The notes under the pieces: model-generated
What the model saw: only the letters and a program-made list of their open reading frames with translations
Told to the model about the DNA's origin: nothing
The model's database searches: none
From: Paramicrobacterium chengjingii
GTDB taxonomy: Bacteria > Actinomycetota > Actinomycetes > Actinomycetales > Microbacteriaceae
Assembly (NCBI RefSeq): GCF_011751765.2
Contig: NZ_CP061169.1
Location: 3,472,001-3,536,000, forward strand
DNA: 64,000 nt
Direction of reading: 5' to 3'
Position numbers and translations under genes: made by a program
Shown: in pieces, positions 1 to 64,000 of the stretch
Layout of the letters: every line of letters begins with the position of its first letter
Position numbering within the stretch: position 1 is the stretch's first letter

Positions 1-124
1 CGAAGACGAGGGCGATCGGGGCGAGCACGAAGTGCCAGCCGCTGATGCGCCGACGTCGACGTCTTCGTGATGGGGCGACTGCGGCCAGCGGCGTCACTCC
101 GACGGCTTCTTGTGTGGCGACCAT
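1..124 (-). CDS. Sugar ABC importer permease, MalG-like (partial)
   Basis: This is the beginning of the second membrane permease of a carbohydrate ABC importer. Only 41 codons are inside the window; the gene continues past the left edge. The N-terminus is a cytoplasmic tail with a run of seven arginines, followed by the start of a hydrophobic segment (WHFVLAPIALVF), as in MalG/UgpE-type permeases that carry a basic N-terminus before the first helix. The ATG lies 2 bp beyond the stop of the upstream permease, so the two are almost certainly co-translated. The assignment rests on position and the N-terminal shape rather than on the EAA loop, which is outside the window. Confidence 0.75.
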   Translation of the reverse strand, partial: MVATQEAVGVTPLAAVAPSRRRRRRRISGWHFVLAPIALVF

Positions 125-126
125 GG

Positions 127-1065
127 TCAGAACGCCTCCGTTTTCGAGCGCCGCGAGTAAATGACGACGGCGAGTGTGATGAGCAGGGTCAGAGCGAAGA
201 GCACGTACGCGCTCGCTGAACCGTAGCCGAATTCAAGTCCCTTGAACGCGCTCTCCCACACGAAGTACACGATCGTCTTCGTGGAGTCGAGAGGTCCGCC
301 CTTTGTCGTGGTGAACACGAGGTCGAACAGTTTGATGGCCTCGATCATCTGCCAGATCGTGACGAAGACAGTCACGGGGGCGAGTTGCGGCCACACCACT
401 CGCCAAAACGACTGCCACCGGTTCGCCCCGTCGATGCGGGCCGCCTCGAGGAGCTCGTTCGGCACGTCCTGCAACGCGGCAAGATAGATGACGGTCGTGA
501 ATGCGGCCTGTCCCCACAGCGACATGATCGCGATCACGACCATCGCCTGCGCCGGATCTTCCAACCATTGCTGCTGAGGCAGGCCAATGACACGCAAGAC
601 GTTATTGACGACACCGAACTGCGGGCTGAAGAGATAGGTGGCGAGAATTCCTGTCGCGGCCGCCGACGCGACGAAGGGCACGAAGATCGCCGTGCGGTAG
701 ATGCCGATGAAACGGATGCTGCGATTCAACGCCACGGCGAGAAACAGCCCGGCCAGCACAGACGACGGCACGAACAACACGGTGTAAAAGAGCGTGTGCA
801 TCACAGAGTCGAGGAACTCCGGGTCGCCCATGAGCCGGGCGTAGTTGTCGCCGCCGACGAACGTCGCGTCGCTGAAGCCGTCCCACTCCTGCAGCGAGAG
901 GATGAACGCCCAGACGGCGGGGAAGATCGAGAGCCCGACGACGATGAGCGTCGCGGGGCCGACGAACGTCCACCCCTCGAAGAAGCGGCGTGCGCGCTTG
1001 GTGCGGCCGGGGGCCTCGCCCTTCTGCGAGGCCCGCGGCGCCACAAGCATCCGAGTCTGGCTCAT
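127..1065 (-). CDS. Sugar ABC importer permease, MalF/UgpA-like
   Basis: Integral membrane subunit of a CUT1-type sugar ABC importer (312 aa). After a basic N-terminal tail of about 30 residues come six hydrophobic segments. The cytoplasmic EAA loop that docks the ATPase is clear near residues 207-214 (EAARIDGA), followed by WRVVWPQLAP. It sits between the binding-protein gene (3 bp away) and the MalG-type permease (2 bp away), giving the standard order binding protein, permease, permease. No ATPase gene is present here; many actinobacterial CUT1 importers use a shared MsiK-type ATPase encoded elsewhere, which is inferred for this system. The substrate cannot be read from the permease; the nearby GH4 enzyme suggests an alpha-linked oligosaccharide. 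Confidence 0.93.
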   Translation of the reverse strand: MSQTRMLVAPRASQKGEAPGRTKRARRFFEGWTFVGPATLIVVGLSIFPAVWAFILSLQEWDGFSDATFVGGDNYARLMGDPEFLDSVMHTLFYTVLFVPSSVLAGLFLAVALNRSIRFIGIYRTAIFVPFVASAAATGILATYLFSPQFGVVNNVLRVIGLPQQQWLEDPAQAMVVIAIMSLWGQAAFTTVIYLAALQDVPNELLEAARIDGANRWQSFWRVVWPQLAPVTVFVTIWQMIEAIKLFDLVFTTTKGGPLDSTKTIVYFVWESAFKGLEFGYGSASAYVLFALTLLITLAVVIYSRRSKTEAF

Positions 1066-1067
1066 TT

Positions 1068-2390
1068 CTACTTCGATTCCCCGAGCTTCTCGTTCGCTTT
1101 CTCGGCGGCGGCCTTCAATGCTTCTGCCGGGTCTTTCTGACCCTGCAGCACCTGCGAGATCGCACTGCCGATGGCCTCAGAGAGGTTGACGTATCCGGGA
1201 ACCGTCGGGCGCGCCTGCTTCGCGTTCTCGTTGTTCGCAGCCATGGTGTCGAGGCCAGGGTACGCGGCCGCCTGCTCCTTGAACTCCGCCGAGTCCACCT
1301 CGCTTGATCGCAGCGGCAGGTTGCCGATTGCTACGTTCCAGCGCACGTCCTGCTCAGCATCCGTCAGCCACTTCACGAACTCATACGACCAGTACTCGCG
1401 GTTCTTGTCTTTGTGGTCGAAGAGCGCCCAGATGTCGGGGCCAGACACCGTTTGGTGATCGCCGTCCGTACCGGGCAGAACGGTGACTCCGTAGTCGGTG
1501 CCAGCCTTCACCAGGTCATACAGCTGCCACGGGCCCGAGGTGATCATGCCGATGCGGTCGCTCGCAAACAGCTGACCGAACTTGGTGTCCGTCTGGTCGA
1601 GGTAGACGCTCTTGTCGGTCACCGCCATGCCCTGCAGGTACGTGAGCGCCTTCACTCCCGCATCAGAATCGAACGCAGCCGATTTCTCATCGTCACTCAG
1701 AATCTCGCCGCCGTTCTGCCACAGGTGCGGCCAGAACTGCCACGTCGTCTCTTCTGACCCCGACACGGAGTAGCCGTAACCGTACGTGTTGGACTCGGCA
1801 TCCGTCAGCTTCTTCGCCGCGTCGCGGAAGTCATTCCAATCCCAGCTCTCGTCTGGGTAGTCGACGCCAGCTTTGTCGAACACCGTCTTGTTGTAGATGA
1901 GCGAGAGGTTGTCGACGATCGCGGGGAATCCGATGGTCTTCTCCCCGGTCGGCTGCACGGTTGCGCGAGCCGCGTCAGAGAACTCGTCCCACTTCACGTC
2001 GGGCTCGCTCACCTTGTCTGTGATGTCGAGCGTGCGACCGGATGCTTCGAGCTGACTCGCCCAGGCGCCGAACGAGTAGGAGATGTCGGGGTAGCTGTTT
2101 CCGGCAAACCCGGCAGAAAGCTTCTGCAGCAGCTGCTCTGTCGACGATGCGCCGGCCGAGAGATCGATCGTGACATTCGGATGCTCGTCTTCGAACTCCT
2201 TCGCCAGGGTTTCGATGAGGTCTTGGGCTTCGTCTGTCTGCCCCGACCACATCGTGATTGTCACGTCGGCGTCTTTGTCGAGCGTTGTCGCGCCCTGCTG
2301 GGCGCTGCAGCCCGACAGCACCATGATGCCCGCGGTCGCAAGTGCCGCACCGGCAAGTGCTGTGCGTTTGAGCTGTGGGTGATACGTCAT
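1068..2390 (-). CDS. Sugar ABC importer solute-binding lipoprotein
   Basis: Extracellular solute-binding protein (SBP_bac_1 type, 440 aa) that delivers a sugar to the two permeases encoded just downstream. A lipoprotein signal is obvious: KR, a hydrophobic stretch, then the lipobox LSGC with the acylated cysteine at residue 28. The mature part starts with VTITMWSGQTDEAQD, typical of the family. I chose the ATG at 2390 because AAAGGG lies 7 nt upstream; a start 7 codons earlier has no such site. First gene of the operon. A dyad about 100 bp upstream is shared with the promoter of the DeoR gene at 4074-4886, so that regulator is the best candidate controller. Confidence 0.92.
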   Translation of the reverse strand: MTYHPQLKRTALAGAALATAGIMVLSGCSAQQGATTLDKDADVTITMWSGQTDEAQDLIETLAKEFEDEHPNVTIDLSAGASSTEQLLQKLSAGFAGNSYPDISYSFGAWASQLEASGRTLDITDKVSEPDVKWDEFSDAARATVQPTGEKTIGFPAIVDNLSLIYNKTVFDKAGVDYPDESWDWNDFRDAAKKLTDAESNTYGYGYSVSGSEETTWQFWPHLWQNGGEILSDDEKSAAFDSDAGVKALTYLQGMAVTDKSVYLDQTDTKFGQLFASDRIGMITSGPWQLYDLVKAGTDYGVTVLPGTDGDHQTVSGPDIWALFDHKDKNREYWSYEFVKWLTDAEQDVRWNVAIGNLPLRSSEVDSAEFKEQAAAYPGLDTMAANNENAKQARPTVPGYVNLSEAIGSAISQVLQGQKDPAEALKAAAEKANEKLGESK

Positions 2391-2490
2391 TGTTGACCCT
2401 TTCGGCTTCACCTATGAAGGGATCGGGAAGCTGACATTTCAGGTGAGCGGATGCTTCCCGTCACTGAGAATGTGGCATAACGTATCGATT

Positions 2491-2508
2491 TGAGCAATCA
2501 TTCGCTCA
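2491..2508. promoter_or_regulatory. Candidate DeoR-type operator upstream of the ABC operon
   Basis: Dyad TGAGC-N8-GCTCA, 100 bp upstream of the binding-protein start. The right part, ATTCGCTCA, recurs in front of the DeoR gene (4906-4914) in the same orientation, and the sequence following each copy is partly conserved (16 of 21 positions from 2500 and 4906). Sharing between these two promoters suggests a common regulator; binding is inferred. Confidence 0.45.
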
Positions 2509-2603
2509 CAAAATAGAGCGTTCCAGTCACTCTGACTGATCATTACGCGCTCGCGGCCCGCCAATCGAGCTTCTGGCGGACTGACGGACTCGACTCTTCG
2601 CGG

Positions 2604-3320
2604 TCAGGCCTCCGCGACATCCCGGTAGGCAGAAAGCACCTCGGCGATACCCCCATGCCAGGGCTTGCCATGCCCGGGAATCACCCAGTCGACGTTCAAT
2701 CTTTCAAGGCGGACGAGCGACGAGAGCGCCGCCGCCTGATCATCGGTGAACGGCGCAGGCTGCGGGCCCTGCTTGCCCGTGAGAACGTGGCCGGTTGTGA
2801 GTCCGTCTCCGACAAACACTGCCGAGACGTCGGGCACGTGAATCGCGATGCTGCCGGGCGAGTGGCCGGGTAGGCCGATGACCTCGGGAGAACCGGGCAG
2901 ATCAAGCACCTGCCCGTCGGCCACCTCGCGCACCTCGGTCAGATAGCGCGTACGCAGGCCGCCCTGACGGATTGCGTAAGCGAGAAACCGGAGCACAGGG
3001 CCGATGCGCATGCCACCCCACGTAGGTTTTGTCGATTCCTCGCCGCGTGCGCGGGCCGCATCGGCGGCATGCACAAAAACCGGCACGCCGTAGTCACTGC
3101 GCAGCCGCTCGGCAAAGCCGATGTGATCGCTGTCGCCGTGCGTGAGCACAACGCCGCGAATGTCAGATGGGGTGCGACCGATCGCTGTGAGTTCACGCTT
3201 CAGGTCGTTCCAGTGCCCGGCAAGCCCTGCGTCAATCAGCGTGATGCCGTCGTCTCGAACGACGAGGTGTGCCGCAACGATGTCGTTGCCAATGCGTCGC
3301 AGTCCTGTGGTGAGTTCCAT
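2604..3320 (-). CDS. MBL-fold metallo-hydrolase
   Basis: Metallo-beta-lactamase-fold hydrolase of 238 aa. The zinc motif HGDSDH occupies residues 61-66, and further ligand positions are GHSPGS (His153), the Asp of FVGDGLT (about 172) and IPGHGKP (His217). The family includes glyoxalase II-like thioesterases, lactonases and many uncharacterised hydrolases, so the substrate cannot be named. There is no signal peptide, so it should be cytoplasmic. It is divergent from the TetR gene at 3374 with only 53 bp between starts, and nested dyads fill that gap; the TetR protein very likely represses both. No Shine-Dalgarno sequence precedes the ATG, so the message may be leaderless. Confidence 0.88.
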   Translation of the reverse strand: MELTTGLRRIGNDIVAAHLVVRDDGITLIDAGLAGHWNDLKRELTAIGRTPSDIRGVVLTHGDSDHIGFAERLRSDYGVPVFVHAADAARARGEESTKPTWGGMRIGPVLRFLAYAIRQGGLRTRYLTEVREVADGQVLDLPGSPEVIGLPGHSPGSIAIHVPDVSAVFVGDGLTTGHVLTGKQGPQPAPFTDDQAAALSSLVRLERLNVDWVIPGHGKPWHGGIAEVLSAYRDVAEA

Positions 3321-3321
3321 A

Positions 3322-3352
3322 ATGGCTACGATACATAGCCATGATGGCTATG
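3322..3352. promoter_or_regulatory. Interlocking operator dyads between MBL and TetR genes
   Basis: The 53-bp divergent gap contains ATGGCTA (3322-3328) facing TAGCCAT (3336-3342), and a second near-perfect dyad CATAGCCAT-G-ATGGCTATG at 3334-3352. The two dyads share the TAGCCAT arm. TetR regulators commonly bind such dyads and autoregulate. A TATACT box at 3362-3367 lies about 7 bp before the tetR ATG. Confidence 0.7.
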
Positions 3353-3373
3353 CGCAATAGCTATACTGGAAAA

Positions 3374-3961
3374 ATGCCGACACCCGACCGCACTTCGCTG
3401 CCCGCCATCGTCGCCGCCGGACTGCACGTTCTTGAGACGAACGGTCTCAGTGCCGTGACAATGGCAGCGGTTGCTGCGCGCGTCGGCGTGCGCCCCCCAT
3501 CGCTGTACAAGCGTGTTCGCAATCGTGACGCACTGATCCGCTTGATTGCCGAGTCGGTCGCTGCCGACCTGGGCGAGAGTCTGGAAGCCGCCGACCCGGG
3601 GGGTCCGGGTACACCAGGCGCCGATCCGCACGTGCGACTCTCGTCGATCGTGCGTGAGCTTCGCTCGTTCGCGTGCGAACGCCCTGCGGCATATCGCCTC
3701 ATATTCACACCACTCGGCACTGGCGACGAGGTCTCGCCCGAGGTACTCGAGTCAGCGAGCGTGCCTCTCTTCGACATCGTGGCAACACTCGTCGATCCCG
3801 ATCGTGTGCTCCTCGCCGCCCGCACACTCACCGCGTGGGCGACGGGCTTTATCGCGATGGAGACTTCGGGCGCCTTCCGGCTGGGGGGCGACGTCGATGC
3901 TGCATTCGAGTACGGGATCGAGAGCATTTCTGCCGCCCTGACGCGGCCGTCGTCAGCCTAA
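3374..3961 (+). CDS. TetR-family transcriptional regulator
   Basis: TetR/AcrR repressor of 195 aa. The helix-turn-helix is at about residues 25-52 (TMAAVAARVGVRPPSLYKRV), followed by a helical ligand-binding domain in which a TetR_C-like stretch LAARTLTAWATGFIAME is visible near the end. I chose the ATG at 3374; the frame is open 11 codons further upstream, but that extension runs through the operator dyad. There is no convincing ribosome-binding site and the likely -10 box ends only 6 bp before the ATG, which points to a leaderless transcript. Its position suggests control of the divergent MBL hydrolase and of itself. The inducer is unknown. Confidence 0.88.
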   Translation: MPTPDRTSLPAIVAAGLHVLETNGLSAVTMAAVAARVGVRPPSLYKRVRNRDALIRLIAESVAADLGESLEAADPGGPGTPGADPHVRLSSIVRELRSFACERPAAYRLIFTPLGTGDEVSPEVLESASVPLFDIVATLVDPDRVLLAARTLTAWATGFIAMETSGAFRLGGDVDAAFEYGIESISAALTRPSSA

Positions 3962-3964
3962 GTC

Positions 3965-4050
3965 GTTCACGCATTCGGAACTTCTCGCGATAGCACGCGT
4001 GTCGTGCGCACGTATACGGCGTTTCGCCGAGAACTTCCGAATGGCTGAAC
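3965..4050. repeat. Long inverted repeat between convergent genes
   Basis: Arms 3965-3987 and 4028-4050 are 23 nt each and complementary except for three positions, around a 40-nt spacer that contains its own small hairpin (GCACG/CGTGC). It fills the gap between the convergent tetR and deoR genes. It may act as a bidirectional terminator, but the long loop and lack of T-tract are atypical, so a decayed small mobile repeat is the alternative. Confidence 0.6.
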
Positions 4051-4073
4051 ACCGAGGGCAGGAGAGACAGTGC

Positions 4074-4886
4074 TTAGGCGCGCACGCGGTGAATGCGCAC
4101 CCCCAGCCGTTCGATCTTCGCCAGCTCCTGGGGATCTGCCGCGTCGTCAATGACGAGGTCGCTGATCTCGCTGAGCTCAGCGACGCGAGCGAGACGCACT
4201 TCTCCGAGTTTCGTGCTGTCTGCGACAACGACAACGCGACCGGCGTGCGTCACCATCGAGCGGTTTGTGCGCGCTTCGGTGTCGTCAAACGTCGTGAGCC
4301 CGTTCGCCGCGGTGATGCCGTCTGCGCCGATCACCGTCATGGCGACGTTTATCGCGTTGAGCGCACCCTCAGCGAGCGTTCCGACCAGCTCAAACGACGT
4401 GGGGCGAATCACACCGCCGGTCATGACAACCTTCACCTTGCTGCGCGAGGCGAGCTCATATGCCGTCGTAAGCGAATTTGTGACAATCGTGAGGTCGGTG
4501 CGCGATGTCAGGTTGCGCGCCACCTCGGCCGCCGTGCTTCCGCCGCCGATCGCGATTGCCTGTCGCCCTCCCGGAATCAGCTCCGCCGCTTTGCGGGCTA
4601 TCGCTACCTTTGCGTCGCGCTCTGCCCCGTCGCGATAGCGCACGGGCAGCTCGGCCTTCATCTCTGTGGCCTGCGCACCCCCGTGCGTGCGAGTCAGGAA
4701 CCCCTGCGACTCAAGCAGCGCCAAGTCGCGCCGGATCGTCGCCGGAGATGAATCGAGGTTTCGCGTGAGCTCGACGAGCGACACCGACGACGACTCGGCG
4801 AGCGCGGTGAGAATCGCCGACAGCCGCTTCGAGCGTTTTGCCGAGGCGACGATCGGCTGGCCCCCAGATGAAATGACGTGGTTCAT
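4074..4886 (-). CDS. DeoR/GlpR-family sugar regulator
   Basis: DeoR-family regulator of 270 aa. The N-terminal winged helix (about 21-75) carries the family signature TIRRDLALLESQGFLTRTHGG. The C-terminal DeoRC sensor domain contains AIGGGSTAAEVAR (near 112-125), TNSLTTAYEL, VMTGGVIRP and the GADGIT segment, the usual sugar-phosphate sensor. Genes on either side are a sugar ABC importer and a GH4 glycosidase, so it most likely represses both in response to a phosphorylated sugar. A copy of the motif found upstream of the ABC operon lies 20 bp before its own start, suggesting autoregulation. The GH4 gene is divergent. Confidence 0.92.
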   Translation of the reverse strand: MNHVISSGGQPIVASAKRSKRLSAILTALAESSSVSLVELTRNLDSSPATIRRDLALLESQGFLTRTHGGAQATEMKAELPVRYRDGAERDAKVAIARKAAELIPGGRQAIAIGGGSTAAEVARNLTSRTDLTIVTNSLTTAYELASRSKVKVVMTGGVIRPTSFELVGTLAEGALNAINVAMTVIGADGITAANGLTTFDDTEARTNRSMVTHAGRVVVVADSTKLGEVRLARVAELSEISDLVIDDAADPQELAKIERLGVRIHRVRA

Positions 4887-4896
4887 GCGTCATATT

Positions 4897-4914
4897 TGAC
4901 CACATATTCGCTCA
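4897..4914. promoter_or_regulatory. Second copy of the DeoR-type motif
   Basis: TGACC-N8-GCTCA containing ATTCGCTCA, just upstream of the DeoR start and within the divergent gap to the GH4 gene. It matches the site at 2491-2508 at 14 of 18 positions. Probable autoregulatory operator; inferred from the match only. Confidence 0.45.
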
Positions 4915-5065
4915 GGAAAGCGATCGTTTTGCGCAAGAGAATGTTCACTCCTCGCCAGTTTCACCCGGTTTCTCCCCGTTGTCGCGCGCCGAGAGCTTCC
5001 CCGTTCCGCTCACCAAGAGTGACTGTTTTGCACACTAATGTGATCGATGTGGTCACAATGCTTGT

Positions 5066-6367
5066 ATGACACGCGTGACTTTCATCGGCGCAGGAAGCGT
5101 CGTATTTACCAAGCAGCTGCTCACCGACCTGCTGCGATACCCCGAGTTCGACGAGATCGAAATCGCCCTGCACGACATCGATGATGAGCGACTGCGTGTC
5201 GCGAAGGCGACAGCCGCTTACGTATCGAAGCGTCTCGGCGCCCACGCCCGTGTGACAGCATCCGCCGATCGCCGCGAGGCCCTCGCCGGTGCGGACTTCG
5301 TGATCAATATGATTCAGGTGGGCGGCGTCGAGGGAACACGTGCCGATCTTGAGATTCCCGCTCGCCACGGTCTGCTGCAGACGATCGGTGACACCACGGG
5401 AGTCGGCGGCGTGTTTCGCGGACTCCGCACGTTCCCCGTGCTCACGGGCATTCTGCATGACATGGAGCAGATCTGCCCGAACGCCTACTTCCTCAACTAC
5501 ACCAACCCCATGACCATGAACGTGTGGTGGGCAAACGTCGTCGCTCCCAGCATCCGCACCGTGGGCCTCTGCCACAGCGTCTATTGGACCGCGCACGACC
5601 TCGCCGAGCTCGTCGACCTCGACGTCGCCGACACGCAGTATCGCGCCGCGGGGCTCAACCACCAGTCGTGGCTGCTCGAGTGGACGCACAACGGCGAGAG
5701 CCTATACCCGCGCCTCGAGCAGCGCATCGCCGACGATCCTGAGCTTCAGCGTCGTGTTCGGGCCGAGATCTTCCGTCGCGTCGGCTATTACCCCACCGAA
5801 ACAAGCGAGCACTCCTCCGAGTACCTCTCGTGGTTTCTGCGCTCGGAGTCTCAGCGTGAGAAGTACCGTCTGCAACCGCTCGAATATCTGCAGATCAGCG
5901 AAGACAACGTCACCGAGTTCGAACAGACGCGGACTGCGCTCGACGCCGGGCACGACATCGAGCTTCTCGACGAGGCATCCGAATACGCTCCGCAGCTCAT
6001 CCACTCGCTCGTCACGGGAACGCGGCGCGAGATCCACGCCAACCTGCCCAACGCCGGACTGATCAGCAACCTCCCCGAGGCCGAGGTCGTCGAGGTGCCG
6101 TGCGTTGTCGACGCCGAGGGCATCCATCCCGTCGCGATGGGCGACCTGCCCATCGAGTGCGTCACCGTCAACCGCCCATACGCTGCCGTCGCGGGTGCCG
6201 CCATCGAGGCCGCTCGTCGCGAAGAGCCCACGCTTGTGCGCCAGGCGCTCCTCGCCGACCCCAACGCCATGTCGAGCGTCACACCCGAGACGCTCTGGCG
6301 CATCTGCGACGAGCTCACCGATGCGCACGCGGCGCACCTGCCCGCGGGCCTGCTGAGCCGAGCCTAG
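5066..6367 (+). CDS. Family-4 glycoside hydrolase (alpha-glucosidase/alpha-galactosidase)
   Basis: GH4 enzyme of 433 aa. These hydrolases use NAD+ and Mn2+ in a redox-assisted elimination mechanism. The dinucleotide-binding turn FIGAGSVVF is at residues 6-14; NYTNPM is at 144-149; Cys169-His170 (GLCHSV) and His199 (GLNHQSW) match the positions of the metal-binding and catalytic residues in the family. Length is typical. The cysteine type is seen in alpha-galactosidase/alpha-glucosidase members rather than the 6-phospho types, but linkage and substrate cannot be settled here. It is divergent from the DeoR gene and near the ABC importer, so it probably cleaves the imported oligosaccharide in the cytoplasm. 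No clear ribosome-binding site is seen before the ATG. Confidence 0.9.
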   Translation: MTRVTFIGAGSVVFTKQLLTDLLRYPEFDEIEIALHDIDDERLRVAKATAAYVSKRLGAHARVTASADRREALAGADFVINMIQVGGVEGTRADLEIPARHGLLQTIGDTTGVGGVFRGLRTFPVLTGILHDMEQICPNAYFLNYTNPMTMNVWWANVVAPSIRTVGLCHSVYWTAHDLAELVDLDVADTQYRAAGLNHQSWLLEWTHNGESLYPRLEQRIADDPELQRRVRAEIFRRVGYYPTETSEHSSEYLSWFLRSESQREKYRLQPLEYLQISEDNVTEFEQTRTALDAGHDIELLDEASEYAPQLIHSLVTGTRREIHANLPNAGLISNLPEAEVVEVPCVVDAEGIHPVAMGDLPIECVTVNRPYAAVAGAAIEAARREEPTLVRQALLADPNAMSSVTPETLWRICDELTDAHAAHLPAGLLSRA

Positions 6368-6376
6368 CCACCACGA

Positions 6377-6421
6377 ACGCTGATGGATGCTGTCGCTCGA
6401 CGCGACAGCATCCATCAGCGT
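6377..6421 (+). terminator. Intrinsic terminator after the GH4 gene
   Basis: A perfect 19-bp stem (6377-6395 with 6403-6421) and 7-nt loop start 10 nt after the GH4 stop, followed by TCTTTG. It separates GH4 from the MFS gene at 6500. Confidence 0.8.
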
Positions 6422-6499
6422 CTTTGTGCCCGAACCGTCCCGGTAAGCTGTGCCGAGTGCCCGGTTCGAGGAGGGCATGGTGCGACGACGGGAGGCCAC

Positions 6500-7699
6500 G
6501 TGACCGAGCGCAAGCCGTCTGTGTGGACACTTCCCGGCATTCCGCCCTTGCTGATCACCACGGCCCTGGCGTTCAGCGGCTTCTCGCTGCTTCTGCCCGT
6601 TGCCCCGCTCTGGGCGACGATGGGCGGCGCCGACAGCTTCGGCAGCGGTCTCGTCAACGGTCTGCTCATGCTCTCGACAGTCGCGACGCAGATGCTCGTG
6701 TCTCCCGGACTGCGAGTGCTCGGCTGGTCACGGATGCTGGTGATCGGGCTGCTCTGCCTTGGGCTTCCGTCTGCGCTTCACCTCTTCTCTGACCAGTTGC
6801 CGCTGATTCTCGGGCTCGCCATCGTGCGCGGCGTCGGATTCGGCATCATCACCGTGTGCGGGTCGTCTGCTGTCGCAGCGCTTGTCGAGCCGAAGCGGCG
6901 AGGGCGGGCAATCGGTGCCTATGGCCTCGCCATTGCCGTGCCGCAGTTCGTGCTCGTTCCCGCCGCTCCGTGGCTCGCAGAGCAGGTGAGCCCGGCGCTC
7001 GTCTTCGGTCTCGGCATCGCGCCGGCGCTGGCTGTGCCGTTCGCCATCGTGCTGGGGCGCCGCCTCGCCACGGTGCCGCCGCCGCAGACCTCCGCGATCG
7101 ACATCAACCCGCAGGGCTCGCGCATCGCCGCCGTGCGCACACGCGCCGTCGTCATGCCCATCGTTGCGCTGCTCACCATCACGTGCACGGGCGGGGCCGT
7201 TCTCACGTTTGCGCCGTCGATGCTCGAGAACACCACGACAGCGGTAGTCGCTCTTCTCGCGCTCACCGGTCTCGGCGCTCTCTCTCGCTGGATCTTCGGC
7301 GGCATCGCCGACCGCTTCGGTGCCCGCCGCTTTATCGCGCCGCTTCTGGTTGTCGCCGCCATTGGCGCAGCCGGCCTCGCCGTCGGACTCACGGGCAACA
7401 CGGATGCTCTCGCCACAACGCTGCTTCTTGTCGGCGCCGCGCTCATCGGCACGGCGTACGGCGGCCTGCAGAACGTCACGCTCGTCGAGGCGTTCGCTGC
7501 CGCGGGCGATCGATCACGCAACGTCGTGAGCGTTGTCTGGAACGCGGGCTTCGACCTCGGAACGGGCCTCGGCTCGGTTGTTGTCGGCACCATCGCGACG
7601 GCGAGCTCCTTCCCCACGAGCTTCGTCGTGCTGGCCATCGCGAGTGTCGTCGTCGCCGCGCTCGTGGCGTTGCTGCGCCCGCGAGTGGAGCCGCGATGA
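6500..7699 (+). CDS. MFS transporter, drug-efflux-like
   Basis: Major facilitator of 399 aa with about twelve hydrophobic segments. The A-motif region of the first half is weak; in the second half SRWIFGGIADRFGARRF resembles the GxxaDrxGrr loop that joins two helices. The start is GTG at 6500, because GGAGG lies 4 nt upstream; the upstream in-frame extension crosses the preceding terminator. It overlaps the next gene by ATGA, so the two are translationally coupled. Substrate is unknown; efflux of a small hydrophobic compound is the usual role in this part of the MFS family, but that is only a family-level guess. Confidence 0.85.
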   Translation: MTERKPSVWTLPGIPPLLITTALAFSGFSLLLPVAPLWATMGGADSFGSGLVNGLLMLSTVATQMLVSPGLRVLGWSRMLVIGLLCLGLPSALHLFSDQLPLILGLAIVRGVGFGIITVCGSSAVAALVEPKRRGRAIGAYGLAIAVPQFVLVPAAPWLAEQVSPALVFGLGIAPALAVPFAIVLGRRLATVPPPQTSAIDINPQGSRIAAVRTRAVVMPIVALLTITCTGGAVLTFAPSMLENTTTAVVALLALTGLGALSRWIFGGIADRFGARRFIAPLLVVAAIGAAGLAVGLTGNTDALATTLLLVGAALIGTAYGGLQNVTLVEAFAAAGDRSRNVVSVVWNAGFDLGTGLGSVVVGTIATASSFPTSFVVLAIASVVVAALVALLRPRVEPR

Positions 7700-8298
7700 C
7701 GTCCCGTCGCAGGCTCGCGCGCGCTCTTTCGAGCATTGCCGGCGTGCTCGTGGCCAGCATCCTGCTCGGCGGCCTGACATCGTTCGCCCAGCAATTCCTT
7801 CCCAGCTGGTTCTCGTCGTTCGCCAATTCTGCGAGCGGCTGGACGCTGCTCACCGTCGCGCTGATCTTTTTCGCGCGCCGCAGTTGGTGGGAATCGGCAC
7901 TCCTGGGCGCAGCGAGTTTTGTGCTGCTCACCCTGGGCTACGCCGCGGTGTCGACGCTGCGCGGATTCGTCTATGACCCAACACTGTTCTCGATCGTCGG
8001 GCTCGTCGCCGGTCCGTTTATCGGGGTCGCAGCATGCTGGATCCGTGGCCGAGCCTTTCGCGCATCGGCCGCCACGGCACTTCTCGCGGGCATCGGCACG
8101 GGTGAAGCTGTCTACGGACTTACCGTGGTCGGCGACACGACGAGCCCTGTGTACTGGGTATTCATCGGCGTCGTCGCCCTTGCACTCGTGGTCTTCATGA
8201 TCGCACGTCGGATACGCCGCGCACTGCCGATTGCCGTCGCTCTCGTTGGCACCCCACTCATTGCGTTGGCGTTCAACACCTCGTTCAACATGCTGTAG
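7696..8298 (+). CDS. DUF6518-like membrane protein
   Basis: Integral membrane protein of 200 aa with about six hydrophobic segments. The N-terminal stretch GGLTSFAQQFLPSWFSSFAN, followed by a serine-glycine-tryptophan turn, resembles the actinobacterial family DUF6518, from memory. Its function is unknown. The ATG overlaps the stop of the MFS gene (ATGA), so it is co-expressed with that transporter; a partner role is possible but unproven. A much longer frame is open upstream of this ATG, but that part lies antisense-free inside the MFS gene and has an arginine/histidine-rich shadow composition. Confidence 0.75.
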   Translation: MTSRRRLARALSSIAGVLVASILLGGLTSFAQQFLPSWFSSFANSASGWTLLTVALIFFARRSWWESALLGAASFVLLTLGYAAVSTLRGFVYDPTLFSIVGLVAGPFIGVAACWIRGRAFRASAATALLAGIGTGEAVYGLTVVGDTTSPVYWVFIGVVALALVVFMIARRIRRALPIAVALVGTPLIALAFNTSFNML

Positions 8299-8311
8299 CC
8301 GTCACACGGGG

Positions 8312-8340
8312 TTCACAAGATATCTCAGGTCGTATATGAT
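8312..8340 (+). promoter_or_regulatory. Candidate sigma-70-type promoter of the MHS gene
   Basis: TTCACA (8312-8317) and TATGAT (8335-8340) are separated by 17 bp in the gap before the MHS symporter. Spacing and -10 are good; -35 is fair. Seen by eye only. Confidence 0.45.
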
Positions 8341-8405
8341 TTGAGCCGTCCTTCTGCACGGCCGACCCGACCTGCACAGCACGACAAATGACAAGGGAGT
8401 CACCG

Positions 8406-9782
8406 ATGTCTGACGCATCGAACGTTGCCTCGCAGGCAACCCAAACCGACATGAAGAGAGTCGCGGTCGCGACCATCATCGGCACGACGATCGAATGGTA
8501 CGACTTCTTTCTCTACGCCAATGCGGCCGGCCTGCTCTTCGCTTCGCTGTATTTCGAACCACTGGGCCCGCAGGCTGCCATTCTTCTCTCGTTCGCCTCC
8601 GTCGGCGTGAGTTTTCTCTTCCGACCGCTCGGCGCGTTCATCGCCGGACATCTCGGCGACAAGATCGGCCGCAAGACCATGCTGGTGTGGACGCTCATTC
8701 TCATGGGAGCATCCACAACGCTCATCGGCCTGCTGCCCACGCACGCCGTCATCGGCGCAGCGGCACCGATCATCCTCGTGCTTCTGCGTATTCTGCAGGG
8801 ACTGTCCACGGGAGGTGAATGGGGCGGCGCCGTGCTTATGGCCGTCGAGCATGCACCCGCCGATAAGCGCGGACGCTTCGGTGCGTTCCCGCAGATGGGC
8901 GTTCCGCTCGGACTGCTGCTGGCGTCGGGAGTTCTCGCACTCATGACCGGTGTTATCTCCCCCGGTGAGGCGTTCGTCGAGTGGGGCTGGCGCATCCCGT
9001 TTCTGCTGAGCATCGTGCTCGTCGTCGTCGGAATCATCGTGCGCCGCAGCGTCGAGGAGTCGCCGGTCTTCGCCGAGATGGCGGCGAAGAAGGAGAAGGC
9101 GCAGATGCCGATCATCCAGTTGTTTCGCAAGCACTGGCTGCTCGTGATCCTCGCCGCCCTCACGTTCGCCGGCAACAACGCGGCGGGCTACATGACGACG
9201 GGCGGATTCTTGCAGGGCTACGCCACGCGGCCCCTCGATGAGGGCGGACTCGTCGGCATGGAGCGCACTCCTGTTCTCATCGCCGTCACCGTCTCCTCCG
9301 TGGTATGGCTGGTATTCACGTGGTTCGGCGGCTGGCTCTCAGACAAGATCGGGCGCCGCAAGACCTACATCACCGGTTGGATCGTCTTTCTCATTACCGT
9401 GTGGTTTCTTTTCCCACTCGTCGAGACCGGCAGCGCGTGGCTGTTCTTCGCGGGGATCGCCCTCTTCACAATCGGCAACGGGCTCACCTACGGCCCCCAG
9501 GCTGCGTATTTCACCGAGCTGTTTCCCGCGTCGATCCGTTACTCCGGCGTCTCAATCGCCTACGCGATCGGCACTGTACTCGGCGGCGCATTCGCCCCGC
9601 TGATCTCCGCGTGGATCGTGCAGACGACCGGCACCTCCCAGGCCGTCGCCTGGTACATTGCGGGCGTCATGGTCATCGCGTTCATCGCGACGCTGCTGCT
9701 GCGCGACCGCACGCGCATCCCGCTCGGTCCAGAACACGAGGCGGAGCAGGCCAAGCACCCCATCTACGGCTTCAGCAAGTAG
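8406..9782 (+). CDS. MHS-family metabolite:proton symporter
   Basis: Major facilitator of the metabolite:H+ symporter (MHS) family, 458 aa, twelve helices. Family hallmarks are TTIEWYDFFLYANAAG near the N-terminus, the loop GHLGDKIGRK between helices 2 and 3, and RILQGLSTGGEWGGA. Relatives carry shikimate, citrate, alpha-ketoglutarate, proline/betaine or tricarballylate (TcuC). ATG at 8406 is preferred over 8388 because GGGAG lies 7 nt before it. The gene faces a GntR gene that belongs to a tricarballylate-dehydrogenase-like operon, so an organic acid is a reasonable guess for the substrate. A convergent terminator separates the two. Confidence 0.9.
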   Translation: MSDASNVASQATQTDMKRVAVATIIGTTIEWYDFFLYANAAGLLFASLYFEPLGPQAAILLSFASVGVSFLFRPLGAFIAGHLGDKIGRKTMLVWTLILMGASTTLIGLLPTHAVIGAAAPIILVLLRILQGLSTGGEWGGAVLMAVEHAPADKRGRFGAFPQMGVPLGLLLASGVLALMTGVISPGEAFVEWGWRIPFLLSIVLVVVGIIVRRSVEESPVFAEMAAKKEKAQMPIIQLFRKHWLLVILAALTFAGNNAAGYMTTGGFLQGYATRPLDEGGLVGMERTPVLIAVTVSSVVWLVFTWFGGWLSDKIGRRKTYITGWIVFLITVWFLFPLVETGSAWLFFAGIALFTIGNGLTYGPQAAYFTELFPASIRYSGVSIAYAIGTVLGGAFAPLISAWIVQTTGTSQAVAWYIAGVMVIAFIATLLLRDRTRIPLGPEHEAEQAKHPIYGFSK

Positions 9783-9799
9783 CCGCGACTTCACAAGAG

Positions 9800-9836
9800 A
9801 AGGCGGGCGGATGCTGTCGCAGCACCCGCCCGCCTT
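9800..9836. terminator. Terminator between convergent MHS and GntR genes
   Basis: Arms 9800-9810 and 9826-9836 form an 11-bp perfect stem rich in GC, with an inner GCTG-TCG-CAGC hairpin in the loop. Ends are AAGG/CCTT, so it could work in both directions for the convergent genes. Confidence 0.75.
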
Positions 9837-9852
9837 CGCCGACACCGAGCTT

Positions 9853-10473
9853 TCAGCGCTGCTGCGCATACAGCTGCAGCCTGATGTCACGGGCGCGCGA
9901 CATGTGCTGCTCCGCAATTTGCTCTGCGGCATCCGAATCGCGATCGGCAATGGCCGAAATAAGCTCATCGTGTTCCGAGAGGGCGGACTCCCAGCGGTCC
10001 TCCACCGACAAGGTGGTTGTTGGGTAGCGAAGCAGGTGCACACTCAGCCGCTCAAGTTGGTCAATAAGCGTCTGATTGTGACTCGCCGCCCAGATCGACT
10101 CGTGAAACCCTCTGTTCGTGTCTGCGCGGAGCTCTGCGTCCGCCAGATTCGACATTTCGTCTCGCGCCGCGTGAATGCGGGCGAGGTCCAAGTCGGTGCG
10201 CCTTTTTGCCGCTGCCCGAGCTGCGAGCCCCTCGAGATCGATTCGCACCTCGTAGATATCGAGAATCTCTTCTGGGGTGCTCCCCTTCACCTGCATTCCC
10301 CGTGGGGTCCGCTCGACGAGCAGGTCCAGTTCCAACCGGTGAAGAGCTTCACGAATGGGGGTTCTGCTCGTGCCGTAGCGCTTCCCGAGTGCAGTCTCAC
10401 CAAGGCCGTCACCCGGCATAAACTCGCCCGAAATGATGTCAGCGCGCAGCCGATCGTAAACGCTCCTCGGCAT
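9853..10473 (-). CDS. GntR-family regulator (FadR/FCD type)
   Basis: GntR regulator of 206 aa. The winged helix is at residues 1-63 with the classic GETALGKRYGTSRTPIREAL, followed by an FCD ligand domain. FCD histidines are seen at 124 (RGFH), 168 (SEHDE) and 190 (EQH); the position four before His124, often Asp in metal-binding members, is Asn120. The start at 10473 has GAGGG 5 nt upstream; longer upstream extensions are not family-like. It lies 52 bp downstream of a TcuA-like flavoprotein gene on the same strand, so probably the two form an operon. The best candidate targets are two matching dyads in the divergent gap at 12011-12195. Confidence 0.9.
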   Translation of the reverse strand: MPRSVYDRLRADIISGEFMPGDGLGETALGKRYGTSRTPIREALHRLELDLLVERTPRGMQVKGSTPEEILDIYEVRIDLEGLAARAAAKRRTDLDLARIHAARDEMSNLADAELRADTNRGFHESIWAASHNQTLIDQLERLSVHLLRYPTTTLSVEDRWESALSEHDELISAIADRDSDAAEQIAEQHMSRARDIRLQLYAQQR

Positions 10474-10525
10474 CGATCCCTCACTCGCTTGGCGACAGAC
10501 TCTCTTATCGGAGCCCAACTCTAAC

Positions 10526-11995
10526 TTACGCGTGCGAGCCAGCGCGCCGGCCGAAGACCATTCCCGCGGCCAGACCTGAACCCCCAGGGTAGTTGTTGCT
10601 GAAGAGGCCGCCCAACATCTCTCCACAGACGAAGAGTCCTTCAATGCGGTTTCCCGATTCATCGAGCACATGCCCATCGACGTCGCTCTTGAGTCCACCG
10701 AAGGTGAAGGTTACGCCGCAGGTCACCGGGTAGACGTAGAACGGTGCGGTGTCGATCGCGGACGCCCAGTTGCTCTTCGTCGGCTGCACACTCGAGCTTC
10801 GCAAGTCTCTAATCGTCGGATCGAAGGGGCGCGATTCGTCGATGTTCGCGTTAAACTCAGTGACCGTGCGCGTGAACCCCTCAACGTCGATGCCAGCCGC
10901 TTCGGCAACGCCCTCGAGAGTGTCAGCGGTGAACTCAGAGATTGCCGGCATCTCATACTCTTCCGAGCGGAGCAGAGGGCGGGACTTCGCGTCGAAGACC
11001 TGGTAGCCGACGTTGCCCGGCTGCTTCAGAATCTCCCTGCCGAATTTCGCGTAGGTGTAGTTGCGGAAGTCTTCGCCCTCGTCGACGAATCGGGCACCGT
11101 CCTTGTTGACGATGATGCCGAACGGGTAGCCTCCGCGCGTCAAACGATTGGTGAGTTCACGATTGCTTTCGTTGTTCGGAGTCAAGGCGTCCCACTGGAC
11201 GCTGTGGGCGCTGCCCCAGTCCCCGGCACGGTCAGCTCCCGCTTTGAGGCCAGCCTCAATCAATGTCCCGGTGTTGCACGGCGTGCCACGCAGCTTGGCG
11301 TGCCCCCAGCCTTCGCCGAGGTACTTTTCGCGCATCGCAACGTTCGCCTCGAACCCTCCTGCGGCGAGAATGATGGATTCAGCGCGGTACTCGCGCGTCT
11401 CTCCGCCTGCGTCGACCCTGACGCCAACGATGCGTTCGTTCTCCGCGACCAGGTCGACGACGTTGCAGTCGTACAGGACCTTCTCGCCCAACCTCTCGGC
11501 AATCGCCACGTGATCTGCGATCAGTCCTTCACCCCCGCCCGTATTGCCAACGTGAAGCCCACCCCAGAAGAGGTACGTGCCGTCAGGGCGATCGTATGCC
11601 TGGCGTTCATACATCAGCCGGTACTTCATGCCCAATGAATGCAGCCACCGCACGGCGCCATTGCTTTCAGAGACAAGAACTCGAGTGAGCTCCGAATCGT
11701 TGCGGCCTTCGGTCACTCGTTCCATGTCGCCGGTGTAGTCCTGCTCGGTATAGGGAGGCACCTCTGTGACACGATGACGCTCGTCCTCGTCCAGAATGTC
11801 TCGCAGGTCGTCCAATCCGTTATGCGAGATGCGGGTGGCACCGGCGGTGTAATAGCTGTTTCCGCCCGAAGACTCCTGAGATGCCTTCTCGAGAACAAGC
11901 ACTGATCGCCCTCGTTCCGCCGCCGCGTGCGCTGCACTGAATCCGGCGTTCCCGCCTCCGACGACGATGACGTCTGCGTCACGTGAGTTCATCAT
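10526..11995 (-). CDS. Tricarballylate-dehydrogenase-like flavoprotein (TcuA family)
   Basis: FAD-dependent oxidoreductase of the fumarate reductase/succinate dehydrogenase flavoprotein superfamily, 489 aa. The FAD dinucleotide fold DVIVVGGGNAGFSAAHAA is at the N-terminus, followed by SGGNSYYTAGATR, and the C-terminus has NNYPGGSGLAAGMVFGRRAG. The overall pattern matches TcuA, which oxidises tricarballylate to cis-aconitate in Salmonella. The usual partner TcuB (iron-sulfur electron carrier) is not encoded anywhere in this window. I chose ATG at 11995; 11992 is equally possible, and the frame also opens with TTG at 12004. Divergent from the dehydrogenase gene at 12249. The true substrate may be another unsaturated or saturated polycarboxylate. 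Confidence 0.85.
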   Translation of the reverse strand: MMNSRDADVIVVGGGNAGFSAAHAAAERGRSVLVLEKASQESSGGNSYYTAGATRISHNGLDDLRDILDEDERHRVTEVPPYTEQDYTGDMERVTEGRNDSELTRVLVSESNGAVRWLHSLGMKYRLMYERQAYDRPDGTYLFWGGLHVGNTGGGEGLIADHVAIAERLGEKVLYDCNVVDLVAENERIVGVRVDAGGETREYRAESIILAAGGFEANVAMREKYLGEGWGHAKLRGTPCNTGTLIEAGLKAGADRAGDWGSAHSVQWDALTPNNESNRELTNRLTRGGYPFGIIVNKDGARFVDEGEDFRNYTYAKFGREILKQPGNVGYQVFDAKSRPLLRSEEYEMPAISEFTADTLEGVAEAAGIDVEGFTRTVTEFNANIDESRPFDPTIRDLRSSSVQPTKSNWASAIDTAPFYVYPVTCGVTFTFGGLKSDVDGHVLDESGNRIEGLFVCGEMLGGLFSNNYPGGSGLAAGMVFGRRAGSHA

Positions 11996-12010
11996 GTATT
12001 CCAATCATCT

Positions 12011-12030
12011 CGTATACTGCTGTATACAAT
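12011..12030. promoter_or_regulatory. GntR-type operator, copy 1
   Basis: CGTATACTGCTGTATACAAT. Read on the minus strand it matches the site at 12176-12195 at 17 of 20 positions. It contains GTATAC twice and lies 16 bp before the flavoprotein start, where it could block transcription. The pattern fits the TnGTnnACnA style of FadR-type GntR operators. Confidence 0.65.
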
Positions 12031-12175
12031 AACGTGAAGAGCATTCCTTCTTCAACTCGCATCCCTCGAGACGAGGGGTCACATGCTCACACCAGCAACT
12101 CAAACTCTGCGCCCTGTTCACGCCGTTCTCTCGCACCGCTCCCGTCGTGGACGATCTTCGATCGATCCATTTTCA

Positions 12176-12195
12176 ATTGTGTACAGTGGTATACG
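12176..12195. promoter_or_regulatory. GntR-type operator, copy 2
   Basis: ATTGTGTACAGTGGTATACG, 54 bp before the dehydrogenase start at 12249 and in inverted orientation to copy 1. Together the two sites bracket the divergent promoters, the arrangement expected for coordinate repression of both genes by one GntR protein. Confidence 0.65.
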
Positions 12196-12248
12196 TAAAT
12201 GAAGATCTCGCAGCCGCTTAACCTTAGATTGAGTACAGGATGTGCACG

Positions 12249-13325
12249 ATGCAGAACTCCCAGAAGCTGACCCTTGCCGCGATCCCCGGGGACGGTATCG
12301 GCCCAGAGCTTGTCGATGCCGCGCTTGTGGTGCTGAACGCCGCCCTCACTGCGGATGGCGTGGACCTCGAGGTCGTGCAGGAGCGCGCGGGGGCCGAGGT
12401 ATACCGGGAGACTGGCTCGGCGCTTCTTCCCGGTGCGCTCGAGCGACTCGCTGCCGTCGACGGCGTGATCAAAGGTCCGGTCGGGCTGCCCGATGTTCGT
12501 AAGCCCGATGGAACCGAGGGAGGCCTCCTCGGGGGGCTGCTGCGCAACGGGCTCGACACCTTTGCCAATGTGCGCCCGATCCAACTGCGCTCCGGAGTGC
12601 CGTCGCCGACGACGCATTCGTCGCACGACATCGATTACGTCATTGTGCGCGAGAACACCGAAGGGCTCTACCTCGCCCGAGGCTCTGGCGTGCGCAATGA
12701 TCATGCGGCAGCCGACCAGATGATGATGACGCGCCACGGCGTCGAGCGAATCGTACGCTTTGCCTTCGATACAGCGCGTTCGCGATCCGGGGCACCCGCA
12801 GACGACGTGCAACGAGTGACCTGCGTCGACAAGAGCAATGTGCTTCGCTCGTTCGCGTTCTTCCGGCAGATCTTCGACGAGATCAGCTCGGAGTACCCAG
12901 AGATCGAGGCCACGCATATGTACGCGGATGCCGCTGCCGGCGCACTCGTGCAGAATCCAGCACAGTTCGATGTACTTGTGATGGAAAACTTCCTCGGCGA
13001 CATCCTGAGTGACCTGGGCGCCGCTACGGCGGGAGGACTCGGAATGTGCGGTTCCGGAAATATCGGAAGTGCGACCTCGTACTTCGAGCCGATACATGGA
13101 AGTGCGCCATCGCTCACAGGAACTGACACCGCGAATCCGGTGTCCGAGATCCTGTGCGGCGCCATGATGTTGAGACACTGCGGTCACTCCCTCTCGGCGG
13201 TTCGCATCGAGACCGCCGTTGAGCAGGCCTTCGTCTCGGGGGACATCCAACTCGACTCCCGCGGTTGTCCCATTGCCGGCACAATCGCGGCAGCCGAGTC
13301 GATCGTGAAGCTTCTGAACGTCTAA
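12249..13325 (+). CDS. Isocitrate/isopropylmalate dehydrogenase family protein
   Basis: NAD(P)-dependent beta-decarboxylating dehydrogenase of 358 aa. Family motifs: IPGDGIGPELVDAAL at the N-terminus, VRENTEGLY (with the catalytic tyrosine), VDKSNVLR (catalytic lysine), DAAAGALVQNPAQFDVLVMENFLGDI split around the metal-binding aspartates, and FEPIHGSAP. The family oxidises and decarboxylates 2-hydroxyacids with a 3-carboxylate: isocitrate, isopropylmalate, homoisocitrate, tartrate. Which of these applies cannot be read off, but context favours a catabolic polycarboxylate. ATG at 12249 is preferred because AGGA lies 8 nt upstream; 12240 is the alternative. Its stop codon overlaps the stop of the convergent gene. 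Confidence 0.87.
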   Translation: MQNSQKLTLAAIPGDGIGPELVDAALVVLNAALTADGVDLEVVQERAGAEVYRETGSALLPGALERLAAVDGVIKGPVGLPDVRKPDGTEGGLLGGLLRNGLDTFANVRPIQLRSGVPSPTTHSSHDIDYVIVRENTEGLYLARGSGVRNDHAAADQMMMTRHGVERIVRFAFDTARSRSGAPADDVQRVTCVDKSNVLRSFAFFRQIFDEISSEYPEIEATHMYADAAAGALVQNPAQFDVLVMENFLGDILSDLGAATAGGLGMCGSGNIGSATSYFEPIHGSAPSLTGTDTANPVSEILCGAMMLRHCGHSLSAVRIETAVEQAFVSGDIQLDSRGCPIAGTIAAAESIVKLLNV

Positions 13326-14296
13326 GTGGTGAGCACGCTCGGATCCATGAGTTCATCAACCGGAAGCGCTGCGTTCAGATAGCCCTCCAACTGATCTGCC
13401 GCGATTTCGGCGAATTCCTCGAAGACCTCCTCGACAGTCCATCCGATATGGGGAGTCGCGATCACATTCGGCAGCCTCCGCAACTCTGAGTCGGGCGCGA
13501 GCGGTTCTGACGCGAACACGTCGAGTCCCGCAGCAGAGATCGGGCCATTCTTCAATGCTTCGATGAGTGCGGGTTCGTCGATGATCGCGCCTCGCGCTGT
13601 GTTCACGAGAACCGAGCCGGACTTCATCTTGGCGAGCTTGGCAGCGTCAAGCAGACCTCTGGACTCGTCGCTGAGCCGAAGGTGCACGCTCACGACATCG
13701 CTCACGCCCAGCAGGTCGTCGAGCGGCAACGCCTCCACGCCGTCGGGAAGCTCTTGACTCGTTCTGTTCCACACGACAACCTTCATACCGAAGGCGTGAG
13801 CCAGTTTCGCCACTGATTTTCCGTGTCGACCGAAGCCGAGAATCCCCATCGTGCGGCGACTGAGCGTTCTGCCAAGATATGGCTTCCACTCGCCCTCGGC
13901 CATCGAGTCCACGGCGGATCTGACGTGCCTCAGGGCGCCGATCGCGAGGGCGAATGTGAGTTCGGGGACGGCCGCTCGTGGCCCTACCCCCCGCCGTCCC
14001 AGTGCAACGGGAATGCCCCGCGCCGTCGCGTGGGCACCATCGAGGTGGTAGGCATGTCCACCGGCCTGCAGCACGAGCCGGAGGTTTGGCATCCGGTCAA
14101 GCTCATCCGCGCCGAGTTTCGAACGCTCGCGCACGGCCATGAGCACATGGACGTCGACGAGCTCAGCATCCGGAATCTCCGACAGCGACGTGGTAACCAC
14201 ACGCACGTGAGCCTTCTCACGCATTCGCCGCACTCCATCGGATGCCTCGAGCAGCCCTTCAGCATCGTTCAAAACAAGGACATTAGTCTCACTCAT
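13322..14296 (-). CDS. D-2-hydroxyacid dehydrogenase
   Basis: NAD(P)-dependent D-2-hydroxyacid dehydrogenase of 324 aa, which interconverts 2-keto acids and D-2-hydroxyacids. The Rossmann turn is GILGFGRHGKSVAK, and the three catalytic residues sit in VNTARGAIID (Arg), FASEPLA (Glu) and TPHIGWT (His). Length is typical for the glyoxylate/hydroxypyruvate/phosphoglycerate group. It is the last gene of a five-gene minus-strand operon (isomerase, TctC, TctA-B, flavoprotein, this), and its ATG overlaps the flavoprotein stop by 4 bp. The TAG stop overlaps the TAA of the convergent dehydrogenase gene, so there is no room for a terminator. Confidence 0.9.
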   Translation of the reverse strand: MSETNVLVLNDAEGLLEASDGVRRMREKAHVRVVTTSLSEIPDAELVDVHVLMAVRERSKLGADELDRMPNLRLVLQAGGHAYHLDGAHATARGIPVALGRRGVGPRAAVPELTFALAIGALRHVRSAVDSMAEGEWKPYLGRTLSRRTMGILGFGRHGKSVAKLAHAFGMKVVVWNRTSQELPDGVEALPLDDLLGVSDVVSVHLRLSDESRGLLDAAKLAKMKSGSVLVNTARGAIIDEPALIEALKNGPISAAGLDVFASEPLAPDSELRRLPNVIATPHIGWTVEEVFEEFAEIAADQLEGYLNAALPVDELMDPSVLTT

Positions 14297-15807
14297 GATT
14301 GCGCCTTTCCCGCCAGGGCCGCATGACGCCCCGCCTTCCTGCCGAACACGGCACCCCGAACCAGTCCTGCTCCCGCGGGGTAATTGTGGTAAAAGAAGCC
14401 GCCTGTGACTTCACCCGTTGCGAAAAGCCCAGGCATCACACGGCCGGCGAAGTCGACGGCCCTCGCCTGCTCGTCAACGGCGATGCCACCGTAGGTGAAG
14501 GTGATTCCGCACGTCACCGTGTAGGCGGTGTAGGGGCCCTGGTCGATACGCTGAGCCCAATTCGACTTCGCCGGCTGGCCCGAGGGTTTCGCTGAGAGCC
14601 CGTCACGCCCGAACGGATCGAACTCGCCGTCTGAGCAGGCCGCGTTGTAGTCGTGAACCGTGCGCTCAACGGCCTCGGCCGGCACACCGAGCTTCGCGGC
14701 CAGTTCGCTCAGCGTGTCCGCCACGATGGGCGTCCCCGTCGAATAGCGCGGCTCAAGCAGGTGCGTCGTCTTGCTGTCAAAGAGCTGGAACGCCCAGGCT
14801 CCCGTCTGTGCGCGCACCGACTTTCCAGTCTTCGCATAGGTGAGCCACACGTGGTCTTCGCCTTCGTCGACGAACCGCTGCCCCTCCGCGTTGATGAGAA
14901 GAGCAAAGGGGTAGCTGTATCGACTCATCTTGTCTGTAACCTTCAGATCGCCGACGTCAGGTGCATTCGCGTCAAGCGGCACCGCGTGGCATCCGCCCCA
15001 ATGGCCAACAGCTTTCGCTCCGGCATTCATGGCAGCCGCGAGTCCGGCGCCGGTGTTGAACCGGGTTCCGCGCACCTTCACAAGGTCCCATCCGGGCCCG
15101 AGCCATTTCTGTCGCATCTGCGGGTTCGCCTCAAAGCCTCCCGAGGCGAGCACGACGTTTCCGCGCACCTCCTGATGAGAATCCTGCCGCTGCACTTTCA
15201 CCCCTGTGCACGTCGAGCCTTCCATGATCAGTTCACTCACCGGGGCGTCGTACCACACCTCGATTCCAGCCTCCTCGACAGCGTGGAAGAGGTCTTCGAT
15301 GAGTCCGATGCCCTCGTCCGCCGCTCGGAAGGCGCCACCTGGCGGCAGCCGGTATCGCTGTCCCTCGTCGATCTTCTCCGGATCAATGAGTTTGCCGACA
15401 GCAAGCTCGAACTTCACGCCCTTCTCCACCATCCACGAGACCGTCTCGTACGACTCTTCGATCACGGCGGAGGTGAGAACGTCAGAATTGCGTCCGCGCG
15501 AGACCCGAGCGTATTCGTCTGAGTACGTCTCGACGGTGTACGGGTCAAGGTCGACCCGGTCTTTCCACTTCGCAGACTCCTCGGTGATGAGCGGCAGCAG
15601 CGACTCCATGCCGTCGTGCGCGATACGGAAGATCCCTCCCGTGAACCGGCTGTTTCCGCCCCGCTCCTCCCACGGAGCCGCCTCGAGAACGAGAACGCGC
15701 GCTCCGTTCTCGTGAGCTGAGAGGGCCGCAACGAGCGCGGCGTTCCCCGCTCCGACGATGACGACGTCGACATCGGTGCCGTCAACCGCATTTACCTGAC
15801 CAGTCAT
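14293..15807 (-). CDS. Second TcuA-like FAD-dependent dehydrogenase
   Basis: Flavoprotein of 504 aa in the same family as the gene at 10526-11995 and clearly its paralogue. FAD-binding DVVIVGAGNAALVAALSAHE lies near residue 13, then RGGNSRFTGGIFRIAHDGME, the mid-protein LASGGFEANPQMRQKWLG and the C-terminal FFYHNYPAGAGLVRGAVFGR. TcuA oxidises tricarballylate; other relatives reduce or oxidise C=C bonds next to carboxylates. It lies directly downstream of the TctA-B transporter gene (24 bp) and overlaps the D-2-hydroxyacid dehydrogenase start. Having a second copy in a Tct operon argues for a substrate related to, but distinct from, that of copy 1. No TcuB partner is present. Confidence 0.85.
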   Translation of the reverse strand: MTGQVNAVDGTDVDVVIVGAGNAALVAALSAHENGARVLVLEAAPWEERGGNSRFTGGIFRIAHDGMESLLPLITEESAKWKDRVDLDPYTVETYSDEYARVSRGRNSDVLTSAVIEESYETVSWMVEKGVKFELAVGKLIDPEKIDEGQRYRLPPGGAFRAADEGIGLIEDLFHAVEEAGIEVWYDAPVSELIMEGSTCTGVKVQRQDSHQEVRGNVVLASGGFEANPQMRQKWLGPGWDLVKVRGTRFNTGAGLAAAMNAGAKAVGHWGGCHAVPLDANAPDVGDLKVTDKMSRYSYPFALLINAEGQRFVDEGEDHVWLTYAKTGKSVRAQTGAWAFQLFDSKTTHLLEPRYSTGTPIVADTLSELAAKLGVPAEAVERTVHDYNAACSDGEFDPFGRDGLSAKPSGQPAKSNWAQRIDQGPYTAYTVTCGITFTYGGIAVDEQARAVDFAGRVMPGLFATGEVTGGFFYHNYPAGAGLVRGAVFGRKAGRHAALAGKAQS

Positions 15808-15831
15808 TGTTCTCTTTCTTGTCCGCGATTC

Positions 15832-17808
15832 TTATATTCCGAGGTAGACGTATCCGTCTGGGAGGGAGATGCCTGCGAACTGCTGTGCAACGAGAAGCAG
15901 TGCAAGAAGTGCCACGGTGTAGATCGGGATGACCCACCACTTGGCTTTGGCCACGAACCAGAGGAAGAGCGGCACATAGACGAGGCAGGCAACAGCCATT
16001 CCGAAGACATAAATAAGCACGACGAATCCGAGGAGCCACATCGTCGACGCAAACGTGACGGTCAACACCTTCTTCCAGGCCGCGCGCGTCTCATCGGTTC
16101 GCGGCGCGTCGCTCTTGAGCTTGCGCAGCTCGATGATCATCGCGACGAGCGAAAGCGTCGCTCCGATCACCGTGATGACGTTCGGCATCAGTCGGGCCGC
16201 CTCGGCAAACTGCTGGGCAAGCACAAACGCCCCGGCGAAGATGATGAAGAAGATGCCGGCGATAACGACGGCCCAGCTTCGCGGCGCGTTGTCCACCGCG
16301 AGATCCGACTCGGTTGAGACCTTCTCCGTTGTGTGGCCGAGACGCTTTCTGATGAGGCGCACCAGAGCCATGACGATCGGGATGATCAGTATCACCGCCA
16401 TAACCAGAACCCCGGGACGCGTTGCCCACTCAGAGAACGAGTAGAGCTTGTCGGTGAGGTAGTAGTACCGTTCCATCGGGATGCTCAGCACGAAACCGAT
16501 AAGGAACGGAGCTCGCGGATAATCGAACTCCTTCATGAACCACCCGACGACTCCGAGGATGAGCATCAGCGGAATCATCTGGATCAAGAGCGACCCTTGG
16601 AAGCCAGCCATGAAGAGAATCGGGATGAGGCCCGCGGCCAGCAGCGGGAAACGCACGAATGAAAGCATCGAGAGCGGCTTTGCGATGACAAAGCAGAGCA
16701 GAGAGCCCACAACGCTCGCGATGCCGAACGACCAGATAATGACATAGATCAGGTCAAGGTGGTCCGTGATGATTCGCGGTCCCGGCTCGATGCCGAAGAT
16801 CAGCAAGGCACCGAGAAGCAGCGCTGCCGGTGCACCGCCGGGAATGCCGAAGAGAAGCGTCGGGATCAGGTCGCCGGCTTCGACGGAGTTTGCCGCGGAC
16901 TCGGGTGCGATGACACCGCGCGGGTCGCCCTTGCCGAACTTCCCCTTCTTCTTGCCGCGTGCGGTTGCCTGGGCCTGGCCATAGGCCATCCACGTTCCCG
17001 CCGTTGCGCCGACCCCGGGGAGCACACCTGCCCAGATGCCGATGAGCGCTCCTCGAAGAACGTGCATGAAGTTCGGGAAGAACTCCTTGACGCCCTCCAT
17101 CCAGCCCGTCCCCAACGACGTGACGTTCGCCACCGCAGTCTTCTTCGCCACCAAGTGAATGATCTCGGCGATTCCGAAGATGCTGAGGGCGACGGCGACG
17201 AGATCGAGACCATCGGCAAGGTCGAGGTTGCCAAAGATAAAGCGATAGTCAGGGGCCGCTGGCGCAGCCCCGACCTGCCCGAGTAGAACTCCGAATGCAC
17301 CGGCGACAAGGCCCTTGACGAGGTTGCCCTTCGAAAGCAGTGCAGTCAGTGAAATGCCCAGTACAGTCAGCATGAAGATCTCGGGCGAACCGAAGAGCAG
17401 CACGAGCGGCCGTGCAACGGGGATAGCTAGCGTGAGGCCGATCGCTCCGATGAGTCCGCCGGCCATCGACGACATAAACGCTAGCGAGAGGGCCTTGGCG
17501 CCCTTGCCCTGCTTGGCCATGACATGGCCGTCGAGGAGCAGCACAGCTGCGGAGGATGACCCCGGTATACCCAGAAGGATGGAGGCTATGGCATCGGAAT
17601 GGTGAACCACAGCGACGGCACCGATGATGAGGGCCATCGCCTGCGGCGCATCGAGAACGAAAATGAACGGCAGGAGCACTGCGACGGCGGCAGTCCCGCC
17701 GAGACCAGGGATAACACCGACGACGAGTCCTGCGAAGACTCCGGCAGCGAGGAAGAACAGCGTGGAGGGATCGAGAAAAGTGTTGAGGCCAGAGAGTACA
17801 GCATCCAT
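15832..17808 (-). CDS. tctA: TctA-TctB fusion, tripartite tricarboxylate transporter membrane protein
   Basis: Membrane component of a tripartite tricarboxylate transporter, 658 aa. Residues 1 to about 500 are TctA: VVGVIPGLGGTAAVAVLLPF near 30-50, the ATAGTWMAYGQAQATAR loop, GVIAPESAANSVEAGDL, and a long series of helices. TctA alone is about 500 aa; from residue 511 on, a further 148 residues with four hydrophobic segments resemble the small subunit TctB, after a charged linker (LGHTTEKVSTESDLAVDN). No separate tctB is present in the operon, so the fusion probably supplies both. The binding protein TctC is encoded 71 bp upstream. Confidence 0.85.
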   Translation of the reverse strand: MDAVLSGLNTFLDPSTLFFLAAGVFAGLVVGVIPGLGGTAAVAVLLPFIFVLDAPQAMALIIGAVAVVHHSDAIASILLGIPGSSSAAVLLLDGHVMAKQGKGAKALSLAFMSSMAGGLIGAIGLTLAIPVARPLVLLFGSPEIFMLTVLGISLTALLSKGNLVKGLVAGAFGVLLGQVGAAPAAPDYRFIFGNLDLADGLDLVAVALSIFGIAEIIHLVAKKTAVANVTSLGTGWMEGVKEFFPNFMHVLRGALIGIWAGVLPGVGATAGTWMAYGQAQATARGKKKGKFGKGDPRGVIAPESAANSVEAGDLIPTLLFGIPGGAPAALLLGALLIFGIEPGPRIITDHLDLIYVIIWSFGIASVVGSLLCFVIAKPLSMLSFVRFPLLAAGLIPILFMAGFQGSLLIQMIPLMLILGVVGWFMKEFDYPRAPFLIGFVLSIPMERYYYLTDKLYSFSEWATRPGVLVMAVILIIPIVMALVRLIRKRLGHTTEKVSTESDLAVDNAPRSWAVVIAGIFFIIFAGAFVLAQQFAEAARLMPNVITVIGATLSLVAMIIELRKLKSDAPRTDETRAAWKKVLTVTFASTMWLLGFVVLIYVFGMAVACLVYVPLFLWFVAKAKWWVIPIYTVALLALLLVAQQFAGISLPDGYVYLGI

Positions 17809-17879
17809 GAATCGACAACCTTGGCAATAGAGGACTTGAGGTCGGCTGGTCAGCGCGAGCCGACCAGCCGACCGATGAG

Positions 17880-18992
17880 CTACTTCGTATCGACAGTGAC
17901 GTCGTACGAGTTCTTCAGCAGATCGAGTGTGTAATTTCTCACGGCTTCAGACACATCGAACGTCTTCGTCAAGTCCTCTTGCGCCTCGTCACCCGAGACC
18001 AAGGGGTAACCACCCAGGGCATCCTTGCTTTTCGCGATGAACTCCTCGTCTGTCGACAGCTCCTTTGCCGCTGCGCGGAGAGCATCGACGACGGCCGGAT
18101 CCGTGCCCTCGTTGACCCAGATGCCTTTTTGATAGAAGTACCCGGCCGAGAGGAACGCCCGGTAGGCGTCGTATGCTTCACCGCTCGGAGCCTCTCCGTT
18201 GATGTTCTCGTACACTTCTTCAAGGGTCGGCAGGTCGGGCAGAGCCGGATCGCGAACGATCTCACCGTCCTCGGGGACGCCGAAGGAGAACAGCGCTGTC
18301 GCCTTTCCGTCATCGATCATCGGCTGAACCTGCGAGACAAACGCCGATGTCGTCTGGTAGTCGAGGTTCACCTCGCCGCGCTCAAGAGCGAGACGCGCAG
18401 GCCCTCTGCCTTCAAAACCGAACGTCGCATCGATGTCGATATCGAGAACGTCCATGGCCAGCAAGGTGACGAGGTCATTTCCCGTTGCGCTGATGCCGCC
18501 ATAGCTGAGCGTCTTATCGAAACCGGCAAGATCAGATGCCTGCTTGATGCCCGTCGAAGACGACACATAGACAGCTCCGCCCGTGCCGTTGACGACAACT
18601 GGGACCAGCTTGGTGAAGTCATACTTCACCTCAGAGCGATTCAGCAGGGCGGGAATATAGGTGCTGCCCGAGGTAACAAGGAGCTGACTGCCATCAGTCG
18701 AGCCCGATGTGACGAACTTATTCGTTCCGGTGATCGACTCGCCGCCCGGCTGATTCTCGACGACGATCTTCGGGTTGCCCTCGATCTTTTTCTCGAGATA
18801 CGGGGCGACGAAGCGAGCCCACGTGTCCGTGCCGCCTCCAGCCGCGAAGGGCACGACGAGCTCGATTGATGACGGCAGTCCGGCCGACTCATCTGAATGG
18901 GTTTGAGACGGGCCGCTGCACGCGGTCATCGCCATCGCTGCAGACGCGCCGAGGGCGACTGCGGCCAGTGTGCGGGTAAACCTCTTGGTCAT
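17880..18992 (-). CDS. tctC: TctC-type substrate-binding lipoprotein
   Basis: Extracytoplasmic tricarboxylate-binding receptor (TctC/Bug family) of 370 aa. The signal peptide ends in the lipobox MTAC with the cysteine at residue 24, so it is a lipoprotein. Mature features typical of the family are IELVVPFAAGGGTDTWARF (in pieces), VVENQPGGESITGTNKFV and the LSYGGISATGNDLV loop. A good ribosome site, AAAGGAG, precedes the ATG. It lies between the PrpF-like isomerase and the TctA-B fusion. Bug proteins bind varied carboxylates, so citrate cannot be assumed; an aconitate- or tricarballylate-like ligand is favoured by neighbours. Confidence 0.9.
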   Translation of the reverse strand: MTKRFTRTLAAVALGASAAMAMTACSGPSQTHSDESAGLPSSIELVVPFAAGGGTDTWARFVAPYLEKKIEGNPKIVVENQPGGESITGTNKFVTSGSTDGSQLLVTSGSTYIPALLNRSEVKYDFTKLVPVVVNGTGGAVYVSSSTGIKQASDLAGFDKTLSYGGISATGNDLVTLLAMDVLDIDIDATFGFEGRGPARLALERGEVNLDYQTTSAFVSQVQPMIDDGKATALFSFGVPEDGEIVRDPALPDLPTLEEVYENINGEAPSGEAYDAYRAFLSAGYFYQKGIWVNEGTDPAVVDALRAAAKELSTDEEFIAKSKDALGGYPLVSGDEAQEDLTKTFDVSEAVRNYTLDLLKNSYDVTVDTK

Positions 18993-19048
18993 CGCTACTC
19001 CTTTGTAGTGTGTAGTGCGTTTTTACTTGGTTGACAGCTGGGTCTGGC

Positions 19049-20203
19049 TTACGTCGTCACTGCACTCAGCCGTTCATCGGGCACAAGAACCGTGCCTTCG
19101 AACAGCCGGCGAGCCGTGCGAAACCCGGATGCGCTGTGAGCGACCCAGCCTTTCTCATCGACCCCAACGTCGACCTCCATCGGAAGCAATCCTGATTGGT
19201 GCCCGATGATGACCGACTCTGAGTCCGAACGTACCGCCTCATTCACGAGAGTCCCAGTGATGCGAGACGCTACGCTCGTCGCGATTGCTCCCGTCAGCGG
19301 GTACGACGGGTGCAACCACCCCATCGACATCATTGCCGCGCGAATGCTCATCTGCTCTGCTGAGTAGGAGTGGCCATTCGCGGCGGTGTAGTCACGTGGC
19401 GCCCCAACAAACGAGAGTTTGGGCACGGACGGAACGTGCGCAGTCGCTTCGTCAACAGTCTGCGCGATTCCCGCCAGCACCGATGCTCTCGCACGAATTG
19501 ACTCGACCTTTGCCCGGAACTCGGGATCTGCGTCAAGCTGGGCTCCCGTCTCGGTTCCGTCGAGCCCCACGTCGCGCCATCTCACGAACACGAGGGGGTT
19601 CGCAGCGTCAATCAGAGAAACGTCGATTGTGCCGATTCCGGGGACATCGAGCTCATCAACGACGTTCCCTGTGGGCAGAAGGCTGCCTGTTACCGACCCT
19701 CCCGGCTCAAGGTAATCCAGCTTCACTGGGGATCCGCTTCTCGGCACCCCGGGAAGCTCGAAGTTTCCGTTCGGATCGAACTTTCCGTCTTTCGTCGGCA
19801 CGTGCGCGACGATGACCTTGCCGGTGTTGACGTTGAGAAACCGCACGATCGTCATGGGGTCTGTCGCTGTGACGAGACCCTCGTCGACGGCGAATGGGCC
19901 GACCGCTGACGAGATGTTCCCACAGTTGCCCCGCCGATCAATCATCTCCTGCTCGATTCCGACTTGGCCAAACTCGTAGAGAACGTCAACGCCTCTCTCG
20001 CGACCATCGCTAATGATGGCCACTTTGCTTGTCGACGACGCCGCACCGCCGACGCCGTCAATCTGCCGCCGAAAGGGGTCAGGGCTGCCGTACGCCGAAA
20101 GGATGAACGCGTCTCGCTGGCGCGGATCTTCGGGAAGATCCCGCTCGTGGAAGAAGAGCGCCTTGCTCGTTCCTCCACGCATGAATACGGCGTTTACACG
20201 CAT
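19049..20203 (-). CDS. PrpF-family polycarboxylate isomerase
   Basis: PrpF/AcnD-accessory family protein of 384 aa, with the diaminopimelate-epimerase-like fold. PrpF isomerises 2-methylaconitate; relatives act as aconitate isomerase or 4-oxalomesaconate tautomerase. Visible signatures are MRGGTSKALFF at residues 8-18, VGGAASSTSKVAI near 51-63, RRGNCGNISSAVGPFAVDEG with Cys94, and HPSYPLTGAIATSVA near the C-terminus. First gene of the minus-strand Tct operon, with AAAGGCGAG before its ATG. In this setting a cis/trans or double-bond shift of an imported tricarboxylate is the natural role, but the exact substrate is not readable. Confidence 0.87.
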   Translation of the reverse strand: MRVNAVFMRGGTSKALFFHERDLPEDPRQRDAFILSAYGSPDPFRRQIDGVGGAASSTSKVAIISDGRERGVDVLYEFGQVGIEQEMIDRRGNCGNISSAVGPFAVDEGLVTATDPMTIVRFLNVNTGKVIVAHVPTKDGKFDPNGNFELPGVPRSGSPVKLDYLEPGGSVTGSLLPTGNVVDELDVPGIGTIDVSLIDAANPLVFVRWRDVGLDGTETGAQLDADPEFRAKVESIRARASVLAGIAQTVDEATAHVPSVPKLSFVGAPRDYTAANGHSYSAEQMSIRAAMMSMGWLHPSYPLTGAIATSVASRITGTLVNEAVRSDSESVIIGHQSGLLPMEVDVGVDEKGWVAHSASGFRTARRLFEGTVLVPDERLSAVTT

Positions 20204-20273
20204 CGCTCTCGCCTTTCGTCAGATCATCGCGCCAACGCAGAACGTGGCATCTGTCCAATATGACGACATTCAT

Positions 20274-20285
20274 TTACTTAAGCAA
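20274..20285. promoter_or_regulatory. AT-rich dyad in a divergent promoter gap
   Basis: TTACTTAAGCAA, a nearly perfect 12-bp dyad in the AT-rich 201-bp gap between the Tct operon and the Ldh2 gene. A related TTTATTAAGTTTTGC follows about 30 bp later. It may be a regulator site (LysR gene at 22702 is the nearest candidate); evidence is weak. Confidence 0.3.
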
Positions 20286-20404
20286 TATCGAAGTTCTGGA
20301 TGGTTTATTAAGTTTTGCTACAGGCTAAATTCCCGTGCAAGGATCGTGATATTACCGCCGCCTTCGCCGCGGGAGACTGATCGCCGACGAGAGGATGCAC
20401 TCGT

Positions 20405-21451
20405 ATGACTACCCAGCTGTTCTCACCACAGCTGCTCATTGACTTCGCAACGAAGGTCCTGATTTCTCTCGGAGTTCCCACCGACGACGCCACGCTCGTC
20501 GGCACAAGCCTCGTCAGAGCAGACATGGGCGGCCACGAATCACACGGGATGCTTCGATTGCCGTGGTACTCGGCACGGCTGAAATCTGGAGCGATGACCC
20601 CACACACCGATCCCGTCGATGTCACAGATTCGGGCGCCCTATCGATCGTCGATGGGCGCGATGGAATCGGTCAGGTTCTCGTGTCGCGGGCGAGCATGCG
20701 TGCAATGCAGAACGCCGACAGATTCGGCATTGGCGCGGTCGGCATTCGAAACAGCAATCACTTCGGCACGGCCGGCTACTGGACGCGTTCGATGTCGGAA
20801 CGCGGGTACGTCGGAATTCTGCTCACGAACAGCAGCCCCGCCATGGCTCCGTGGGGTGGCGTCAACAAGACTGTCGGCTCAAATCCCTGGTCAATTGCTG
20901 TTCCTGGTGGTCGACACGGATCCGTCGTTCTGGATATCTCGAACTCGAAGGTGGCGCGTGGAAAGATCTATGCCGCAATCCAGAATGGGACGGACATCCC
21001 CGGCGATTGGGCGCTAGACCTCAATGGCCGAGTCACTACCGACCCGCACGCAGCTCTGAAGGGGACACTCCAGCCTATTGGCGAGCACAAGGGTTATGGA
21101 ATCTCACTCATGATCGATCTGCTTGCCGGCGTACTCACCGGAAGTGGGTATGCAGACCAGGTTGTCGGCCCGTACTCGGAGGAGGGCAGCAGTCGCTGCG
21201 GTCACCTCATCATCGCGATTAAAGCTGACGCTTGCATGCCGCTTGACGAACTTCGTGCCCGGGTGAATAATCTCGTCGATTCCACGACCTCTGGGCCTCT
21301 CGCAGAGGGAAGCACACGCATCCTCGTTCCAGGCGATCGCGAGAGTGAGAATCTGAAGCATGCGAAAGCCGAGGGCATTTTGCTTCCCGAACGGACGATC
21401 AACGACCTCAATAGGCTTGCAGATTCACTAAAGGTAGATGCCATTTTGTGA
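20405..21451 (+). CDS. Ldh2/malate-L-lactate dehydrogenase family oxidoreductase
   Basis: NAD(P)-dependent dehydrogenase of the Ldh2 (malate/L-lactate/ureidoglycolate/sulfolactate) family, 348 aa. Typical segments are ADMGGHESHGMLRLPWY, with the catalytic histidine region, GIGAVGIRNSNHFGTAGYW, and GGVNKTVGSNPWSIAVPGG. The family oxidises L- or S-configured 2-hydroxyacids, so together with the D-2-hydroxyacid dehydrogenase at 13322 the island can handle both stereoisomers. Divergent from the Tct operon. An MFS gene follows after 75 bp on the same strand. The substrate cannot be fixed from sequence. Confidence 0.9.
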   Translation: MTTQLFSPQLLIDFATKVLISLGVPTDDATLVGTSLVRADMGGHESHGMLRLPWYSARLKSGAMTPHTDPVDVTDSGALSIVDGRDGIGQVLVSRASMRAMQNADRFGIGAVGIRNSNHFGTAGYWTRSMSERGYVGILLTNSSPAMAPWGGVNKTVGSNPWSIAVPGGRHGSVVLDISNSKVARGKIYAAIQNGTDIPGDWALDLNGRVTTDPHAALKGTLQPIGEHKGYGISLMIDLLAGVLTGSGYADQVVGPYSEEGSSRCGHLIIAIKADACMPLDELRARVNNLVDSTTSGPLAEGSTRILVPGDRESENLKHAKAEGILLPERTINDLNRLADSLKVDAIL

Positions 21452-21526
21452 GAAATGCAGGAAGTCGGGCCTCAGAAGCGGCAACAATGAGGATGCCGTT
21501 GTCGTGATCGCGAGGGGATGTGTGGC

Positions 21527-22717
21527 GTGACACCGAGAACCCAATTTGCCCTCGTGCTCGTCCAGACCGTTCTCGTTCAGACGCTCTCGTTCGGGCTGAG
21601 GCCGACCTTGTCGTACGCTGTGCTCGATGCCGGCGGATCGGGAAGTCTTCTCGGTGTACTGACGGCGGCCTTCGCGCTTCCGTCACTCTTCCTTGCACTT
21701 CCGGTTGGCCACATCATGGATCGAATCGGCGAACGTCCCGTTCTGGTCATCGGCCCGCTGTCGATGCTCGCAGCCTCGGTCATCGGCTTCATCTTCACCG
21801 ACAGCATTGCCCTTCTGATCCTGGCGACGGCGTTCGTCGGCATCGGCCATCTCTCAACTGTGCTCTCGACGCAAGCCGTGCTGGCAAATAGATTTGCGAG
21901 CGGGCGTGCAGACTCAGTATTCGGCTATTACACGTTCGCCGCGTCACTCGGGCAGACGTTTGGCCCGCTCCTGCTATCACTTCCCAGTGATCGGCCCGAG
22001 ATGCCTCCCATCGGCACGATTCTCATCGTCTCCATCACGGCAAGTCTCATCATGTTTGCGGCGTCGCTCTTCATCTCGAGCAGTCCCCACCTGCGTGCGT
22101 CGAAGACGGGCAATTTGGCATCGAACACGCTCGCGCTCCTCCGAATCAAGGGCGTCATTCGTGCGTTGATTGCCACGAGCATTGTTCTCGCGACGATCGA
22201 TCTTTTTGTCGTATACATGCCGCTTCTCGGCCACGAACGCGGGCTTACAACCGTCGTCGTCAGTGTCATGCTTGTCGTTCGGGCGGCAGCGTCAATGGTT
22301 TCGCGATTGTTCCTCGGAGTTCTCGTGCGGCGCATCGGGCGTCGACGACTCGCGGTCGGAAGCATCGCAGTGTCGGCACTTGCCTTGGGGGCCATCGCAC
22401 TGCCAACGCCGCAAGCAGCACTCATCACGTTCTCCGCCGTGTACGGATTCTTCATCGGCATCTGTCAGCCCGTGACGCTGTCGTGGATCTCAGAACTGGC
22501 ACCGGCCGGCTCCCGTGGACTGGCGATGTCGCTGCGTCTTGCGGCAAATCGAATCGGTCAAACCGTGATCCCTGCGACCCTCGGAGTGCTCGCTGTCGCC
22601 GCAGGGGCCGCGGGCGTTCTCGTGGCCGCCGCGGGCACCCTTGCTGTGGCAGCATGGTCGAGCGCAGCCTTGCCTGGACCATCGACGCGACCGCCGCCGG
22701 ATCACGACGTGGGCTGA
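21527..22717 (+). CDS. MFS transporter in the polycarboxylate island
   Basis: Major facilitator of 396 aa with about twelve hydrophobic segments. The loop GHIMDRIGERPVLVIGP after helix 2 and VSRLFLGVLVRRIGRRRL in the middle are the two half-repeats of the MFS signature. GTG at 21527 is favoured because GAGGGG lies 9 nt upstream; an ATG at 21518 has no room for a ribosome site. It follows the Ldh2 gene and its 3-prime end overlaps the convergent LysR gene by 16 bp. Function could be uptake or efflux of an organic acid; nothing in the sequence decides. Confidence 0.83.
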   Translation: MTPRTQFALVLVQTVLVQTLSFGLRPTLSYAVLDAGGSGSLLGVLTAAFALPSLFLALPVGHIMDRIGERPVLVIGPLSMLAASVIGFIFTDSIALLILATAFVGIGHLSTVLSTQAVLANRFASGRADSVFGYYTFAASLGQTFGPLLLSLPSDRPEMPPIGTILIVSITASLIMFAASLFISSSPHLRASKTGNLASNTLALLRIKGVIRALIATSIVLATIDLFVVYMPLLGHERGLTTVVVSVMLVVRAAASMVSRLFLGVLVRRIGRRRLAVGSIAVSALALGAIALPTPQAALITFSAVYGFFIGICQPVTLSWISELAPAGSRGLAMSLRLAANRIGQTVIPATLGVLAVAAGAAGVLVAAAGTLAVAAWSSAALPGPSTRPPPDHDVG

Positions 22718-23634
22718 CCGCCAGCTCCGAACCCCTGGGCAGCTTCGATCAGCATCTTCACCATGGCAAGATCTGCTGGATTAGAGACCCCATCGGCCAA
22801 TCTCGCCAGCATGATGCGGCGCCGTGGAACGATCCCCTTGAGGCGTATTACCTTGACGTCGCTGCGCTGCACGCTGAGCGCGAGTCGCGGAACCAGCGCA
22901 ACCCCGAGCCCCACCGCCACCATGGCCTGGGCCTCCTGGTAGTCATTTGCCTCGTAGGCGACCTTTGGCTCGAATCCCACTTTGTTCGACGCACGAATTA
23001 TTGCTTCCATGACGGGATGCCGTTCGGCCCGAACGACCCACATCTCGTTCACGAGCTCGCTCACAGAGACCGAATCTCGATCGGCCATGGGGTGCGTGTG
23101 CGAAACAACCAGATCTGTTGGGTCGTCCATGAGGTGAATGAGATCCAAGTTGGGGTGATCGATCCTCGACCACGGGTATTCCCAGAGGAGACTCATCGAA
23201 ATCTCTCGACGGCTCAGCATGGCGAGCAATGGTGCTTTGCGGAAGCTCCTCACGGTGAGTTCGACGAAGGGATGCTCCTTGCGAAACCTGTTGATGGCCG
23301 CAGGCAGGAGCGACGATCCGGCTGTAGGAAACGTGCCCATGCGCAGGGCGCCTGCACGCAGTCCGATGATGTCGTCGAGTGAATGCTGCAGCGATGTGAT
23401 CTGCCCCCGCATCCGTTCTGCGTGCTCCACGGTTGCGCGACCAGCATCCGTCAAGAAGATTCCTCGACTGTGCCGGTGAAGCAGGGGCACTCCCGCTTCA
23501 AGCTCCAACTTTCGAATCTGTTGCGAGATCGCCGATACGGAGTATCCCGCTGCCTCAGCAGCAGCTGTCATGCTTCCTTCGTGAGCAACGGTTGCGAGCA
23601 GCAGGATCCTCTCAGCACTGGCTATTCCGATCAC
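22702..23634 (-). CDS. LysR-family transcriptional regulator
   Basis: LysR-type regulator of about 310 aa. The winged helix is SAERILLLATVAHEGSMTAA with AEAAGYSVSAISQQIRKLE, followed by a periplasmic-binding-like effector domain (LRMGTFPTAGSSLLPAAI, VALVPRLAL). Start choice is uncertain: GTG at 23634 gives a normal LysR N-terminus with GAGGAG 11 nt upstream; GTG at 23646 is too close to it, and the frame is open to an ATG at 23691. It is divergent from the CoA-transferase gene, which is the usual arrangement for a LysR activator and its target, and a dyad lies in the gap. The co-inducer is probably an acid or acyl-CoA intermediate. Confidence 0.87.
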   Translation of the reverse strand: MIGIASAERILLLATVAHEGSMTAAAEAAGYSVSAISQQIRKLELEAGVPLLHRHSRGIFLTDAGRATVEHAERMRGQITSLQHSLDDIIGLRAGALRMGTFPTAGSSLLPAAINRFRKEHPFVELTVRSFRKAPLLAMLSRREISMSLLWEYPWSRIDHPNLDLIHLMDDPTDLVVSHTHPMADRDSVSVSELVNEMWVVRAERHPVMEAIIRASNKVGFEPKVAYEANDYQEAQAMVAVGLGVALVPRLALSVQRSDVKVIRLKGIVPRRRIMLARLADGVSNPADLAMVKMLIEAAQGFGAGGQPTS

Positions 23635-23759
23635 CTGTGGATCCACTCCTCGTTGCCGCTCTGTGCCCTTCAGCCTTTGACGGCCCCTCACATTTTCGCA
23701 CGGACGCGCACAAGCAGCGAGGCTCGCGGCAAGATCAAGCGGCGAAATCCGCCCAATGT

Positions 23760-23784
23760 ATTGTGCTCATTAATGATCCGCAAT
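23760..23784. promoter_or_regulatory. Dyad in the LysR/CoA-transferase gap
   Basis: Outer arms ATTG and CAAT enclose a perfect 10-bp palindrome TCATTAATGA (23767-23776), immediately before the CoA-transferase start. Position and shape fit an autoregulated LysR target, though it does not show an unambiguous T-N11-A box. Confidence 0.35.
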
Positions 23785-23797
23785 GAAGGGCCTGCCA

Positions 23798-25171
23798 ATG
23801 TCGGCAATCACAGAACAACTCCTCGATCAGATGCTCGTTCCGCTGCGAGGACTCGTAACAAGAGATCATGTGACGCTCACACAGGGTGAGTCTCTCTCCT
23901 CGATCTTCGCGGTCAGCGACATCGCCCAGGCCTCAATTGCCACAGCAGGAGCCGCTGTGTCGGCGCTTCGCCGGGAGGAAAGTTCCATTGCGCCGATCGT
24001 GACTGTCGATCGCAATTTAGCGAACTCCTGGTTCTTTCGCTCGATCCGCCCGATCGGCTGGTCGATGCCTGAAGTTTGGGAAGGGGTGACCGGCGATTAT
24101 CAGACCAGCGACGGCTGGATTCGTTTGCATACCAACAAGCCCAACCATCTGGCAGCAGCACTCAGAATTCTTGAGGCTCCAGAGGACCGAGAGATCGTCC
24201 GTCGGCGTGTCGAAGCGTGGAACTCCACGGAGCTCGAAACGGCAATCGTCGAAGCGGGTGGAGCCGCAGCCGCGATGCACTCGCGCGAAGAATGGCTCAC
24301 GCATCCGCAAGGTGAGGCCGTGCGTGCGGAGCCGCTCGTGGATTTCGAGGCTAGCGAGGCAACGAACCGCACACCCACTCAGATCGGCACCGCCGAGAGC
24401 CCGCTTGCTGGCATCAGGGTCCTTGACCTCACACGCGTGCTCGCCGGACCCGTGGGCACCCGACTGCTCGCCGGGTGGGGTGCCGATGTTCTCCGTATCG
24501 ACCCGCCGGGTTTCTGGGAGCCTTCCGCCGAACCAGAAGTAACCCTCGGCAAACACGTCGCGCGTCTCGATCTACGTACAAAAGAGGGAAAGGACATTTT
24601 GCTTGGGCTATTGGCTGAGGCTGACGTCTTCGTTCACGGATTTCGTCGCGGCGCCCTCGACGACCTGGGTCTCGGCAAGCACGTGCGTGAAAGCATCCGA
24701 CCTGGCTTGGTCGATGTATCGCTTACGGCCTACGGATGGACCGGGCCGTGGACCGCCCGCCGAGGATTCGACAGCCTCGTACAAATGAGCAACGGGATAG
24801 CCCATCTCGGGCAGAAAAAAGCTCGTTCCGGGAAGCCGCTCCCGCTACCCGTACAAGCACTCGACCACGCGACTGGCTACCTCATGGCATCCGCCGCTAT
24901 TACCGGTCTCATCCTGCGGCAAACACAGGGCATCGGCTCGTCCTGGCACGCATCCCTTGCGCGTACCGGTGAGCTCATGATCGATGCCGGCATCAGCGAG
25001 GAGTTCGGGAAGCAGCCTGCCTTCATCGCCGCAGAAGAGGATGCACCGATCGAGCAAACGCCCTGGGGGGATGCCAAGCGCATACCGCCGCATATACGCG
25101 TCGAGGGCGCCCCATTACGCTTCAGAACCAGCGCACGCCCACTCGGCACCGACCCCGCAACCTGGTCATAG
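23798..25171 (+). CDS. CaiB/BaiF CoA-transferase with permuted domain order
   Basis: Class III (CaiB/BaiF) CoA-transferase, 457 aa. The Rossmann-like core that normally opens these proteins begins only at about residue 205 (LAGIRVLDLTRVLAGPVGTR, then GADVLRIDPPG, then ARLDLRTKEGKDILL). The region before it (about 90-195) contains YQTSDGWIRLHTNKPNH and SREEWLTHPQGEAV, which resemble the small domain usually found at the C-terminus. The likely catalytic aspartate is Asp356 in QALDHATGYL. The start at 23798 has AAGGG 7 nt upstream. First gene of an operon with two MmgE/PrpD genes and a GntR gene. It probably activates a dicarboxylate or tricarboxylate intermediate as its CoA ester; donor and acceptor are unknown. 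Confidence 0.8.
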   Translation: MSAITEQLLDQMLVPLRGLVTRDHVTLTQGESLSSIFAVSDIAQASIATAGAAVSALRREESSIAPIVTVDRNLANSWFFRSIRPIGWSMPEVWEGVTGDYQTSDGWIRLHTNKPNHLAAALRILEAPEDREIVRRRVEAWNSTELETAIVEAGGAAAAMHSREEWLTHPQGEAVRAEPLVDFEASEATNRTPTQIGTAESPLAGIRVLDLTRVLAGPVGTRLLAGWGADVLRIDPPGFWEPSAEPEVTLGKHVARLDLRTKEGKDILLGLLAEADVFVHGFRRGALDDLGLGKHVRESIRPGLVDVSLTAYGWTGPWTARRGFDSLVQMSNGIAHLGQKKARSGKPLPLPVQALDHATGYLMASAAITGLILRQTQGIGSSWHASLARTGELMIDAGISEEFGKQPAFIAAEEDAPIEQTPWGDAKRIPPHIRVEGAPLRFRTSARPLGTDPATWS

Positions 25172-25178
25172 TTGCGGG
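25154..25178 (+). terminator. Hairpin overlapping the CoA-transferase stop
   Basis: CCCGCAAC (25154-25161) pairs with GTTGCGGG (25171-25178) around a 9-nt loop that contains most of the stop codon. No T-tract follows, so it may attenuate rather than fully terminate before the MmgE/PrpD genes. Confidence 0.45.
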
Positions 25179-25184
25179 CTTCTG

Positions 25185-25203
25185 CAACGTCGACAGACCG
25201 TTG
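25185..25203. promoter_or_regulatory. GntR-type operator candidate, copy A
   Basis: CAACG-TCGACAGAC-CGTTG, a dyad sharing the GTCGACAG core with copy B 48 bp downstream. Both lie before the first MmgE/PrpD gene. Likely recognised by the GntR protein encoded at the end of the same operon; inferred from shape. Confidence 0.45.
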
Positions 25204-25232
25204 TGGAAGGTGAGATCTGTTGCTAGTGTCAG

Positions 25233-25253
25233 AATTGTCGACAGCCGACAATT
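25233..25253. promoter_or_regulatory. GntR-type operator candidate, copy B
   Basis: Perfect 8-bp arms AATTGTCG (25233-25240) and CGACAATT (25246-25253) around a 5-bp centre. It contains TTGTCGACA, which fits the TnGTnnACnA style of FadR/FCD regulators. It lies 36 bp before the MmgE/PrpD start at 25289, where a bound protein would cover the promoter. Confidence 0.6.
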
Positions 25254-25288
25254 TATTTGCCACCGGCCGAACCACGGAGACTCCGCAC

Positions 25289-26632
25289 ATGACACTTGCA
25301 TCAGCGCTTGCCGCACGGGTCACCTCACTCACGGCGAACGACCTCACGCCGGATGCCGAGAGGCGCCTGAAGGATCTTGTCTTTGACTACCTCGGCGTCG
25401 CCCTACGCGGCAGCCAGGCAGAATCCGGACGAATCGTTCGCGAGTACGTCGCTGCACAGGGCGGAGCTGACGATTCGACTGTCATCGGACAACCCGGGCG
25501 CGTACCCGCATCACAGGCGGCATTTGCTAATGCGATTTCTGAACATAGCATCGAACTCGACGACGTTGATGAGCTGGCACTCTTTCACTTTGGCCCGCCC
25601 ATCGTGTCAACCGCTCTCGCCGTCGCAGAACGGCAGCGCTCGAGCGGGCTCGAGTTTTTGATCGCCGTGCTTGCGGGCTGCGACATCATGGAGCGCCTGA
25701 GCCGCGCGACGAACAATGAGCTTCGCAACCGTGGGTTTCACACGACCCCGACGTGCGGGGTCTTTGCCTCGACAGCCACCGCGGGGCGACTCCTTGGGCT
25801 CACCCCGCAGCAACTCACGAACGCCTTCGGTCTCGCGGGAGCGCAGGCCTCTGGGCTCATGGAAATGTACGGGCCATCCATGCAGAAGCGCTTCAACCCG
25901 GGGCCGGCGGCGCGCAACGGAATCGTTGCGGCGGAACTTGCGCAGCGCGGCTTCACCGGGGCCGACACAATCTTCGAAGGAGAGCGAGGCTTCGGTCAGG
26001 CCTTCGCGGGCAAGCTCGATGAGCGCGCAGCCCGAGACAGGCTCGACTCCGGGTTTCCGATCATCGTCGAGCACAAACCGCATTCCGCGGCTCGCCCCAT
26101 TCACAATGCGATTGATTGTGCCCTTGACATCAGAGCTCGTGCCGGGGCATCCGTCGATGCGATCGAGACGATCGTCGTCAAACGGCATCCGGATTGGGCT
26201 CATTATCATCTCAATGCGCATCCGCAGACGTTCCATGAGGCACAGGTCAGCCTGCCGTACGCGGTAGCGGCGACGTTCGTCTTCGGCGCGGCCATGCCCG
26301 ACCAATTTGCAGATCAGAATCTGGAGCGTACTGACATCCGACGCCTCGTGGCCACAACGACAGTTGAACCGGATGCCTCATTGCAGCGAGGGGTCTCATG
26401 CGATATGACCGTCACGTTTGCCGATGGGTCCTCTCTGCGCAGCGTTGTCGATCATCCCAAAGGCTCGAAGGAGAACCCACTGTCACGCGATGAGTTGAGC
26501 GCAAAGTTCAGGGGATTGACCGACGGACTCCTCCCCGACGGAGCCGCGGAGCGCATCAGACGCACTGTCGACGACCTGGAGACTCTCGACGATATGACGA
26601 ATCTTCTCTCACTGTTCACGGAGACACAGTGA
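25289..26632 (+). CDS. MmgE/PrpD family protein, copy 1
   Basis: MmgE/PrpD family protein of 447 aa. The family contains 2-methylcitrate dehydratase (PrpD), cis-aconitate decarboxylase, and iminodisuccinate epimerase-like enzymes, all acting on polycarboxylates. Typical segments are AAFANAISEHSIELDDVDELALF split by the active-site region, the all-helical N-terminal half (DLVFDYLGVALRG), KRFNPGPAARNGIVAAELA, and the smaller C-terminal lid. ATG at 25289 is preferred; GGAG lies about 10 nt upstream. The next gene, a paralogue, overlaps its end by 4 bp. In the island it would dehydrate, isomerise or decarboxylate a tricarboxylate; which of these is unknown. Confidence 0.87.
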   Translation: MTLASALAARVTSLTANDLTPDAERRLKDLVFDYLGVALRGSQAESGRIVREYVAAQGGADDSTVIGQPGRVPASQAAFANAISEHSIELDDVDELALFHFGPPIVSTALAVAERQRSSGLEFLIAVLAGCDIMERLSRATNNELRNRGFHTTPTCGVFASTATAGRLLGLTPQQLTNAFGLAGAQASGLMEMYGPSMQKRFNPGPAARNGIVAAELAQRGFTGADTIFEGERGFGQAFAGKLDERAARDRLDSGFPIIVEHKPHSAARPIHNAIDCALDIRARAGASVDAIETIVVKRHPDWAHYHLNAHPQTFHEAQVSLPYAVAATFVFGAAMPDQFADQNLERTDIRRLVATTTVEPDASLQRGVSCDMTVTFADGSSLRSVVDHPKGSKENPLSRDELSAKFRGLTDGLLPDGAAERIRRTVDDLETLDDMTNLLSLFTETQ

Positions 26633-28014
26633 CAATGCCTTCCTCCGAACAGACATCTCCAACCGCCTCGCTCGCAACCTTCGCTGCGGAGCTCAGCTAC
26701 GACAGCATCCCGGCTCCGGTCATCGAGCACACCAAGCTGTGCCTGCTCGACACGATCGGATGCGGCCTTTTCGGCACGACCCTGCCCTGGGTTCGCATCG
26801 TGCAGCAGACTGTGCTCGCGACTGACGAGACAGCACGAGCCGAACTCTGGGCGCGTGGTGAGCGCGTCTCTGTGACGAACGCAGCCCTCGTGAACGGCAT
26901 GGCAATCCATGCCTTCGAGCTCGACGATCTTCACCGTGATTCCATCGTTCACCCTGGCTCCGTCGTCGTCAGCGCCGCACTTGCGGCGGCGAGACTCCGC
27001 TCAGCTCCCGTCTCGGGTCGGAGCCTTCTGACGGCCATGGTCGCCGGGTACGAGGCAGCCGCGCGCGTCGGGCGATCGATGGGCGCCGCCCACCTGGTTC
27101 ACGGGTGGCATCCCACTGGAACGCATGGCACGTTTGGAGCGGCGGTGGCCGCAGGCAGCATCCTCGGACTGAACCCGAAACGCATGCTCAACGCTATGGG
27201 AACCGCAGGATCACAATCTTCCGGCTTGATGTCGTCCCAGTTCTCGTCAATGGTGAAGCGATACCACGCCGGGCACGCGGCCCAGGCCGGACTGATGTCT
27301 GCCCTTCTCGCAGACCGAGGCTTTCTCGGCATCCCGGACATCCTCGAGAACCCGTACGGCGGCTACCTCTCCACGTTCTCGCCGACGTCGAATCCGGATC
27401 TCATTCTCTCGGGGCTCGGCGAAGACTGGCAGATCGGCGAAGTGGGATTTAAGCCGTATTCGACGAATGGAAGCTGCCACCCCACGATCGACGCCCTCCT
27501 CGACATGCGGAAGCACTTTGGGATCACGGGCGACGATGTCGCGGCGGTGAGAATCCGCTGCAGCACCGCAACATTCAAGCATGTCGGTTGGTCGTACCAG
27601 CCAGAGAGCGTGACAACCGCTCAGATGAACCTTCCCTATATCGTCTCGGTGGTGCTGGCAGACGGCGATGCGTTCGTCGATCAGTTCTCACCAGAGCGGA
27701 TCGTCGACCCTCAGCTCGTCGACTTCAGCCGCAGGGTCACCATTGAGGCCGACCCCGCGATCGACGCAGGCGGCGATGCGATGCGTCACGCCACCTACCT
27801 CGAGGTCGACCTGAAGGATGGCCGCACGCTGACCGATGAACGTGTTCACGCGAAAGGAAGCGCCGACTTTCCGATGAGCGTCAACGATGTGCGCGCAAAG
27901 TTTAGAAAACTGGCTCGCGCGACGCTGTCTGAACGGCATATCGACAGGGTTGAGCAGGTGATCCTCGCTGCAGAAGCCGCAACGATCGACGATCTTCTCG
28001 CGCTCATTGAATGA
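26629..28014 (+). CDS. MmgE/PrpD family protein, copy 2
   Basis: Second MmgE/PrpD protein, 461 aa, a paralogue of the preceding gene. It keeps stronger family motifs: VTNAALVNGMAIHAFELDD, then HPGSVVVSAALAAA, and HGWHPTGTHGTFGAAVAAG, which is the helical-core signature of PrpD and cis-aconitate decarboxylase-like proteins. GTG at 26629 overlaps the upstream stop and sits 5 nt after GGAGA, so I chose it; ATG at 26635 is the alternative. Tandem paralogues suggest two consecutive steps or a heteromer. It is followed after 121 bp by a GntR gene on the same strand. Confidence 0.88.
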   Translation: MTMPSSEQTSPTASLATFAAELSYDSIPAPVIEHTKLCLLDTIGCGLFGTTLPWVRIVQQTVLATDETARAELWARGERVSVTNAALVNGMAIHAFELDDLHRDSIVHPGSVVVSAALAAARLRSAPVSGRSLLTAMVAGYEAAARVGRSMGAAHLVHGWHPTGTHGTFGAAVAAGSILGLNPKRMLNAMGTAGSQSSGLMSSQFSSMVKRYHAGHAAQAGLMSALLADRGFLGIPDILENPYGGYLSTFSPTSNPDLILSGLGEDWQIGEVGFKPYSTNGSCHPTIDALLDMRKHFGITGDDVAAVRIRCSTATFKHVGWSYQPESVTTAQMNLPYIVSVVLADGDAFVDQFSPERIVDPQLVDFSRRVTIEADPAIDAGGDAMRHATYLEVDLKDGRTLTDERVHAKGSADFPMSVNDVRAKFRKLARATLSERHIDRVEQVILAAEAATIDDLLALIE

Positions 28015-28076
28015 TCAACGCGAAAGCGAGTTGCCCGAAGTGGCGAACAGCCATCGGGTAAGTTGAGCAGCAGCAA

Positions 28077-28116
28077 GACCCGCCCACAACCAGCCCGATT
28101 TGTCGAGGGGCGGGTC
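28077..28116 (+). terminator. Hairpin before the second GntR gene
   Basis: GACCCGCCC (28077-28085) pairs with GGGCGGGTC (28108-28116) around a 22-nt loop, in the 121-bp gap between the second MmgE/PrpD gene and the GntR gene. No T-tract follows; it may lower read-through into the regulator gene. Confidence 0.4.
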
Positions 28117-28135
28117 CCGATACTCTGGAGCAAAA

Positions 28136-28879
28136 ATGCCTCAGCGCCGCACACCACACGCGCAGAATGTCATGGTGCCCAGCGCATTCGAAACGCGCTC
28201 GTTCGCCCAGACAGCGGTGGGTCTGCTGCGCGAGATGATCCTGAGCGGCGGGTATGGCCCTGGGGAACGCTTGAACGAATTGGCGATCTCTGAGCAACTT
28301 CAGATCAGCCGCTCGCCCATCAGAGAAGCCCTGCAGACCCTTGCGGGCCAGGGCCTCGTGCATTTCATTCCGGGTCGCGGCGCCTTCGTCACGGACTTCG
28401 ACATCGATTCCATTCGCGAACTCGGCGAACTGCGAATCGCACTCGAATCACGGGCTGCCCGGCTTGCGGCCTCACGCGCCACGATCGCACAGTTGAACGA
28501 GATTCGGCTGATCCTCACGCACTCCGAGAAGGCGATTCGATCAGGCGAGATCGACGACTTGCTCGACTATTCTGACCGCACGATTCAATCGGGTGGAGAT
28601 TACCCTCAGAAGCTCGACTTCCACCAAGCCGTGCTGAATGCGTCACACAACCAACGTCTCGTGGACGCCGCCGATACTGCGGCGACGCAGTTTCGACTCG
28701 CTCGCGCGCGCACGGGTCGTGAGGCCGCGTGGGCAGCGGAAGCGCACGAGGAGCACCGTGTGATCGTCGAAGCGTTAGAGCGTCACGATCCTGAGACGGC
28801 GGATGTTGCGATGGAAGAACATCTGGCAAACAGCGTGAGCCGGAGCATCGCTCACATTGAGGCGACGTCGGGCACCTAG
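28136..28879 (+). CDS. GntR-family regulator (FCD type) closing the operon
   Basis: GntR regulator of 247 aa. The winged helix (about 20-85) has NELAISEQLQISRSPIREAL and QGLVHFIPGRGAFV; the FCD domain follows with LDFHQAVLNASHNQRLV and AHEEHRVIVEAL. The residue four before the first FCD histidine is Lys, not the Asp seen in metal-binding members, so it may bind its effector without that ligand. ATG at 28136 is chosen because GGAG lies 7 nt upstream. As the last gene of the CoA-transferase/PrpD operon it probably represses that operon through the dyads at 25185-25253. Confidence 0.9.
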   Translation: MPQRRTPHAQNVMVPSAFETRSFAQTAVGLLREMILSGGYGPGERLNELAISEQLQISRSPIREALQTLAGQGLVHFIPGRGAFVTDFDIDSIRELGELRIALESRAARLAASRATIAQLNEIRLILTHSEKAIRSGEIDDLLDYSDRTIQSGGDYPQKLDFHQAVLNASHNQRLVDAADTAATQFRLARARTGREAAWAAEAHEEHRVIVEALERHDPETADVAMEEHLANSVSRSIAHIEATSGT

Positions 28880-28935
28880 CGATGGTTGCCGCGCGCGTCC
28901 TGGCCGACGTCATCCGGCACCGCTAGGCTTTGTGG

Positions 28936-30246
28936 GTGGACTTCACCGACGCACCCATCGACACGACAGCCGCCGCCAACCTCGCCGAGCAGAAGCTGAG
29001 CCTTGAGCTTCTTGACATCGCAAACGATCACGACACGGCGGTGGGCTTCGAAGCCGTCGTCAATCGCGGATTCTACGGCGAGCGCAGCGACGAGAAAGAT
29101 GTCGAGTTCACGCTGCGCACTACCGCGTATCGACGCACGACAGGGGTGTGGGATGCCACTGAGTCCGACGTCGAGCCCGTAGCAACTATCGGCACGTGGG
29201 AAACGCCGCTGAGCGTTCCGGGCGGAGGCACCGTGCCCACCTGGGCAATCAGCGCTGTCACTGTCGCGCCCACTCACCGCCGCCGAGGCATCGCCCGCAA
29301 CCTCATTCAATCGGAGCTGCGCACCGCGGCAGCGTGCGACGTGCCGGTCGCCGCTCTGACGGCATCCGAAGCCACCATCTACGGCCGCTTCGGTTTCGCT
29401 CCCGCTGCGCGTGTGGCGAAGATCACCGTCGACACCACGCGCGGAAAATGGGCCGGCCCGACTGCTCGCGGGCGCGTGCGCTTCATCGAGCTCGATGAGC
29501 TGCATACATCGGGCCGCGACATCTTCGAGCGCGCGCGTCTACGCAACCCCGGCGAGATCGCGCTGGACGACGCACTGTGGTCGGGCACAATCGACTACCA
29601 GCCGGGCAAGGCTGACAAGGCAAAAGATCTGCGCGCCGTCCAGTACACGGATGCTGCCGGCACACCGCAGGGAATCGCGGCGTACCGGGTAAAAGACGGC
29701 ACCGACGGCAAGCTCACCGCGACAATCGTTCACCTTGCGGCGGCGACAGACGACGCCTACGCCGGACTGTGGCGCTATCTGCTCGAACTCGACCTCGTGC
29801 GGTTCGTTGAGGCCGATCTTCGGTCGACGGACGAGCCGATGCTCTGGCAGCTCAGCGATGTTCGCGCAGCGAAAGTGGCGCCGTACGATCACCTCTGGCT
29901 GCGCATCCTTGACCCCGTCGCGGCGCTCGAGGCGCGCACGTACTCCCGGGCGGGCAGCATCGTGCTCGATCTCGTCGACCCGCTCGAGTTTGCACAGGGC
30001 CGCTTTCTTCTTGAGATTGACGCAGCGGGAACAGCATCCGTGTCGCGCCTGGAGGGTGATGTGCCAGCGGATGCCGCTCACGCGACGCTCAGCGAACGCG
30101 ACCTCACGCTGATCTACGTCGGCGGCACGTCAGCCCTGGCATTGCACAGGGCTGGACGCATTGCGGCGCACACCGATGGTGCGATCGAGATGCTCAGCGC
30201 AGCATTCCACTCGCCCGTGGCACCGCGACTGAGCATCTGGTTCTAA
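28936..30246 (+). CDS. Eis-like GNAT N-acetyltransferase
   Basis: GNAT-family acetyltransferase of 436 aa with the layout of the actinobacterial Eis group: an N-terminal GNAT domain, a second degenerate GNAT-like domain and an SCP2-like C-terminal domain. The acetyl-CoA-binding segment is AISAVTVAPTHRRRGIARNL near residue 106-125, and the C-terminus ends in the conserved LSIWF, whose terminal carboxylate acts as the base in Eis. Eis proteins acetylate amines including aminoglycosides and protein lysines; the physiological substrate here is unknown. GTG at 28936 is the likely start; TTG at 28930 is an alternative. It is not obviously linked to its neighbours. Confidence 0.85.
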   Translation: MDFTDAPIDTTAAANLAEQKLSLELLDIANDHDTAVGFEAVVNRGFYGERSDEKDVEFTLRTTAYRRTTGVWDATESDVEPVATIGTWETPLSVPGGGTVPTWAISAVTVAPTHRRRGIARNLIQSELRTAAACDVPVAALTASEATIYGRFGFAPAARVAKITVDTTRGKWAGPTARGRVRFIELDELHTSGRDIFERARLRNPGEIALDDALWSGTIDYQPGKADKAKDLRAVQYTDAAGTPQGIAAYRVKDGTDGKLTATIVHLAAATDDAYAGLWRYLLELDLVRFVEADLRSTDEPMLWQLSDVRAAKVAPYDHLWLRILDPVAALEARTYSRAGSIVLDLVDPLEFAQGRFLLEIDAAGTASVSRLEGDVPADAAHATLSERDLTLIYVGGTSALALHRAGRIAAHTDGAIEMLSAAFHSPVAPRLSIWF

Positions 30247-30266
30247 GCGGACGAGTCACGCAACCC

Positions 30267-30542
30267 TCAGGCGTCGGGGTCCTTGCCCTCGATGTCCTTC
30301 TCTTCTTCTTCAGCAGGAAGGCGTGCGTGCACGGGCGGCACAATGCCCTGCGGCGTTCCGCCCGTCGGTGCGGCCACAATGGGCGGAACATCGTCGCCCT
30401 CGCCGAGACGCTCGTTTACCTTCTCAGCGTCGTCGGCATCGCCCTGCAACCCGTCAACGTGCTCGTTTGTCTGGTCGAACCTGTGCGCGAACCCCTCGTT
30501 GTCATCACGATCGCCCGCGTGCTTTCCACTGTCGGTGTTCAT
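30267..30542 (-). CDS. Small acidic hypothetical protein
   Basis: A 91-residue, highly acidic and probably disordered protein. It contains HRFDQTNEHVDGLQGDADD, a proline-rich VPPIVAAPTGGTPQGIVPPV and a C-terminal EEEEKDIEGKDPDA. I do not recognise a named family and there is no membrane segment or signal. The ATG at 30542 has GGGG only 2 nt upstream, so the start is uncertain and may lie upstream. It faces the GNAT gene and is divergent from the HxlR gene. Composition and codon pattern look like a genuine but uncharacterised protein. Confidence 0.6.
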   Translation of the reverse strand: MNTDSGKHAGDRDDNEGFAHRFDQTNEHVDGLQGDADDAEKVNERLGEGDDVPPIVAAPTGGTPQGIVPPVHARLPAEEEEKDIEGKDPDA

Positions 30543-30649
30543 ATCCCCATCATGACCGTCGGCCTTCGCCTTTACCAGGGGTTGCGAAAACTGCTGCCGA
30601 GCGCGCTGTGTCCCACGCGCGGGAATATTTGCGAATGAGGCTTTGCTAT

Positions 30650-30664
30650 CTGTAGTGACTACAG
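30650..30664. promoter_or_regulatory. HxlR operator candidate
   Basis: Perfect dyad CTGTAG-TGA-CTACAG, 15 bp before the HxlR start. HxlR/YodB-type regulators bind short dyads containing GTA...TAC, which fits. Likely an autoregulatory site that also covers the promoter of the downstream monooxygenase genes. Confidence 0.6.
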
Positions 30665-30679
30665 AAAGTGGAGCGAGAT

Positions 30680-31078
30680 ATGACGGAACAAACGGCCTCG
30701 CGGCCTGATCTTCCCGACGAGGAGGCGGTCGGCGGCGCATGCCCATCGTTCGTCACGGCAATGGACGTGATCGGTCGCCGCTGGACGGGCATCATCATCG
30801 AGGCGATCGGCCGCGACTGCACCGGCTTTGCCGAGATCAGCCGGTTCGTCGGGCACATCGGCGACACCATGCTGGCCAAGCGTCTGCGTGAGTTGGAGAC
30901 CGACGGACTGATCGAACGAGCGGTCGTGGGGACCCGCCCCGTGCGCGTGCGCTACACGCTCACCGTTGCCGGCCTCGCGCTCTTGCCGATTCTCGAAGAC
31001 ATCACCAGCTGGGGGCATGCCTACGGGACGGCGAATGAACCAGCTCACACTCACGACAACATCACAGCGAAGAACTGA
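30680..31078 (+). CDS. HxlR-family transcriptional regulator
   Basis: HxlR-type winged-helix regulator of 132 aa. The core is DVIGRRWTGIIIEAIGRDCTGFAEI, split as usual, then GDTMLAKRLRELETDGLIERAV, ending in the wing VRVRYTLTVAGLALLPILE. A cysteine (Cys25, VGGACPSF) lies just before the winged helix, the position of the redox-sensing cysteine in several HxlR proteins, and a second is at Cys50. GGAG is 6 nt before the ATG. It precedes a flavin monooxygenase and an FMN reductase gene on the same strand, so it probably controls them in response to an electrophile or quinone. Confidence 0.88.
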   Translation: MTEQTASRPDLPDEEAVGGACPSFVTAMDVIGRRWTGIIIEAIGRDCTGFAEISRFVGHIGDTMLAKRLRELETDGLIERAVVGTRPVRVRYTLTVAGLALLPILEDITSWGHAYGTANEPAHTHDNITAKN

Positions 31079-31093
31079 CGGGACAGATCCGAC

Positions 31094-32155
31094 ATGGCAT
31101 TTGAAATTGGCATCCTCACCTTCGGGGAGCTCACCACAGACCTCTCGACGGGCGCAATGCCGTCACCCTCCGAGCGCATGATGCAGACGTTGGAGCAGGC
31201 ACGCGTTGCCGAGCAGGCGGGCATCGACGTCTTCGGCGTCGGCGAGCATCACCGCACGGACTTCGTCGCGTCTGCACCGCACATGGTTCTCGCTGCAGCC
31301 GCGACCCAGACCTCGAAGATCAAACTCACGAGCGGGGTGACTGTCCTCAGTTCTGATGACCCCGTGCGCGTGTTCGAGAACTTCGCCACTCTCGATCTGC
31401 TCTCCGGTGGACGCGCCGAAATTATTGCCGGTCGCGGCTCGTACACGGAGTCGTTTCCGCTGTTCGGCTACGACCTCGCCGATTACGCCGATCTCTTTCG
31501 CGAGAAGCTCGACGCCCTGCTCGCCATTCGAGCGAAGAACCCCGTCACGTGGGAAGGCGGTGCCCACCGTGCACCGCTGGTAAATGCAGACGTCACCCCA
31601 CGTCCGATCGGAGACCTGCCCATTTGGGTGGGAGTCGGTGGAACACCGGCATCTGCGGTGCGCACCGGGCAGCTCGGCCTTCCGATCGCGCTCGCCCTTC
31701 TACTTGGCCCGATCACGCAGATGCAACGACCCGCGGCGTTGTATCACCAGGCCGCGGCGGCTGCCGGTCATAGCGAGGATTCTCTGCGAACCAGCATCAA
31801 CGCCCACGGCTACGTCGGCACGACGAGCCAGGGCGCGCGCGACACGATGTTCCCGTACTTTGCACGTGGCATGCGCGAGAACAACCATCAGCGCGGCGAG
31901 GGCTTCGACATTCCGCGTGCAGCGTTCGACGCCCAAGCAACAGAGCCCGGGGTTCTGCTCGTCGGCAGCGTGCAGGAGATCATCGACAAGATCATGACGT
32001 ACTACGAGGTCTACGGCATTTCGCGCGCGATCACGCAGATGGGCTTTGGCGGCGTTCCGCAGAAGGAGCATCTGAAGGCGATCGAGCTGCTCGGAACCGA
32101 GGTGGCGCCCGTCGTGAGGCGCGAGATCGCATCGCGCGAGGAGGTAGCAGCATGA
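31094..32155 (+). CDS. LLM-class flavin-dependent monooxygenase
   Basis: Luciferase-like monooxygenase of 353 aa (bacterial luciferase fold, FMNH2-dependent). Recognisable parts are FEIGILTFGELTTDL at the N-terminus, VFGVGEHHRTDFVASAP, ITKSGVTVLSSDDPVRVFE-type strand (here KLTSGVTVLSSDDPVR), GGRAEIIAGRGSYTESFPLFG and PIWVGVGGTPASAV. Such enzymes oxidise diverse organic or sulfur compounds using reduced flavin from a partner reductase, which is encoded immediately downstream with a 4-bp overlap. Upstream is the HxlR regulator (15 bp). The natural substrate is not evident. Confidence 0.9.
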   Translation: MAFEIGILTFGELTTDLSTGAMPSPSERMMQTLEQARVAEQAGIDVFGVGEHHRTDFVASAPHMVLAAAATQTSKIKLTSGVTVLSSDDPVRVFENFATLDLLSGGRAEIIAGRGSYTESFPLFGYDLADYADLFREKLDALLAIRAKNPVTWEGGAHRAPLVNADVTPRPIGDLPIWVGVGGTPASAVRTGQLGLPIALALLLGPITQMQRPAALYHQAAAAAGHSEDSLRTSINAHGYVGTTSQGARDTMFPYFARGMRENNHQRGEGFDIPRAAFDAQATEPGVLLVGSVQEIIDKIMTYYEVYGISRAITQMGFGGVPQKEHLKAIELLGTEVAPVVRREIASREEVAA

Positions 32156-32721
32156 CACGCCCGCTTAATGTTGTCGTCGTCAACGGCAGCCCCACCGAAC
32201 GATCAAAGACGATGGGGCTCACCGAGCTCGTCACATCGTCACTCGCCGACAAGCTGCCCATCGAAACCCACCGTGTCGACGTCTATCGACTCGGCTCCGG
32301 ATTCACGGGTGCGATCACGCGAGATGACGTGACGCCCGACGTCGAGGAGGCGCTGCGCTTTGTCGAAACCGCCGACGTGCTCATCGCGGCTACTCCCGTG
32401 TACCGCGCGACCTACCCGGGGATGTTCAAGCACCTGTTCGACCTCGTCGAGCAGTATGCGCTCGCCAACAAGCCGGTGATTCTCGTGGCAACGGGAGGCA
32501 GCGACAGGCACGCACTCGTCATCGAACACGCATTGCGTCCACTCTTTGGGTTCTTCCAGGCCGCAACGGCGCCCGTCGGCTTCTACGCGAACTCGGGCGA
32601 CTTCGAGGGCACACTCGTACTCAACAACGAGGTGTACTCGCGCATCGAGATCGGCATCGGCGACATCGTGCCGCAGCTCCGTCAGCTCGCCGAAGCCGAC
32701 AGAACTACTGTCCCGTTCTGA
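32152..32721 (+). CDS. NAD(P)H-dependent FMN reductase
   Basis: Flavodoxin-like NAD(P)H:FMN reductase of 189 aa. It begins with the flavin phosphate loop VVVVNGSPTERSKTMGL and has ATPVYRATYPGMFKHLFDLV, the family loop next to the isoalloxazine ring. It resembles the reductases that feed FMNH2 to two-component LLM monooxygenases. The ATG overlaps the stop of the monooxygenase gene, so the two are synthesised together. A strong hairpin follows 4 nt after the stop. Confidence 0.9.
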   Translation: MTRPLNVVVVNGSPTERSKTMGLTELVTSSLADKLPIETHRVDVYRLGSGFTGAITRDDVTPDVEEALRFVETADVLIAATPVYRATYPGMFKHLFDLVEQYALANKPVILVATGGSDRHALVIEHALRPLFGFFQAATAPVGFYANSGDFEGTLVLNNEVYSRIEIGIGDIVPQLRQLAEADRTTVPF

Positions 32722-32724
32722 CTC

Positions 32725-32768
32725 CTGCGGTCGTTCTGTCATGCCGCGGCGTGGCAGAACGACCGCAG
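32725..32768 (+). repeat. Palindromic repeat element, copy 1
   Basis: A 44-nt near-perfect palindrome: CTGCGGTCGTTCTG (32725-32738) pairs with CAGAACGACCGCAG (32755-32768), and the centre GCCGCGGC is itself palindromic. It starts 4 nt after the FMN-reductase stop. It matches the repeat at 33897-33940 in 37 of 44 positions, so it is more than a simple terminator. It may still act as one. Confidence 0.8.
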
Positions 32769-32879
32769 CGTTCAGCGCACGCCGCCTTCTCCGTCCACAA
32801 CCGCGTCACAACTGCCCTTTACGCACAAGTTGCGACGTGTGAATGGCACATACTGACATCTACCGAGAGAGTCGTCGTC

Positions 32880-33884
32880 ATGAACGACACCCTCCAAAAA
32901 CTTCGCGTCCCCCGGCAAGCGCTTCTCTTCACAACCCGCGGCAACGGCATCGATAACGCGAGCAGAGCCGTTCGGCGCCAGTACGAACGCGGTGCGTTGC
33001 GCCGTCTCGGCCGCGGTGCCTACATCGACCCTGCTGTGTGGAGCACGCTCGACGACCGGTCAAAGCACGTCGCATATATGCAGGCCGCCCAAGCGCGGCA
33101 CCGCACACAGCTCGTGTTTTGCTGCGATTCGGCTGCCGCTCTTCTGAATTACCCTGCGTACGGATACTTCGGCTCGGTCGTGCACGCGGCGAGTCCCACT
33201 CCGCGCCGCAGCGTGCCACTGGTCAGGTGGCATCAGGTGAGACTCAGTGACGACGACATCGTCGAATGCGATGGTTTTCTCATCACGTCACCGATGCGAA
33301 CTCTGCTCGACATCGCTCGAACGACGCGATTTGGCCGCGCTGTCGGAATGGTCGACGCTGGGGTGCGAACTCGGCGTCATAGCGACGACCGCAATCATGC
33401 GCCGCGTGTCGATCTCGAGCATCTGCGCGAACGCAATCTGCAGTTCGCCCGCGCACACGGTTTCGCCCGCGCAGAGAACGTGCTCCATTTTGCTCGCGAC
33501 GGAGCTGACAGCCTCGGAGAATCGATCAGTCGGGTTCAGGAGTACCAACTCGGCTTTCCCGAACCAGAACTGCAGGTAGCCGTGCGTGACGACGAGGGTC
33601 TGATCGGCGAAGCTGACCAGGCGTGGCCGGAGTTCCGCCTGCTCGGCGAGTTCGATGGACTCACGAAGTACACGCGTGATGCATATACGAAAGGTCGCTC
33701 CATCGAAGACATCGTGTTCTCCGAAAAGGTGCGCGAAGACCGAATGCGCGCCACGAGCCAGGGCATGGCGCGATGGTTGTGGGCCGACGCTCATGTTGGC
33801 CAACGACTCAGCGAAATACTTGTTCGGGCGGGTCTCCCTCGCGATCCTCGGCCACGTTCGGACTGGCGCATCTCGAGGCACTGA
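32880..33884 (+). CDS. AbiEi-like protein with nuclease-fold C-terminus
   Basis: Protein of 334 aa. The N-terminal winged-helix-like part (AVRRQYERGALRRLGRGAYID) resembles the AbiEi antitoxin family found widely in actinobacteria, from memory. The C-terminal part contains LIGEADQAWPEFRLLGEFDGLTKYT in two pieces: the spacing D..W(..)E.DG..K looks like the PD-(D/E)XK nuclease core seen in DUF559/Vsr-like proteins. No AbiEii-type toxin gene is adjacent, so a classic type IV toxin-antitoxin pair is not supported. The start at 32880 has only a weak purine-rich site upstream. It is bracketed by two copies of a palindromic repeat, which suggests insertion as a unit. Confidence 0.7.
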   Translation: MNDTLQKLRVPRQALLFTTRGNGIDNASRAVRRQYERGALRRLGRGAYIDPAVWSTLDDRSKHVAYMQAAQARHRTQLVFCCDSAAALLNYPAYGYFGSVVHAASPTPRRSVPLVRWHQVRLSDDDIVECDGFLITSPMRTLLDIARTTRFGRAVGMVDAGVRTRRHSDDRNHAPRVDLEHLRERNLQFARAHGFARAENVLHFARDGADSLGESISRVQEYQLGFPEPELQVAVRDDEGLIGEADQAWPEFRLLGEFDGLTKYTRDAYTKGRSIEDIVFSEKVREDRMRATSQGMARWLWADAHVGQRLSEILVRAGLPRDPRPRSDWRISRH

Positions 33885-33889
33885 TCACT

Positions 33890-33947
33890 CTGTCATCTGC
33901 GGTCGTTCTGCAATGCCGCGGCGCGACAGTTTGACCGCAGATGACAG
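33890..33947 (+). repeat. Palindromic repeat element, copy 2
   Basis: Outer arms CTGTCATCTGCGGTC (33890-33904) and GACCGCAGATGACAG (33933-33947) pair perfectly over 15 bp; the internal 44 nt (33897-33940) match copy 1 at 37 positions. It starts 6 nt after the AbiEi-like stop and lies before the end of the convergent kinase gene. Confidence 0.8.
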
Positions 33948-33993
33948 CAGGCACGGTGGGTCACGGCGGTGCATGGCGCGCTGTGCCGGGCAG

Positions 33994-35622
33994 TCAGCGC
34001 AGAGTTTCCCCCGCAAGCCGCTCCACCGGAAGGCCGGACCGGTAGTGCTCCAGCCAGTCGGCGTAGCCGCGCACCCCGTCGGCGTCGGGCTGTGTCGTCT
34101 CAAACTCGGTTTGCGTGAAGACCACGTCGGCAAGGTACTGCGCGAGCGTCGACTCGACACCGGATGCTGCCGCCTGACGCGCCGCAAATGCAGCGAGGAT
34201 CGCCATACCCCATGCCCCGCCTTCGCCCGCGGCCTTGCTGACGGAGACCGAGGTGTCGAGAGCATCCGCGAGCACCTGCTGCGCGACCCCGACCGTGCGG
34301 AAAATGCCTCCGTGGCCGAACAGCTCGTCGAGCGCCACATTCTCGTCGCGCAACAGCACCTGCATTCCCGTGGCAAGCGCGCCGAACGCCGAGTAGAGGT
34401 GCGCGCGCACGAGATTCGCGAGCGTGAAGTCCGCATTCTGACCGCGCACAAACAGCGGACGGCCCGATTCGACCCCGGTCTGGTGTTCGCCCGACAGATA
34501 GTTGTAGGCGAGAAGCCCGCCGGCGTCCGCACTGCCCGTCAAGCCGTGGGTGTAGAGCAGGCGGTACAGTGCCGTCTGATCGATGTCGGCGCCGAGAAGT
34601 CCCGCGAACTCGGTGAACATCTGCAGCCACGCGTCGAGGTCTCCCGTGCAATTGTTCGTGTGGATCATCGCCACCGGGTCGCCCGCAGGCGTCGTGACGA
34701 GATCGATCTCCTCACGCACGCCACCCAGCGTCTTCTCGAGTACGACCATGGCGAACGCGCTCGTTCCCGCGCTGACGTTGCCCGTGCGCGGCTGCACGCT
34801 GTTCGTCGCGACCATGCCGGTTCCAGCATCGCCCTCCGGCGGCGCCATCACAGCGCCCGGCTGCAGTGAGCCGGTGGGGTCGAGAAGCGCTGCCCCCTCG
34901 GCTGTGAGCTCACCGGCATCCTGACCGGCGACGAGAACCTCGGGCAGGATGCTCGCGAGCGACCACGGAACGTCGGCGACAGCCGCGAGCCCGCTGAACG
35001 CCTCGAGCTTCGCGCGGTCATAGTCGTGTGTGGCGTCGTCGATGGGAAAGACGCCGCTCGCGTCGCCGATGCCGAGCACACGGCGACCGCTGAGGGCTGC
35101 GTGCACATACCCGGCGAGCGTGGTGATGTGCGCGATGCGCCCGACGTGCTCTTCGCCGCCCATGACCGCGTGCAGCAGGTGCGAGACGCTCCAGCGCAGC
35201 GGAATGTTCTGGCCGAAAGCGGCAGTCAGGCGCGCCGCGGCATCCGTCGTGTAGGTATTGCGCCAGGTGCGGAAGGGCACGAGCTGCTCGCCGTCGCTGT
35301 CGAAGGCGAGGTAGCCGTGCATCATGCCGGAGACGCCGAGCCCCGCGACCTGCGTCAGCTCAATGCTCCAGTGTTCCCGCACGGTGGCGTGCAGATCGGC
35401 GATGCACGCGTGCAGTCCCCCCCACACGTCGTCGATCGCGTACGTCCAGTTGTCGTCGACGAGCTCGTTCTCCCACGTGTGTGATCCTGCCGCAAGCTGC
35501 ACGCCCGCTTCATCGACGAGGCACGCCTTGATGCGCGTCGAGCCGAGCTCGATTCCGAGTGACGCGCGTCCCTGCCGAATGGTGTCTGCGCCGGCCATCC
35601 GCGACGAGGGTGCTGTGTTCAT
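33994..35622 (-). CDS. araB: FGGY-family sugar kinase, probable ribulokinase
   Basis: FGGY carbohydrate kinase of 542 aa. The N-terminal phosphate loop SLGIELGSTRIKACLVDEAG, GVSGMMHGYLAFD, and the glycine-rich ATP site GNVSAGTSAFAMV identify it. It lies 12 bp downstream of araA and in an operon with araD, so the reaction expected is phosphorylation of L-ribulose. It is closer in length and style to the xylulokinase-like branch than to E. coli AraB, as is common in actinobacteria, so the substrate is inferred from context. It is last in the operon, before a palindromic repeat. Confidence 0.85.
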   Translation of the reverse strand: MNTAPSSRMAGADTIRQGRASLGIELGSTRIKACLVDEAGVQLAAGSHTWENELVDDNWTYAIDDVWGGLHACIADLHATVREHWSIELTQVAGLGVSGMMHGYLAFDSDGEQLVPFRTWRNTYTTDAAARLTAAFGQNIPLRWSVSHLLHAVMGGEEHVGRIAHITTLAGYVHAALSGRRVLGIGDASGVFPIDDATHDYDRAKLEAFSGLAAVADVPWSLASILPEVLVAGQDAGELTAEGAALLDPTGSLQPGAVMAPPEGDAGTGMVATNSVQPRTGNVSAGTSAFAMVVLEKTLGGVREEIDLVTTPAGDPVAMIHTNNCTGDLDAWLQMFTEFAGLLGADIDQTALYRLLYTHGLTGSADAGGLLAYNYLSGEHQTGVESGRPLFVRGQNADFTLANLVRAHLYSAFGALATGMQVLLRDENVALDELFGHGGIFRTVGVAQQVLADALDTSVSVSKAAGEGGAWGMAILAAFAARQAAASGVESTLAQYLADVVFTQTEFETTQPDADGVRGYADWLEHYRSGLPVERLAGETLR

Positions 35623-35634
35623 TACTCTCCCGTC

Positions 35635-37143
35635 TCAGAGCCCCTGGGCCATACGGTAGTAGACCTGCCCGAGGCGCAGCTCATTCGTGAAGCCGCGCGG
35701 TGTCGTGTCATCGTCGATGACGGCAAGCTCCAGCTGCGCGATCTCGGCGAAGTCCTCGAACACCTCGAGGGTCAGCGCCGTCGTCATCACCGTGTGGTGC
35801 GCGCCTCCGGCGGTGAGCCAGCAGGATGCCGATGTGGCAAAGCTGGGCCTCGGCTCCCACACCGCGCAGGCGACGGGCAGGTGGGGAAGCTCGGCGTCTG
35901 GCTCGACGACGTCGACGACGTTCGCGACGAGGCGGAACCGCTCGCGCATGTCAGACATCGAGACGACGATCGCCTCGCCGGGGTCGGCGGTGAAGCGCAA
36001 CCGCACGGGGTCTTCACGGTCGCCGATGCCGAGCGGGTGCACCTCGAGGCTCGGCTTCGCCGTGGTGAGAGTGGGGCAGACCTCCAGCATGTGCGCGCCG
36101 AGAATCTTCTCTTTGCCCGGCGTGAGCTCGTAGGTGTAGTCCTCCATGAGCGATGCGCCGCCGGGAAGCCCGTGGCCCATGACCTTGGCAAGACGTACAA
36201 GAATCGCCGTCTTCCAGTCGCCCTCGGCGCCGAAGCCGTACCCGTCCGCCATCAACCGTTGCACGGCGAGGCCGGGGAGCTGACGAAGCCCGCCGAGGTC
36301 TTCGAAGTTGGTGGTGAATGCGCCGAAGCCGCCTTCCTCGAGGAACGAGCGCAGCCCCAGCTCCTGGCGCGCCCCGTACCGCAGCGACTCGTGCCGCTCG
36401 CCATCCGCGCGCAGCTCGGGCGCGACGTCGTACAGTTCGTCGTACTCGGCGACGAGCGCGTCGACGGCATCCTCGGTGACCGCGTCGACGGCGGCAACGA
36501 GATCGCCTATGCCCCACGTGTTCACCGAGACGCCGAGCCGCAATTCGGCTTCTGTCTTGTCACCCTCGGTGACAGCCACGTTGCGCATGTTGTCGCCGAA
36601 GCGGGCGAGCTTCAGCTGATGCAGCTCGGCCCAGCCCGTCGCGGCCCGAGCCCAGCGTCCGACACGGTCGCGCACGGCATCCGTCGACGCGTGCCCGACG
36701 ACAGTCGTGCGCGAGACGCCGAGGCGCGTCGCCATGTAGGCGAACTCGCGGTCGCCATGCGCCGCCTGGTTGAGGTTCATGAAGTCCATGTCGATGGTGC
36801 CCCACGGCAGCTCGACGTTCGCCTGCGTGTGCAGATGCAGAAGCGGCTTGCGCAGCGCATCGAGCCCGAGAATCCACATTTTCGCCGGAGAGAAGGTGTG
36901 CATCCACACGACAACGCCGATGCACGCGTCGTCAGCGTTTGCCTCGAGCGCCGTCCGTCGAATCGCGTCGCGGTCGGTGAGCACGGGCTTCCACACGACT
37001 TTCACGGGGATGCTGGCGGCGTCGTCGAGCAGCGAGGCAACCTGCTGCGACTGCTGCGCAACCTGGTCGAGGGTCTCCGGGCCGTAGAGTCCCTGGCTTC
37101 CGGTCAGAAACCAGATCTCACGGGACTCGAAGGGATTCTTCAT
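35635..37143 (-). CDS. araA: L-arabinose isomerase
   Basis: L-arabinose isomerase (502 aa), which converts L-arabinose to L-ribulose in the cytoplasm. The N-terminus [20 protein letters not shown] is the family hallmark, followed by [31 protein letters not shown] (split here) and [23 protein letters not shown] [12 protein letters not shown]. Mn2+ ligands are expected in the MEDYTYEL and AHMLEVCP regions near residues 330-350 and a late histidine. Length is typical. araD is 3 bp upstream and the kinase 12 bp downstream. Confidence 0.96.
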
Positions 37144-37146
37144 TGC

Positions 37147-37896
37147 TCATGCCTCCTGTGGCGATGATGGGCTGTCGGCAGGGGCAGACGTTCCGCTCTG
37201 CCCGTAGACGTTTTGGTAGCGGTCGAACAGCGAATCGATGATCTGCTGCGGAATCGCGATCGGGTCGCCAAGCTGCCGGGCGATGTGCACGGTGCGCGCC
37301 ACCTCTTCACACATGACGGCTGCCTTCACAGCATCCCGAGCGTCCTTCCCGATCGTGAACGGGCCATGATTTTGCATGAGCACTGCGCGCGACCGCGAGT
37401 GCTCAAGTGTTTCGACGATTCCTCGCCCGATCGAATCGTCGCCGATGACCGCGAAGGGACCGACGGGAATGGGCCCGCCGAACTCGTCACTCATCATCGT
37501 GAGCACGCACGGAATCTCTTCGCCGCGCGCCGCCCACGCGGTTGCGTAGGTCGAGTGTGTGTGTACGACACCGCCGACGTCGCTCATATGCCGGTAGACG
37601 TATGCGTGCGCAGCCGTGTCTGACGAGGGCGTGAGATGCTCGGGCGTGCCGTCGTCGATCTTCCCGCCGTCGAGCGTGCACACCACCATCACCTCGGGCG
37701 ACAGTTCGTCGTATGACACCCCGGACGGCTTGATCACGAAAAGGTCCTCGCCCGGCACACGCTCCGACACGTTGCCAGCTGTCCAGACAACGAGTTGGTT
37801 GCGGGGAAGCTCAGCATGCAGTTCGCTGACACGCTGGCGTGTGCGCGCGACAGCATCCTGTGTGGTTGGCGAGAGCTGGTCGAGAACGATGGTCAT
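37147..37896 (-). CDS. araD: L-ribulose-5-phosphate 4-epimerase
   Basis: Class II aldolase/adducin-family epimerase of 249 aa, converting L-ribulose 5-phosphate to D-xylulose 5-phosphate. The substrate loop WTAGNVSERV (about 38-47), KPSGVSYDEL, and the metal site VVHTHSTYATAWAA (with the paired histidines) are clear, as is LMQNHGPFTIG. ATG at 37896 has AAAGGAG 8 nt upstream; longer open frame upstream is not coding. First gene of the araD-araA-araB operon. A LacI-type operator lies about 100 bp upstream. Confidence 0.94.
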   Translation of the reverse strand: MTIVLDQLSPTTQDAVARTRQRVSELHAELPRNQLVVWTAGNVSERVPGEDLFVIKPSGVSYDELSPEVMVVCTLDGGKIDDGTPEHLTPSSDTAAHAYVYRHMSDVGGVVHTHSTYATAWAARGEEIPCVLTMMSDEFGGPIPVGPFAVIGDDSIGRGIVETLEHSRSRAVLMQNHGPFTIGKDARDAVKAAVMCEEVARTVHIARQLGDPIAIPQQIIDSLFDRYQNVYGQSGTSAPADSPSSPQEA

Positions 37897-37991
37897 CTCG
37901 GACTCCTTTGTGTGCTGACGGTGCCGTACACCGGCACGAGATGGATGCTGCGATGCCGCGCGCTGGTGCATCGCTACGTTCGTGTACCACA

Positions 37992-38007
37992 ATGTGAACG
38001 GTAACAT
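37992..38007. promoter_or_regulatory. LacI-type operator of the arabinose operon
   Basis: ATGTGAACGGTAACAT, an imperfect 16-bp dyad with a central CG, the shape of GntR-I/LacI-family operators. It overlaps a TTCACA that could be the -35 of the araD promoter on the minus strand. No LacI-family gene is present in this window, so the regulator must be elsewhere. Confidence 0.6.
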
Positions 38008-38060
38008 ACCGCATTGGAGTGAGTCCATGGGGGTGCGCTCTGGCGCGCCACGTTCATCGG

Positions 38061-38103
38061 TCAAAGATGGCGCTCACCCGCGTCGAGTAAGCGCCATCTT
38101 TGA
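38061..38103 (-). terminator. Terminator after the DHA2 exporter gene
   Basis: Perfect 14-bp stem (38061-38074 with 38090-38103), 15-nt loop, located 33 bp beyond the stop of the minus-strand exporter. On that strand the descending arm ends in a short A/T-rich run. It isolates the exporter from the arabinose operon promoter. Confidence 0.75.
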
Positions 38104-38135
38104 CATACCAATCACGTGGGCCCGAGGAGGCGCCC

Positions 38136-39548
38136 CTAGACTGTGCCCGGCAGCGTCTTGCGCTTGTAGTCCTTGATGAACGGGGCCATGATGATCGACG
38201 CGACGCCGAGGCAGCCCGCAACAATGAACGACACGTTCACCCCGTGAATCAGCCCCTCAACGCCGAACTCCTTCGGGTCGAGCGCCGTGCTGGTCATGAT
38301 GGTGATCAGCACGGCCGTGCCGATGGATCCGGAGATCTGCCGCATCGTATTGTTCATTGCCGTACCGTGCGGAATCAGCAGCGGCGTGAGTTCGTTGAGC
38401 GCCGCGGTCGTCACCGGCATCATGACCATCGCCGTTCCCAGCATCCGAACCGCATTCACGATGGCGATGTAGGCAAACGTGGTATCCGTCGTCAGGAAGC
38501 CGAACATCACGGTGGTAACTGTCACGATCGTCAGGCCGATCACCGCCAGCCAGCGCGCGCCGAATAAGTCGAAGATACGCCCGGTGAACGGCGACGCAAT
38601 GCCCATAACCAGGGCGCCGGGCAGCAACGCGACTCCGGATTCGAGAGCTGTAAACCCGAGCATGTTCTGCATGTAAAGGGGGAGAATCGTCGCCCCACCG
38701 ATCATCACCATGAACACGGCCATTCCGATCGCCGTGTTGAGCGTGAACATCGGGTATTTGAACACGCGGAACTCGAGAATCGGCTGCTCGAGCTTGAGCT
38801 GGCGCAGGATGAAGACCACGAGCGAGATCACACCGACCGCGAGTGTGATGATGACGCGCGGGCTTGCCCAGCCGGCCGACCCTGCCGCGCTGAAGCCGAA
38901 CAGCAGACCGCCGAAGCCCACGGTGGACAGGATGATCGAGAGCACATCGAGCTTCGGGAACGTGCGCTCGGTGACGTTCTTGAGAATGAAGAAGGCGACA
39001 ATGATGTCGATGACGGCGATCGGCAGCATCATGATGAAGAGAGACTGCCAGGGAAAGTGGTCGATGATCCAGCCGGAGAGGCTCGGCCCGATCGCTGGGG
39101 CGAACGAGATGACGAGGCCAAATGTGCCCATGGCGGTGCCGCGCTTTTCGCGGGGAAAGATCGCAAACAGGATTGTCTGCATGAGTGGCATGATGATGCC
39201 AGCGCCGGCAGCCTGCACAACACGCCCGGCTAGCAGAACGGGGAAGTTCACGGCGATCGCGCACACGAGGGTGCCGATCGTGAACAGCCCCATCGCGGTC
39301 AGAAAGAGCCCCCGTGTTGTGAACCGCTGAATCAAAAACGCGGTGATCGGAATCATGATGCCGTTGACGAGCATGAAGATTGTCGTCAGCCACTGCACGG
39401 TGTTTGCCGTGACGTCAAGGTCCTTCATGAAGACGGGGAGAGCGGTAGCGAGCAGCGTCTGGTTCAGAATCGCAACAAACGCCCCCGAGAGAAGGACGGC
39501 GAGAACGACATTGCGATTGACAGGTTTCGGCGTGCTCTCTTCGGCCAT
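38136..39548 (-). CDS. DHA2-family MFS drug exporter
   Basis: Major facilitator of the DHA2 (EmrB/QacA) family, 470 aa with about fourteen hydrophobic segments. Typical parts are LLSGAFVAILNQTLLATALPV at helix 1 in two pieces, WLTTIFMLVNGIMIPITAFL, GRVVQAAGAGIIMPLMQT (motif C-type region RvvQaaGaGi) and GPSLSGWIIDHF (the family motif GPalgG). These proteins expel drugs, dyes or antibiotics by proton antiport. There is no regulator gene adjacent; the 434 bp upstream hold no convincing gene. Confidence 0.92.
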   Translation of the reverse strand: MAEESTPKPVNRNVVLAVLLSGAFVAILNQTLLATALPVFMKDLDVTANTVQWLTTIFMLVNGIMIPITAFLIQRFTTRGLFLTAMGLFTIGTLVCAIAVNFPVLLAGRVVQAAGAGIIMPLMQTILFAIFPREKRGTAMGTFGLVISFAPAIGPSLSGWIIDHFPWQSLFIMMLPIAVIDIIVAFFILKNVTERTFPKLDVLSIILSTVGFGGLLFGFSAAGSAGWASPRVIITLAVGVISLVVFILRQLKLEQPILEFRVFKYPMFTLNTAIGMAVFMVMIGGATILPLYMQNMLGFTALESGVALLPGALVMGIASPFTGRIFDLFGARWLAVIGLTIVTVTTVMFGFLTTDTTFAYIAIVNAVRMLGTAMVMMPVTTAALNELTPLLIPHGTAMNNTMRQISGSIGTAVLITIMTSTALDPKEFGVEGLIHGVNVSFIVAGCLGVASIIMAPFIKDYKRKTLPGTV

Positions 39549-39982
39549 GCAGCTCCTCTAGGGTGTTCGTTGTCGCGTCGACATGATCGTCTCCGGCCTG
39601 TGCGCGCGAAGGAAATGCGGGCAGATGCCGCGGTGCGCCACACGAAAAGTGGCGGTGTCGTTCATGACGACGAGCTTGCCATTGTACTCCCATCGCCGAG
39701 CTATGAAAATCGAGCGAGTAACGTCGTGGAACTGAAGCACACGGCCACCCGCAGGCCGTCGCTCAAGCGTTTGCGCACACCGTTCACTCAGCTGATCGTG
39801 GAGTGCGCCGACGGTTGACCGGGCGACCCGCGAAAGCGCTGAGTCACCTGGATGACGAGCCTGCGAGTCACGTTCATGTCTTCGATTCTGCTTAGTCGTC
39901 CACAGGCAGAAGGTTTTGCGGGTTATCCACAATGGCGGTTTGATCGGGGGTTTGAGTCGGTGGGTGCTGGCAACCTGTGGTC
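39549..39982. other. Intergenic stretch with no convincing gene
   Basis: 434 bp between the DHA2 gene and the HNH remnant. Open frames on both strands overlap one another and lack start signals; one minus-strand frame ends 10 bp before the exporter start, and its last 36 codons (from MNDTATF) could be a leader peptide, but nothing confirms it. Confidence 0.4.
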
Positions 39983-40460
39983 ATGCGAAACACAGCGTCA
40001 GTCTCCGATTTCGAGCCTGTGGGGGGGTCCGGATGCTGTCGCGAGCGCTGCGGCTGAGCGGTTGCTTGATGCGCTGACGGATCTTTCTGACGTTGACGCG
40101 CAGACTCTCACAGGGGAGGGTCTGCTGCACTACATGGAGTTGCTCGCAACGGCGACCCGATTCCTTGACCGCCAAGTCGGCAATGTCGGTGATATTGCCG
40201 GGCGGTCGGGCATGGGTGCGGGGTTTGATGGTGTGGCTGCCCGTCACGGGTCCTGGTCTGCGACAGCATTGTTTGAGAAGGTCACGGGGGTGAAGAACTC
40301 CACCGCGCACCTGAAGTACGCGACGCCCCCCGGGAAACCCACACGCACGAGTTCAACCACTCGAAGCGCTACCCGGAGTGCGCCCACAATCCGGATTCGG
40401 CTGGTACGTACGAGCGTCGTCGCGCTAACCGGAGGCTCAGATCGCGCCCAGCCATCAGCA
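39983..40460 (+). pseudogene. Broken DUF222/HNH endonuclease gene
   Basis: Remnant of an actinobacterial DUF222/HNH nuclease. From the ATG at 39983 the reading is MRNTASVSDFEPV, then a run of seven G (40021-40027) shifts the frame; removing one G restores GGPDAVASAAAERLLDALTD. The next 90 codons are typical DUF222 (FLDRQVGNVGDIAGRSG, GVAARHGSWSATALFEKV). At about 40325 the sequence jumps into what looks like the end of such a protein, in the original frame: THTHEFNHSKRYPECAHNPD. The HNH core and about 250 residues are missing. It cannot make a working nuclease. Close homologues are usually multi-copy in these genomes, so recombination between copies could explain the deletion. Confidence 0.7.
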
Positions 40461-40462
40461 GC

Positions 40463-40858
40463 TCAGAACGCGTCGCCTGTGCGCCACGCCATTTCCTGCA
40501 GCAGGAGAGTATTGCCATCGGGATCGGCGAATGCCGCAGACTTGACGCCCCCGCCGTGGTCATCCACTGCTCCCACCTGAACCCCGCGCTCAATGAGTTC
40601 ACTGCGCGCCGCCTCGATGTCGGCAACGACAAGATGCAGAGCCTTCACCGACCCTGGTTCCCTGTCATCGTATGCAGCGAGCCCAGTGCCAAATCCGATC
40701 GAGCACGCAGAGTCGCGCGGCGTCACCTGCACGACCCTTACACCGGGCGCGGGAGTCACATCGACATCATCATTGAAGCCAAGTGCGTCGACATAGAATC
40801 GCTTTGCACGATCAACGTCAGTCACCGGAATCGGCACGAGTTCAAGCTTCATCTTCAT
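40463..40858 (-). CDS. VOC-family (glyoxalase-like) protein
   Basis: Vicinal-oxygen-chelate domain protein of 131 aa. It starts with the beta strand LELVPIPVTDVDRAKRFYVD, then ALGF, and ends with the SAAFADPDGNTLLLQE motif common to the glyoxalase/bleomycin-resistance group. Only one VOC module is present, so it would act as a dimer. AGGGAG precedes ATG at 40858. It is downstream of an SRPBCC gene (10 bp) and an ArsR gene in one operon, a combination often seen in environmental actinobacteria. Substrate is unknown. Confidence 0.87.
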   Translation of the reverse strand: MKMKLELVPIPVTDVDRAKRFYVDALGFNDDVDVTPAPGVRVVQVTPRDSACSIGFGTGLAAYDDREPGSVKALHLVVADIEAARSELIERGVQVGAVDDHGGGVKSAAFADPDGNTLLLQEMAWRTGDAF

Positions 40859-40868
40859 CGCGGTCTCC

Positions 40869-41351
40869 CTAATTCTTCCATCCGGCGAGAATCTCGTCGA
40901 GTGACTCGTAACCCTCTGTGATTCCGTACTCCATGCCACTCTCGACCATGGCGTCGCGCACCTCAACGCTCGGGTACGTCGCCCTCGAGCTCAGCTTGGT
41001 GCGTCCATTGCCGAGATCAGTGAGTGTCAGTTTCTCGATACTGACAGCATCCGGTGCCCCCTCGAACTCGAAGGTCTGAATCACCATCTCGTTCTCGCGA
41101 ACCGTATGGAACGTTCCGTTGAAGCAATACTCGTTGCCCTCGGTGTCGCGATGGATAAAGCGATAGCTGCCATGCGATGTGAAGTCCCATTCGGGAAGCG
41201 TCATCTCATACCCGTGCGGCCCCATCCACTGGGAAACGAGCTCGGGATCAGCGTGCGCTCGAAATACGGCGGCTGGAGCTGCATCGAACTCGCGCTCGAT
41301 ATCTACGAAGGGGAGACCTTCAGGCGCTGTGATTGTCACTGCATTCGTCAT
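40869..41351 (-). CDS. SRPBCC/AHSA1-family protein
   Basis: START-like (SRPBCC, AHSA1 type) domain protein of 160 aa. The family start FVDIEREFDAAPAAVFRAHAD, in two pieces, is followed by WMGPHGYEMTLPEWD and the C-terminal GITEGYESLDEILAG, which binds hydrophobic ligands in relatives. It overlaps the ArsR gene by 4 bp and is followed by a VOC gene. ArsR+SRPBCC pairs are a frequent module whose ligand is mostly unknown. Confidence 0.9.
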   Translation of the reverse strand: MTNAVTITAPEGLPFVDIEREFDAAPAAVFRAHADPELVSQWMGPHGYEMTLPEWDFTSHGSYRFIHRDTEGNEYCFNGTFHTVRENEMVIQTFEFEGAPDAVSIEKLTLTDLGNGRTKLSSRATYPSVEVRDAMVESGMEYGITEGYESLDEILAGWKN

Positions 41352-41698
41352 TGCTCTGCATCCTTTTCAATATTGTTCTGAGCGAGAAGCTCGTCAAGTT
41401 GCCGAAACTGCTGCTCGTGGATCAGCCGGTAGCCATCAATCCAGGCGGTGAGCTTCTCGAGTTGTGCGGCATCCAGCGCCACGGGCCGTCGTTGCGCATC
41501 ACGCGATCGCGTGACAAGACGCGCGGCCTCAAGCATCTGGATGTGACGGGATACGGCCTGCTTCGACATCTCAAACGGCTCCGCTAGTTCGTTCACCGTC
41601 GCGGGCCCCCTGCTCAGTCGAGCGATGATGCTCCGTCGAATCGGGTGCGCCAAGGCAAGAAAGGCGGCGTCGAGAGTCTCGTCGTCCGCGTCCGTCAT
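41348..41698 (-). CDS. ArsR-family regulator
   Basis: ArsR winged-helix regulator of 116 aa. The core is FLALAHPIRRSIIARLSRGP, NELAEPFEMSKQAVSRHIQML and EAARLVTRSRDAQRRPVALD. There is no metal-binding ELCV-type cysteine motif, so it is probably a non-metal member, as usual for ArsR-SRPBCC pairs. ATG at 41698 follows an AGG 7 nt upstream; the frame also opens with TTG at 41704. A dyad, ATCAAC-N6-GTTGAT, lies just upstream and should be its own operator. Confidence 0.9.
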   Translation of the reverse strand: MTDADDETLDAAFLALAHPIRRSIIARLSRGPATVNELAEPFEMSKQAVSRHIQMLEAARLVTRSRDAQRRPVALDAAQLEKLTAWIDGYRLIHEQQFRQLDELLAQNNIEKDAEQ

Positions 41699-41715
41699 AT
41701 TCAACCTATTTCTTT

Positions 41716-41733
41716 ATCAACTACTACGTTGAT
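41716..41733. promoter_or_regulatory. ArsR operator candidate
   Basis: ATCAAC-TACTAC-GTTGAT, a perfect 6-bp-arm dyad 18 bp before the ArsR start. The outward flanks TTT and TAA extend the symmetry approximately. The shape is typical of ArsR operators. Confidence 0.6.
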
Positions 41734-41736
41734 TAA

Positions 41737-42016
41737 AGGATACGACGACGCCCCCGCAAAGGCAAGCGTCGCCGGGTGCCCAGACTCCCTTCCACAGTCG
41801 CGATACGCGTCACACGCGACATCGGCCTGCTGCTGATCGACCGGCACAAGCTCGACATCGGCCACTCGACGGACCTTCTCGAGCCGCCATTCGCCCCCGG
41901 CCTCGTACGCGTGAGGCTCGTCGCCGCAGACTCCTGCTATTTCACGGCGTACAAGTAGGCCGCGTTCGAGGGACACTCGGATGCCGTCGCGGGGGCCCGC
42001 CGACCGGCATCCGCCC
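41737..42016. other. Stretch without a convincing gene
   Basis: Within the 405-bp gap between the ArsR start and the aconitase gene. A 60-codon plus-strand frame from GTG 41776 (ending in DSCYFTAYK) has coding-like composition but no start signal or recognised domain; the minus-strand frames overlap the promoter. I see no supportable gene. Confidence 0.4.
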
Positions 42017-42045
42017 TTACCTTTTTGATACTTCCGGCCTAGGCT
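42017..42045 (+). promoter_or_regulatory. Candidate promoter of the aconitase gene
   Basis: TTACCT (42017-42022) and TAGGCT (42040-42045) with a 17-bp spacer, about 59 bp before the aconitase ATG. TAGGCT is a common actinobacterial -10. Seen by eye only. Confidence 0.45.
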
Positions 42046-42103
42046 GGCCACGAGGTCCCGCTCCGGGCCGGCGCGGGATCGCACCCGTCGGAAGGGCAGG
42101 GCT

Positions 42104-44047
42104 ATGTCTCAAAACGTCGCACAGAAGCTTATCGCGAGCCACCTCGTCGAAGGCGAAATGACGCCGGGCAGCGAGGTCGGACTGAAAGTCGATCAGACGC
42201 TGACCCAGGACGCCACCGGAACTATGGTGATGCTCGAACTCGAGGCCATGGGACTCGACCGCATCAAGACCGAGTTGTCTGTGCAGTACGTTGACCACAA
42301 CCTGTTGCAGACGGACGAGAAGAACCCCGACGATCATCTCTTTCTGCAATCAGCGGCGCAGCGATTCGGGCTCTGGTTCTCCAAGGCGGGCAACGGAGTG
42401 TCGCACCCGGTGCACCAGGCGCACTTCGGGCGCCCCGGCGTGACCATGATCGGGTCTGACTCGCACACGTGCGCCGCTGGGGCTCTCGGCATGCTCGCCA
42501 TTGGCGTCGGCGGTCTCGAGATCGCGATGGCCATGGCGGGGCAGCCGCTCTACGTTGCGATGCCTGAAGTCTGGGGCGTCGAGCTCACGGGCGAGCTGCC
42601 GGACTGGGTGTCGGCGAAAGACGTCGTGCTCGAGATGCTGCGACGCCACGGTGTGAAGGGCGGCGTCGGGCGCATCATCGAGTACCACGGTGCGGGGCTT
42701 GCCGGCCTCACCGCCATGGACCGCCACGTGATCGCCAACATGGGCGCTGAGCTCGGGGCGACGACGAGCGTATTCCCTGCCGACGGCGCAGTGCGCGACT
42801 ATCTCACTGCCGTTGGGCGCGGCGACGACTACACAGAGATCCTCGCAGACGACGGTGCCGAGTACGACGTCACCGAGCACATCGACCTGTCGAGCCTCGA
42901 GCCGCTCATCGCGAAGCCATCATCGCCGGGAAACGTCGTGCGGGTCGCCGAAGTCGAGAACGAAGACGTGTTTCAGGTCGTCGTCGGATCGTCGGCGAAC
43001 CCCGGACTGCGCGACTTCGCCGTTGTCGCCGAGATTCTCGACGGCAACCAGACGAGTCAGCAGGTGTCCGTCGACATCAACCCCACGTCACGCGAAGTGC
43101 TCGCCGACCTCATCTCAGGCGGCTGGCTCACCTCCCTCGTGACGTCGGGCGCCCGCATCCACCAGTCCGGCTGCATGGGGTGCATTGGCATGGGCCAAGC
43201 ACCGGCATCTGGCCGCAACTCGCTGCGCACCATGCCACGCAACTTCCCCGGCAGGTCGGGAACAGAAGAGGATGCCGTGTGGCTATGCTCACCTGAGACG
43301 GCAGCGGCGGCGGCACTCACGGGGCGCATCACCGATCCACGAACGCTCACGCAGACTCACGGCATCCGGTACCCCAAACCGACGATGCCCGCCATGTACA
43401 GCTCGCTGAACGACATGCTGCTCGCGCCGCTTCCACAAGAGGAAGCTGCACAGGTCGAGCTCGTGAAGGGGCCCAACATCTCGTCGCTCCCCGAGTTCGA
43501 GCCGCTCGACGATCACCTTGCCGTTCCCGTTCTGCTGAAAATGCGCGACAACGTGTCCACGGACGAGATCATGCCGGCGGGGTCGCGGGTGCTGCCGTTC
43601 CGCAGCAACATTCCGAAGATTGCGGAGTTCAGCTTCACGCGCATCGACGAGAGCTACCCAGACAGGGCACGGGATGCCGCGGCGGGCCACGTCGTTGTCG
43701 CGGGCGAGAACTACGGGCAGGGCTCCTCGCGAGAGCACGCGGTGATCGCGCCGCGCTACTTGGGACTGCGGGCCGTGATCACGAAGTCGTTTGCACGCAT
43801 CCACTGGCAGAACCTCGCGAACTTCGGCATCCTCGCCCTCGAATTCGACGACCCGGCCGACTACGACGCCGTCTCGCAGGGCGACGATGTTGTGCTCGAC
43901 GGCCTGCACGACGCGATCACCGGCGGAACCAGCGTCACGGCGACGATCGGTGGGCGTGAGGTGCCGCTGCACCACCGGCTCTCCGACCGTCAGGTGGAGA
44001 TGGTGCTGGCAGGAGGCCGCATTCCACTGACGGCTCGATCAGCTTGA
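42104..44047 (+). CDS. acn: Aconitate hydratase, Aquifex-type
   Basis: Aconitase-superfamily enzyme of 647 aa, shorter than the 900-aa AcnA and matching the so-called Aquifex-type aconitate hydratase. It interconverts citrate, cis-aconitate and isocitrate with a [4Fe-4S] cluster. Cluster cysteines are Cys123 (GSDSHTCAAGALG), Cys357 and Cys360 (HQSGCMGCIGMG). The swivel domain follows, with ENYGQGSSREHAVIAP and the FARIHWQNLANFGIL loop. A strong ribosome site lies before the ATG. It stands alone, with its own promoter and terminator, and may serve the TCA cycle or link the polycarboxylate island to it. Confidence 0.92.
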   Translation: MSQNVAQKLIASHLVEGEMTPGSEVGLKVDQTLTQDATGTMVMLELEAMGLDRIKTELSVQYVDHNLLQTDEKNPDDHLFLQSAAQRFGLWFSKAGNGVSHPVHQAHFGRPGVTMIGSDSHTCAAGALGMLAIGVGGLEIAMAMAGQPLYVAMPEVWGVELTGELPDWVSAKDVVLEMLRRHGVKGGVGRIIEYHGAGLAGLTAMDRHVIANMGAELGATTSVFPADGAVRDYLTAVGRGDDYTEILADDGAEYDVTEHIDLSSLEPLIAKPSSPGNVVRVAEVENEDVFQVVVGSSANPGLRDFAVVAEILDGNQTSQQVSVDINPTSREVLADLISGGWLTSLVTSGARIHQSGCMGCIGMGQAPASGRNSLRTMPRNFPGRSGTEEDAVWLCSPETAAAAALTGRITDPRTLTQTHGIRYPKPTMPAMYSSLNDMLLAPLPQEEAAQVELVKGPNISSLPEFEPLDDHLAVPVLLKMRDNVSTDEIMPAGSRVLPFRSNIPKIAEFSFTRIDESYPDRARDAAAGHVVVAGENYGQGSSREHAVIAPRYLGLRAVITKSFARIHWQNLANFGILALEFDDPADYDAVSQGDDVVLDGLHDAITGGTSVTATIGGREVPLHHRLSDRQVEMVLAGGRIPLTARSA

Positions 44048-44066
44048 CCCGCACCAATCTGAGCTA

Positions 44067-44116
44067 CACAATCGCATCGGGGCTACAGAAACTTCTGTAG
44101 CCCCGATGCGATTGTG
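44067..44116. terminator. Long perfect hairpin between aconitase and CPBP genes
   Basis: Perfect 24-nt arms (44067-44090 and 44093-44116) with the inner residues forming a tight loop. It lies between convergent genes and should terminate both directions. Its length and perfection are unusual for a plain terminator. Confidence 0.8.
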
Positions 44117-44140
44117 CAGCACGGCGTACTCACCGCGAAG

Positions 44141-45088
44141 TCAACCTCGCAGAGCTCCGGATGCTGCAGTGGCCGACGCGCGCGGAACCACGTACCCGAG
44201 TCGGCCACGCGTCGCCGCCACGATTGCTATGGCCGCGATCGTGGAACCGAATAGCAGTGAGGTCTGCGCGAGCGAGACATCGAGCATGGGGAACATGTCG
44301 CTCCACGCGATCGAGACGAAGTTGTTGACGCTCACGTGCATGAGCATTGACAGCGGGAGGCTCTGTCCTGTTCGGTTGAACACCCACGTCATGACGATAT
44401 TGAACGTGATGCAAAATGCCGCGAACTCGAGCGGCCGCCACCAGGCTGCATCCGGCCAGCCGCCCCAGTCGCTGAGAAACAGCGGCATGTGCCACAGCGC
44501 CCATAGCGGCCCGAGAATGAACGACGCCTTCATCGGGCTGAACCGCGCCTGCAGACGGGGCAGGGCAAAGTCGCGCCAGCCCGGCTCCTCGGCGAGGCCG
44601 GTCGTCACCATCTGAAGAATGAGTCCTGGCACGAGCGCTGCGAGCACGAGAAGAGACGGCGCCTGGATCTGACCACCGGAGAATACGAGCGCCGACGCGA
44701 TGATCGCGGCCGGAACACCGACGATCGTGATGATGTACCAACGGACGCTCACGCGCCACTTCCAGAGGCGCTTTGCCCAGGCGCGCAGGCCGGAGCGGCC
44801 GTCGGCGAGCGCGGTGATGAGCAGCGCCGACGCGATCGGCCCGAGGTAGGCACCGGGGAGCACACCCGAGAACTGGGCGGTGCCGAGCCACTCGGGAAAC
44901 GAGTAGTCCCAGACTCCGAGCCCGTTGTTCGACAGAATGTACGGCGTCCAGGCTGCCCAGCTGAGCACGTTGGCGAGCACGAAGAAGCCGAGCAACGGAT
45001 GCCGGCCGACAAACGCTCTGATGTTGCCGGAGCGAACCGGCGGCTGTGCATGTCGTTGAGGGGAAGCAGTGGGCTGAGAGGCAGTCAC
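44141..45088 (-). CDS. CPBP-family intramembrane protease
   Basis: CPBP (CAAX protease/bacteriocin-processing) intramembrane glutamic endopeptidase-like protein of 315 aa with about eight hydrophobic segments. The active-site signature is GLAEEPGWRDFALPRLQ, followed by LGPLWALWHMPLFLSDWGG and the late SLPLSMLMHVSVNN histidine. Members cleave prenylated or bacteriocin precursor proteins, but most bacterial ones have no known substrate. There is no operon partner; the upstream gap holds an 18-bp near-palindrome (45176) and a hairpin. Confidence 0.9.
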   Translation of the reverse strand: MTASQPTASPQRHAQPPVRSGNIRAFVGRHPLLGFFVLANVLSWAAWTPYILSNNGLGVWDYSFPEWLGTAQFSGVLPGAYLGPIASALLITALADGRSGLRAWAKRLWKWRVSVRWYIITIVGVPAAIIASALVFSGGQIQAPSLLVLAALVPGLILQMVTTGLAEEPGWRDFALPRLQARFSPMKASFILGPLWALWHMPLFLSDWGGWPDAAWWRPLEFAAFCITFNIVMTWVFNRTGQSLPLSMLMHVSVNNFVSIAWSDMFPMLDVSLAQTSLLFGSTIAAIAIVAATRGRLGYVVPRASATAASGALRG

Positions 45089-45175
45089 GGTGGTCCTTTC
45101 ACGCGTCGAAAATCGAACGTGACAAGCTCACCAAAGCCGCATCGTCAACTCACTACGCCGTGCACCCCGCTTCGA

Positions 45176-45193
45176 GGTAGGGCTAGCTCTACC
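45176..45193. promoter_or_regulatory. Near-palindrome before the CPBP gene
   Basis: GGTAGGGCTAGCTCTACC, symmetric at 16 of 18 positions, about 90 bp upstream of the CPBP start. A regulator-binding site is possible; no regulator is linked. Confidence 0.3.
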
Positions 45194-45206
45194 CATCCGA
45201 TTGCGT

Positions 45207-45251
45207 ACCAACTCTTGCTATGGCGTCATGGTCTCCAAAGCAAAAGTTGGT
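45207..45251 (-). terminator. Hairpin after mshB
   Basis: Arms 45207-45219 and 45239-45251 pair at 12 of 13 positions around a 19-nt loop. It lies 32 bp beyond the mshB stop on the minus strand and could end the mshA-mshB message. There is no T-tract. Confidence 0.45.
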
Positions 45252-45282
45252 CCCCGACTATGTGTGGTGAACCACTAGCGCC

Positions 45283-46149
45283 TCAACGCGTGACACGCAG
45301 GCCCACCGACGTCGCGATCGGGGTGCGCTGCCCGCCGGAGTGCACAACGTCGTCTCCGTCGACGGTCACCTGCGAGGCGTGGTGAGCAAGTGCACGCTTC
45401 ACCTGGTCGAGCCGATGCCCCAGCTCGAACCACGTCGACGACGAAGCCGCGTCGTCGCGGCTTCCGCCAGGCTGCCCTGCAGCATCCGGATTCTCGTGAA
45501 AGATCTCGGCAATCCGGATGCCGCGCGCCCGCGCCGCCGTCTGGGCTACCTCTCGTGCGCGCACGTGGTCGGGATGCCCGTAGCCGCCGATCTCGTTGTA
45601 GCTGACGATGAAGCCGGGTCGCGAAGTGGCAGTGCCAAGCGCGGCATCCGCATCGATCAGCGCGAGCAGATCGGCCACCTCTTCGTCGACGCCTGCGGAG
45701 GTGAATGCCGCGAGCGACGCATCGTCTGACGGGCCGGCCAGGCCCTCGCGAATCCAGCGCATGCCGGAGTCCTCGTAGCGCCGCGGATCGAGGTGCGCGG
45801 CGCGGGCGGGCGGAGTGCCGAGCCAGACATGTCGGGAGACGCCGAGTTCAGCGAGCGCACCGGCGAGTTCGCCTTCACGGTGCGCGGCGAACTCCGGGGT
45901 GCCCTCGAGATGTGCGTGCGGGCCGGCCACGACTTCGCCGCGCTCGCCGCGCGTGCAGGTGACGAGGGTGACCGCCATGCCTGTGTCGACGAGCTCAGAC
46001 AGCAGAGCGCCCGTCGCGAGAGTCTCGTCGTCGGGATGCGCGTGCACGAACAGCACATGGGTGACGCCGTCAAGCACGCTACCGCGCCGAGTCCGCGTGC
46101 CGTCAACCTCGTTGGCACCGGTTGCTGCGCCGCCCTGCGCCGCCATCAT
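45283..46149 (-). CDS. mshB: Mycothiol deacetylase-like PIG-L protein
   Basis: PIG-L/LmbE deacetylase of 288 aa, matching MshB, the zinc enzyme that deacetylates GlcNAc-inositol in mycothiol synthesis. Zinc motifs are VHAHPDDETLATG (HPDDE at residues 38-42) and GGYGHPDHVRA with the third histidine. TCTRGERGEVV and EDSGMRW are further MshB-like segments. The ATG overlaps the mshA stop (ATGA), so both are made from one message. MshC and MshD are not in the window. Mycothiol conjugate amidase (Mca) is a close relative, but pairing with MshA supports MshB. Confidence 0.85.
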   Translation of the reverse strand: MMAAQGGAATGANEVDGTRTRRGSVLDGVTHVLFVHAHPDDETLATGALLSELVDTGMAVTLVTCTRGERGEVVAGPHAHLEGTPEFAAHREGELAGALAELGVSRHVWLGTPPARAAHLDPRRYEDSGMRWIREGLAGPSDDASLAAFTSAGVDEEVADLLALIDADAALGTATSRPGFIVSYNEIGGYGHPDHVRAREVAQTAARARGIRIAEIFHENPDAAGQPGGSRDDAASSSTWFELGHRLDQVKRALAHHASQVTVDGDDVVHSGGQRTPIATSVGLRVTR

Positions 46150-47339
46150 GCCGGCCGTCCCAGAAGCCGTTCATACACGTCGACGGTGCCCTGCGCCGTG
46201 CGCTCCCATGTGAAGCCGAGAGCCCGCTCGCGTCCCGCTGCCCCGAGCTGGGCGCAGCGCTCCGAGTCGCGCAGAAGTGCGGAGATGGTTCCCGCCCACG
46301 CGCTGGGTTCCCGCACAGGCACGAGAATGCCCGTCTGACCGTCGACGACGGCCTCACGCAGACCTCCGGCATCCGATGCGACAACGGGTGTCGCGCACGA
46401 CTGAGCCTCGAGAGCGATGAGTCCGAACGTCTCGGAGTGCGATGGCACGAGGGCGATGCGCGCGCCCCGCAGCAGATCGGCGAGCGCCTCGCGCGACTGC
46501 GGCCCGATGAAGTGCACGCGATCACCAACGCCGAGCCGCTCGGCAAGCGCACGCAGCTCGGCGGGGTAGTCGTCGAATCCCGTCGTCGCCCCGCCAGAAA
46601 CGATGAGATCGGGGCGGCCCGACTTCGGCAGCTCTGCGAGCGTCTCGATCGCGAGGTCGAGGCCCTTGAGCGGTTCAAGCCGCGCGGCGGCGAGCAGGTA
46701 GCCGGCGTCGCCTGTCGCGGCATCCGGTGATTTGTTCGGGCTGAACTGCGCAGCGTCGACGCCGGGGCAGACAGTGGCAACGCGCGCGGGGTCGGCGCCA
46801 AGGCGTGACACGACGGTCTCGCGCTCGGCGTCGCTCACGGTGATGATGGCATCGGACTGCTGAGCGAGGAGCTCTTCGCCGGCAAGGCGCCCCGGAGATT
46901 CAGGCCGCTCCCCCTCCGACAGCGGGGTGGCGTGGGCTGCGGCGATCGAGTGGAAGCTCTGAACGTGAGGGATGCCGTGGTGCTGCGCGAGCTCGAGGGC
47001 GGCCATACCGCTGAACCAGTGGTGCGAGTGGATGACGTCGTAAGGGCCAAGGTGGCGCATGGCGTCGCCGAACTCGGCGATGTACTCCTCGTGGTCGCCC
47101 TTGACGCGGCGCTCCTCCGGGCCGGCGTGCAGTTGGCGAAGTGTCACGCGCGGCGCGATCTCGACGGCATCCGGGGTGGCTGGCGATGAGCGACGTGTGA
47201 GCACATCGACGTTGTGGCCCAACGCCGCGAGTGCGAGGGCGGTATGGCGCACCGCGACGTTCATGCCGCCGACGTCGCCTGTGCCCGGATCGTCGTTGGG
47301 CGACGTGTGCAGGCTGACGAGGGCGAGGCGAAGGGGCAT
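46146..47339 (-). CDS. mshA: Mycothiol glycosyltransferase MshA-like
   Basis: GT4-family glycosyltransferase of 397 aa, matching MshA, which joins GlcNAc from UDP-GlcNAc to inositol phosphate as the first step of mycothiol synthesis. The N-terminal acceptor-binding loop VSLHTSPNDDPGTGDVGGMN is the MshA signature; YDVIHSHHWFSG and the C-terminal donor site SHSETFGLIALEAQSCATPV (GT4 motif) follow. It overlaps mshB by 4 bp. A TfoX-N gene is divergent 69 bp away. Confidence 0.88.
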   Translation of the reverse strand: MPLRLALVSLHTSPNDDPGTGDVGGMNVAVRHTALALAALGHNVDVLTRRSSPATPDAVEIAPRVTLRQLHAGPEERRVKGDHEEYIAEFGDAMRHLGPYDVIHSHHWFSGMAALELAQHHGIPHVQSFHSIAAAHATPLSEGERPESPGRLAGEELLAQQSDAIITVSDAERETVVSRLGADPARVATVCPGVDAAQFSPNKSPDAATGDAGYLLAAARLEPLKGLDLAIETLAELPKSGRPDLIVSGGATTGFDDYPAELRALAERLGVGDRVHFIGPQSREALADLLRGARIALVPSHSETFGLIALEAQSCATPVVASDAGGLREAVVDGQTGILVPVREPSAWAGTISALLRDSERCAQLGAAGRERALGFTWERTAQGTVDVYERLLGRPA

Positions 47340-47407
47340 GCTTCCAGCCTATGCCGCGAGTTTGTGCGCGAGGTGGCGGCGTCGGTGTCTGACACTAGAG
47401 TCGACGC

Positions 47408-47731
47408 ATGGCACCAGACCGCCGCATTGCCGAGTTCTACCGCGATCAGCTCGCCGAGTTGGGCGACATCACCATCACGCGCATGTTCGGCGGCTGGGGT
47501 CTGCGACTGCACGGCGAGTTTCTCGGCGTTGTCATCGACGATGTGCTCTATCTCAAGGTTGAGCCGTTCGCCCTAGACACGATGATGGCGCAGGGCGGCC
47601 ACACGTTCACCTACACCCGCCCCAGCGGCAAACGCGTCACGATCGATAAGTGGTGCTCGGTGCCCGACGAGTACCTCGATAACGCGGCATCCCTCACCGA
47701 GTTCGTGCGCAACATGACGGGTGTGCTCTGA
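47408..47731 (+). CDS. TfoX N-terminal domain protein
   Basis: TfoX/Sxy N-terminal domain protein of 107 aa. The family signature RMFGGWGLRLHGEFLGVVIDD, in pieces, and DVLYLKVEPFALD are present, and the C-terminal TfoX domain that completes Sxy is absent. Such single-domain proteins are widespread in actinobacteria and their function is not known; a role in competence cannot be assumed. It is a single gene, divergent from mshA and convergent with nanE. Confidence 0.87.
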   Translation: MAPDRRIAEFYRDQLAELGDITITRMFGGWGLRLHGEFLGVVIDDVLYLKVEPFALDTMMAQGGHTFTYTRPSGKRVTIDKWCSVPDEYLDNAASLTEFVRNMTGVL

Positions 47732-47780
47732 TCCACTGAACAAGCCCGTGGATGCTGCTGCACGTCGCGACGTCGGCAGG

Positions 47781-48470
47781 TCAGCGGTTCACCTCAGAAA
47801 GTGCCTCGGCAAACCAGCGCGTGATCGACGCGGGATGCGTGATCGCTGTGCCGACACACACGGCGAACGCACCCGCGTCGCAGCACGCGACAGCATCCTG
47901 AAATGAATGGATGCGCCCCTCAGCGATGACCGGCACCTCAAGCCGAGAACTCAACTCGGCAAGCACTTCGAGGTCGGGACCGTGCCTTCTGGGCCTCTCA
48001 CCGGTGTACCCACACAACGTCGTTCCGACCACGTCGGCACCCGCATCCGCCGCAGCGAGGCCGTCGTCAACCGAGCCGCAGTCGGCCATCACCAGGGCAT
48101 TCGCAGCATCGCGCAGCCGCGCGATCGTCTCAGCGAGACTCAGTCCGTCGGGCCGCTCTCGTCGAGTGCCGTCAAGCGCCACAATGTCGGCACCCGCCTC
48201 AGCCACTGCGATCGCGTGCCTCAGTGTCGGAGTGATGAAGACGTCGTCCGATCCGTCTTTCCAGAGTCCGATCAGTGGAAGCTGCAGCCCGGTTCGCTCG
48301 CGCACCAGCCGAATGTCATCGATGCCCTGCGCACGAATGCCCGTGGCACCGCCTCCGGCTGCGGACGCGGCGATCTGCGCCATCGTCTCGGAGTGGCGCA
48401 TCGGCTCGCCAGGGTAAGCCTGACACGAGACGATGAGCCCGCCACGCAACCGCTCGATGGTGGTCATCAC
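47781..48470 (-). CDS. nanE: N-acetylmannosamine-6-phosphate 2-epimerase
   Basis: NanE (229 aa, TIM barrel), converting N-acetylmannosamine 6-phosphate to N-acetylglucosamine 6-phosphate in sialic acid breakdown. It has the family start RGGLIVSCQAYPGEPMR, GATGIRAQG, LIGLWKDG, VALDGTRRERPDG and MADCGSVDDG, and VIAEGRIHSF near the end, containing the catalytic lysine and aspartate region typical of NanE. The start overlaps the stop of nanA by 4 bp. It is the last gene of the sialic-acid operon. NanK, which supplies its substrate, is not in the window. Confidence 0.93.
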   Translation of the reverse strand: MMTTIERLRGGLIVSCQAYPGEPMRHSETMAQIAASAAGGGATGIRAQGIDDIRLVRERTGLQLPLIGLWKDGSDDVFITPTLRHAIAVAEAGADIVALDGTRRERPDGLSLAETIARLRDAANALVMADCGSVDDGLAAADAGADVVGTTLCGYTGERPRRHGPDLEVLAELSSRLEVPVIAEGRIHSFQDAVACCDAGAFAVCVGTAITHPASITRWFAEALSEVNR

Positions 48471-49423
48471 ACACCGTCATTGATCCGCACAGCGTCGATG
48501 CTGGAATCGTCGCTCTGCGACGCATCCACAATCGCCGTGATACGAGACACCACGTCGGCTTCAAGACGCGGGATCGGCGGTGACATGCGGCCCGATGCGA
48601 TAACTCCCTGGTGGGTTAGGGCCTCTTTGAACGCTCCGACGCCGCCAGCTTCGCCGCTCACCCCGCTGGCCTGAAACACGATTTCGAAGAGCTCGGTTAG
48701 ACGATCTTGCATACGCTTCGCCTCGGCCCAGTCACCGCGTTGAGCTGCAGCGACGAGCTGCGCATACCCGTGCGGGTCGACATTGCCGAGCCCCGGCACG
48801 ACGCCGTCCGCTCCGGCGAGAAGCGCACCGTCCGCGACAACTTCGTGGCCCGTGAGCAGTGAGAGCGGACTGCCCGCCGCACGGTTGGCGAGCACGAGTC
48901 GACGAAAACCCACGTCGTCACCGCTGGAGTCTTTGACGCCGACGATGACGCCCTCGGTGCCGAGGCGCACTAGCATCGCGATGTCGAGCTTTGTCCGCAC
49001 CCGAACCGGCACATCATATGCAAGAAGAGGCAGATCAGTGGATGCCGCGACAAGCCGAAAATGCTGATCGATCTCGTCAGCATTCGGCAGCACATAGAAC
49101 GGCGCTGTCGCGACGATAGCGTCAGCTCCCCCTGACTCGACGAGGCGCACTTGCTGGATGACGCGCGGCGTCGACGTCTCGTTCACCCCGGCAAGCACGG
49201 GCACACGGCCAGCAGCGACGCGCACGGCGGTCTCGACGACGCGCTGCCTGTCGGCATCCGTAAGAAATGCCACTTCGCCCGACGAACCCAACACGAACAG
49301 CCCGTTCACGCCTCCATCGATGAGGTGCTTCACGAGCGACTCGAGCGAGTCGAGATCAAGCTCTCCGGAATCCGCGAGCGGGGTGATGACAGGCGGAATG
49401 ACCCCTGAGAAAGTGGTGGTCAC
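48467..49423 (-). CDS. nanA: N-acetylneuraminate lyase-type DHDPS-family aldolase
   Basis: Class I aldolase of the DHDPS/NAL family, 318 aa. GSSGE at 46-50 is the carboxylate-binding loop, Tyr136 (LAYDVP) and Lys164 (VGVKDSSG) are the catalytic tyrosine and Schiff-base lysine. The family includes dihydrodipicolinate synthase and sialic acid lyase; linkage to nanE with a 4-bp overlap and to a NanOx-like gene makes sialic acid lyase (sialic acid to ManNAc and pyruvate) the best call. The active-site tyrosine is in YDVP instead of the YNIP/YNVP more usual in DapA. Confidence 0.85.
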   Translation of the reverse strand: MTTTFSGVIPPVITPLADSGELDLDSLESLVKHLIDGGVNGLFVLGSSGEVAFLTDADRQRVVETAVRVAAGRVPVLAGVNETSTPRVIQQVRLVESGGADAIVATAPFYVLPNADEIDQHFRLVAASTDLPLLAYDVPVRVRTKLDIAMLVRLGTEGVIVGVKDSSGDDVGFRRLVLANRAAGSPLSLLTGHEVVADGALLAGADGVVPGLGNVDPHGYAQLVAAAQRGDWAEAKRMQDRLTELFEIVFQASGVSGEAGGVGAFKEALTHQGVIASGRMSPPIPRLEADVVSRITAIVDASQSDDSSIDAVRINDGV

Positions 49424-49456
49424 AGTTGTTCTCCTTGCAGTTGTGAGATCAGTGAT

Positions 49457-50614
49457 TCAGTGCTTTGCGGCGGATGTAGGCGAGAAAGAACGCACTGCGA
49501 CTTCTTGCTCAGACACGATCTCTCGGACGTCAACCTTGCGGTCTTCCGTGAGCGACCGAGACAAGGCATCGGCAGTTGCAATCGTGGCCGTGGCCGCCGA
49601 CCCGTCAGAGAGCGCCGCAAACTCTTCTGTCGGAGAGTTACCCTGCATCAGCCCATGGAAGTACGCCATCTCTTCCTCGACGATGCCTCGCAGCCACAGC
49701 GGAGGGGTGAGCGATGGCTTACCGTACATGATCGCACCGTCCATGGACGTGCTGTTGTAAATCTCCGTTCGCTGGTCGTCCTCTTCCTGGTTTCGGTGCA
49801 GCAGGAAGCTCTCGGAGTTCTCGCCCGCTCGCACGGTGACTCCTGTCTGTTGGAGATCGATACGAATCGCACCCTGAGTCCCCTGGATCAAGACATAGTG
49901 CTCGGGCCAGCGGAAGGCAGACCCGTACTCGATGGCTGCATACGTGTTGTTGCCAAATTCGAGCGAAATGACGAGCATGTCGTCTTCATCCCCAAACTCT
50001 GGCCCCGAGTGCGCAACGTTGCCGCCGACCATCGTGGCGCGCGTTGCTGGGCCCATGATCGACTGCACGAAGTCGAGCTCATGGATGTGATGGTAGAGAT
50101 GACCGCCCGACAGAGAACGACGTTTCTTCCACGTGACTTCCTTCTGGGGTTCTTCCCACCCGTTGCGGATGGCGCGGCAGAAGATCACGTCACCGATAAT
50201 GCCGTCTGCGATGAGCTTCTTCGACCGCCTGACGCCGCTCATGAAGTTCATCACGTGACCTGCCATGAAATGAACGCCCGCTTCACGAGCGCTATCCACC
50301 ATCCGCGCGCAGTCTGAGTAGCTCAGCGCGATTGGTTTCTCGCAGAACACATCTTTGCCGTTCTCTGCGGCTAGAAGCACTGGGTCAATGTGCGTCCAGT
50401 TCGGTGATGCCACAATCACAGCATCCACATCATCAGCCGCACAGAGCTTCTCAACGGATTCGACATTCGTTGGTGCGAGATCTTCAGCAAGCCTCGCACC
50501 GTTTTCCGGGTCAAAGACCGACGTCACGCGCGCGCCTGGCAATGAGTTGACCGCAGTGCCAAGCGCCCGACCGAAATAGCCAGCGCCGACGATTCCATAA
50601 CGTATTTCTGACAT
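49457..50614 (-). CDS. Gfo/Idh/MocA oxidoreductase, YjhC/NanOx-like
   Basis: NAD-dependent oxidoreductase of 385 aa. The Rossmann motif YGIVGAGYFGRAL is N-terminal, EKPIALS is at 92-98 and the stretch GGHLYHHIHELDFVQ is near 170-184, with NVAHSGPEFGDEDDML further on. From memory this pattern matches E. coli YjhC and the Ruminococcus gnavus NanOx enzyme, which convert 2,7-anhydro-Neu5Ac to Neu5Ac by a redox-assisted mechanism. Position between nanA and an ABC importer supports that. GGAAAGG precedes the ATG at 50614. General Gfo/Idh members act on many sugars, so substrate needs checking. Confidence 0.85.
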   Translation of the reverse strand: MSEIRYGIVGAGYFGRALGTAVNSLPGARVTSVFDPENGARLAEDLAPTNVESVEKLCAADDVDAVIVASPNWTHIDPVLLAAENGKDVFCEKPIALSYSDCARMVDSAREAGVHFMAGHVMNFMSGVRRSKKLIADGIIGDVIFCRAIRNGWEEPQKEVTWKKRRSLSGGHLYHHIHELDFVQSIMGPATRATMVGGNVAHSGPEFGDEDDMLVISLEFGNNTYAAIEYGSAFRWPEHYVLIQGTQGAIRIDLQQTGVTVRAGENSESFLLHRNQEEDDQRTEIYNSTSMDGAIMYGKPSLTPPLWLRGIVEEEMAYFHGLMQGNSPTEEFAALSDGSAATATIATADALSRSLTEDRKVDVREIVSEQEVAVRSFSPTSAAKH

Positions 50615-50635
50615 TGTCTGCCTTTCCAACATGAT

Positions 50636-51472
50636 TTATTTGACTGAACCTTCGGAAAGTCCGGCGGCTATGTGCCGCTGGATCAGAAGGAAGAACACAA
50701 CGGAGGGAACCACGATGACCACACAGGCGGCCATCATTGCGCCCCAATCCAGTACTTCAGAACCGCTCAGCGAATACAGAGCAACCGAGATTGGCATCTT
50801 GTCCGATGAATTGATAAAGAGAAGCGCGTAGAGGAATTCGTTGAACGAGTTAATAAACGTATAGATTGCCGTCGCAACGATTCCAGGCAACACAATCGGC
50901 GATGCCACGGTCAGAAAGATGCGGAACTTTCCGGCGCCGTCGACTTGAGCGGCCTCCTCGATCTCGAGCGGAACTGTCTGATAGAACGCCGTCAGCATCC
51001 AGATTGCGTAGGGAATTGAGAACGAGAGATATACGAGCACGAGTCCGACGTATGTGTTGGCCAGGCCCACAGACACCATGATCACCGAATATGGAACCGC
51101 AAGAAGAATTGGCGGAAACATGTACGTGCTGATCAACAGCTGCGTGAGCTTCTGACCAACGCGCGGAAAGAACCGAACGATTCCGTACGCGCCCGTCGTA
51201 CTCGCAGCGATGGTCAGCACTGTCGTGGCGAGCGCGATGATCACGCTGTTCCCCAGGTTTCTCAATGCACCGAGTTCGAAAAGCACCTTTCCGTAGTGCG
51301 CGAATGTCACCTCGCTCGGAAAGAACGAGAGTGGATCGGACGCCAACTCGGAAGCAGGCTTCACCGAGGAGATAATTATCCACACCAGCGGGAAAGCCGA
51401 GAGCACGGCCATGACAACGAGAAATGCATAGGGAAGCGTCAGTGAACGAACCCGCTGGCTGACCCCGCTCAT
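50636..51472 (-). CDS. ABC importer permease, MalG-like (sialic-acid locus)
   Basis: Second membrane permease of a carbohydrate ABC importer, 278 aa. The EAA loop appears as EEAAQVDGAGKFRIFLTV with six hydrophobic segments, and the end (LIQRHIAAGLSEGSVK) is the usual MalG-type C-terminus RHIVRGLTAGAVK-like. ATG at 51472 overlaps the stop of the first permease (ATGA). The binding protein and first permease precede it and the NanOx-like gene follows after 21 bp. No ATPase gene is in the locus, so a shared MsiK-type ATPase is likely. Confidence 0.93.
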   Translation of the reverse strand: MSGVSQRVRSLTLPYAFLVVMAVLSAFPLVWIIISSVKPASELASDPLSFFPSEVTFAHYGKVLFELGALRNLGNSVIIALATTVLTIAASTTGAYGIVRFFPRVGQKLTQLLISTYMFPPILLAVPYSVIMVSVGLANTYVGLVLVYLSFSIPYAIWMLTAFYQTVPLEIEEAAQVDGAGKFRIFLTVASPIVLPGIVATAIYTFINSFNEFLYALLFINSSDKMPISVALYSLSGSEVLDWGAMMAACVVIVVPSVVFFLLIQRHIAAGLSEGSVK

Positions 51473-52410
51473 CGTGCATCCTCGCTTTCCCACCGGTTGA
51501 TCAGCTTGAAGGCAAACGTTCCGACAAGAAGCAGGAATGCCAGCAGCAGAACAGTGATTGTCGAGGCCAATCCCAGTTGATAGAGACCCCAGCCCGTGCG
51601 ATACGCGTAGATTGGCAGTGTCGTGGTACTTCCAGCTGGTCCTCCTCCGGTGAGGAGAAACACAAGCTCGAAGTTGTTGAAAACCCAGATTGTGCGCAGT
51701 ACCAGCAGAAGACCGACGACTTTCTTGACATGCGGAATCGTGATGAAACGGAATCGCTTCACGCTGCCTGCGCCGTCCATGCGAGCAGCCTCTTGCTGGT
51801 CGCGCGGAACAGTCTTCAGTGCAGCAAGGATATTGACCATGAAGAGCGGTGTCCCGAACCAAATATTGATGACCAGAACCACCCAGAAGGCGGTGTGCGA
51901 TGTTCCGAGGAGGCTGATGTTTTCGTCGCTCAGTCCCAGTGTGGTCAAGAGGTTCGGGAAGAATCCGTAGACATCGTTCAGAATCCATTTCCATGCGAAC
52001 CCGATCACGATGGGCGGGAAGGCCCACGGAATGATCAGCAGCACTCTGAACAGGCCCGTCATCCGAGGAATTCGCTCCAGCGCAAGCGCTGCGAGAAATC
52101 CGATGACCAACTGCCCGATAATCGAACCAATTGTCCAGCCGATCGATGTCGAGAACGCAGACCAGAAGTCGGGGCTGCTCAGGACGAAGGCGAAATTGTC
52201 GAAGCCGACAAACTCGAACGTCTGCCTAAGGAGGTGCTTGTCAGTGAAGGCGAGGAAAACACTTGAACCAACGGGGTACACGAGAAGGGCGAGCACGACG
52301 ACAATTGCCGGCGCGATGAAGAGGTACTTAGACACGCGATCTTTGCGCGCGCGAATGCTCACCTGAGGTCGCGTACCTGCGCTCCGTTGACTCTCGGTCA
52401 TGATTGTCAT
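51469..52410 (-). CDS. ABC importer permease, MalF-like (sialic-acid locus)
   Basis: First membrane permease of the same importer, 313 aa, six hydrophobic segments. The cytoplasmic EAA loop is EAARMDGAGSVKRFRFITIP. N-terminal residues up to about 25 are basic. ATG at 52410 overlaps the stop of the binding-protein gene by 4 bp; ATG at 52401 is a weaker option. Gene order is binding protein, permease, permease, oxidoreductase, nanA, nanE, all on one strand. Confidence 0.93.
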   Translation of the reverse strand: MTIMTESQRSAGTRPQVSIRARKDRVSKYLFIAPAIVVVLALLVYPVGSSVFLAFTDKHLLRQTFEFVGFDNFAFVLSSPDFWSAFSTSIGWTIGSIIGQLVIGFLAALALERIPRMTGLFRVLLIIPWAFPPIVIGFAWKWILNDVYGFFPNLLTTLGLSDENISLLGTSHTAFWVVLVINIWFGTPLFMVNILAALKTVPRDQQEAARMDGAGSVKRFRFITIPHVKKVVGLLLVLRTIWVFNNFELVFLLTGGGPAGSTTTLPIYAYRTGWGLYQLGLASTITVLLLAFLLLVGTFAFKLINRWESEDAR

Positions 52411-53774
52411 TCGAATGTCACCCCAGCTGTCTCAAACAGGCGATTGAGTTTGTCTTCCGCCTGTTGCGCCGCCTCTTTGACGGGAACACCGTTGAGCGCA
52501 ATGTCCTGGAACATGTCCTCGATTACCGCCTGGTTCGTCAACAGGCCGGCCTGCACCTGCGGTCCGTTCTCCATGCCCATTGCAGAACCAAGCGGTACTG
52601 CGTCTGCGATAACGTCGACGCTGCTCGAGAACTCCTCGAGAACCTCGTCGTCGAGGTATGCCTCATTGGACTCGATGTCCTTGAGTGCAGGCAACATCCC
52701 GCCGGGGACGGAGTGGAGGAAGCGGATGTAATCGTCATCGTTGTAAAGCGTTTTGACGAACTCCTTCGCAGCCGCGCGCTTACTGCTCGCCTTCCAGACG
52801 ACGATCGGCGTATTCGACGTCTCGCCGCCATAAACCGGATCCGATTCGTGCATGCGAGGGAGTGGCGCCGCCGCAATATCGTCTACTAAATCGGGCGAAG
52901 CGCCCTCCACCCCGCTGATGTGGAATCCAGAGTTGAAGTCGATCGCGGTCTTGCCTTGGTAGAACAGTGTGGCTTGGTCAAGCACGTTGTAGTTGCTACT
53001 CCCCTTCGGCGACACATCCTTATAAAGGTCTGTCCAGTACGAAATTCCATCGATCGCGGCCTTGGAGGTGAGATTCGCGCGTCCCGAATCGTCGATCAAA
53101 TTCTCCCCCGCGGACTGCATGTAGAAATTGAGATAGCGCGTTGCCAGCACATCGTTTGATCCGAATGGCACTGACAGCCCGTAGACACCATCGGTCGAGA
53201 GCTTCTCAGCGGCGCTTCGAAGTTCGTCCCAGGTCGTCGGCACCTCGATACCGGCCTGTGCAAGGAGGTCTTTGCGGTACCACATCACCTGCGCGTGCGT
53301 GTATATCGGCACCGAGTAGTTTTTGCCGCCCGCTGCGCCCTCACTCAGAGCGGATTCATAGAACCTGTCGCGACCGATATCGTCGATCACGTCGTCAACG
53401 GGTGCAAGAGCATCCACGTTGATCATCTGCACGACCTGATTCGGAAGTGCAGTGCTGGCATCTGGCACAGCTCCCGTCGAGAGACCGGTCGTCCATTTTG
53501 TGTTGAACTCGTTCCAGCTAAATGTCTCGATCTTGATATTGACGCCAGGATGGTCCTTCTCGAATTTCTTGGCCATCTCTTCCATGTACTCCGCACGGGG
53601 TCCTTGAGTGAAACTCGACCAGAACACGACATCGCCAGACATCGTTCCCTCGCTGCCCTTGAGGTCCGCACCTCCAGAACACGCCGTGAGCGCGAGAGCG
53701 GCAACTCCCATCATTGCTGGCGCGAGAATTCGACGCCGATGTCGACGGTTTGCGCTGGTGCGTCGCTGAACCAC
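52407..53774 (-). CDS. Solute-binding lipoprotein of the sialic-acid locus
   Basis: Extracellular binding protein (SBP_bac_1) of 455 aa. The start is GTG at 53774, which has AAGGAGG 5 nt upstream; the long open frame beyond it is not coding. The basic leader has ten arginines and a histidine in 15 residues, followed by a hydrophobic stretch and lipobox LTAC (Cys32), so it is anchored to the membrane. Mature protein begins VVFWSSFTQGPRAEYME. Binding proteins in comparable loci carry Neu5Ac or 2,7-anhydro-Neu5Ac; the exact ligand is inferred from neighbours. Confidence 0.92.
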   Translation of the reverse strand: MVQRRTSANRRHRRRILAPAMMGVAALALTACSGGADLKGSEGTMSGDVVFWSSFTQGPRAEYMEEMAKKFEKDHPGVNIKIETFSWNEFNTKWTTGLSTGAVPDASTALPNQVVQMINVDALAPVDDVIDDIGRDRFYESALSEGAAGGKNYSVPIYTHAQVMWYRKDLLAQAGIEVPTTWDELRSAAEKLSTDGVYGLSVPFGSNDVLATRYLNFYMQSAGENLIDDSGRANLTSKAAIDGISYWTDLYKDVSPKGSSNYNVLDQATLFYQGKTAIDFNSGFHISGVEGASPDLVDDIAAAPLPRMHESDPVYGGETSNTPIVVWKASSKRAAAKEFVKTLYNDDDYIRFLHSVPGGMLPALKDIESNEAYLDDEVLEEFSSSVDVIADAVPLGSAMGMENGPQVQAGLLTNQAVIEDMFQDIALNGVPVKEAAQQAEDKLNRLFETAGVTFE

Positions 53775-53787
53775 GATTCCTCCTTCG

Positions 53788-53806
53788 TAGGACGTCTGAT
53801 GTCCTA
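53788..53806. promoter_or_regulatory. Operator of the NanR-like regulator
   Basis: TAGGAC-GTCTGAT-GTCCTA: 16 of 18 paired positions symmetric. It lies between the binding-protein start (14 bp away) and the GntR start, next to a TATAGT box (53813-53818). It is the obvious target for control of both divergent transcripts. Confidence 0.65.
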
Positions 53807-53855
53807 TGTTGCTATAGTGAAAGTACAGTACAACCACGAGAGAGGTCAAGGCAGA

Positions 53856-54599
53856 ATGAGCACTCATCGTTCTGAGATGCGAATGTTCAACCCACTCGCA
53901 CGAAAGCGTGGCCCCTCGGTCACGGATCAGATCAAAGACTTCATCTTGTCGAATAACCTTCGCCCGGGCGACATAATGCCAACCGAAGCCGCCATCAGCG
54001 CCGAACTCGATGTCAGCCGATCGAGCGTCCGCGAGGCGATGAGAACCCTCGCCGCTCTCGACATCGTCGAAATACGCCATGGCTACGGTACGTACGTCGG
54101 CGAAATCTCTCTTGCGCCCCTCGTCGAAGGACTCGTTTTCCGAGGTGTGATGAGCCCGGAGAACAATTTCTCCGCATTGCGCGAGGTTGTCGAGATCCGA
54201 GAGGTTCTCGACCTCGCAATGGCGGATCAGGTCGTCAACAGCCTCGTGGGCGCAACCGACCCAGAGCTGCATGATCTCGTCGCCATGATGGAAGATCTTG
54301 CTGCACGAAAAGAATCATTCGCAGAGGCCGACAATGCTTTCCATCAGCGCATTCTCAGCCGCCTCGACAATCAGCTAGTAGGACAACTCTCGACGGCGTT
54401 CTGGGAAGTCCATACAGTCGTCTACCCGTTACTCGGCTTACCTCCCGCTCACGACATCAGCGAGACGGCCCACGCGCATGGCCTCATGCTCAATGCCGCC
54501 GAGAATGGCGACATCACGGCATATAAGGAGGCCGTAATCTTGCACTATCAGCCGTTGCGCCGTTCCATTGACAAAGCTCTCGCCAGTCCCGATGCTTGA
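53856..54599 (+). CDS. GntR-family regulator, NanR-like (FadR/FCD)
   Basis: GntR regulator of 247 aa. The winged helix (about 17-80) includes PTEAAISAELDVSRSSVREAM and IVEIRHGYGTYVGE; the FCD domain has REVVEIREVLDLAMADQVV and the metal motif DNAFHQRIL, with Asp four residues before His. The start at 53856 is preceded by AGG. It is divergent from the sialic-acid operon and is the natural repressor of it, comparable to NanR, which also belongs to the FCD group. DUF4862 gene follows with overlap. Confidence 0.9.
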   Translation: MSTHRSEMRMFNPLARKRGPSVTDQIKDFILSNNLRPGDIMPTEAAISAELDVSRSSVREAMRTLAALDIVEIRHGYGTYVGEISLAPLVEGLVFRGVMSPENNFSALREVVEIREVLDLAMADQVVNSLVGATDPELHDLVAMMEDLAARKESFAEADNAFHQRILSRLDNQLVGQLSTAFWEVHTVVYPLLGLPPAHDISETAHAHGLMLNAAENGDITAYKEAVILHYQPLRRSIDKALASPDA

Positions 54600-55623
54600 C
54601 CCCGAGCACGACCCGTCGTCGATGTCCGTAGGCACCGATTCATACGTCGTCGGCGCGTACCCCGCATCACCCGCGCATCGCGAGTGGCACCCAGATCGTG
54701 AGTGCGAGTTCTTTGACCGTTTGCAGTCACTCGAGAACATCAGCGCCCTTGAGCTACCGTGGCTCGGAAGCCTGCACCCACACGACGACGAGTGGCTACT
54801 TCAGAACTATCCACCTCGGCTTTCGGCAGTCGTCACCGATATCGGTTACGTCATGTCAACCGTCGGCGATGGTCGGGCCTTTGGCCTCGCATCAACAGAC
54901 GTAGCAGGCCGGCAAGCCGCTCTCGTCGATGTCGAACGACTGCGATCAGACGTGCGACGTTTCAACGATCGCGCTGGACGGCTGGTGGTGACAGCGGTTG
55001 AATTACATTCCGCCCCGCGGACGCTGAGCGATGCGGAGGCCTTGGCAGCGAGCCTCGCTGACATCTCTGATCGCGATTGGGATGGAGCTCAGCTCCTCAT
55101 TGAGCACTGCGATGCCGCCGTGCCTGAACACGAACCTCAGAAGGGGTTCCTTGCGCTCGACGACGAGATTGCGGCGATCCAGCACTCAGAAGTTTCCGTC
55201 GGATTGAGCCTGAACTGGGGCCGTTCGGCCACCGAGTTTCGAGACCCAGATCGGGTCACTGAGCACATACGGACCGCCTCTTCGTCAGGATTGCTGCACG
55301 GTCTCATCTTCTCTGGAGCGTCGGACCGCGATGGCGATGCGGGCGGCGCATGGACCGATGCTCACCATGCGTTCGCGGCATCTCCAGGGCATCCGTCTGG
55401 CGACCCGACGTCCCTGCTCACCGATGCCCGCGTCGAAGATGCTCTCGCCGCTGCCGTCTCAGAAGGCACCGAGAACGCACCGAAGTGGCTCGGCGTCAAA
55501 GTGGGCTGGGCTCGTCCGTCGGGAAGCGTAGCGGAGCGGGTTCGCATGATTCGGGATGCGCTCGCGGCTACGGATCTTCGCTGGAACAGTGCGCTGCGCG
55601 AGAGTCGGTCGGACACGCCGTAG
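54592..55623 (+). CDS. DUF4862-family protein
   Basis: Protein of 343 aa that resembles DUF4862 from memory: YVVGAYPASPAHREWHPDRE at its N-terminus, PWLGSLHPHDDEWLL, then TDIGYVMSTVG and LIFSGASDRDGDAGGAWTDA. Members seem to have a TIM-barrel-like layout, but no activity is known. It overlaps the GntR gene by 8 bp, so it is translated with the regulator. ATG at 54622 would give the more usual short N-terminus. Location in a sialic-acid locus suggests a role there; nothing in the sequence proves one. Confidence 0.75.
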   Translation: MLDPEHDPSSMSVGTDSYVVGAYPASPAHREWHPDRECEFFDRLQSLENISALELPWLGSLHPHDDEWLLQNYPPRLSAVVTDIGYVMSTVGDGRAFGLASTDVAGRQAALVDVERLRSDVRRFNDRAGRLVVTAVELHSAPRTLSDAEALAASLADISDRDWDGAQLLIEHCDAAVPEHEPQKGFLALDDEIAAIQHSEVSVGLSLNWGRSATEFRDPDRVTEHIRTASSSGLLHGLIFSGASDRDGDAGGAWTDAHHAFAASPGHPSGDPTSLLTDARVEDALAAAVSEGTENAPKWLGVKVGWARPSGSVAERVRMIRDALAATDLRWNSALRESRSDTP

Positions 55624-55632
55624 CCGCGCTGC

Positions 55633-56844
55633 TCAGCGCGGGCCGAAGGTCGCGTCAAGCGCAGCATCCAGATCGGCAATGATGTCTGCCGGGTCTTCCA
55701 GACCAACCGAGAAACGCAGGTGGCCGAACTTCTTGAACTCAGCAGGATAGTGCTGCACCCGCGGACCCGCCGTTCCCACGTGCACAATGAGCGACTCGTC
55801 ATGACCGAGCGAAACAGCGGATGTGACAAGGCGCAGATTCGCGACGAAGCGGTTCTGCGTGTCGGGGTCTCCGTCGACGGCGAACGCCATCATGCCGCCG
55901 AAGCCACGCCCGCTGAACTGCCGCGTCGCCACCTCGTGTTGCGGGTGCGAAGCAAGCCCGGGGTAGGCGACGTAGGCGACGCGCGGGTCAGCCTCAAGAT
56001 GGGCGGCTACCTGCTCAGCGCTCGCGAGATGCTGCCGCAGCCGCAGGGGCAGCGTGACCGAGCCACGCATGATGAGCCACGCGTTGAACGGAGAGATTGT
56101 GCCACCCACGTCGACCATGGCCTCTGCCTTGATCGCCCCGACGAGATCGGCACGGCCGATGACCGCACCGCCCATCGCATCACCGTGCCCATTGATGTAC
56201 TTCGTCAGCGAGTGCACGACGAGGTCGGCGCCGTCGGCGAGCGGCCGGTAGAGCGGCGGCGGTGTGAACGTCGAGTCGACGGTGAGCAGCGCGCCCGCAT
56301 TGTGGGCAACGGCGGCCACGGCGGCGATGTCAGTGACCTTCGTCGTCGGGTTGCCGATCGCCTCAACGTGCACCAGCTTCGTAGTCGGGCGCATCGCTGC
56401 GGCGACAGCATCCGGGTCACTCGTGTCGACGAATGTCGCCTCGATGCCGTACTTCACCGGCAGCAGATCTGTGAAGAGCTTCCAGATCGCCTCATACGTC
56501 ACGTCGCCGACAACGACATGGTCGCCGCTCTTCAGGAGCGTGAAGAACACGGCGTGCAGCGCGGCGACTCCCGAGGCCAGCACGACGGCGTCGTCACCGC
56601 CCTCGAGAATCGCGAGCTTCGACTGCAACGCCTCTTGATTGGTGCCGGTGTTGCGTGTGTACGTCTTGGTGTCGGTGTTCGACCAACTGAGACTCGACGG
56701 GTCTTCGGGCAGCGCGTACGAGTTCGCCATGACAATCGGCGTTCGAATGGCGCCGGAGCCCGCATCAACCGCGTTTCCCGAGTGCACAGCCTGCGTGGCG
56801 AAAGACAGTGTCGAGGGGTCGTGTGCGTCAGGTCGCGTCGTCAT
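55633..56844 (-). CDS. Trans-sulfuration-type PLP enzyme (Cys/Met metabolism)
   Basis: PLP-dependent enzyme of the cystathionine gamma-synthase/lyase family, 403 aa. Signatures are FATQAVHSGNAVD at the N-terminus, YTRNTGTNQEALQSKLAILEGGDDA (in two parts), the PLP-lysine segment VVHSLTKYINGHGDAMGG and the C-terminal RFSVGLEDPADIIADLD. The family includes cystathionine beta- and gamma-lyase, gamma-synthase and O-acetylhomoserine sulfhydrylase, which are hard to separate by eye. It is convergent with DUF4862 gene and has no operon partner. Confidence 0.9.
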   Translation of the reverse strand: MTTRPDAHDPSTLSFATQAVHSGNAVDAGSGAIRTPIVMANSYALPEDPSSLSWSNTDTKTYTRNTGTNQEALQSKLAILEGGDDAVVLASGVAALHAVFFTLLKSGDHVVVGDVTYEAIWKLFTDLLPVKYGIEATFVDTSDPDAVAAAMRPTTKLVHVEAIGNPTTKVTDIAAVAAVAHNAGALLTVDSTFTPPPLYRPLADGADLVVHSLTKYINGHGDAMGGAVIGRADLVGAIKAEAMVDVGGTISPFNAWLIMRGSVTLPLRLRQHLASAEQVAAHLEADPRVAYVAYPGLASHPQHEVATRQFSGRGFGGMMAFAVDGDPDTQNRFVANLRLVTSAVSLGHDESLIVHVGTAGPRVQHYPAEFKKFGHLRFSVGLEDPADIIADLDAALDATFGPR

Positions 56845-56993
56845 ACCTCCACGCTACGACGGGTGCGGCGTCATGGCGCCGCTGTTACGGCATATGGATG
56901 CTGGCGGACGCCGTAGCGGGCGTTCATATGTCACAAAGTGCGCGCGGCTGACGCCAGGAACGCAGACTCTGTCACATGAACCGCCACGGCGCA

Positions 56994-57176
56994 TCACCGC
57001 TCGCTCGGCACCACAATCCACATCACGATGTAGATGATGAACTGCGGCCCCGGAATGAGACAGCTCAGAATGGCCAGCAGTCGAACGACGTTGGGACTCA
57101 TGTTGAAGCGAAGGGCGAGCGCAGCACACACGCCAGCGATGACGCGGCCGCGGCGAGGACGATATAAGGAGTTCAT
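56994..57176 (-). CDS. Single-domain PspC protein
   Basis: PspC-domain protein of only 60 aa. RGRVIAGVCAALALRFNMSP is followed by VVRLLAILSCLIPGPQFIIY and IVMWIVVPSE, the complete PspC unit with one or two membrane helices. In actinobacteria such minimal PspC proteins are frequent and probably act in membrane stress sensing. It is not linked to other psp genes here. Confidence 0.85.
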   Translation of the reverse strand: MNSLYRPRRGRVIAGVCAALALRFNMSPNVVRLLAILSCLIPGPQFIIYIVMWIVVPSER

Positions 57177-57313
57177 GACTCCATAGTGCGTCGCGGAACG
57201 CAGCTTGTCACCCGATTTCGCCCGGAATCACCCCTGAGAGGGAGCAGGTTGATACTGGAGTCGGAGACGGCGTGCTCCATTGTGCACACTGACGCTTCGC
57301 CACGGGTTCCCTC

Positions 57314-57769
57314 CTACAGAAGAACGAGAATGACAGCAGCGATACCGCACAGCACCCCCGCCGCCGCAGGCCACCAGGTCGTAGCGTTGACAGCGCGTAT
57401 GATCGGAATCTTGTGCGCGACATCTCCAATTACACCGGTGGGAATCGGAAATATCACGGCATCCCATACGACGCGGAGATTCCTCAACTGCCCAGCCGAG
57501 AAAGGCTGTGTTGCCGCGAAATCGCGGTCCGCCACCAGCCGGTGCAGGTGGCGCCGATACCACCAGACCGTGCCGTACATCTCAAGAAAATAGCCGCCGA
57601 GCAGCATAAACCACCCTCCGACCGGGATCATCACTGCTTCGCCCAGCTGAGTCGCCACCCAGAGGCCCGCACCGATAAGCGCGAGAGCGAACGGAAGCCA
57701 GCAGGCGAAGAAGATCACATTCGCTCTCGTGGTCTGCCGCCGATAATAGCCCAAGGTTGACTCAGTCAT
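57314..57769 (-). CDS. Small membrane protein, unknown
   Basis: Unrecognised membrane protein of 151 aa with about four hydrophobic segments (near 17-40, 45-65, 103-115 and 130-150). The N-terminus MTESTLGYYRRQTTRANVIF and cytoplasmic loop WWYRRHLHRLVADRDF are basic, so the topology is probably N-in. It has no signal peptide. No family is recognised; the codon pattern is that of a real gene. It is divergent from the gene at 58015. Confidence 0.6.
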   Translation of the reverse strand: MTESTLGYYRRQTTRANVIFFACWLPFALALIGAGLWVATQLGEAVMIPVGGWFMLLGGYFLEMYGTVWWYRRHLHRLVADRDFAATQPFSAGQLRNLRVVWDAVIFPIPTGVIGDVAHKIPIIRAVNATTWWPAAAGVLCGIAAVILVLL

Positions 57770-58014
57770 TGGTCAAGTCTGACGCACCCGACAACTCCCA
57801 TCTACGTCAGCCGTGCGCACCTTCGAAATATTCGCCATGCTGCGGGCTGACAGGACTATTCTGACAATCAGGTTCACGAGATGCAGCTATCGGTACCTGG
57901 CCGGCTGCACGGCAACCCTGTCCATCGACTGGGGTGCCCCGGGGGAAGAACCGGCGCCACAGCACCTGCGCGGCGCAAGTCGATGGAGGCACAGGCCTCT
58001 GGAAGGCAGGCATC

Positions 58015-58572
58015 ATGCACACCACGGCACCACTGTGGCTCACGTCGCTCACAAGGTCTGAAGCGCGACCGCGGTCAGCAGACGAGTTGGCATACCGAGG
58101 ACCGACAGCGCCGCTGCGCATCGTCGTGCTCGACGGCACGCCCACAACTGAGGTCTTCGACGTTGCGGCGGCGCCGCACGAGATCGCGATTGCTGAGCAG
58201 CACGAGTGGGCTGCGGCGTTCGCGGAACTGCCTCCGCGTGTGGTCGGCATCTTTGAGCGTCGCGCGGCAGACCAGTGCCTCGCCGATAAAGCGCCGCTGC
58301 CCAGCTGGGTGCAGCGCGACATCGTCGAGTGGACGGATGCCGGTTTCACGCCGTCGCTCTACCGCGACCTGGTCTCTGCGCTTCGCGAGCTGGAACAGCA
58401 TCCGTCTCACCCGTCACGTGATACCGATCCCGCGGCGCACCACCGGCTTCGCGCCTCACACTGGGCCGAATGGGCGCAGCTCGTCGCTGGCGACGCTGAC
58501 CCTGTCATCGAAGCCCAGGTCGTGCTCGACGGTCTTCGCCCCGTTGCAGTGCGCCGTTCCGCAGCATCCTGA
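58015..58572 (+). CDS. Hypothetical protein
   Basis: A 185-residue soluble protein without recognisable domain. It contains RIVVLDGTPTTEVFDVAAAP, then VGIFERRAADQCLADKAPLP and a C-terminal arginine/alanine-rich region. ATG at 58015 follows AAGGCAGG by about 6 nt. The plus-strand reading is preferred over the overlapping minus-strand frame (57807-58349) because of this start signal and normal composition. The next gene, DUF817, begins 45 bp downstream on the same strand. Confidence 0.6.
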   Translation: MHTTAPLWLTSLTRSEARPRSADELAYRGPTAPLRIVVLDGTPTTEVFDVAAAPHEIAIAEQHEWAAAFAELPPRVVGIFERRAADQCLADKAPLPSWVQRDIVEWTDAGFTPSLYRDLVSALRELEQHPSHPSRDTDPAAHHRLRASHWAEWAQLVAGDADPVIEAQVVLDGLRPVAVRRSAAS

Positions 58573-58617
58573 CGCTTCACCGGCAGTCATTCAGCAAACC
58601 GGCTCTACGCTGACGGC

Positions 58618-59505
58618 ATGGCGCTGCGCCCCGACCTGACCGCACTCGAGCGACGTATCGACGACGCCGCGAATCGACTTCTCGAGCGCGCTCCCGACAA
58701 CCGGCTGTGGGGCGCTCTCGTCGAGTTTCTGGTGTTCGGCGCGAAGCAGGCGTGGGCGTGCATCTTCGGCGGGGCCCTGCTTGCCGCGATTCTCGTGGCG
58801 CGGCTGGTCTACCCCGACGACGCGTGGCTCGCCCGCAATGACGCCCTCACGATTGCCGCCATCGTGATTCAGGTGGTGATGGTGTGGACGGGCCTCGAGA
58901 CGTGGCGCGAGCTTCGTGTGATCGTGCTGTTTCACGTCGTCGGCACGGCAATGGAGCTGTTCAAGACCGACGTCGGCTCGTGGGCGTACGACCCGGGCGG
59001 GGTGCTGCGCATTCTGAGCGTTCCGCTCTTCACCGGGTTCATGTATGGCGCCGTGGGCTCGTACATGGTGCGCGTCTATCGTCTCTTCGACCTGCGGTTC
59101 ACGCGCTACCCGCCGATCTGGCTGACCGCTGTGATTGCGGCGGGCATCTACGTCAACTTCTTCTCGCACCACTACATCGTCGACCTGCGTTGGGTGCTGC
59201 TCGCCGCCGTGCTGCTGACGTTCGGCACGTGCACAATGCACTTCCGTGTATTCAGAAAAACACTCCGGATGCCGTTGGTCGTTGCCTTCGCACTTGTCGC
59301 GTTCTTCATCTGGGTCGCCGAGAACATCGGCACCTACTCGGGCGCGTGGCTCTACCCCGGGCAGGTCGACGGGTGGCACATGGTGTCGATCTCGAAGCTC
59401 GTGTCGTGGTTTCTGCTGATGATCATCTCGGTGGTGCTCGTCACGTGGGTCTATCCACCGCGGGGTCCGGATGCCGTCGGAACATCTCCTGCGCCAGCAT
59501 CCTGA
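58618..59505 (+). CDS. DUF817 family membrane protein
   Basis: DUF817 protein of 295 aa, integral membrane with about eight hydrophobic segments. Characteristic stretches are FGAKQAWACIFGGALLAAIL, HVVGTAMELFKTDVGSWAYD, LSVPLFTGFMYGAVGSYM and AENIGTYSGAWLYPGQ, with many conserved polar residues inside helices. DUF817 has no known function; the conserved H/E/K residues hint at an enzyme or channel. Its 3-prime end overlaps a TetR remnant on the opposite strand. Confidence 0.87.
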   Translation: MALRPDLTALERRIDDAANRLLERAPDNRLWGALVEFLVFGAKQAWACIFGGALLAAILVARLVYPDDAWLARNDALTIAAIVIQVVMVWTGLETWRELRVIVLFHVVGTAMELFKTDVGSWAYDPGGVLRILSVPLFTGFMYGAVGSYMVRVYRLFDLRFTRYPPIWLTAVIAAGIYVNFFSHHYIVDLRWVLLAAVLLTFGTCTMHFRVFRKTLRMPLVVAFALVAFFIWVAENIGTYSGAWLYPGQVDGWHMVSISKLVSWFLLMIISVVLVTWVYPPRGPDAVGTSPAPAS

Positions 59506-59670
59506 CCTCTCGTGACTCGTGTGCGGTCGAGGCGGAGATCACCGCACTGAATGCCGCGCCGAGTGAGCGAGCGAGCGACGTTGCGTCACCGAGGTAGCCG
59601 TTCACCATGGCGCCGTCGCGAAGGATTATCAGCTGTCGCACCGCCGAATCAGCGAGATCTCGTTTCGGCT
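59441..59670 (-). pseudogene. C-terminal remnant of a TetR regulator
   Basis: The frame reads EEPKRDLADSAVRQLIILRDG and AMVNGYLGDATSLARSLGAAF, which matches the C-terminal ligand-domain end of TetR regulators. There is no N-terminal DNA-binding domain upstream: the frame degrades into non-coding sequence before the FAD monooxygenase stop. Last 65 bp overlap the DUF817 3-prime end. It looks like the leftover of a replaced or rearranged regulator gene. Confidence 0.55.
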
Positions 59671-59755
59671 CCTCGCGGCATACGGTCGGCCGAGCTGACT
59701 GGTGTCTCCCGTTTTTTGAGGGGCGGCGTCGCGCGAGGTCTGCGTGAGCTGCCCC

Positions 59756-60934
59756 TCAGCACAGGTTGTACGTCGGAATTCGATCGTCAGTCGCGAAGCG
59801 GTCCGTCGCCCACAGCATCGACCGGTACATGAGAGGGTTCGTGAAAATCCGGTTTCGCATTCGGATACCTGCCGCTGAGCGAGGTGCGAGAAATGGCCCG
59901 GCGCTTCCGCTTCGTGCGGCCTTGGCCGGCTTGGCCATGCGACGGTTGTAGGCAGCGAATGCCGCCTCATGGTCCCCGCGGTGCGAGGCTAGCTCGCCCG
60001 CGAGAACGTACGCTCCGACGAGCGCCAGGCCCGTACCAAACCCACCAAGGGTGTTCGCGTACCCAGCGTCCCCGACGAGCGCGGACCTTCCCCTCGTGAA
60101 CGAGCGCAATCGCGTGCGCGTCAACGCGTCGAGATAGAAATCGGATGCTGTTCGGCTCGCAGCCAGCGCCGCGGGCACGCGCCACCCCACATCGCTGAAC
60201 GCCGCGTAGAGGAGGGCCCGCTGCGACTCCTCGTCACGGCGATCGTGCGCGGTGTTACGCGTGCTGAAGACAAACAGGCTCGGCGCTTTCTGCCCGCCAA
60301 GAAGTGCGAACCGGCCCGGTACGTTATAGCCGTAGGCAATACCCCGGTCGCCTCGGGTGGTTTCAAGGTCATCCAGCGGCGCACGTCCGCCGGCCACGGC
60401 GTAGCAATACCCGAGGTTCTCGACGAACCGCTCCTCCGGGCCAAAAGCCAGTCGTCGCACCGCTGAATGCACGCCGTCAGCACCCACAACGATGTCGAAG
60501 CGTTGACTCGAACTCTGCGCAAACGACACGTCAACCCCGTCGATCGTTTCGCGCAGTTCGACAATCTCATCGTCGAAAATGTACTCGGCAACGTTCTCTG
60601 AACTTCGATACAGGATGTGCGCGAGGTCTCCGCGCAGGATCTCCAGGTCTCCGCCAATGAACTCGCCGCCGATCACGGCCTTCACGCGATCCGTCTCGTC
60701 AACGATTCGCCAGTCCGTTCGCCCGGTCTCGTGCGCCATGAGCTCGCCCCACAGGCCCATACGATCAAGAATCTGGCGATGCGTTCGCCCCTTGAAGTCC
60801 ACGGCCTGTCCACCAGGGCGGAGTTTGGCTGACTTTTCCACAACCGTGACGTCGAAGCCGTTGTGCCCGAGCCATCGCGCCAGGGCCGGCCCGGCGATGC
60901 TCGCTCCCGAGATCAGTACCCGCGTGATCGTCAT
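59756..60934 (-). CDS. FAD-dependent monooxygenase
   Basis: Group A flavoprotein monooxygenase-like protein of 392 aa (PheA/TetX/UbiH group). The FAD site is RVLISGASIAGPALARWLGH, the second is VVGADGVHSAVRRLAF and the third is RSALVGDAGYANTLGGFGTG. Such enzymes hydroxylate aromatic or antibiotic substrates. The TetX-like C-terminal segment is not decisive. ATG at 60934 has AAGGAG about 7 nt upstream. Divergent from a TetR gene at 61015 that probably represses it. Confidence 0.9.
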   Translation of the reverse strand: MTITRVLISGASIAGPALARWLGHNGFDVTVVEKSAKLRPGGQAVDFKGRTHRQILDRMGLWGELMAHETGRTDWRIVDETDRVKAVIGGEFIGGDLEILRGDLAHILYRSSENVAEYIFDDEIVELRETIDGVDVSFAQSSSQRFDIVVGADGVHSAVRRLAFGPEERFVENLGYCYAVAGGRAPLDDLETTRGDRGIAYGYNVPGRFALLGGQKAPSLFVFSTRNTAHDRRDEESQRALLYAAFSDVGWRVPAALAASRTASDFYLDALTRTRLRSFTRGRSALVGDAGYANTLGGFGTGLALVGAYVLAGELASHRGDHEAAFAAYNRRMAKPAKAARSGSAGPFLAPRSAAGIRMRNRIFTNPLMYRSMLWATDRFATDDRIPTYNLC

Positions 60935-60964
60935 GTCGATCTCCTTTGTTAATTGCGTCCGATA

Positions 60965-60998
60965 GACACAATACACAAACGCGTACACTGGACACAAT
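60965..60998. promoter_or_regulatory. Direct repeats between FAD monooxygenase and TetR genes
   Basis: GACACAAT occurs at 60965-60972 and 60991-60998, 26 bp apart, in the 80-bp divergent gap. A TACACT -10 box (60984-60989) lies between. Plausible TetR binding region; a full dyad is not evident. Confidence 0.4.
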
Positions 60999-61014
60999 TC
61001 ATGAGGAGGATCGC

Positions 61015-61713
61015 ATGACAGATCCGGATGCTGCGTCGAGAGCCGACGCGGCAGCGTTGCTGTGGGGCGCCCCAGGCGCAGTCGTGAAGCGCGGACCGAA
61101 GCCGCGATTCACGCTCGAGGCCGTTGTCGACGCGGCCCGTCAGATCGCCGACGAAGACGGACTCTCGCACGTCACGATGCAGAGCGTCGCCGATCGCCTC
61201 GGGGCGGCGAAGATGGCACTCTACCGCTACGTTCCCGGTCGAGCAGAGCTCGACGCCGTCATGCTCGACACGGCGTTCGGCAACCCTGATGGTCTCGATG
61301 CCGGCAGCTGGCGAGAAGCTCTCAGTGCGTGGACGCTCGCTCTCTATCACCGCGCCCTGCAGCATCCGTGGGTCGTCGAGCTCGCGGGCAGACCGCATAC
61401 TCCCGGGCCCGCCGAGATCGGGTGGTACGAGGCGGGTCTTGAGGCGCTGTCATCGCTTCCGCTGGCGGAGGCCGACAAGCTCGACGCACTTGCCCTGTTG
61501 TCTGGCCATGCACTGTCGATGGCCCACCGGGCCGCGGATGCGCAGAACACGGAGGAGCTTCTCGCGGTCCGCCTCCACCCTCACCTCACGGCCAACGCCC
61601 ACCGCTTTCCGCGCACCGCGGCCGCATTCGCCGCCTCCTCGTCAGGCGACCGCGGCCACGCCCTGCAGTTCGGAATCGACCGCATCATCGATGGGCTCGC
61701 GGCGCACGCCTGA
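61015..61713 (+). CDS. TetR-family regulator of the FAD monooxygenase
   Basis: TetR regulator of 232 aa. An N-terminal extension of about 25 residues precedes the helix-turn-helix (FTLEAVVDAARQIADEDGLS, then TMQSVADRLGAAKMALYRYV). The C-terminal domain (TetR_C_11-like: ALSAWTLALYHRALQHPWVV) is typical for actinobacterial regulators of detoxification. GAGGAG precedes the ATG. It is divergent from a flavin monooxygenase gene, which suggests control by an aromatic or antibiotic compound. Confidence 0.9.
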   Translation: MTDPDAASRADAAALLWGAPGAVVKRGPKPRFTLEAVVDAARQIADEDGLSHVTMQSVADRLGAAKMALYRYVPGRAELDAVMLDTAFGNPDGLDAGSWREALSAWTLALYHRALQHPWVVELAGRPHTPGPAEIGWYEAGLEALSSLPLAEADKLDALALLSGHALSMAHRAADAQNTEELLAVRLHPHLTANAHRFPRTAAAFAASSSGDRGHALQFGIDRIIDGLAAHA

Positions 61714-61757
61714 CGGGTGGCGCTAAACGCCTCCTCCCGCCAAACCCTCGCTTCGAA

Positions 61758-61766
61758 TGAGCGAAT
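61758..61766. promoter_or_regulatory. Third copy of the TGAGCGAAT motif
   Basis: TGAGCGAAT, the complement of ATTCGCTCA found before the ABC operon (2500) and DeoR gene (4906), followed by TTGCA as in a shortened version of the dyad. It lies 78 bp before the Gfo/Idh gene. May link that gene to the DeoR regulator or to a paralogue; chance is not excluded. Confidence 0.35.
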
Positions 61767-61843
61767 CTTGCACTCCGCGGGTACCGATCACGAGAATCTG
61801 AGACGATCGCCTCACGAACCCACACCGCAAGGAGCCGCCACAT

Positions 61844-63025
61844 ATGGATCTCAGAATCGGCATCATCGGACTCGGCATGCGGGGGGCCGAACTCGCCCGC
61901 GACGCACACAGACCAGGCGGGGGCAGCCGGGTCGTCGCCGTGTGCGAGGTCACCGAGCGCGGGCGCGCGGCCGCAGCATCCGACTACCCCGATGCCGTCA
62001 TCACCGACGATCTTGACGAGCTGCTCGCACAGAACCTCGACGCCGCGATGGTCTTCACGCCGGACGACGTGCACGCGCGCACCGCAATTCCCGCGCTCGA
62101 AGCGGGACTCGCCGTGTTCAGCGAGAAGCCACTCGCCACGAGCATTGCCGACTGCGACGCCATTCTCGAGGCAGCGCACCGCAACAAGAGCCGCCTCTAC
62201 GTCGGCCACAACATGCGCCACATGCCGGTGATCACGCTCATGCGCGACATCATTTCGCGCGGCACGATCGGCGAGGTCAAGGCCGTGTGGTGCCGCCACT
62301 TCGTCGGCCACGGCGGGGACTACTACTTCAAGGACTGGCACGCAGAACGATCGAAGTCGGTAGGGATGCTGTTGCAGAAGGGCGCCCACGACATCGACGT
62401 GATCCACTGGCTCGCCGGCGGGTACAGCACTCACGTGCAGGCGATGGGAGCGCTCGCTGTGTACGGCGACGTGACCGATCGGCGCGACCGCAGCGGTGAG
62501 CTCATGGGCGATTGGTTCAGCCTCGACAACTGGCCGCCCACGGAACAGACCGGCTTGAACCCGGTGATCGACATCGAAGACGTCTCGCAGGTGAACATGC
62601 GGCTGCAGGGCGGTGTACTCGCCTCGTACGAGCAGTGCCACTTCACGCCCGACTATTGGCGCAACTACACGGTGATCGGAACGCACGGCCGACTCGAGAA
62701 CTTTGGCGACGAATCGGGCTCGGAAGTCGGCGTCTGGACTCACCGGCTGCGCGGCTCCGGCTCGCCGGATGAGACGCACGTCGTTCCCGAGGCCGAGGGC
62801 GGGCACGGCGGCGCCGATTCGCTCATGATCGACGAGTTTCTGCGATTCGCACGCGACGGCGGGCCGACCACGACGTCGCCCGTCGCGGCACGCAATGCTG
62901 TTGCAGCTGGGGTGCTCGCAACGCAATCGATCCGCGGAAACGGCAGCACTGTTGCGATTCCACCCGTTGATACCGCGATTGCCGCATACTTCGATGCGGA
63001 CGATGCCGCGCGAACGGCACAATAG
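61844..63025 (+). CDS. Gfo/Idh/MocA family oxidoreductase
   Basis: NAD(P)-dependent sugar oxidoreductase of 393 aa. Rossmann motif [29 protein letters not shown] (EKP loop) and [10 protein letters not shown], followed by the substrate domain with [15 protein letters not shown]. It is not closely similar to the NanOx-like copy at 49457. Followed 66 bp later by tdh-like gene on the same strand, so the pair may process a sugar or sugar alcohol. GGAG lies before the ATG. Confidence 0.87.
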
Positions 63026-63090
63026 CTGCGGGGCCTCACAAGCGCTCCGTGGCTGTACTCACCCCACAAGGGAAAGGAGCGAGGACGCCA

Positions 63091-64000
63091 ATGAAGGCCC
63101 TCTATAAGTCCAGCGCCACCGCTGGATTCGACCTCGTCGACAGGCCAGAACCCGAGCCTGCACCAGACGAAGTGAAGATTCGCGTATTGCGCACCGGCAT
63201 CTGCGGAACAGACCTGCACATTCTGCGCTGGGATGATTGGGCAGCATCCGCCGTCGCGCAACCACTCATTCCCGGCCACGAGTTCTGCGGTGAAGTCGTC
63301 GAAGTTGGTGAGATCGTCAAGGGCGTCGCCGTCGGTGACCTCGTCTCAGGTGAGGGCCACATCGTGTGCGGCGTCTGCCGCAACTGCCGCGCGGGCCGTC
63401 GGCAGATGTGCATTCGCACACAGGGCATCGGTGTGAACCGCGACGGCGCATTCGCCGAATACATCACCTTGCCCGGTTCGAATGTGTGGACGCACTCGAG
63501 CGACATCGACAAAGACGTCGCCGCCATCTTCGACCCGCTGGGAAACGCCGTTCACACAGCACTCTCATTCCCCGTCGTCGGCGAAGATGTGCTGATCACC
63601 GGCTGCGGACCGATCGGACTCATGGCCATCGCAATCGCCCGTCACATCGGTGCCCGCTTCATCGTCGCCACCGACGTGAGCGACGAGCGGCTGCGCCTCG
63701 CCGAGAAGATGGGCGCTACCCGCGCGATCAACCCCACGAGCGAATCGATCCACGACGCGTTCACCGAGCTCGACATGCACGAGGGGTTCGACGTGGGCTT
63801 CGAGATGAGCGGGGCTCCCGCCGCAATGCGCCAGATGGTCGACAACATCAACAACGGCGGACGAATCGCCATGCTCGGGCTGCCAAGCGAGCCCTTCTCC
63901 ATTGACTGGGGCTCCGTCGTCACCCGGATGCTGACGCTGAAGGGCATCTACGGCCGGGAGATGTTCGATACGTGGAACGCGATGACGGCGATGCTGCAGA
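63091..64000 (+). CDS. tdh: L-threonine 3-dehydrogenase-like alcohol dehydrogenase (partial)
   Basis: Zinc-dependent medium-chain dehydrogenase, 303 codons visible, continuing past the right edge. It has [29 protein letters not shown], the structural zinc cysteines in [15 protein letters not shown], then [26 protein letters not shown] and [16 protein letters not shown], a near-complete set of threonine 3-dehydrogenase hallmarks. Tdh oxidises threonine to 2-amino-3-ketobutyrate. Position after a Gfo/Idh gene suggests a sugar-alcohol dehydrogenase is an alternative. GCGAGG lies before the ATG. Confidence 0.88.

Follow-up and report, generated by a model that had tools for sequence, protein, structure and literature searches.

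The window analyzed here, a 64,000-nt stretch of the Paramicrobacterium chengjingii genome, carries at positions 8406 to 28879 a 20-kb island of 16 genes, and all the enzymes, transporters and regulators that an initial annotation had listed for it were found (Table 1). The genes can be assigned to three modules: module I (MHS-GntR1-TcuA1 and the IMDH-like dehydrogenase), module II (PrpF-TctC-TctAB-TcuA2-D2HDH, opposite Ldh2-MFS) and module III, a cassette located beside the LysR gene.

Table 1. Genes and predicted regulatory sites of the island and the candidate hydratase gene
Feature	Position	Strand	Remarks
MHS-family metabolite/H+ symporter, TcuC-family relative	8406..9782	+	MFS_1/Sugar_tr; module I
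GntR/FCD regulator GntR1	9853..10473	-	Co-oriented with TcuA1, 52 bp apart
TcuA1, FAD-dependent dehydrogenase	10526..11995	-	NF006130 538.9 bits, cut-off 369
Predicted GntR1 operator near TcuA1 start	12012..12027		GTATAC-N4-GTATAC, 0 mismatches; similar site in P. agarici
Predicted GntR1 operator near IMDH start	12179..12194		1 mismatch; similar site in P. agarici
IMDH/ICDH-type beta-decarboxylating dehydrogenase	12249..13325	+	Best NF002898 281 bits, cut-off 393
D-2-hydroxyacid dehydrogenase (D2HDH)	13322..14296	-	PF02826 2.1e-58
TcuA2, TcuA-type flavoprotein outside TcuA1-type group	14293..15807	-	NF006130 495.9 bits
TctA-TctB fused permease, tripartite tricarboxylate transporter	15832..17808	-	PF01970 2.1e-112, PF07331 6.2e-7
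TctC binding protein	17880..18992	-	PF03401 1.7e-6
PrpF isomerase	19049..20203	-	PF04303 3.3e-121
Divergent promoter PrpF/Ldh2	20204..20404		Conserved ACTTAAGC...TTAAG element, aligned in three species
Ldh2-type 2-hydroxyacid dehydrogenase	20405..21451	+	PF02615 1.9e-110
MFS transporter	21518..22717	+	PF07690
LysR regulator, TarR-like by neighbourhood	22702..23634	-	43-47% to PrpF-adjacent LysR of four other genomes
Family III CoA-transferase (CaiB), apparently permuted	23783..25171	+	Start may be 23798; module III
MmgE1, MmgE/PrpD family	25220..26632	+	IDS-epimerase His99 kept; Tyr145 position Arg
MmgE2, MmgE/PrpD family	26635..28014	+	His99 kept; Tyr145 position Leu
GntR/FCD regulator GntR2	28172..28879	+	Module III
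PRK07229-type aconitase, candidate missing hydratase	42104..44047	+	NF005558 931 bits, cut-off 612; 13 kb outside island

Gene content and regulatory sites

In module I, the MHS symporter is 95% identical to its P. agarici counterpart and scores below the cut-offs of both TIGR00883 (393 bits, cut-off 443) and the TcuC model (199.5 bits, cut-off 445). TcuA1 clusters with other TcuA1-type genes in the tree and is directly followed by GntR1 counterparts in P. agarici (84% identity) and Cryobacterium (46%); GntR homologues were also found within 10 kb of six of nine TcuA-type genes outside the islands. Two copies of GTATAC-N4-GTATAC with at most one mismatch, the only ones in the window, lie between the TcuA1 and IMDH genes, and 3.13 sites per window are expected by chance even at up to three mismatches. 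Two such sites (at most one mismatch) were also found between these genes in P. agarici; the match in Cryobacterium was at chance level. The IMDH-like dehydrogenase shows 81% and 66-69% identity to its relatives in the sister islands and reached no equivalog cut-off, and the substrate-specific equivalog cut-offs likewise exceeded the scores of PrpF, Ldh2, D2HDH, MmgE1, MmgE2 and CaiB.

Module II encodes a complete tripartite tricarboxylate transporter, with PF01970, PF07331 (fused) and PF03401 above their cut-offs, the latter two narrowly. TctC with TctAB is an uptake-type system, as is MHS. The D2HDH gene overlaps the TcuA2 gene by 4 bp, and the MFS transporter has counterparts of 78% and 53% identity in the sister islands. 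The best match of PrpF among solved structures was 3-methylitaconate isomerase (E 6.2e-87), slightly above PrpF (1.6e-83), and its score against the TIGR02334 equivalog was 334.7, below the cut-off of 440.6. Alignment to 3g7k, 2pvz and 5k87 showed that the protein keeps Lys73 and Cys107 of S. oneidensis PrpF (SoPrpF). According to the available excerpt of PMC5690661, SoPrpF with either residue replaced does not support growth on propionate alone. In the PrpF/Ldh2 promoter, ACTTAAGCAA at 20276 is the sole copy in the window at up to one mismatch (0.51 expected by chance), and a search for an operator common to this promoter and that of LysR/CaiB found none. The operator evidence suggests that the modules are separately controlled.

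The LysR gene is divergent from CaiB, and the gene divergent from PrpF is Ldh2. CaiB has the family III CoA-transferase fold with the catalytic Asp region. For both MmgE1 and MmgE2, the best solved match was IDS epimerase, with cis-aconitate decarboxylase close behind, and PrpD models scored only 22-53 bits (cut-offs 458-950). At the phylum level, MmgE1 was matched in 6 of 396 genomes at E<=1e-55, none exceeding 36% identity except the window itself. No hydratase gene was found within the island; the candidate listed in Table 1 is 43% identical to an aconitase-family protein adjoining a TcuA in one other genome (G637), and was rejected as a fixed partner of the island, as the P. agarici stretches examined did not contain it.

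Conservation and modular organization of the island

The island is rare, being found in two of five genomes of the genus, and a PrpF of more than 43% identity was found in 2 of 299 sampled genomes of the family Microbacteriaceae, including the genome studied here; Cryobacterium tepidiphilum comes from a different collection. Twelve of the 16 island genes are syntenic in P. agarici and 13 are kept in C. tepidiphilum, where one segment, from LysR to MmgE2, is inverted relative to PrpF. Modules I and II adjoin in these three species, which represent two genera. The retention of the block in P. agarici and Cryobacterium leads us to reject chance adjacency of modules I and II; the island is a selected, non-accidental block. 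Its designation as a polycarboxylate-type island, and a conserved one, is upheld, and its genes do not occur only separately in homologous islands. Recent horizontal transfer into the lineage of the window alone is unsupported, as both flanks are syntenic in P. agarici and a tRNA search across the window found none.

The further claim that every part belongs to a single pathway with CoA transfer as its last step is unsupported, because CaiB is missing from both sister islands and the modules are apparently separately controlled. CaiB was rejected as a member of the conserved island. The neighbourhoods of permuted-CaiB relatives, read in 11 further 16-20 kb stretches, contained no other island enzyme or transporter gene, with a single weak LysR match (29%). 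The organization is modular, with separable modules, and does not represent a single linear pathway. The cassette beside LysR consists of CaiB with MmgE1 and MmgE2 in the window, an HpcH aldolase with MmgE1 and MmgE2 in Cryobacterium and a GlcD-like flavoprotein in P. agarici; no orthologue of the HpcH aldolase was seen elsewhere in the window genome (best identity 34-36%). Three cassettes beside one regulator provide a natural comparison for deducing the chemistry of the last step.

The TcuA2 group in other genomes

TcuA-type proteins fall into two or more groups that differ in their neighbouring genes, and TcuA2 splits from the TcuA1-type proteins in the tree with a support of 1.00. Across six loci on the TcuA2 side, three of them closely related and two more sharing one genome, Ldh2 and IMDH-type genes were each found within 10 kb of five, D2HDH of four, and PrpF and MmgE of three each; over longer stretches, PrpF and MmgE were each present at five of the six. 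At the Egibacter and Jiangella loci, TcuA2 is accompanied by MmgE, PrpF, Ldh2 and IMDH-like genes in overlapping combinations; the IMDH-type proteins of these loci are only 34-37% identical and apparently belong to another subclade. In Egibacter, a comparable gene set spans about 27 kb, an Ldh2 homologue (54%) lies within 10 kb of TcuA2, and the stretch holding TcuA2 has no TcuA1-type gene. One Jiangella stretch (C90) lacks Ldh2 and IMDH, and another (C58) lacks PrpF.

At least 7436 of 8000 scored candidates match TcuA2 at E<=1e-100, and among the 120 matches listed, 39 of the 41 with a name are annotated as tricarballylate dehydrogenase. The fumarate reductase residues that we take to be carboxylate-binding are not conserved in TcuA2. 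Tentatively, the TcuA2 group could be the hallmark of a hitherto undescribed route by which actinobacteria process a tricarboxylate bearing a hydroxy or alkyl substituent. In this route, TcuA2 and PrpF/MmgE would set the double bond, opposed D- and L-hydroxyacid dehydrogenases would invert the hydroxyl centre, and the beta-decarboxylating dehydrogenase would remove a carboxyl group, with lineage-specific, interchangeable exits (CoA-transferase, aldolase, PrpB-like lyase or flavin dehydrogenase). If the TcuA2 set acts on a different acid, a large number of annotations would be incorrect and actinobacteria would have a carbon source that is still unnamed.

Proposed function and alternative explanations

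We infer, with about even confidence, that the island is a modular catabolic unit for 1,2,3-tricarboxylates of the tricarballylate/aconitate type that feeds the TCA cycle. The acid imported by the Tct transporter of module II would have a trans or misplaced double bond isomerised by PrpF, in the manner of TarA and PrpF, and TcuA2 may desaturate a saturated relative. Module I would operate as a tcu-like unit, in which MHS imports the substrate, TcuA1 yields an aconitate-type alkene, an aconitase encoded elsewhere hydrates this product and the IMDH-like enzyme oxidatively decarboxylates the resulting isocitrate-type acid. D2HDH and Ldh2, which possibly form an inverting pair, may produce 2-oxoacids by oxidising hydroxyacids that arise as by-products or stereoisomers, and module III (CaiB-MmgE1-MmgE2) could serve as an exchangeable exit for substituted succinates. 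This reading is supported by the conservation of the block in P. agarici and Cryobacterium, by the retention in PrpF of both residues needed by SoPrpF, by the NF006130 scores of both TcuA proteins, and by the PrpF units of three other genomes (G290, G014 and G163), which approach the tarR/tarA/tarB layout. It is weakened by 3-methylitaconate isomerase being the best solved match of PrpF, by the lack of conservation of the fumarate reductase residues in TcuA2, by the equivalog scores below the substrate-specific cut-offs and by the lack of a hydratase in the island.

The match of PrpF to 3-methylitaconate isomerase would also fit branched C5-C6 dicarboxylates (itaconate, methylsuccinate, methylitaconate or dimethylmaleate) as substrates, with MmgE epimerising, CaiB activating to CoA and PrpF moving the double bond. 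A published methylsuccinate/itaconate set does include MmgE/PrpD and a CoA-transferase (available excerpt of PMC12290011), and at one Jiangella locus, TcuA2 and MmgE have in their vicinity a classical CaiB and a protein resembling CitE that scores below the cut-offs for CitE and RipC. However, scans of the island found no itaconyl-CoA hydratase, acyl-CoA dehydrogenase or citramalyl-CoA lyase, MmgE1 and MmgE2 lack the tyrosine of two-base isomerases, and the P. agarici island lacks CaiB and MmgE, making these substrates rather improbable. We consider it similarly doubtful that the island is a mere juxtaposition of two or three unrelated catabolic units. The separate candidate operators and regulators, the occurrence of TcuA1 units and PrpF units apart elsewhere and the species-specific cassette beside LysR favour this explanation, but modules I and II adjoin in three species of two genera and Egibacter has its similar set within about 27 kb.

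Degradation of N- or O-linked polycarboxylates of the iminodisuccinate type would agree with IDS epimerase being the top structural match of both MmgE proteins and with the ASL-superfamily lyase that adjoins TcuA2 and MmgE in Egibacter; as the scanned island genes include no ASL-type lyase and the epimerase Tyr145 is not conserved, this seems quite unlikely. Least probable is a biosynthetic role, in which the island would produce an aconitate-type acid for export instead of consuming it, given its uptake-type TctC/TctAB and MHS systems and its several oxidising enzymes. The tbr biosynthetic operon does likewise combine PrpF with an MFS transporter (available excerpt of PMC11495376).

Comparison with known systems

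That the enzyme set matches no named pathway, as originally stated, was too strong a claim, as TcuA1 with MHS resembles tcu and LysR/PrpF/Tct resembles tar (as excerpted from PMC11495376). The parts are of known kinds; it is their full combination for which no description was found among the papers listed by the literature search, judged from titles and abstract openings. Methylcitrate-type PrpF clusters of Burkholderiales (among loci L005-L022) likewise combine PrpF with TctC and MmgE/PrpD, but the LeuCD-like proteins and PrpB/ICL-like lyase that many of them also encode are absent from the island. The island proteins also score below the PrpF and PrpD equivalog cut-offs expected for a methylcitrate cycle (PrpBCD or AcnD/PrpF).

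The tcu operon for tricarballylate comprises TcuABC, TcuB being the electron transfer partner of TcuA. Like tcu, the island has TcuA proteins above the NF006130 cut-off with an MHS transporter nearby; it differs in scoring below the second TcuA model (TIGR02485) and the TcuC model, in its GntR/FCD regulator and in having two TcuA groups. The TcuB profile TIGR02484 had no match in the genome, a weak test because no control genome passed the cut-off either.

The itaconate/methylsuccinate cluster, as far as the excerpt of PMC12290011 describes it, shares with the island MmgE/PrpD adjoining a CoA-transferase, but the island has an apparently permuted CaiB, two MmgE proteins without the His and Tyr two-base isomerase pair, and none of the other three enzymes of that cluster was seen. 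In the tar system for trans-aconitate, which is imported and then isomerised, TarR is a LysR regulator, TarA a PrpF-type isomerase and TarB the importer (available excerpt of PMC11495376). In contrast to tar, the island has a Tct instead of an MFS transporter, its LysR gene lies about 2.5 kb from PrpF and is not divergent from the isomerase gene, and TcuA, IMDH, D2HDH and Ldh2 are additional. In the relatives in G290, G014 and G163, a divergent LysR and PrpF are accompanied by a transporter; G290 and G014 have LysR/PrpF/Tct units without other island genes (20-kb stretches), and G163 has a PrpF-MFS-TcuA1 row. The island itself shares with tar the association of a LysR regulator and a transporter with a PrpF-type isomerase that retains the catalytic Lys and Cys.

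Gene content and transcription units

ORF calling and HMM scans recovered every gene that the initial annotation had named in the island, which is part of a 3.62-Mb genome assembled as a single contig. Gaps between genes suggest the transcription units TcuA1-GntR1 (-), IMDH alone (+), PrpF-TctC-TctAB-TcuA2-D2HDH (-; gaps of 56, 71, 24 and -4 bp, in order), Ldh2-MFS (+) and CaiB-MmgE1-MmgE2 (+; 48 and 2 bp), with LysR (-) and GntR2 (+) each forming its own unit. TctA and TctB are encoded by one ORF.

Positions of the features discussed (in the window unless marked)
Feature	Position	Strand	Remark
Island	8406..28879		16 genes
TcuA1	10526..11995	-	TcuA-type flavoprotein
IMDH	12249..13325	+	IMDH/ICDH-type beta-decarboxylating dehydrogenase
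TcuA2	14293..15807	-	TcuA-type flavoprotein
GntR2	28172..28879	+	GntR/FCD regulator
Eis-like acetyltransferase	28930-30246	+	adjoins GntR2; adjoins the island in P. agarici too
PRK07229-type aconitase	42104-44047	+	stands apart from the island
SAM-IV riboswitch	57872-57987	+	77.2 bits
Second PrpF locus (L055)	G000:C1:3040000-3056000 (genome)

Sister islands

The P. agarici island, flanked as in the window by a MelA side and an Eis side, keeps 12 of the 16 genes (73-95% identity); CaiB, MmgE1, MmgE2 and GntR2 are missing, their site is occupied by a 1038-aa GlcD/YdiJ-like FAD and Fe-S protein, and the single MmgE/PrpD gene found in this species at E<=0.001 lies outside the island. Cryobacterium tepidiphilum keeps 13/16 genes (46-76% identity), lacking MHS, CaiB and GntR2; here LysR and MmgE1 are separated by an HpcH/HpaI aldolase gene, and D2HDH is followed by AbrB-family permease ORFs (one assigned by Pfam, the second by position and similarity). 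Outside the sister genomes the island is rare. Within the genus, TcuA2 was found at E<=1e-60 in 2 of 5 genomes; across the family, PrpF was found at E<=1e-30 in 42 of 299 sampled genomes, only two of which, the window's own included, exceeded 43% identity.

Relatives of CaiB, an apparently permuted family III CoA-transferase, occur at E<=1e-40 in 69/297 genomes of the order, counted whether permuted or not. At 11 loci with such relatives no other island enzyme or transporter gene was found, and only one weak LysR. The CaiB-MmgE cassette therefore seems to lie outside the conserved core and looks like an exchangeable exit step rather than a fixed pathway end; the single linear route ending in CoA proposed initially was thus an over-reading.

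TcuA2 relatives and their neighbors

A phylum-wide TcuA2 search at E<=1e-80 matched 9 of 346 genomes, with one protein besides the window's above 48% (Egibacter rhizosphaerae, 66%), and a class-wide search at E<=1e-140 matched 2 of 394, the window's genome and Jiangella asiatica (copies of 70% and 57%). The Egibacter TcuA2 region encodes Ldh2 (54%), D2HDH (38%), MmgE (32%), an IMDH-type protein (37%), an AbrB permease, RraA-like and FAH proteins and an ASL-type lyase; PrpF (43%), a PrpB-like lyase and TctC/TctA lie about 13-18 kb beyond. One Jiangella locus (C90) combines TcuA2 with a PrpB-like lyase, MmgE and PrpF, and the other (C58) with a TcuA1-type gene, several MmgE, Ldh2, IMDH-type, RraA-like, classical CaiB and CitE-like proteins. 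The IMDH-type proteins of both organisms differ from the window's in the presumed substrate loop and need not be its orthologues. The richest such locus among those read was a stretch of about 32 kb in genome G1139 (L169-L170), with several MmgE/PrpD, two IMDH-type, CaiB, CitE-like and both TcuA kinds.

In a FastTree phylogeny of 27 sequences, two being duplicates of loci read, TcuA1-type and TcuA2 genes separated with support of 1.00; the second Jiangella copy was the deepest branch on the TcuA2 side, a placement that hinges on midpoint rooting. Within 10 kb of six TcuA2 genes, Ldh2 and IMDH-type genes were each found in 5/6 cases, D2HDH in 4/6, and PrpF and MmgE in 3/6, the window's MmgE1 lying slightly beyond this limit; in the longer stretches PrpF and MmgE each reach 5/6. 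Independent cases are few, since three of the six loci are closely related and two belong to a single genome. Nine TcuA-type genes outside islands (a count excluding TcuA1-type genes within islands) had Ldh2 in 0/9, IMDH-type in 1/9, MmgE in 2/9, PrpF in 1/9 and GntR in 6/9, a comparison that tilts somewhat to the TcuA2 side because the outside stretches are shorter (four end at contig ends and five span about 6-12 kb per side, against at least 12 kb for TcuA2 loci). The single IMDH-type case adjoins branched-chain amino-acid genes, as read by eye.

Among other loci, the genome's second PrpF lies beside an MFS gene and, as judged by eye, ABC-transporter and 6PGDH-like genes and one for an LmbE-like protein; this may be an oxalomesaconate-type locus. 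In many Burkholderiales PrpF loci (L005-L022; families scanned in one member per cluster), PrpF and MmgE stand with a PrpB/ICL-like lyase, LeuC/LeuD-like proteins and several TctC; the set, which has no named substrate, resembles those for methylcitrate or dimethylmaleate. In genome G637, a relative of the PRK07229-type aconitase accompanies TcuA, along with a classical CaiB and an HMG-CoA-lyase-like protein.

Predicted regulation

The TcuA1/IMDH intergenic region contains two GTATAC-N4-GTATAC sites (0 and 1 mismatch), the only matches with at most one mismatch in the 64-kb window. The P. agarici 20-kb stretch likewise has two, each with 1 mismatch and both in the TcuA1/IMDH region; the one Cryobacterium site has 2 mismatches and does not exceed chance expectation (74 of 200 shuffled sequences gave at least one match). 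These sites fit a predicted GntR/FCD operator, which would link TcuA1 with IMDH. The PrpF/Ldh2 region has a ACTTAAGC...TTAAG element common to three species, which was not seen in the LysR/CaiB region. The island LysR shares 43-47% identity with LysR proteins adjoining PrpF in four genomes.

Conserved residues and proposed pathway

In the alignment, TcuA1 and TcuA2 carry Tyr where fumarate reductase has its proton-donor Arg, and a T-Y-A motif is invariant in all 13 aligned TcuA-type proteins; this pattern fits desaturation rather than reduction. In PrpF, Lys73 and Cys107 of the S. oneidensis enzyme are both conserved. Both MmgE proteins conserve His99 of IDS epimerase and not Tyr145, a residue associated with two-base isomerases in one report (PMC12290011); the absence of Tyr145 would make a dehydratase- or decarboxylase-like one-base reaction more likely.

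TcuA converts tricarballylate to aconitate. The tar system, which is controlled by a LysR activator, imports trans-aconitate for isomerization by an enzyme of the PrpF family (PMC11495376). In the island, trans-aconitate would be imported and then isomerized by PrpF as in tar, and TcuA would desaturate tricarballylate to aconitate; hydration would fall to an aconitase encoded outside the island (of three aconitase-family proteins in the genome, one is encoded within the window), after which the IMDH-like enzyme could decarboxylate the isocitrate-type acid. Because plain aconitate would not need two 2-hydroxyacid dehydrogenases, the substrate may be a hydroxy- or alkyl-substituted relative, and these enzymes are the best argument for it. 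The initial view that no single named pathway matches the island was borne out: it is a conserved, new combination of known parts, most simply read as two known logics, tar and TcuA, that may have been joined.
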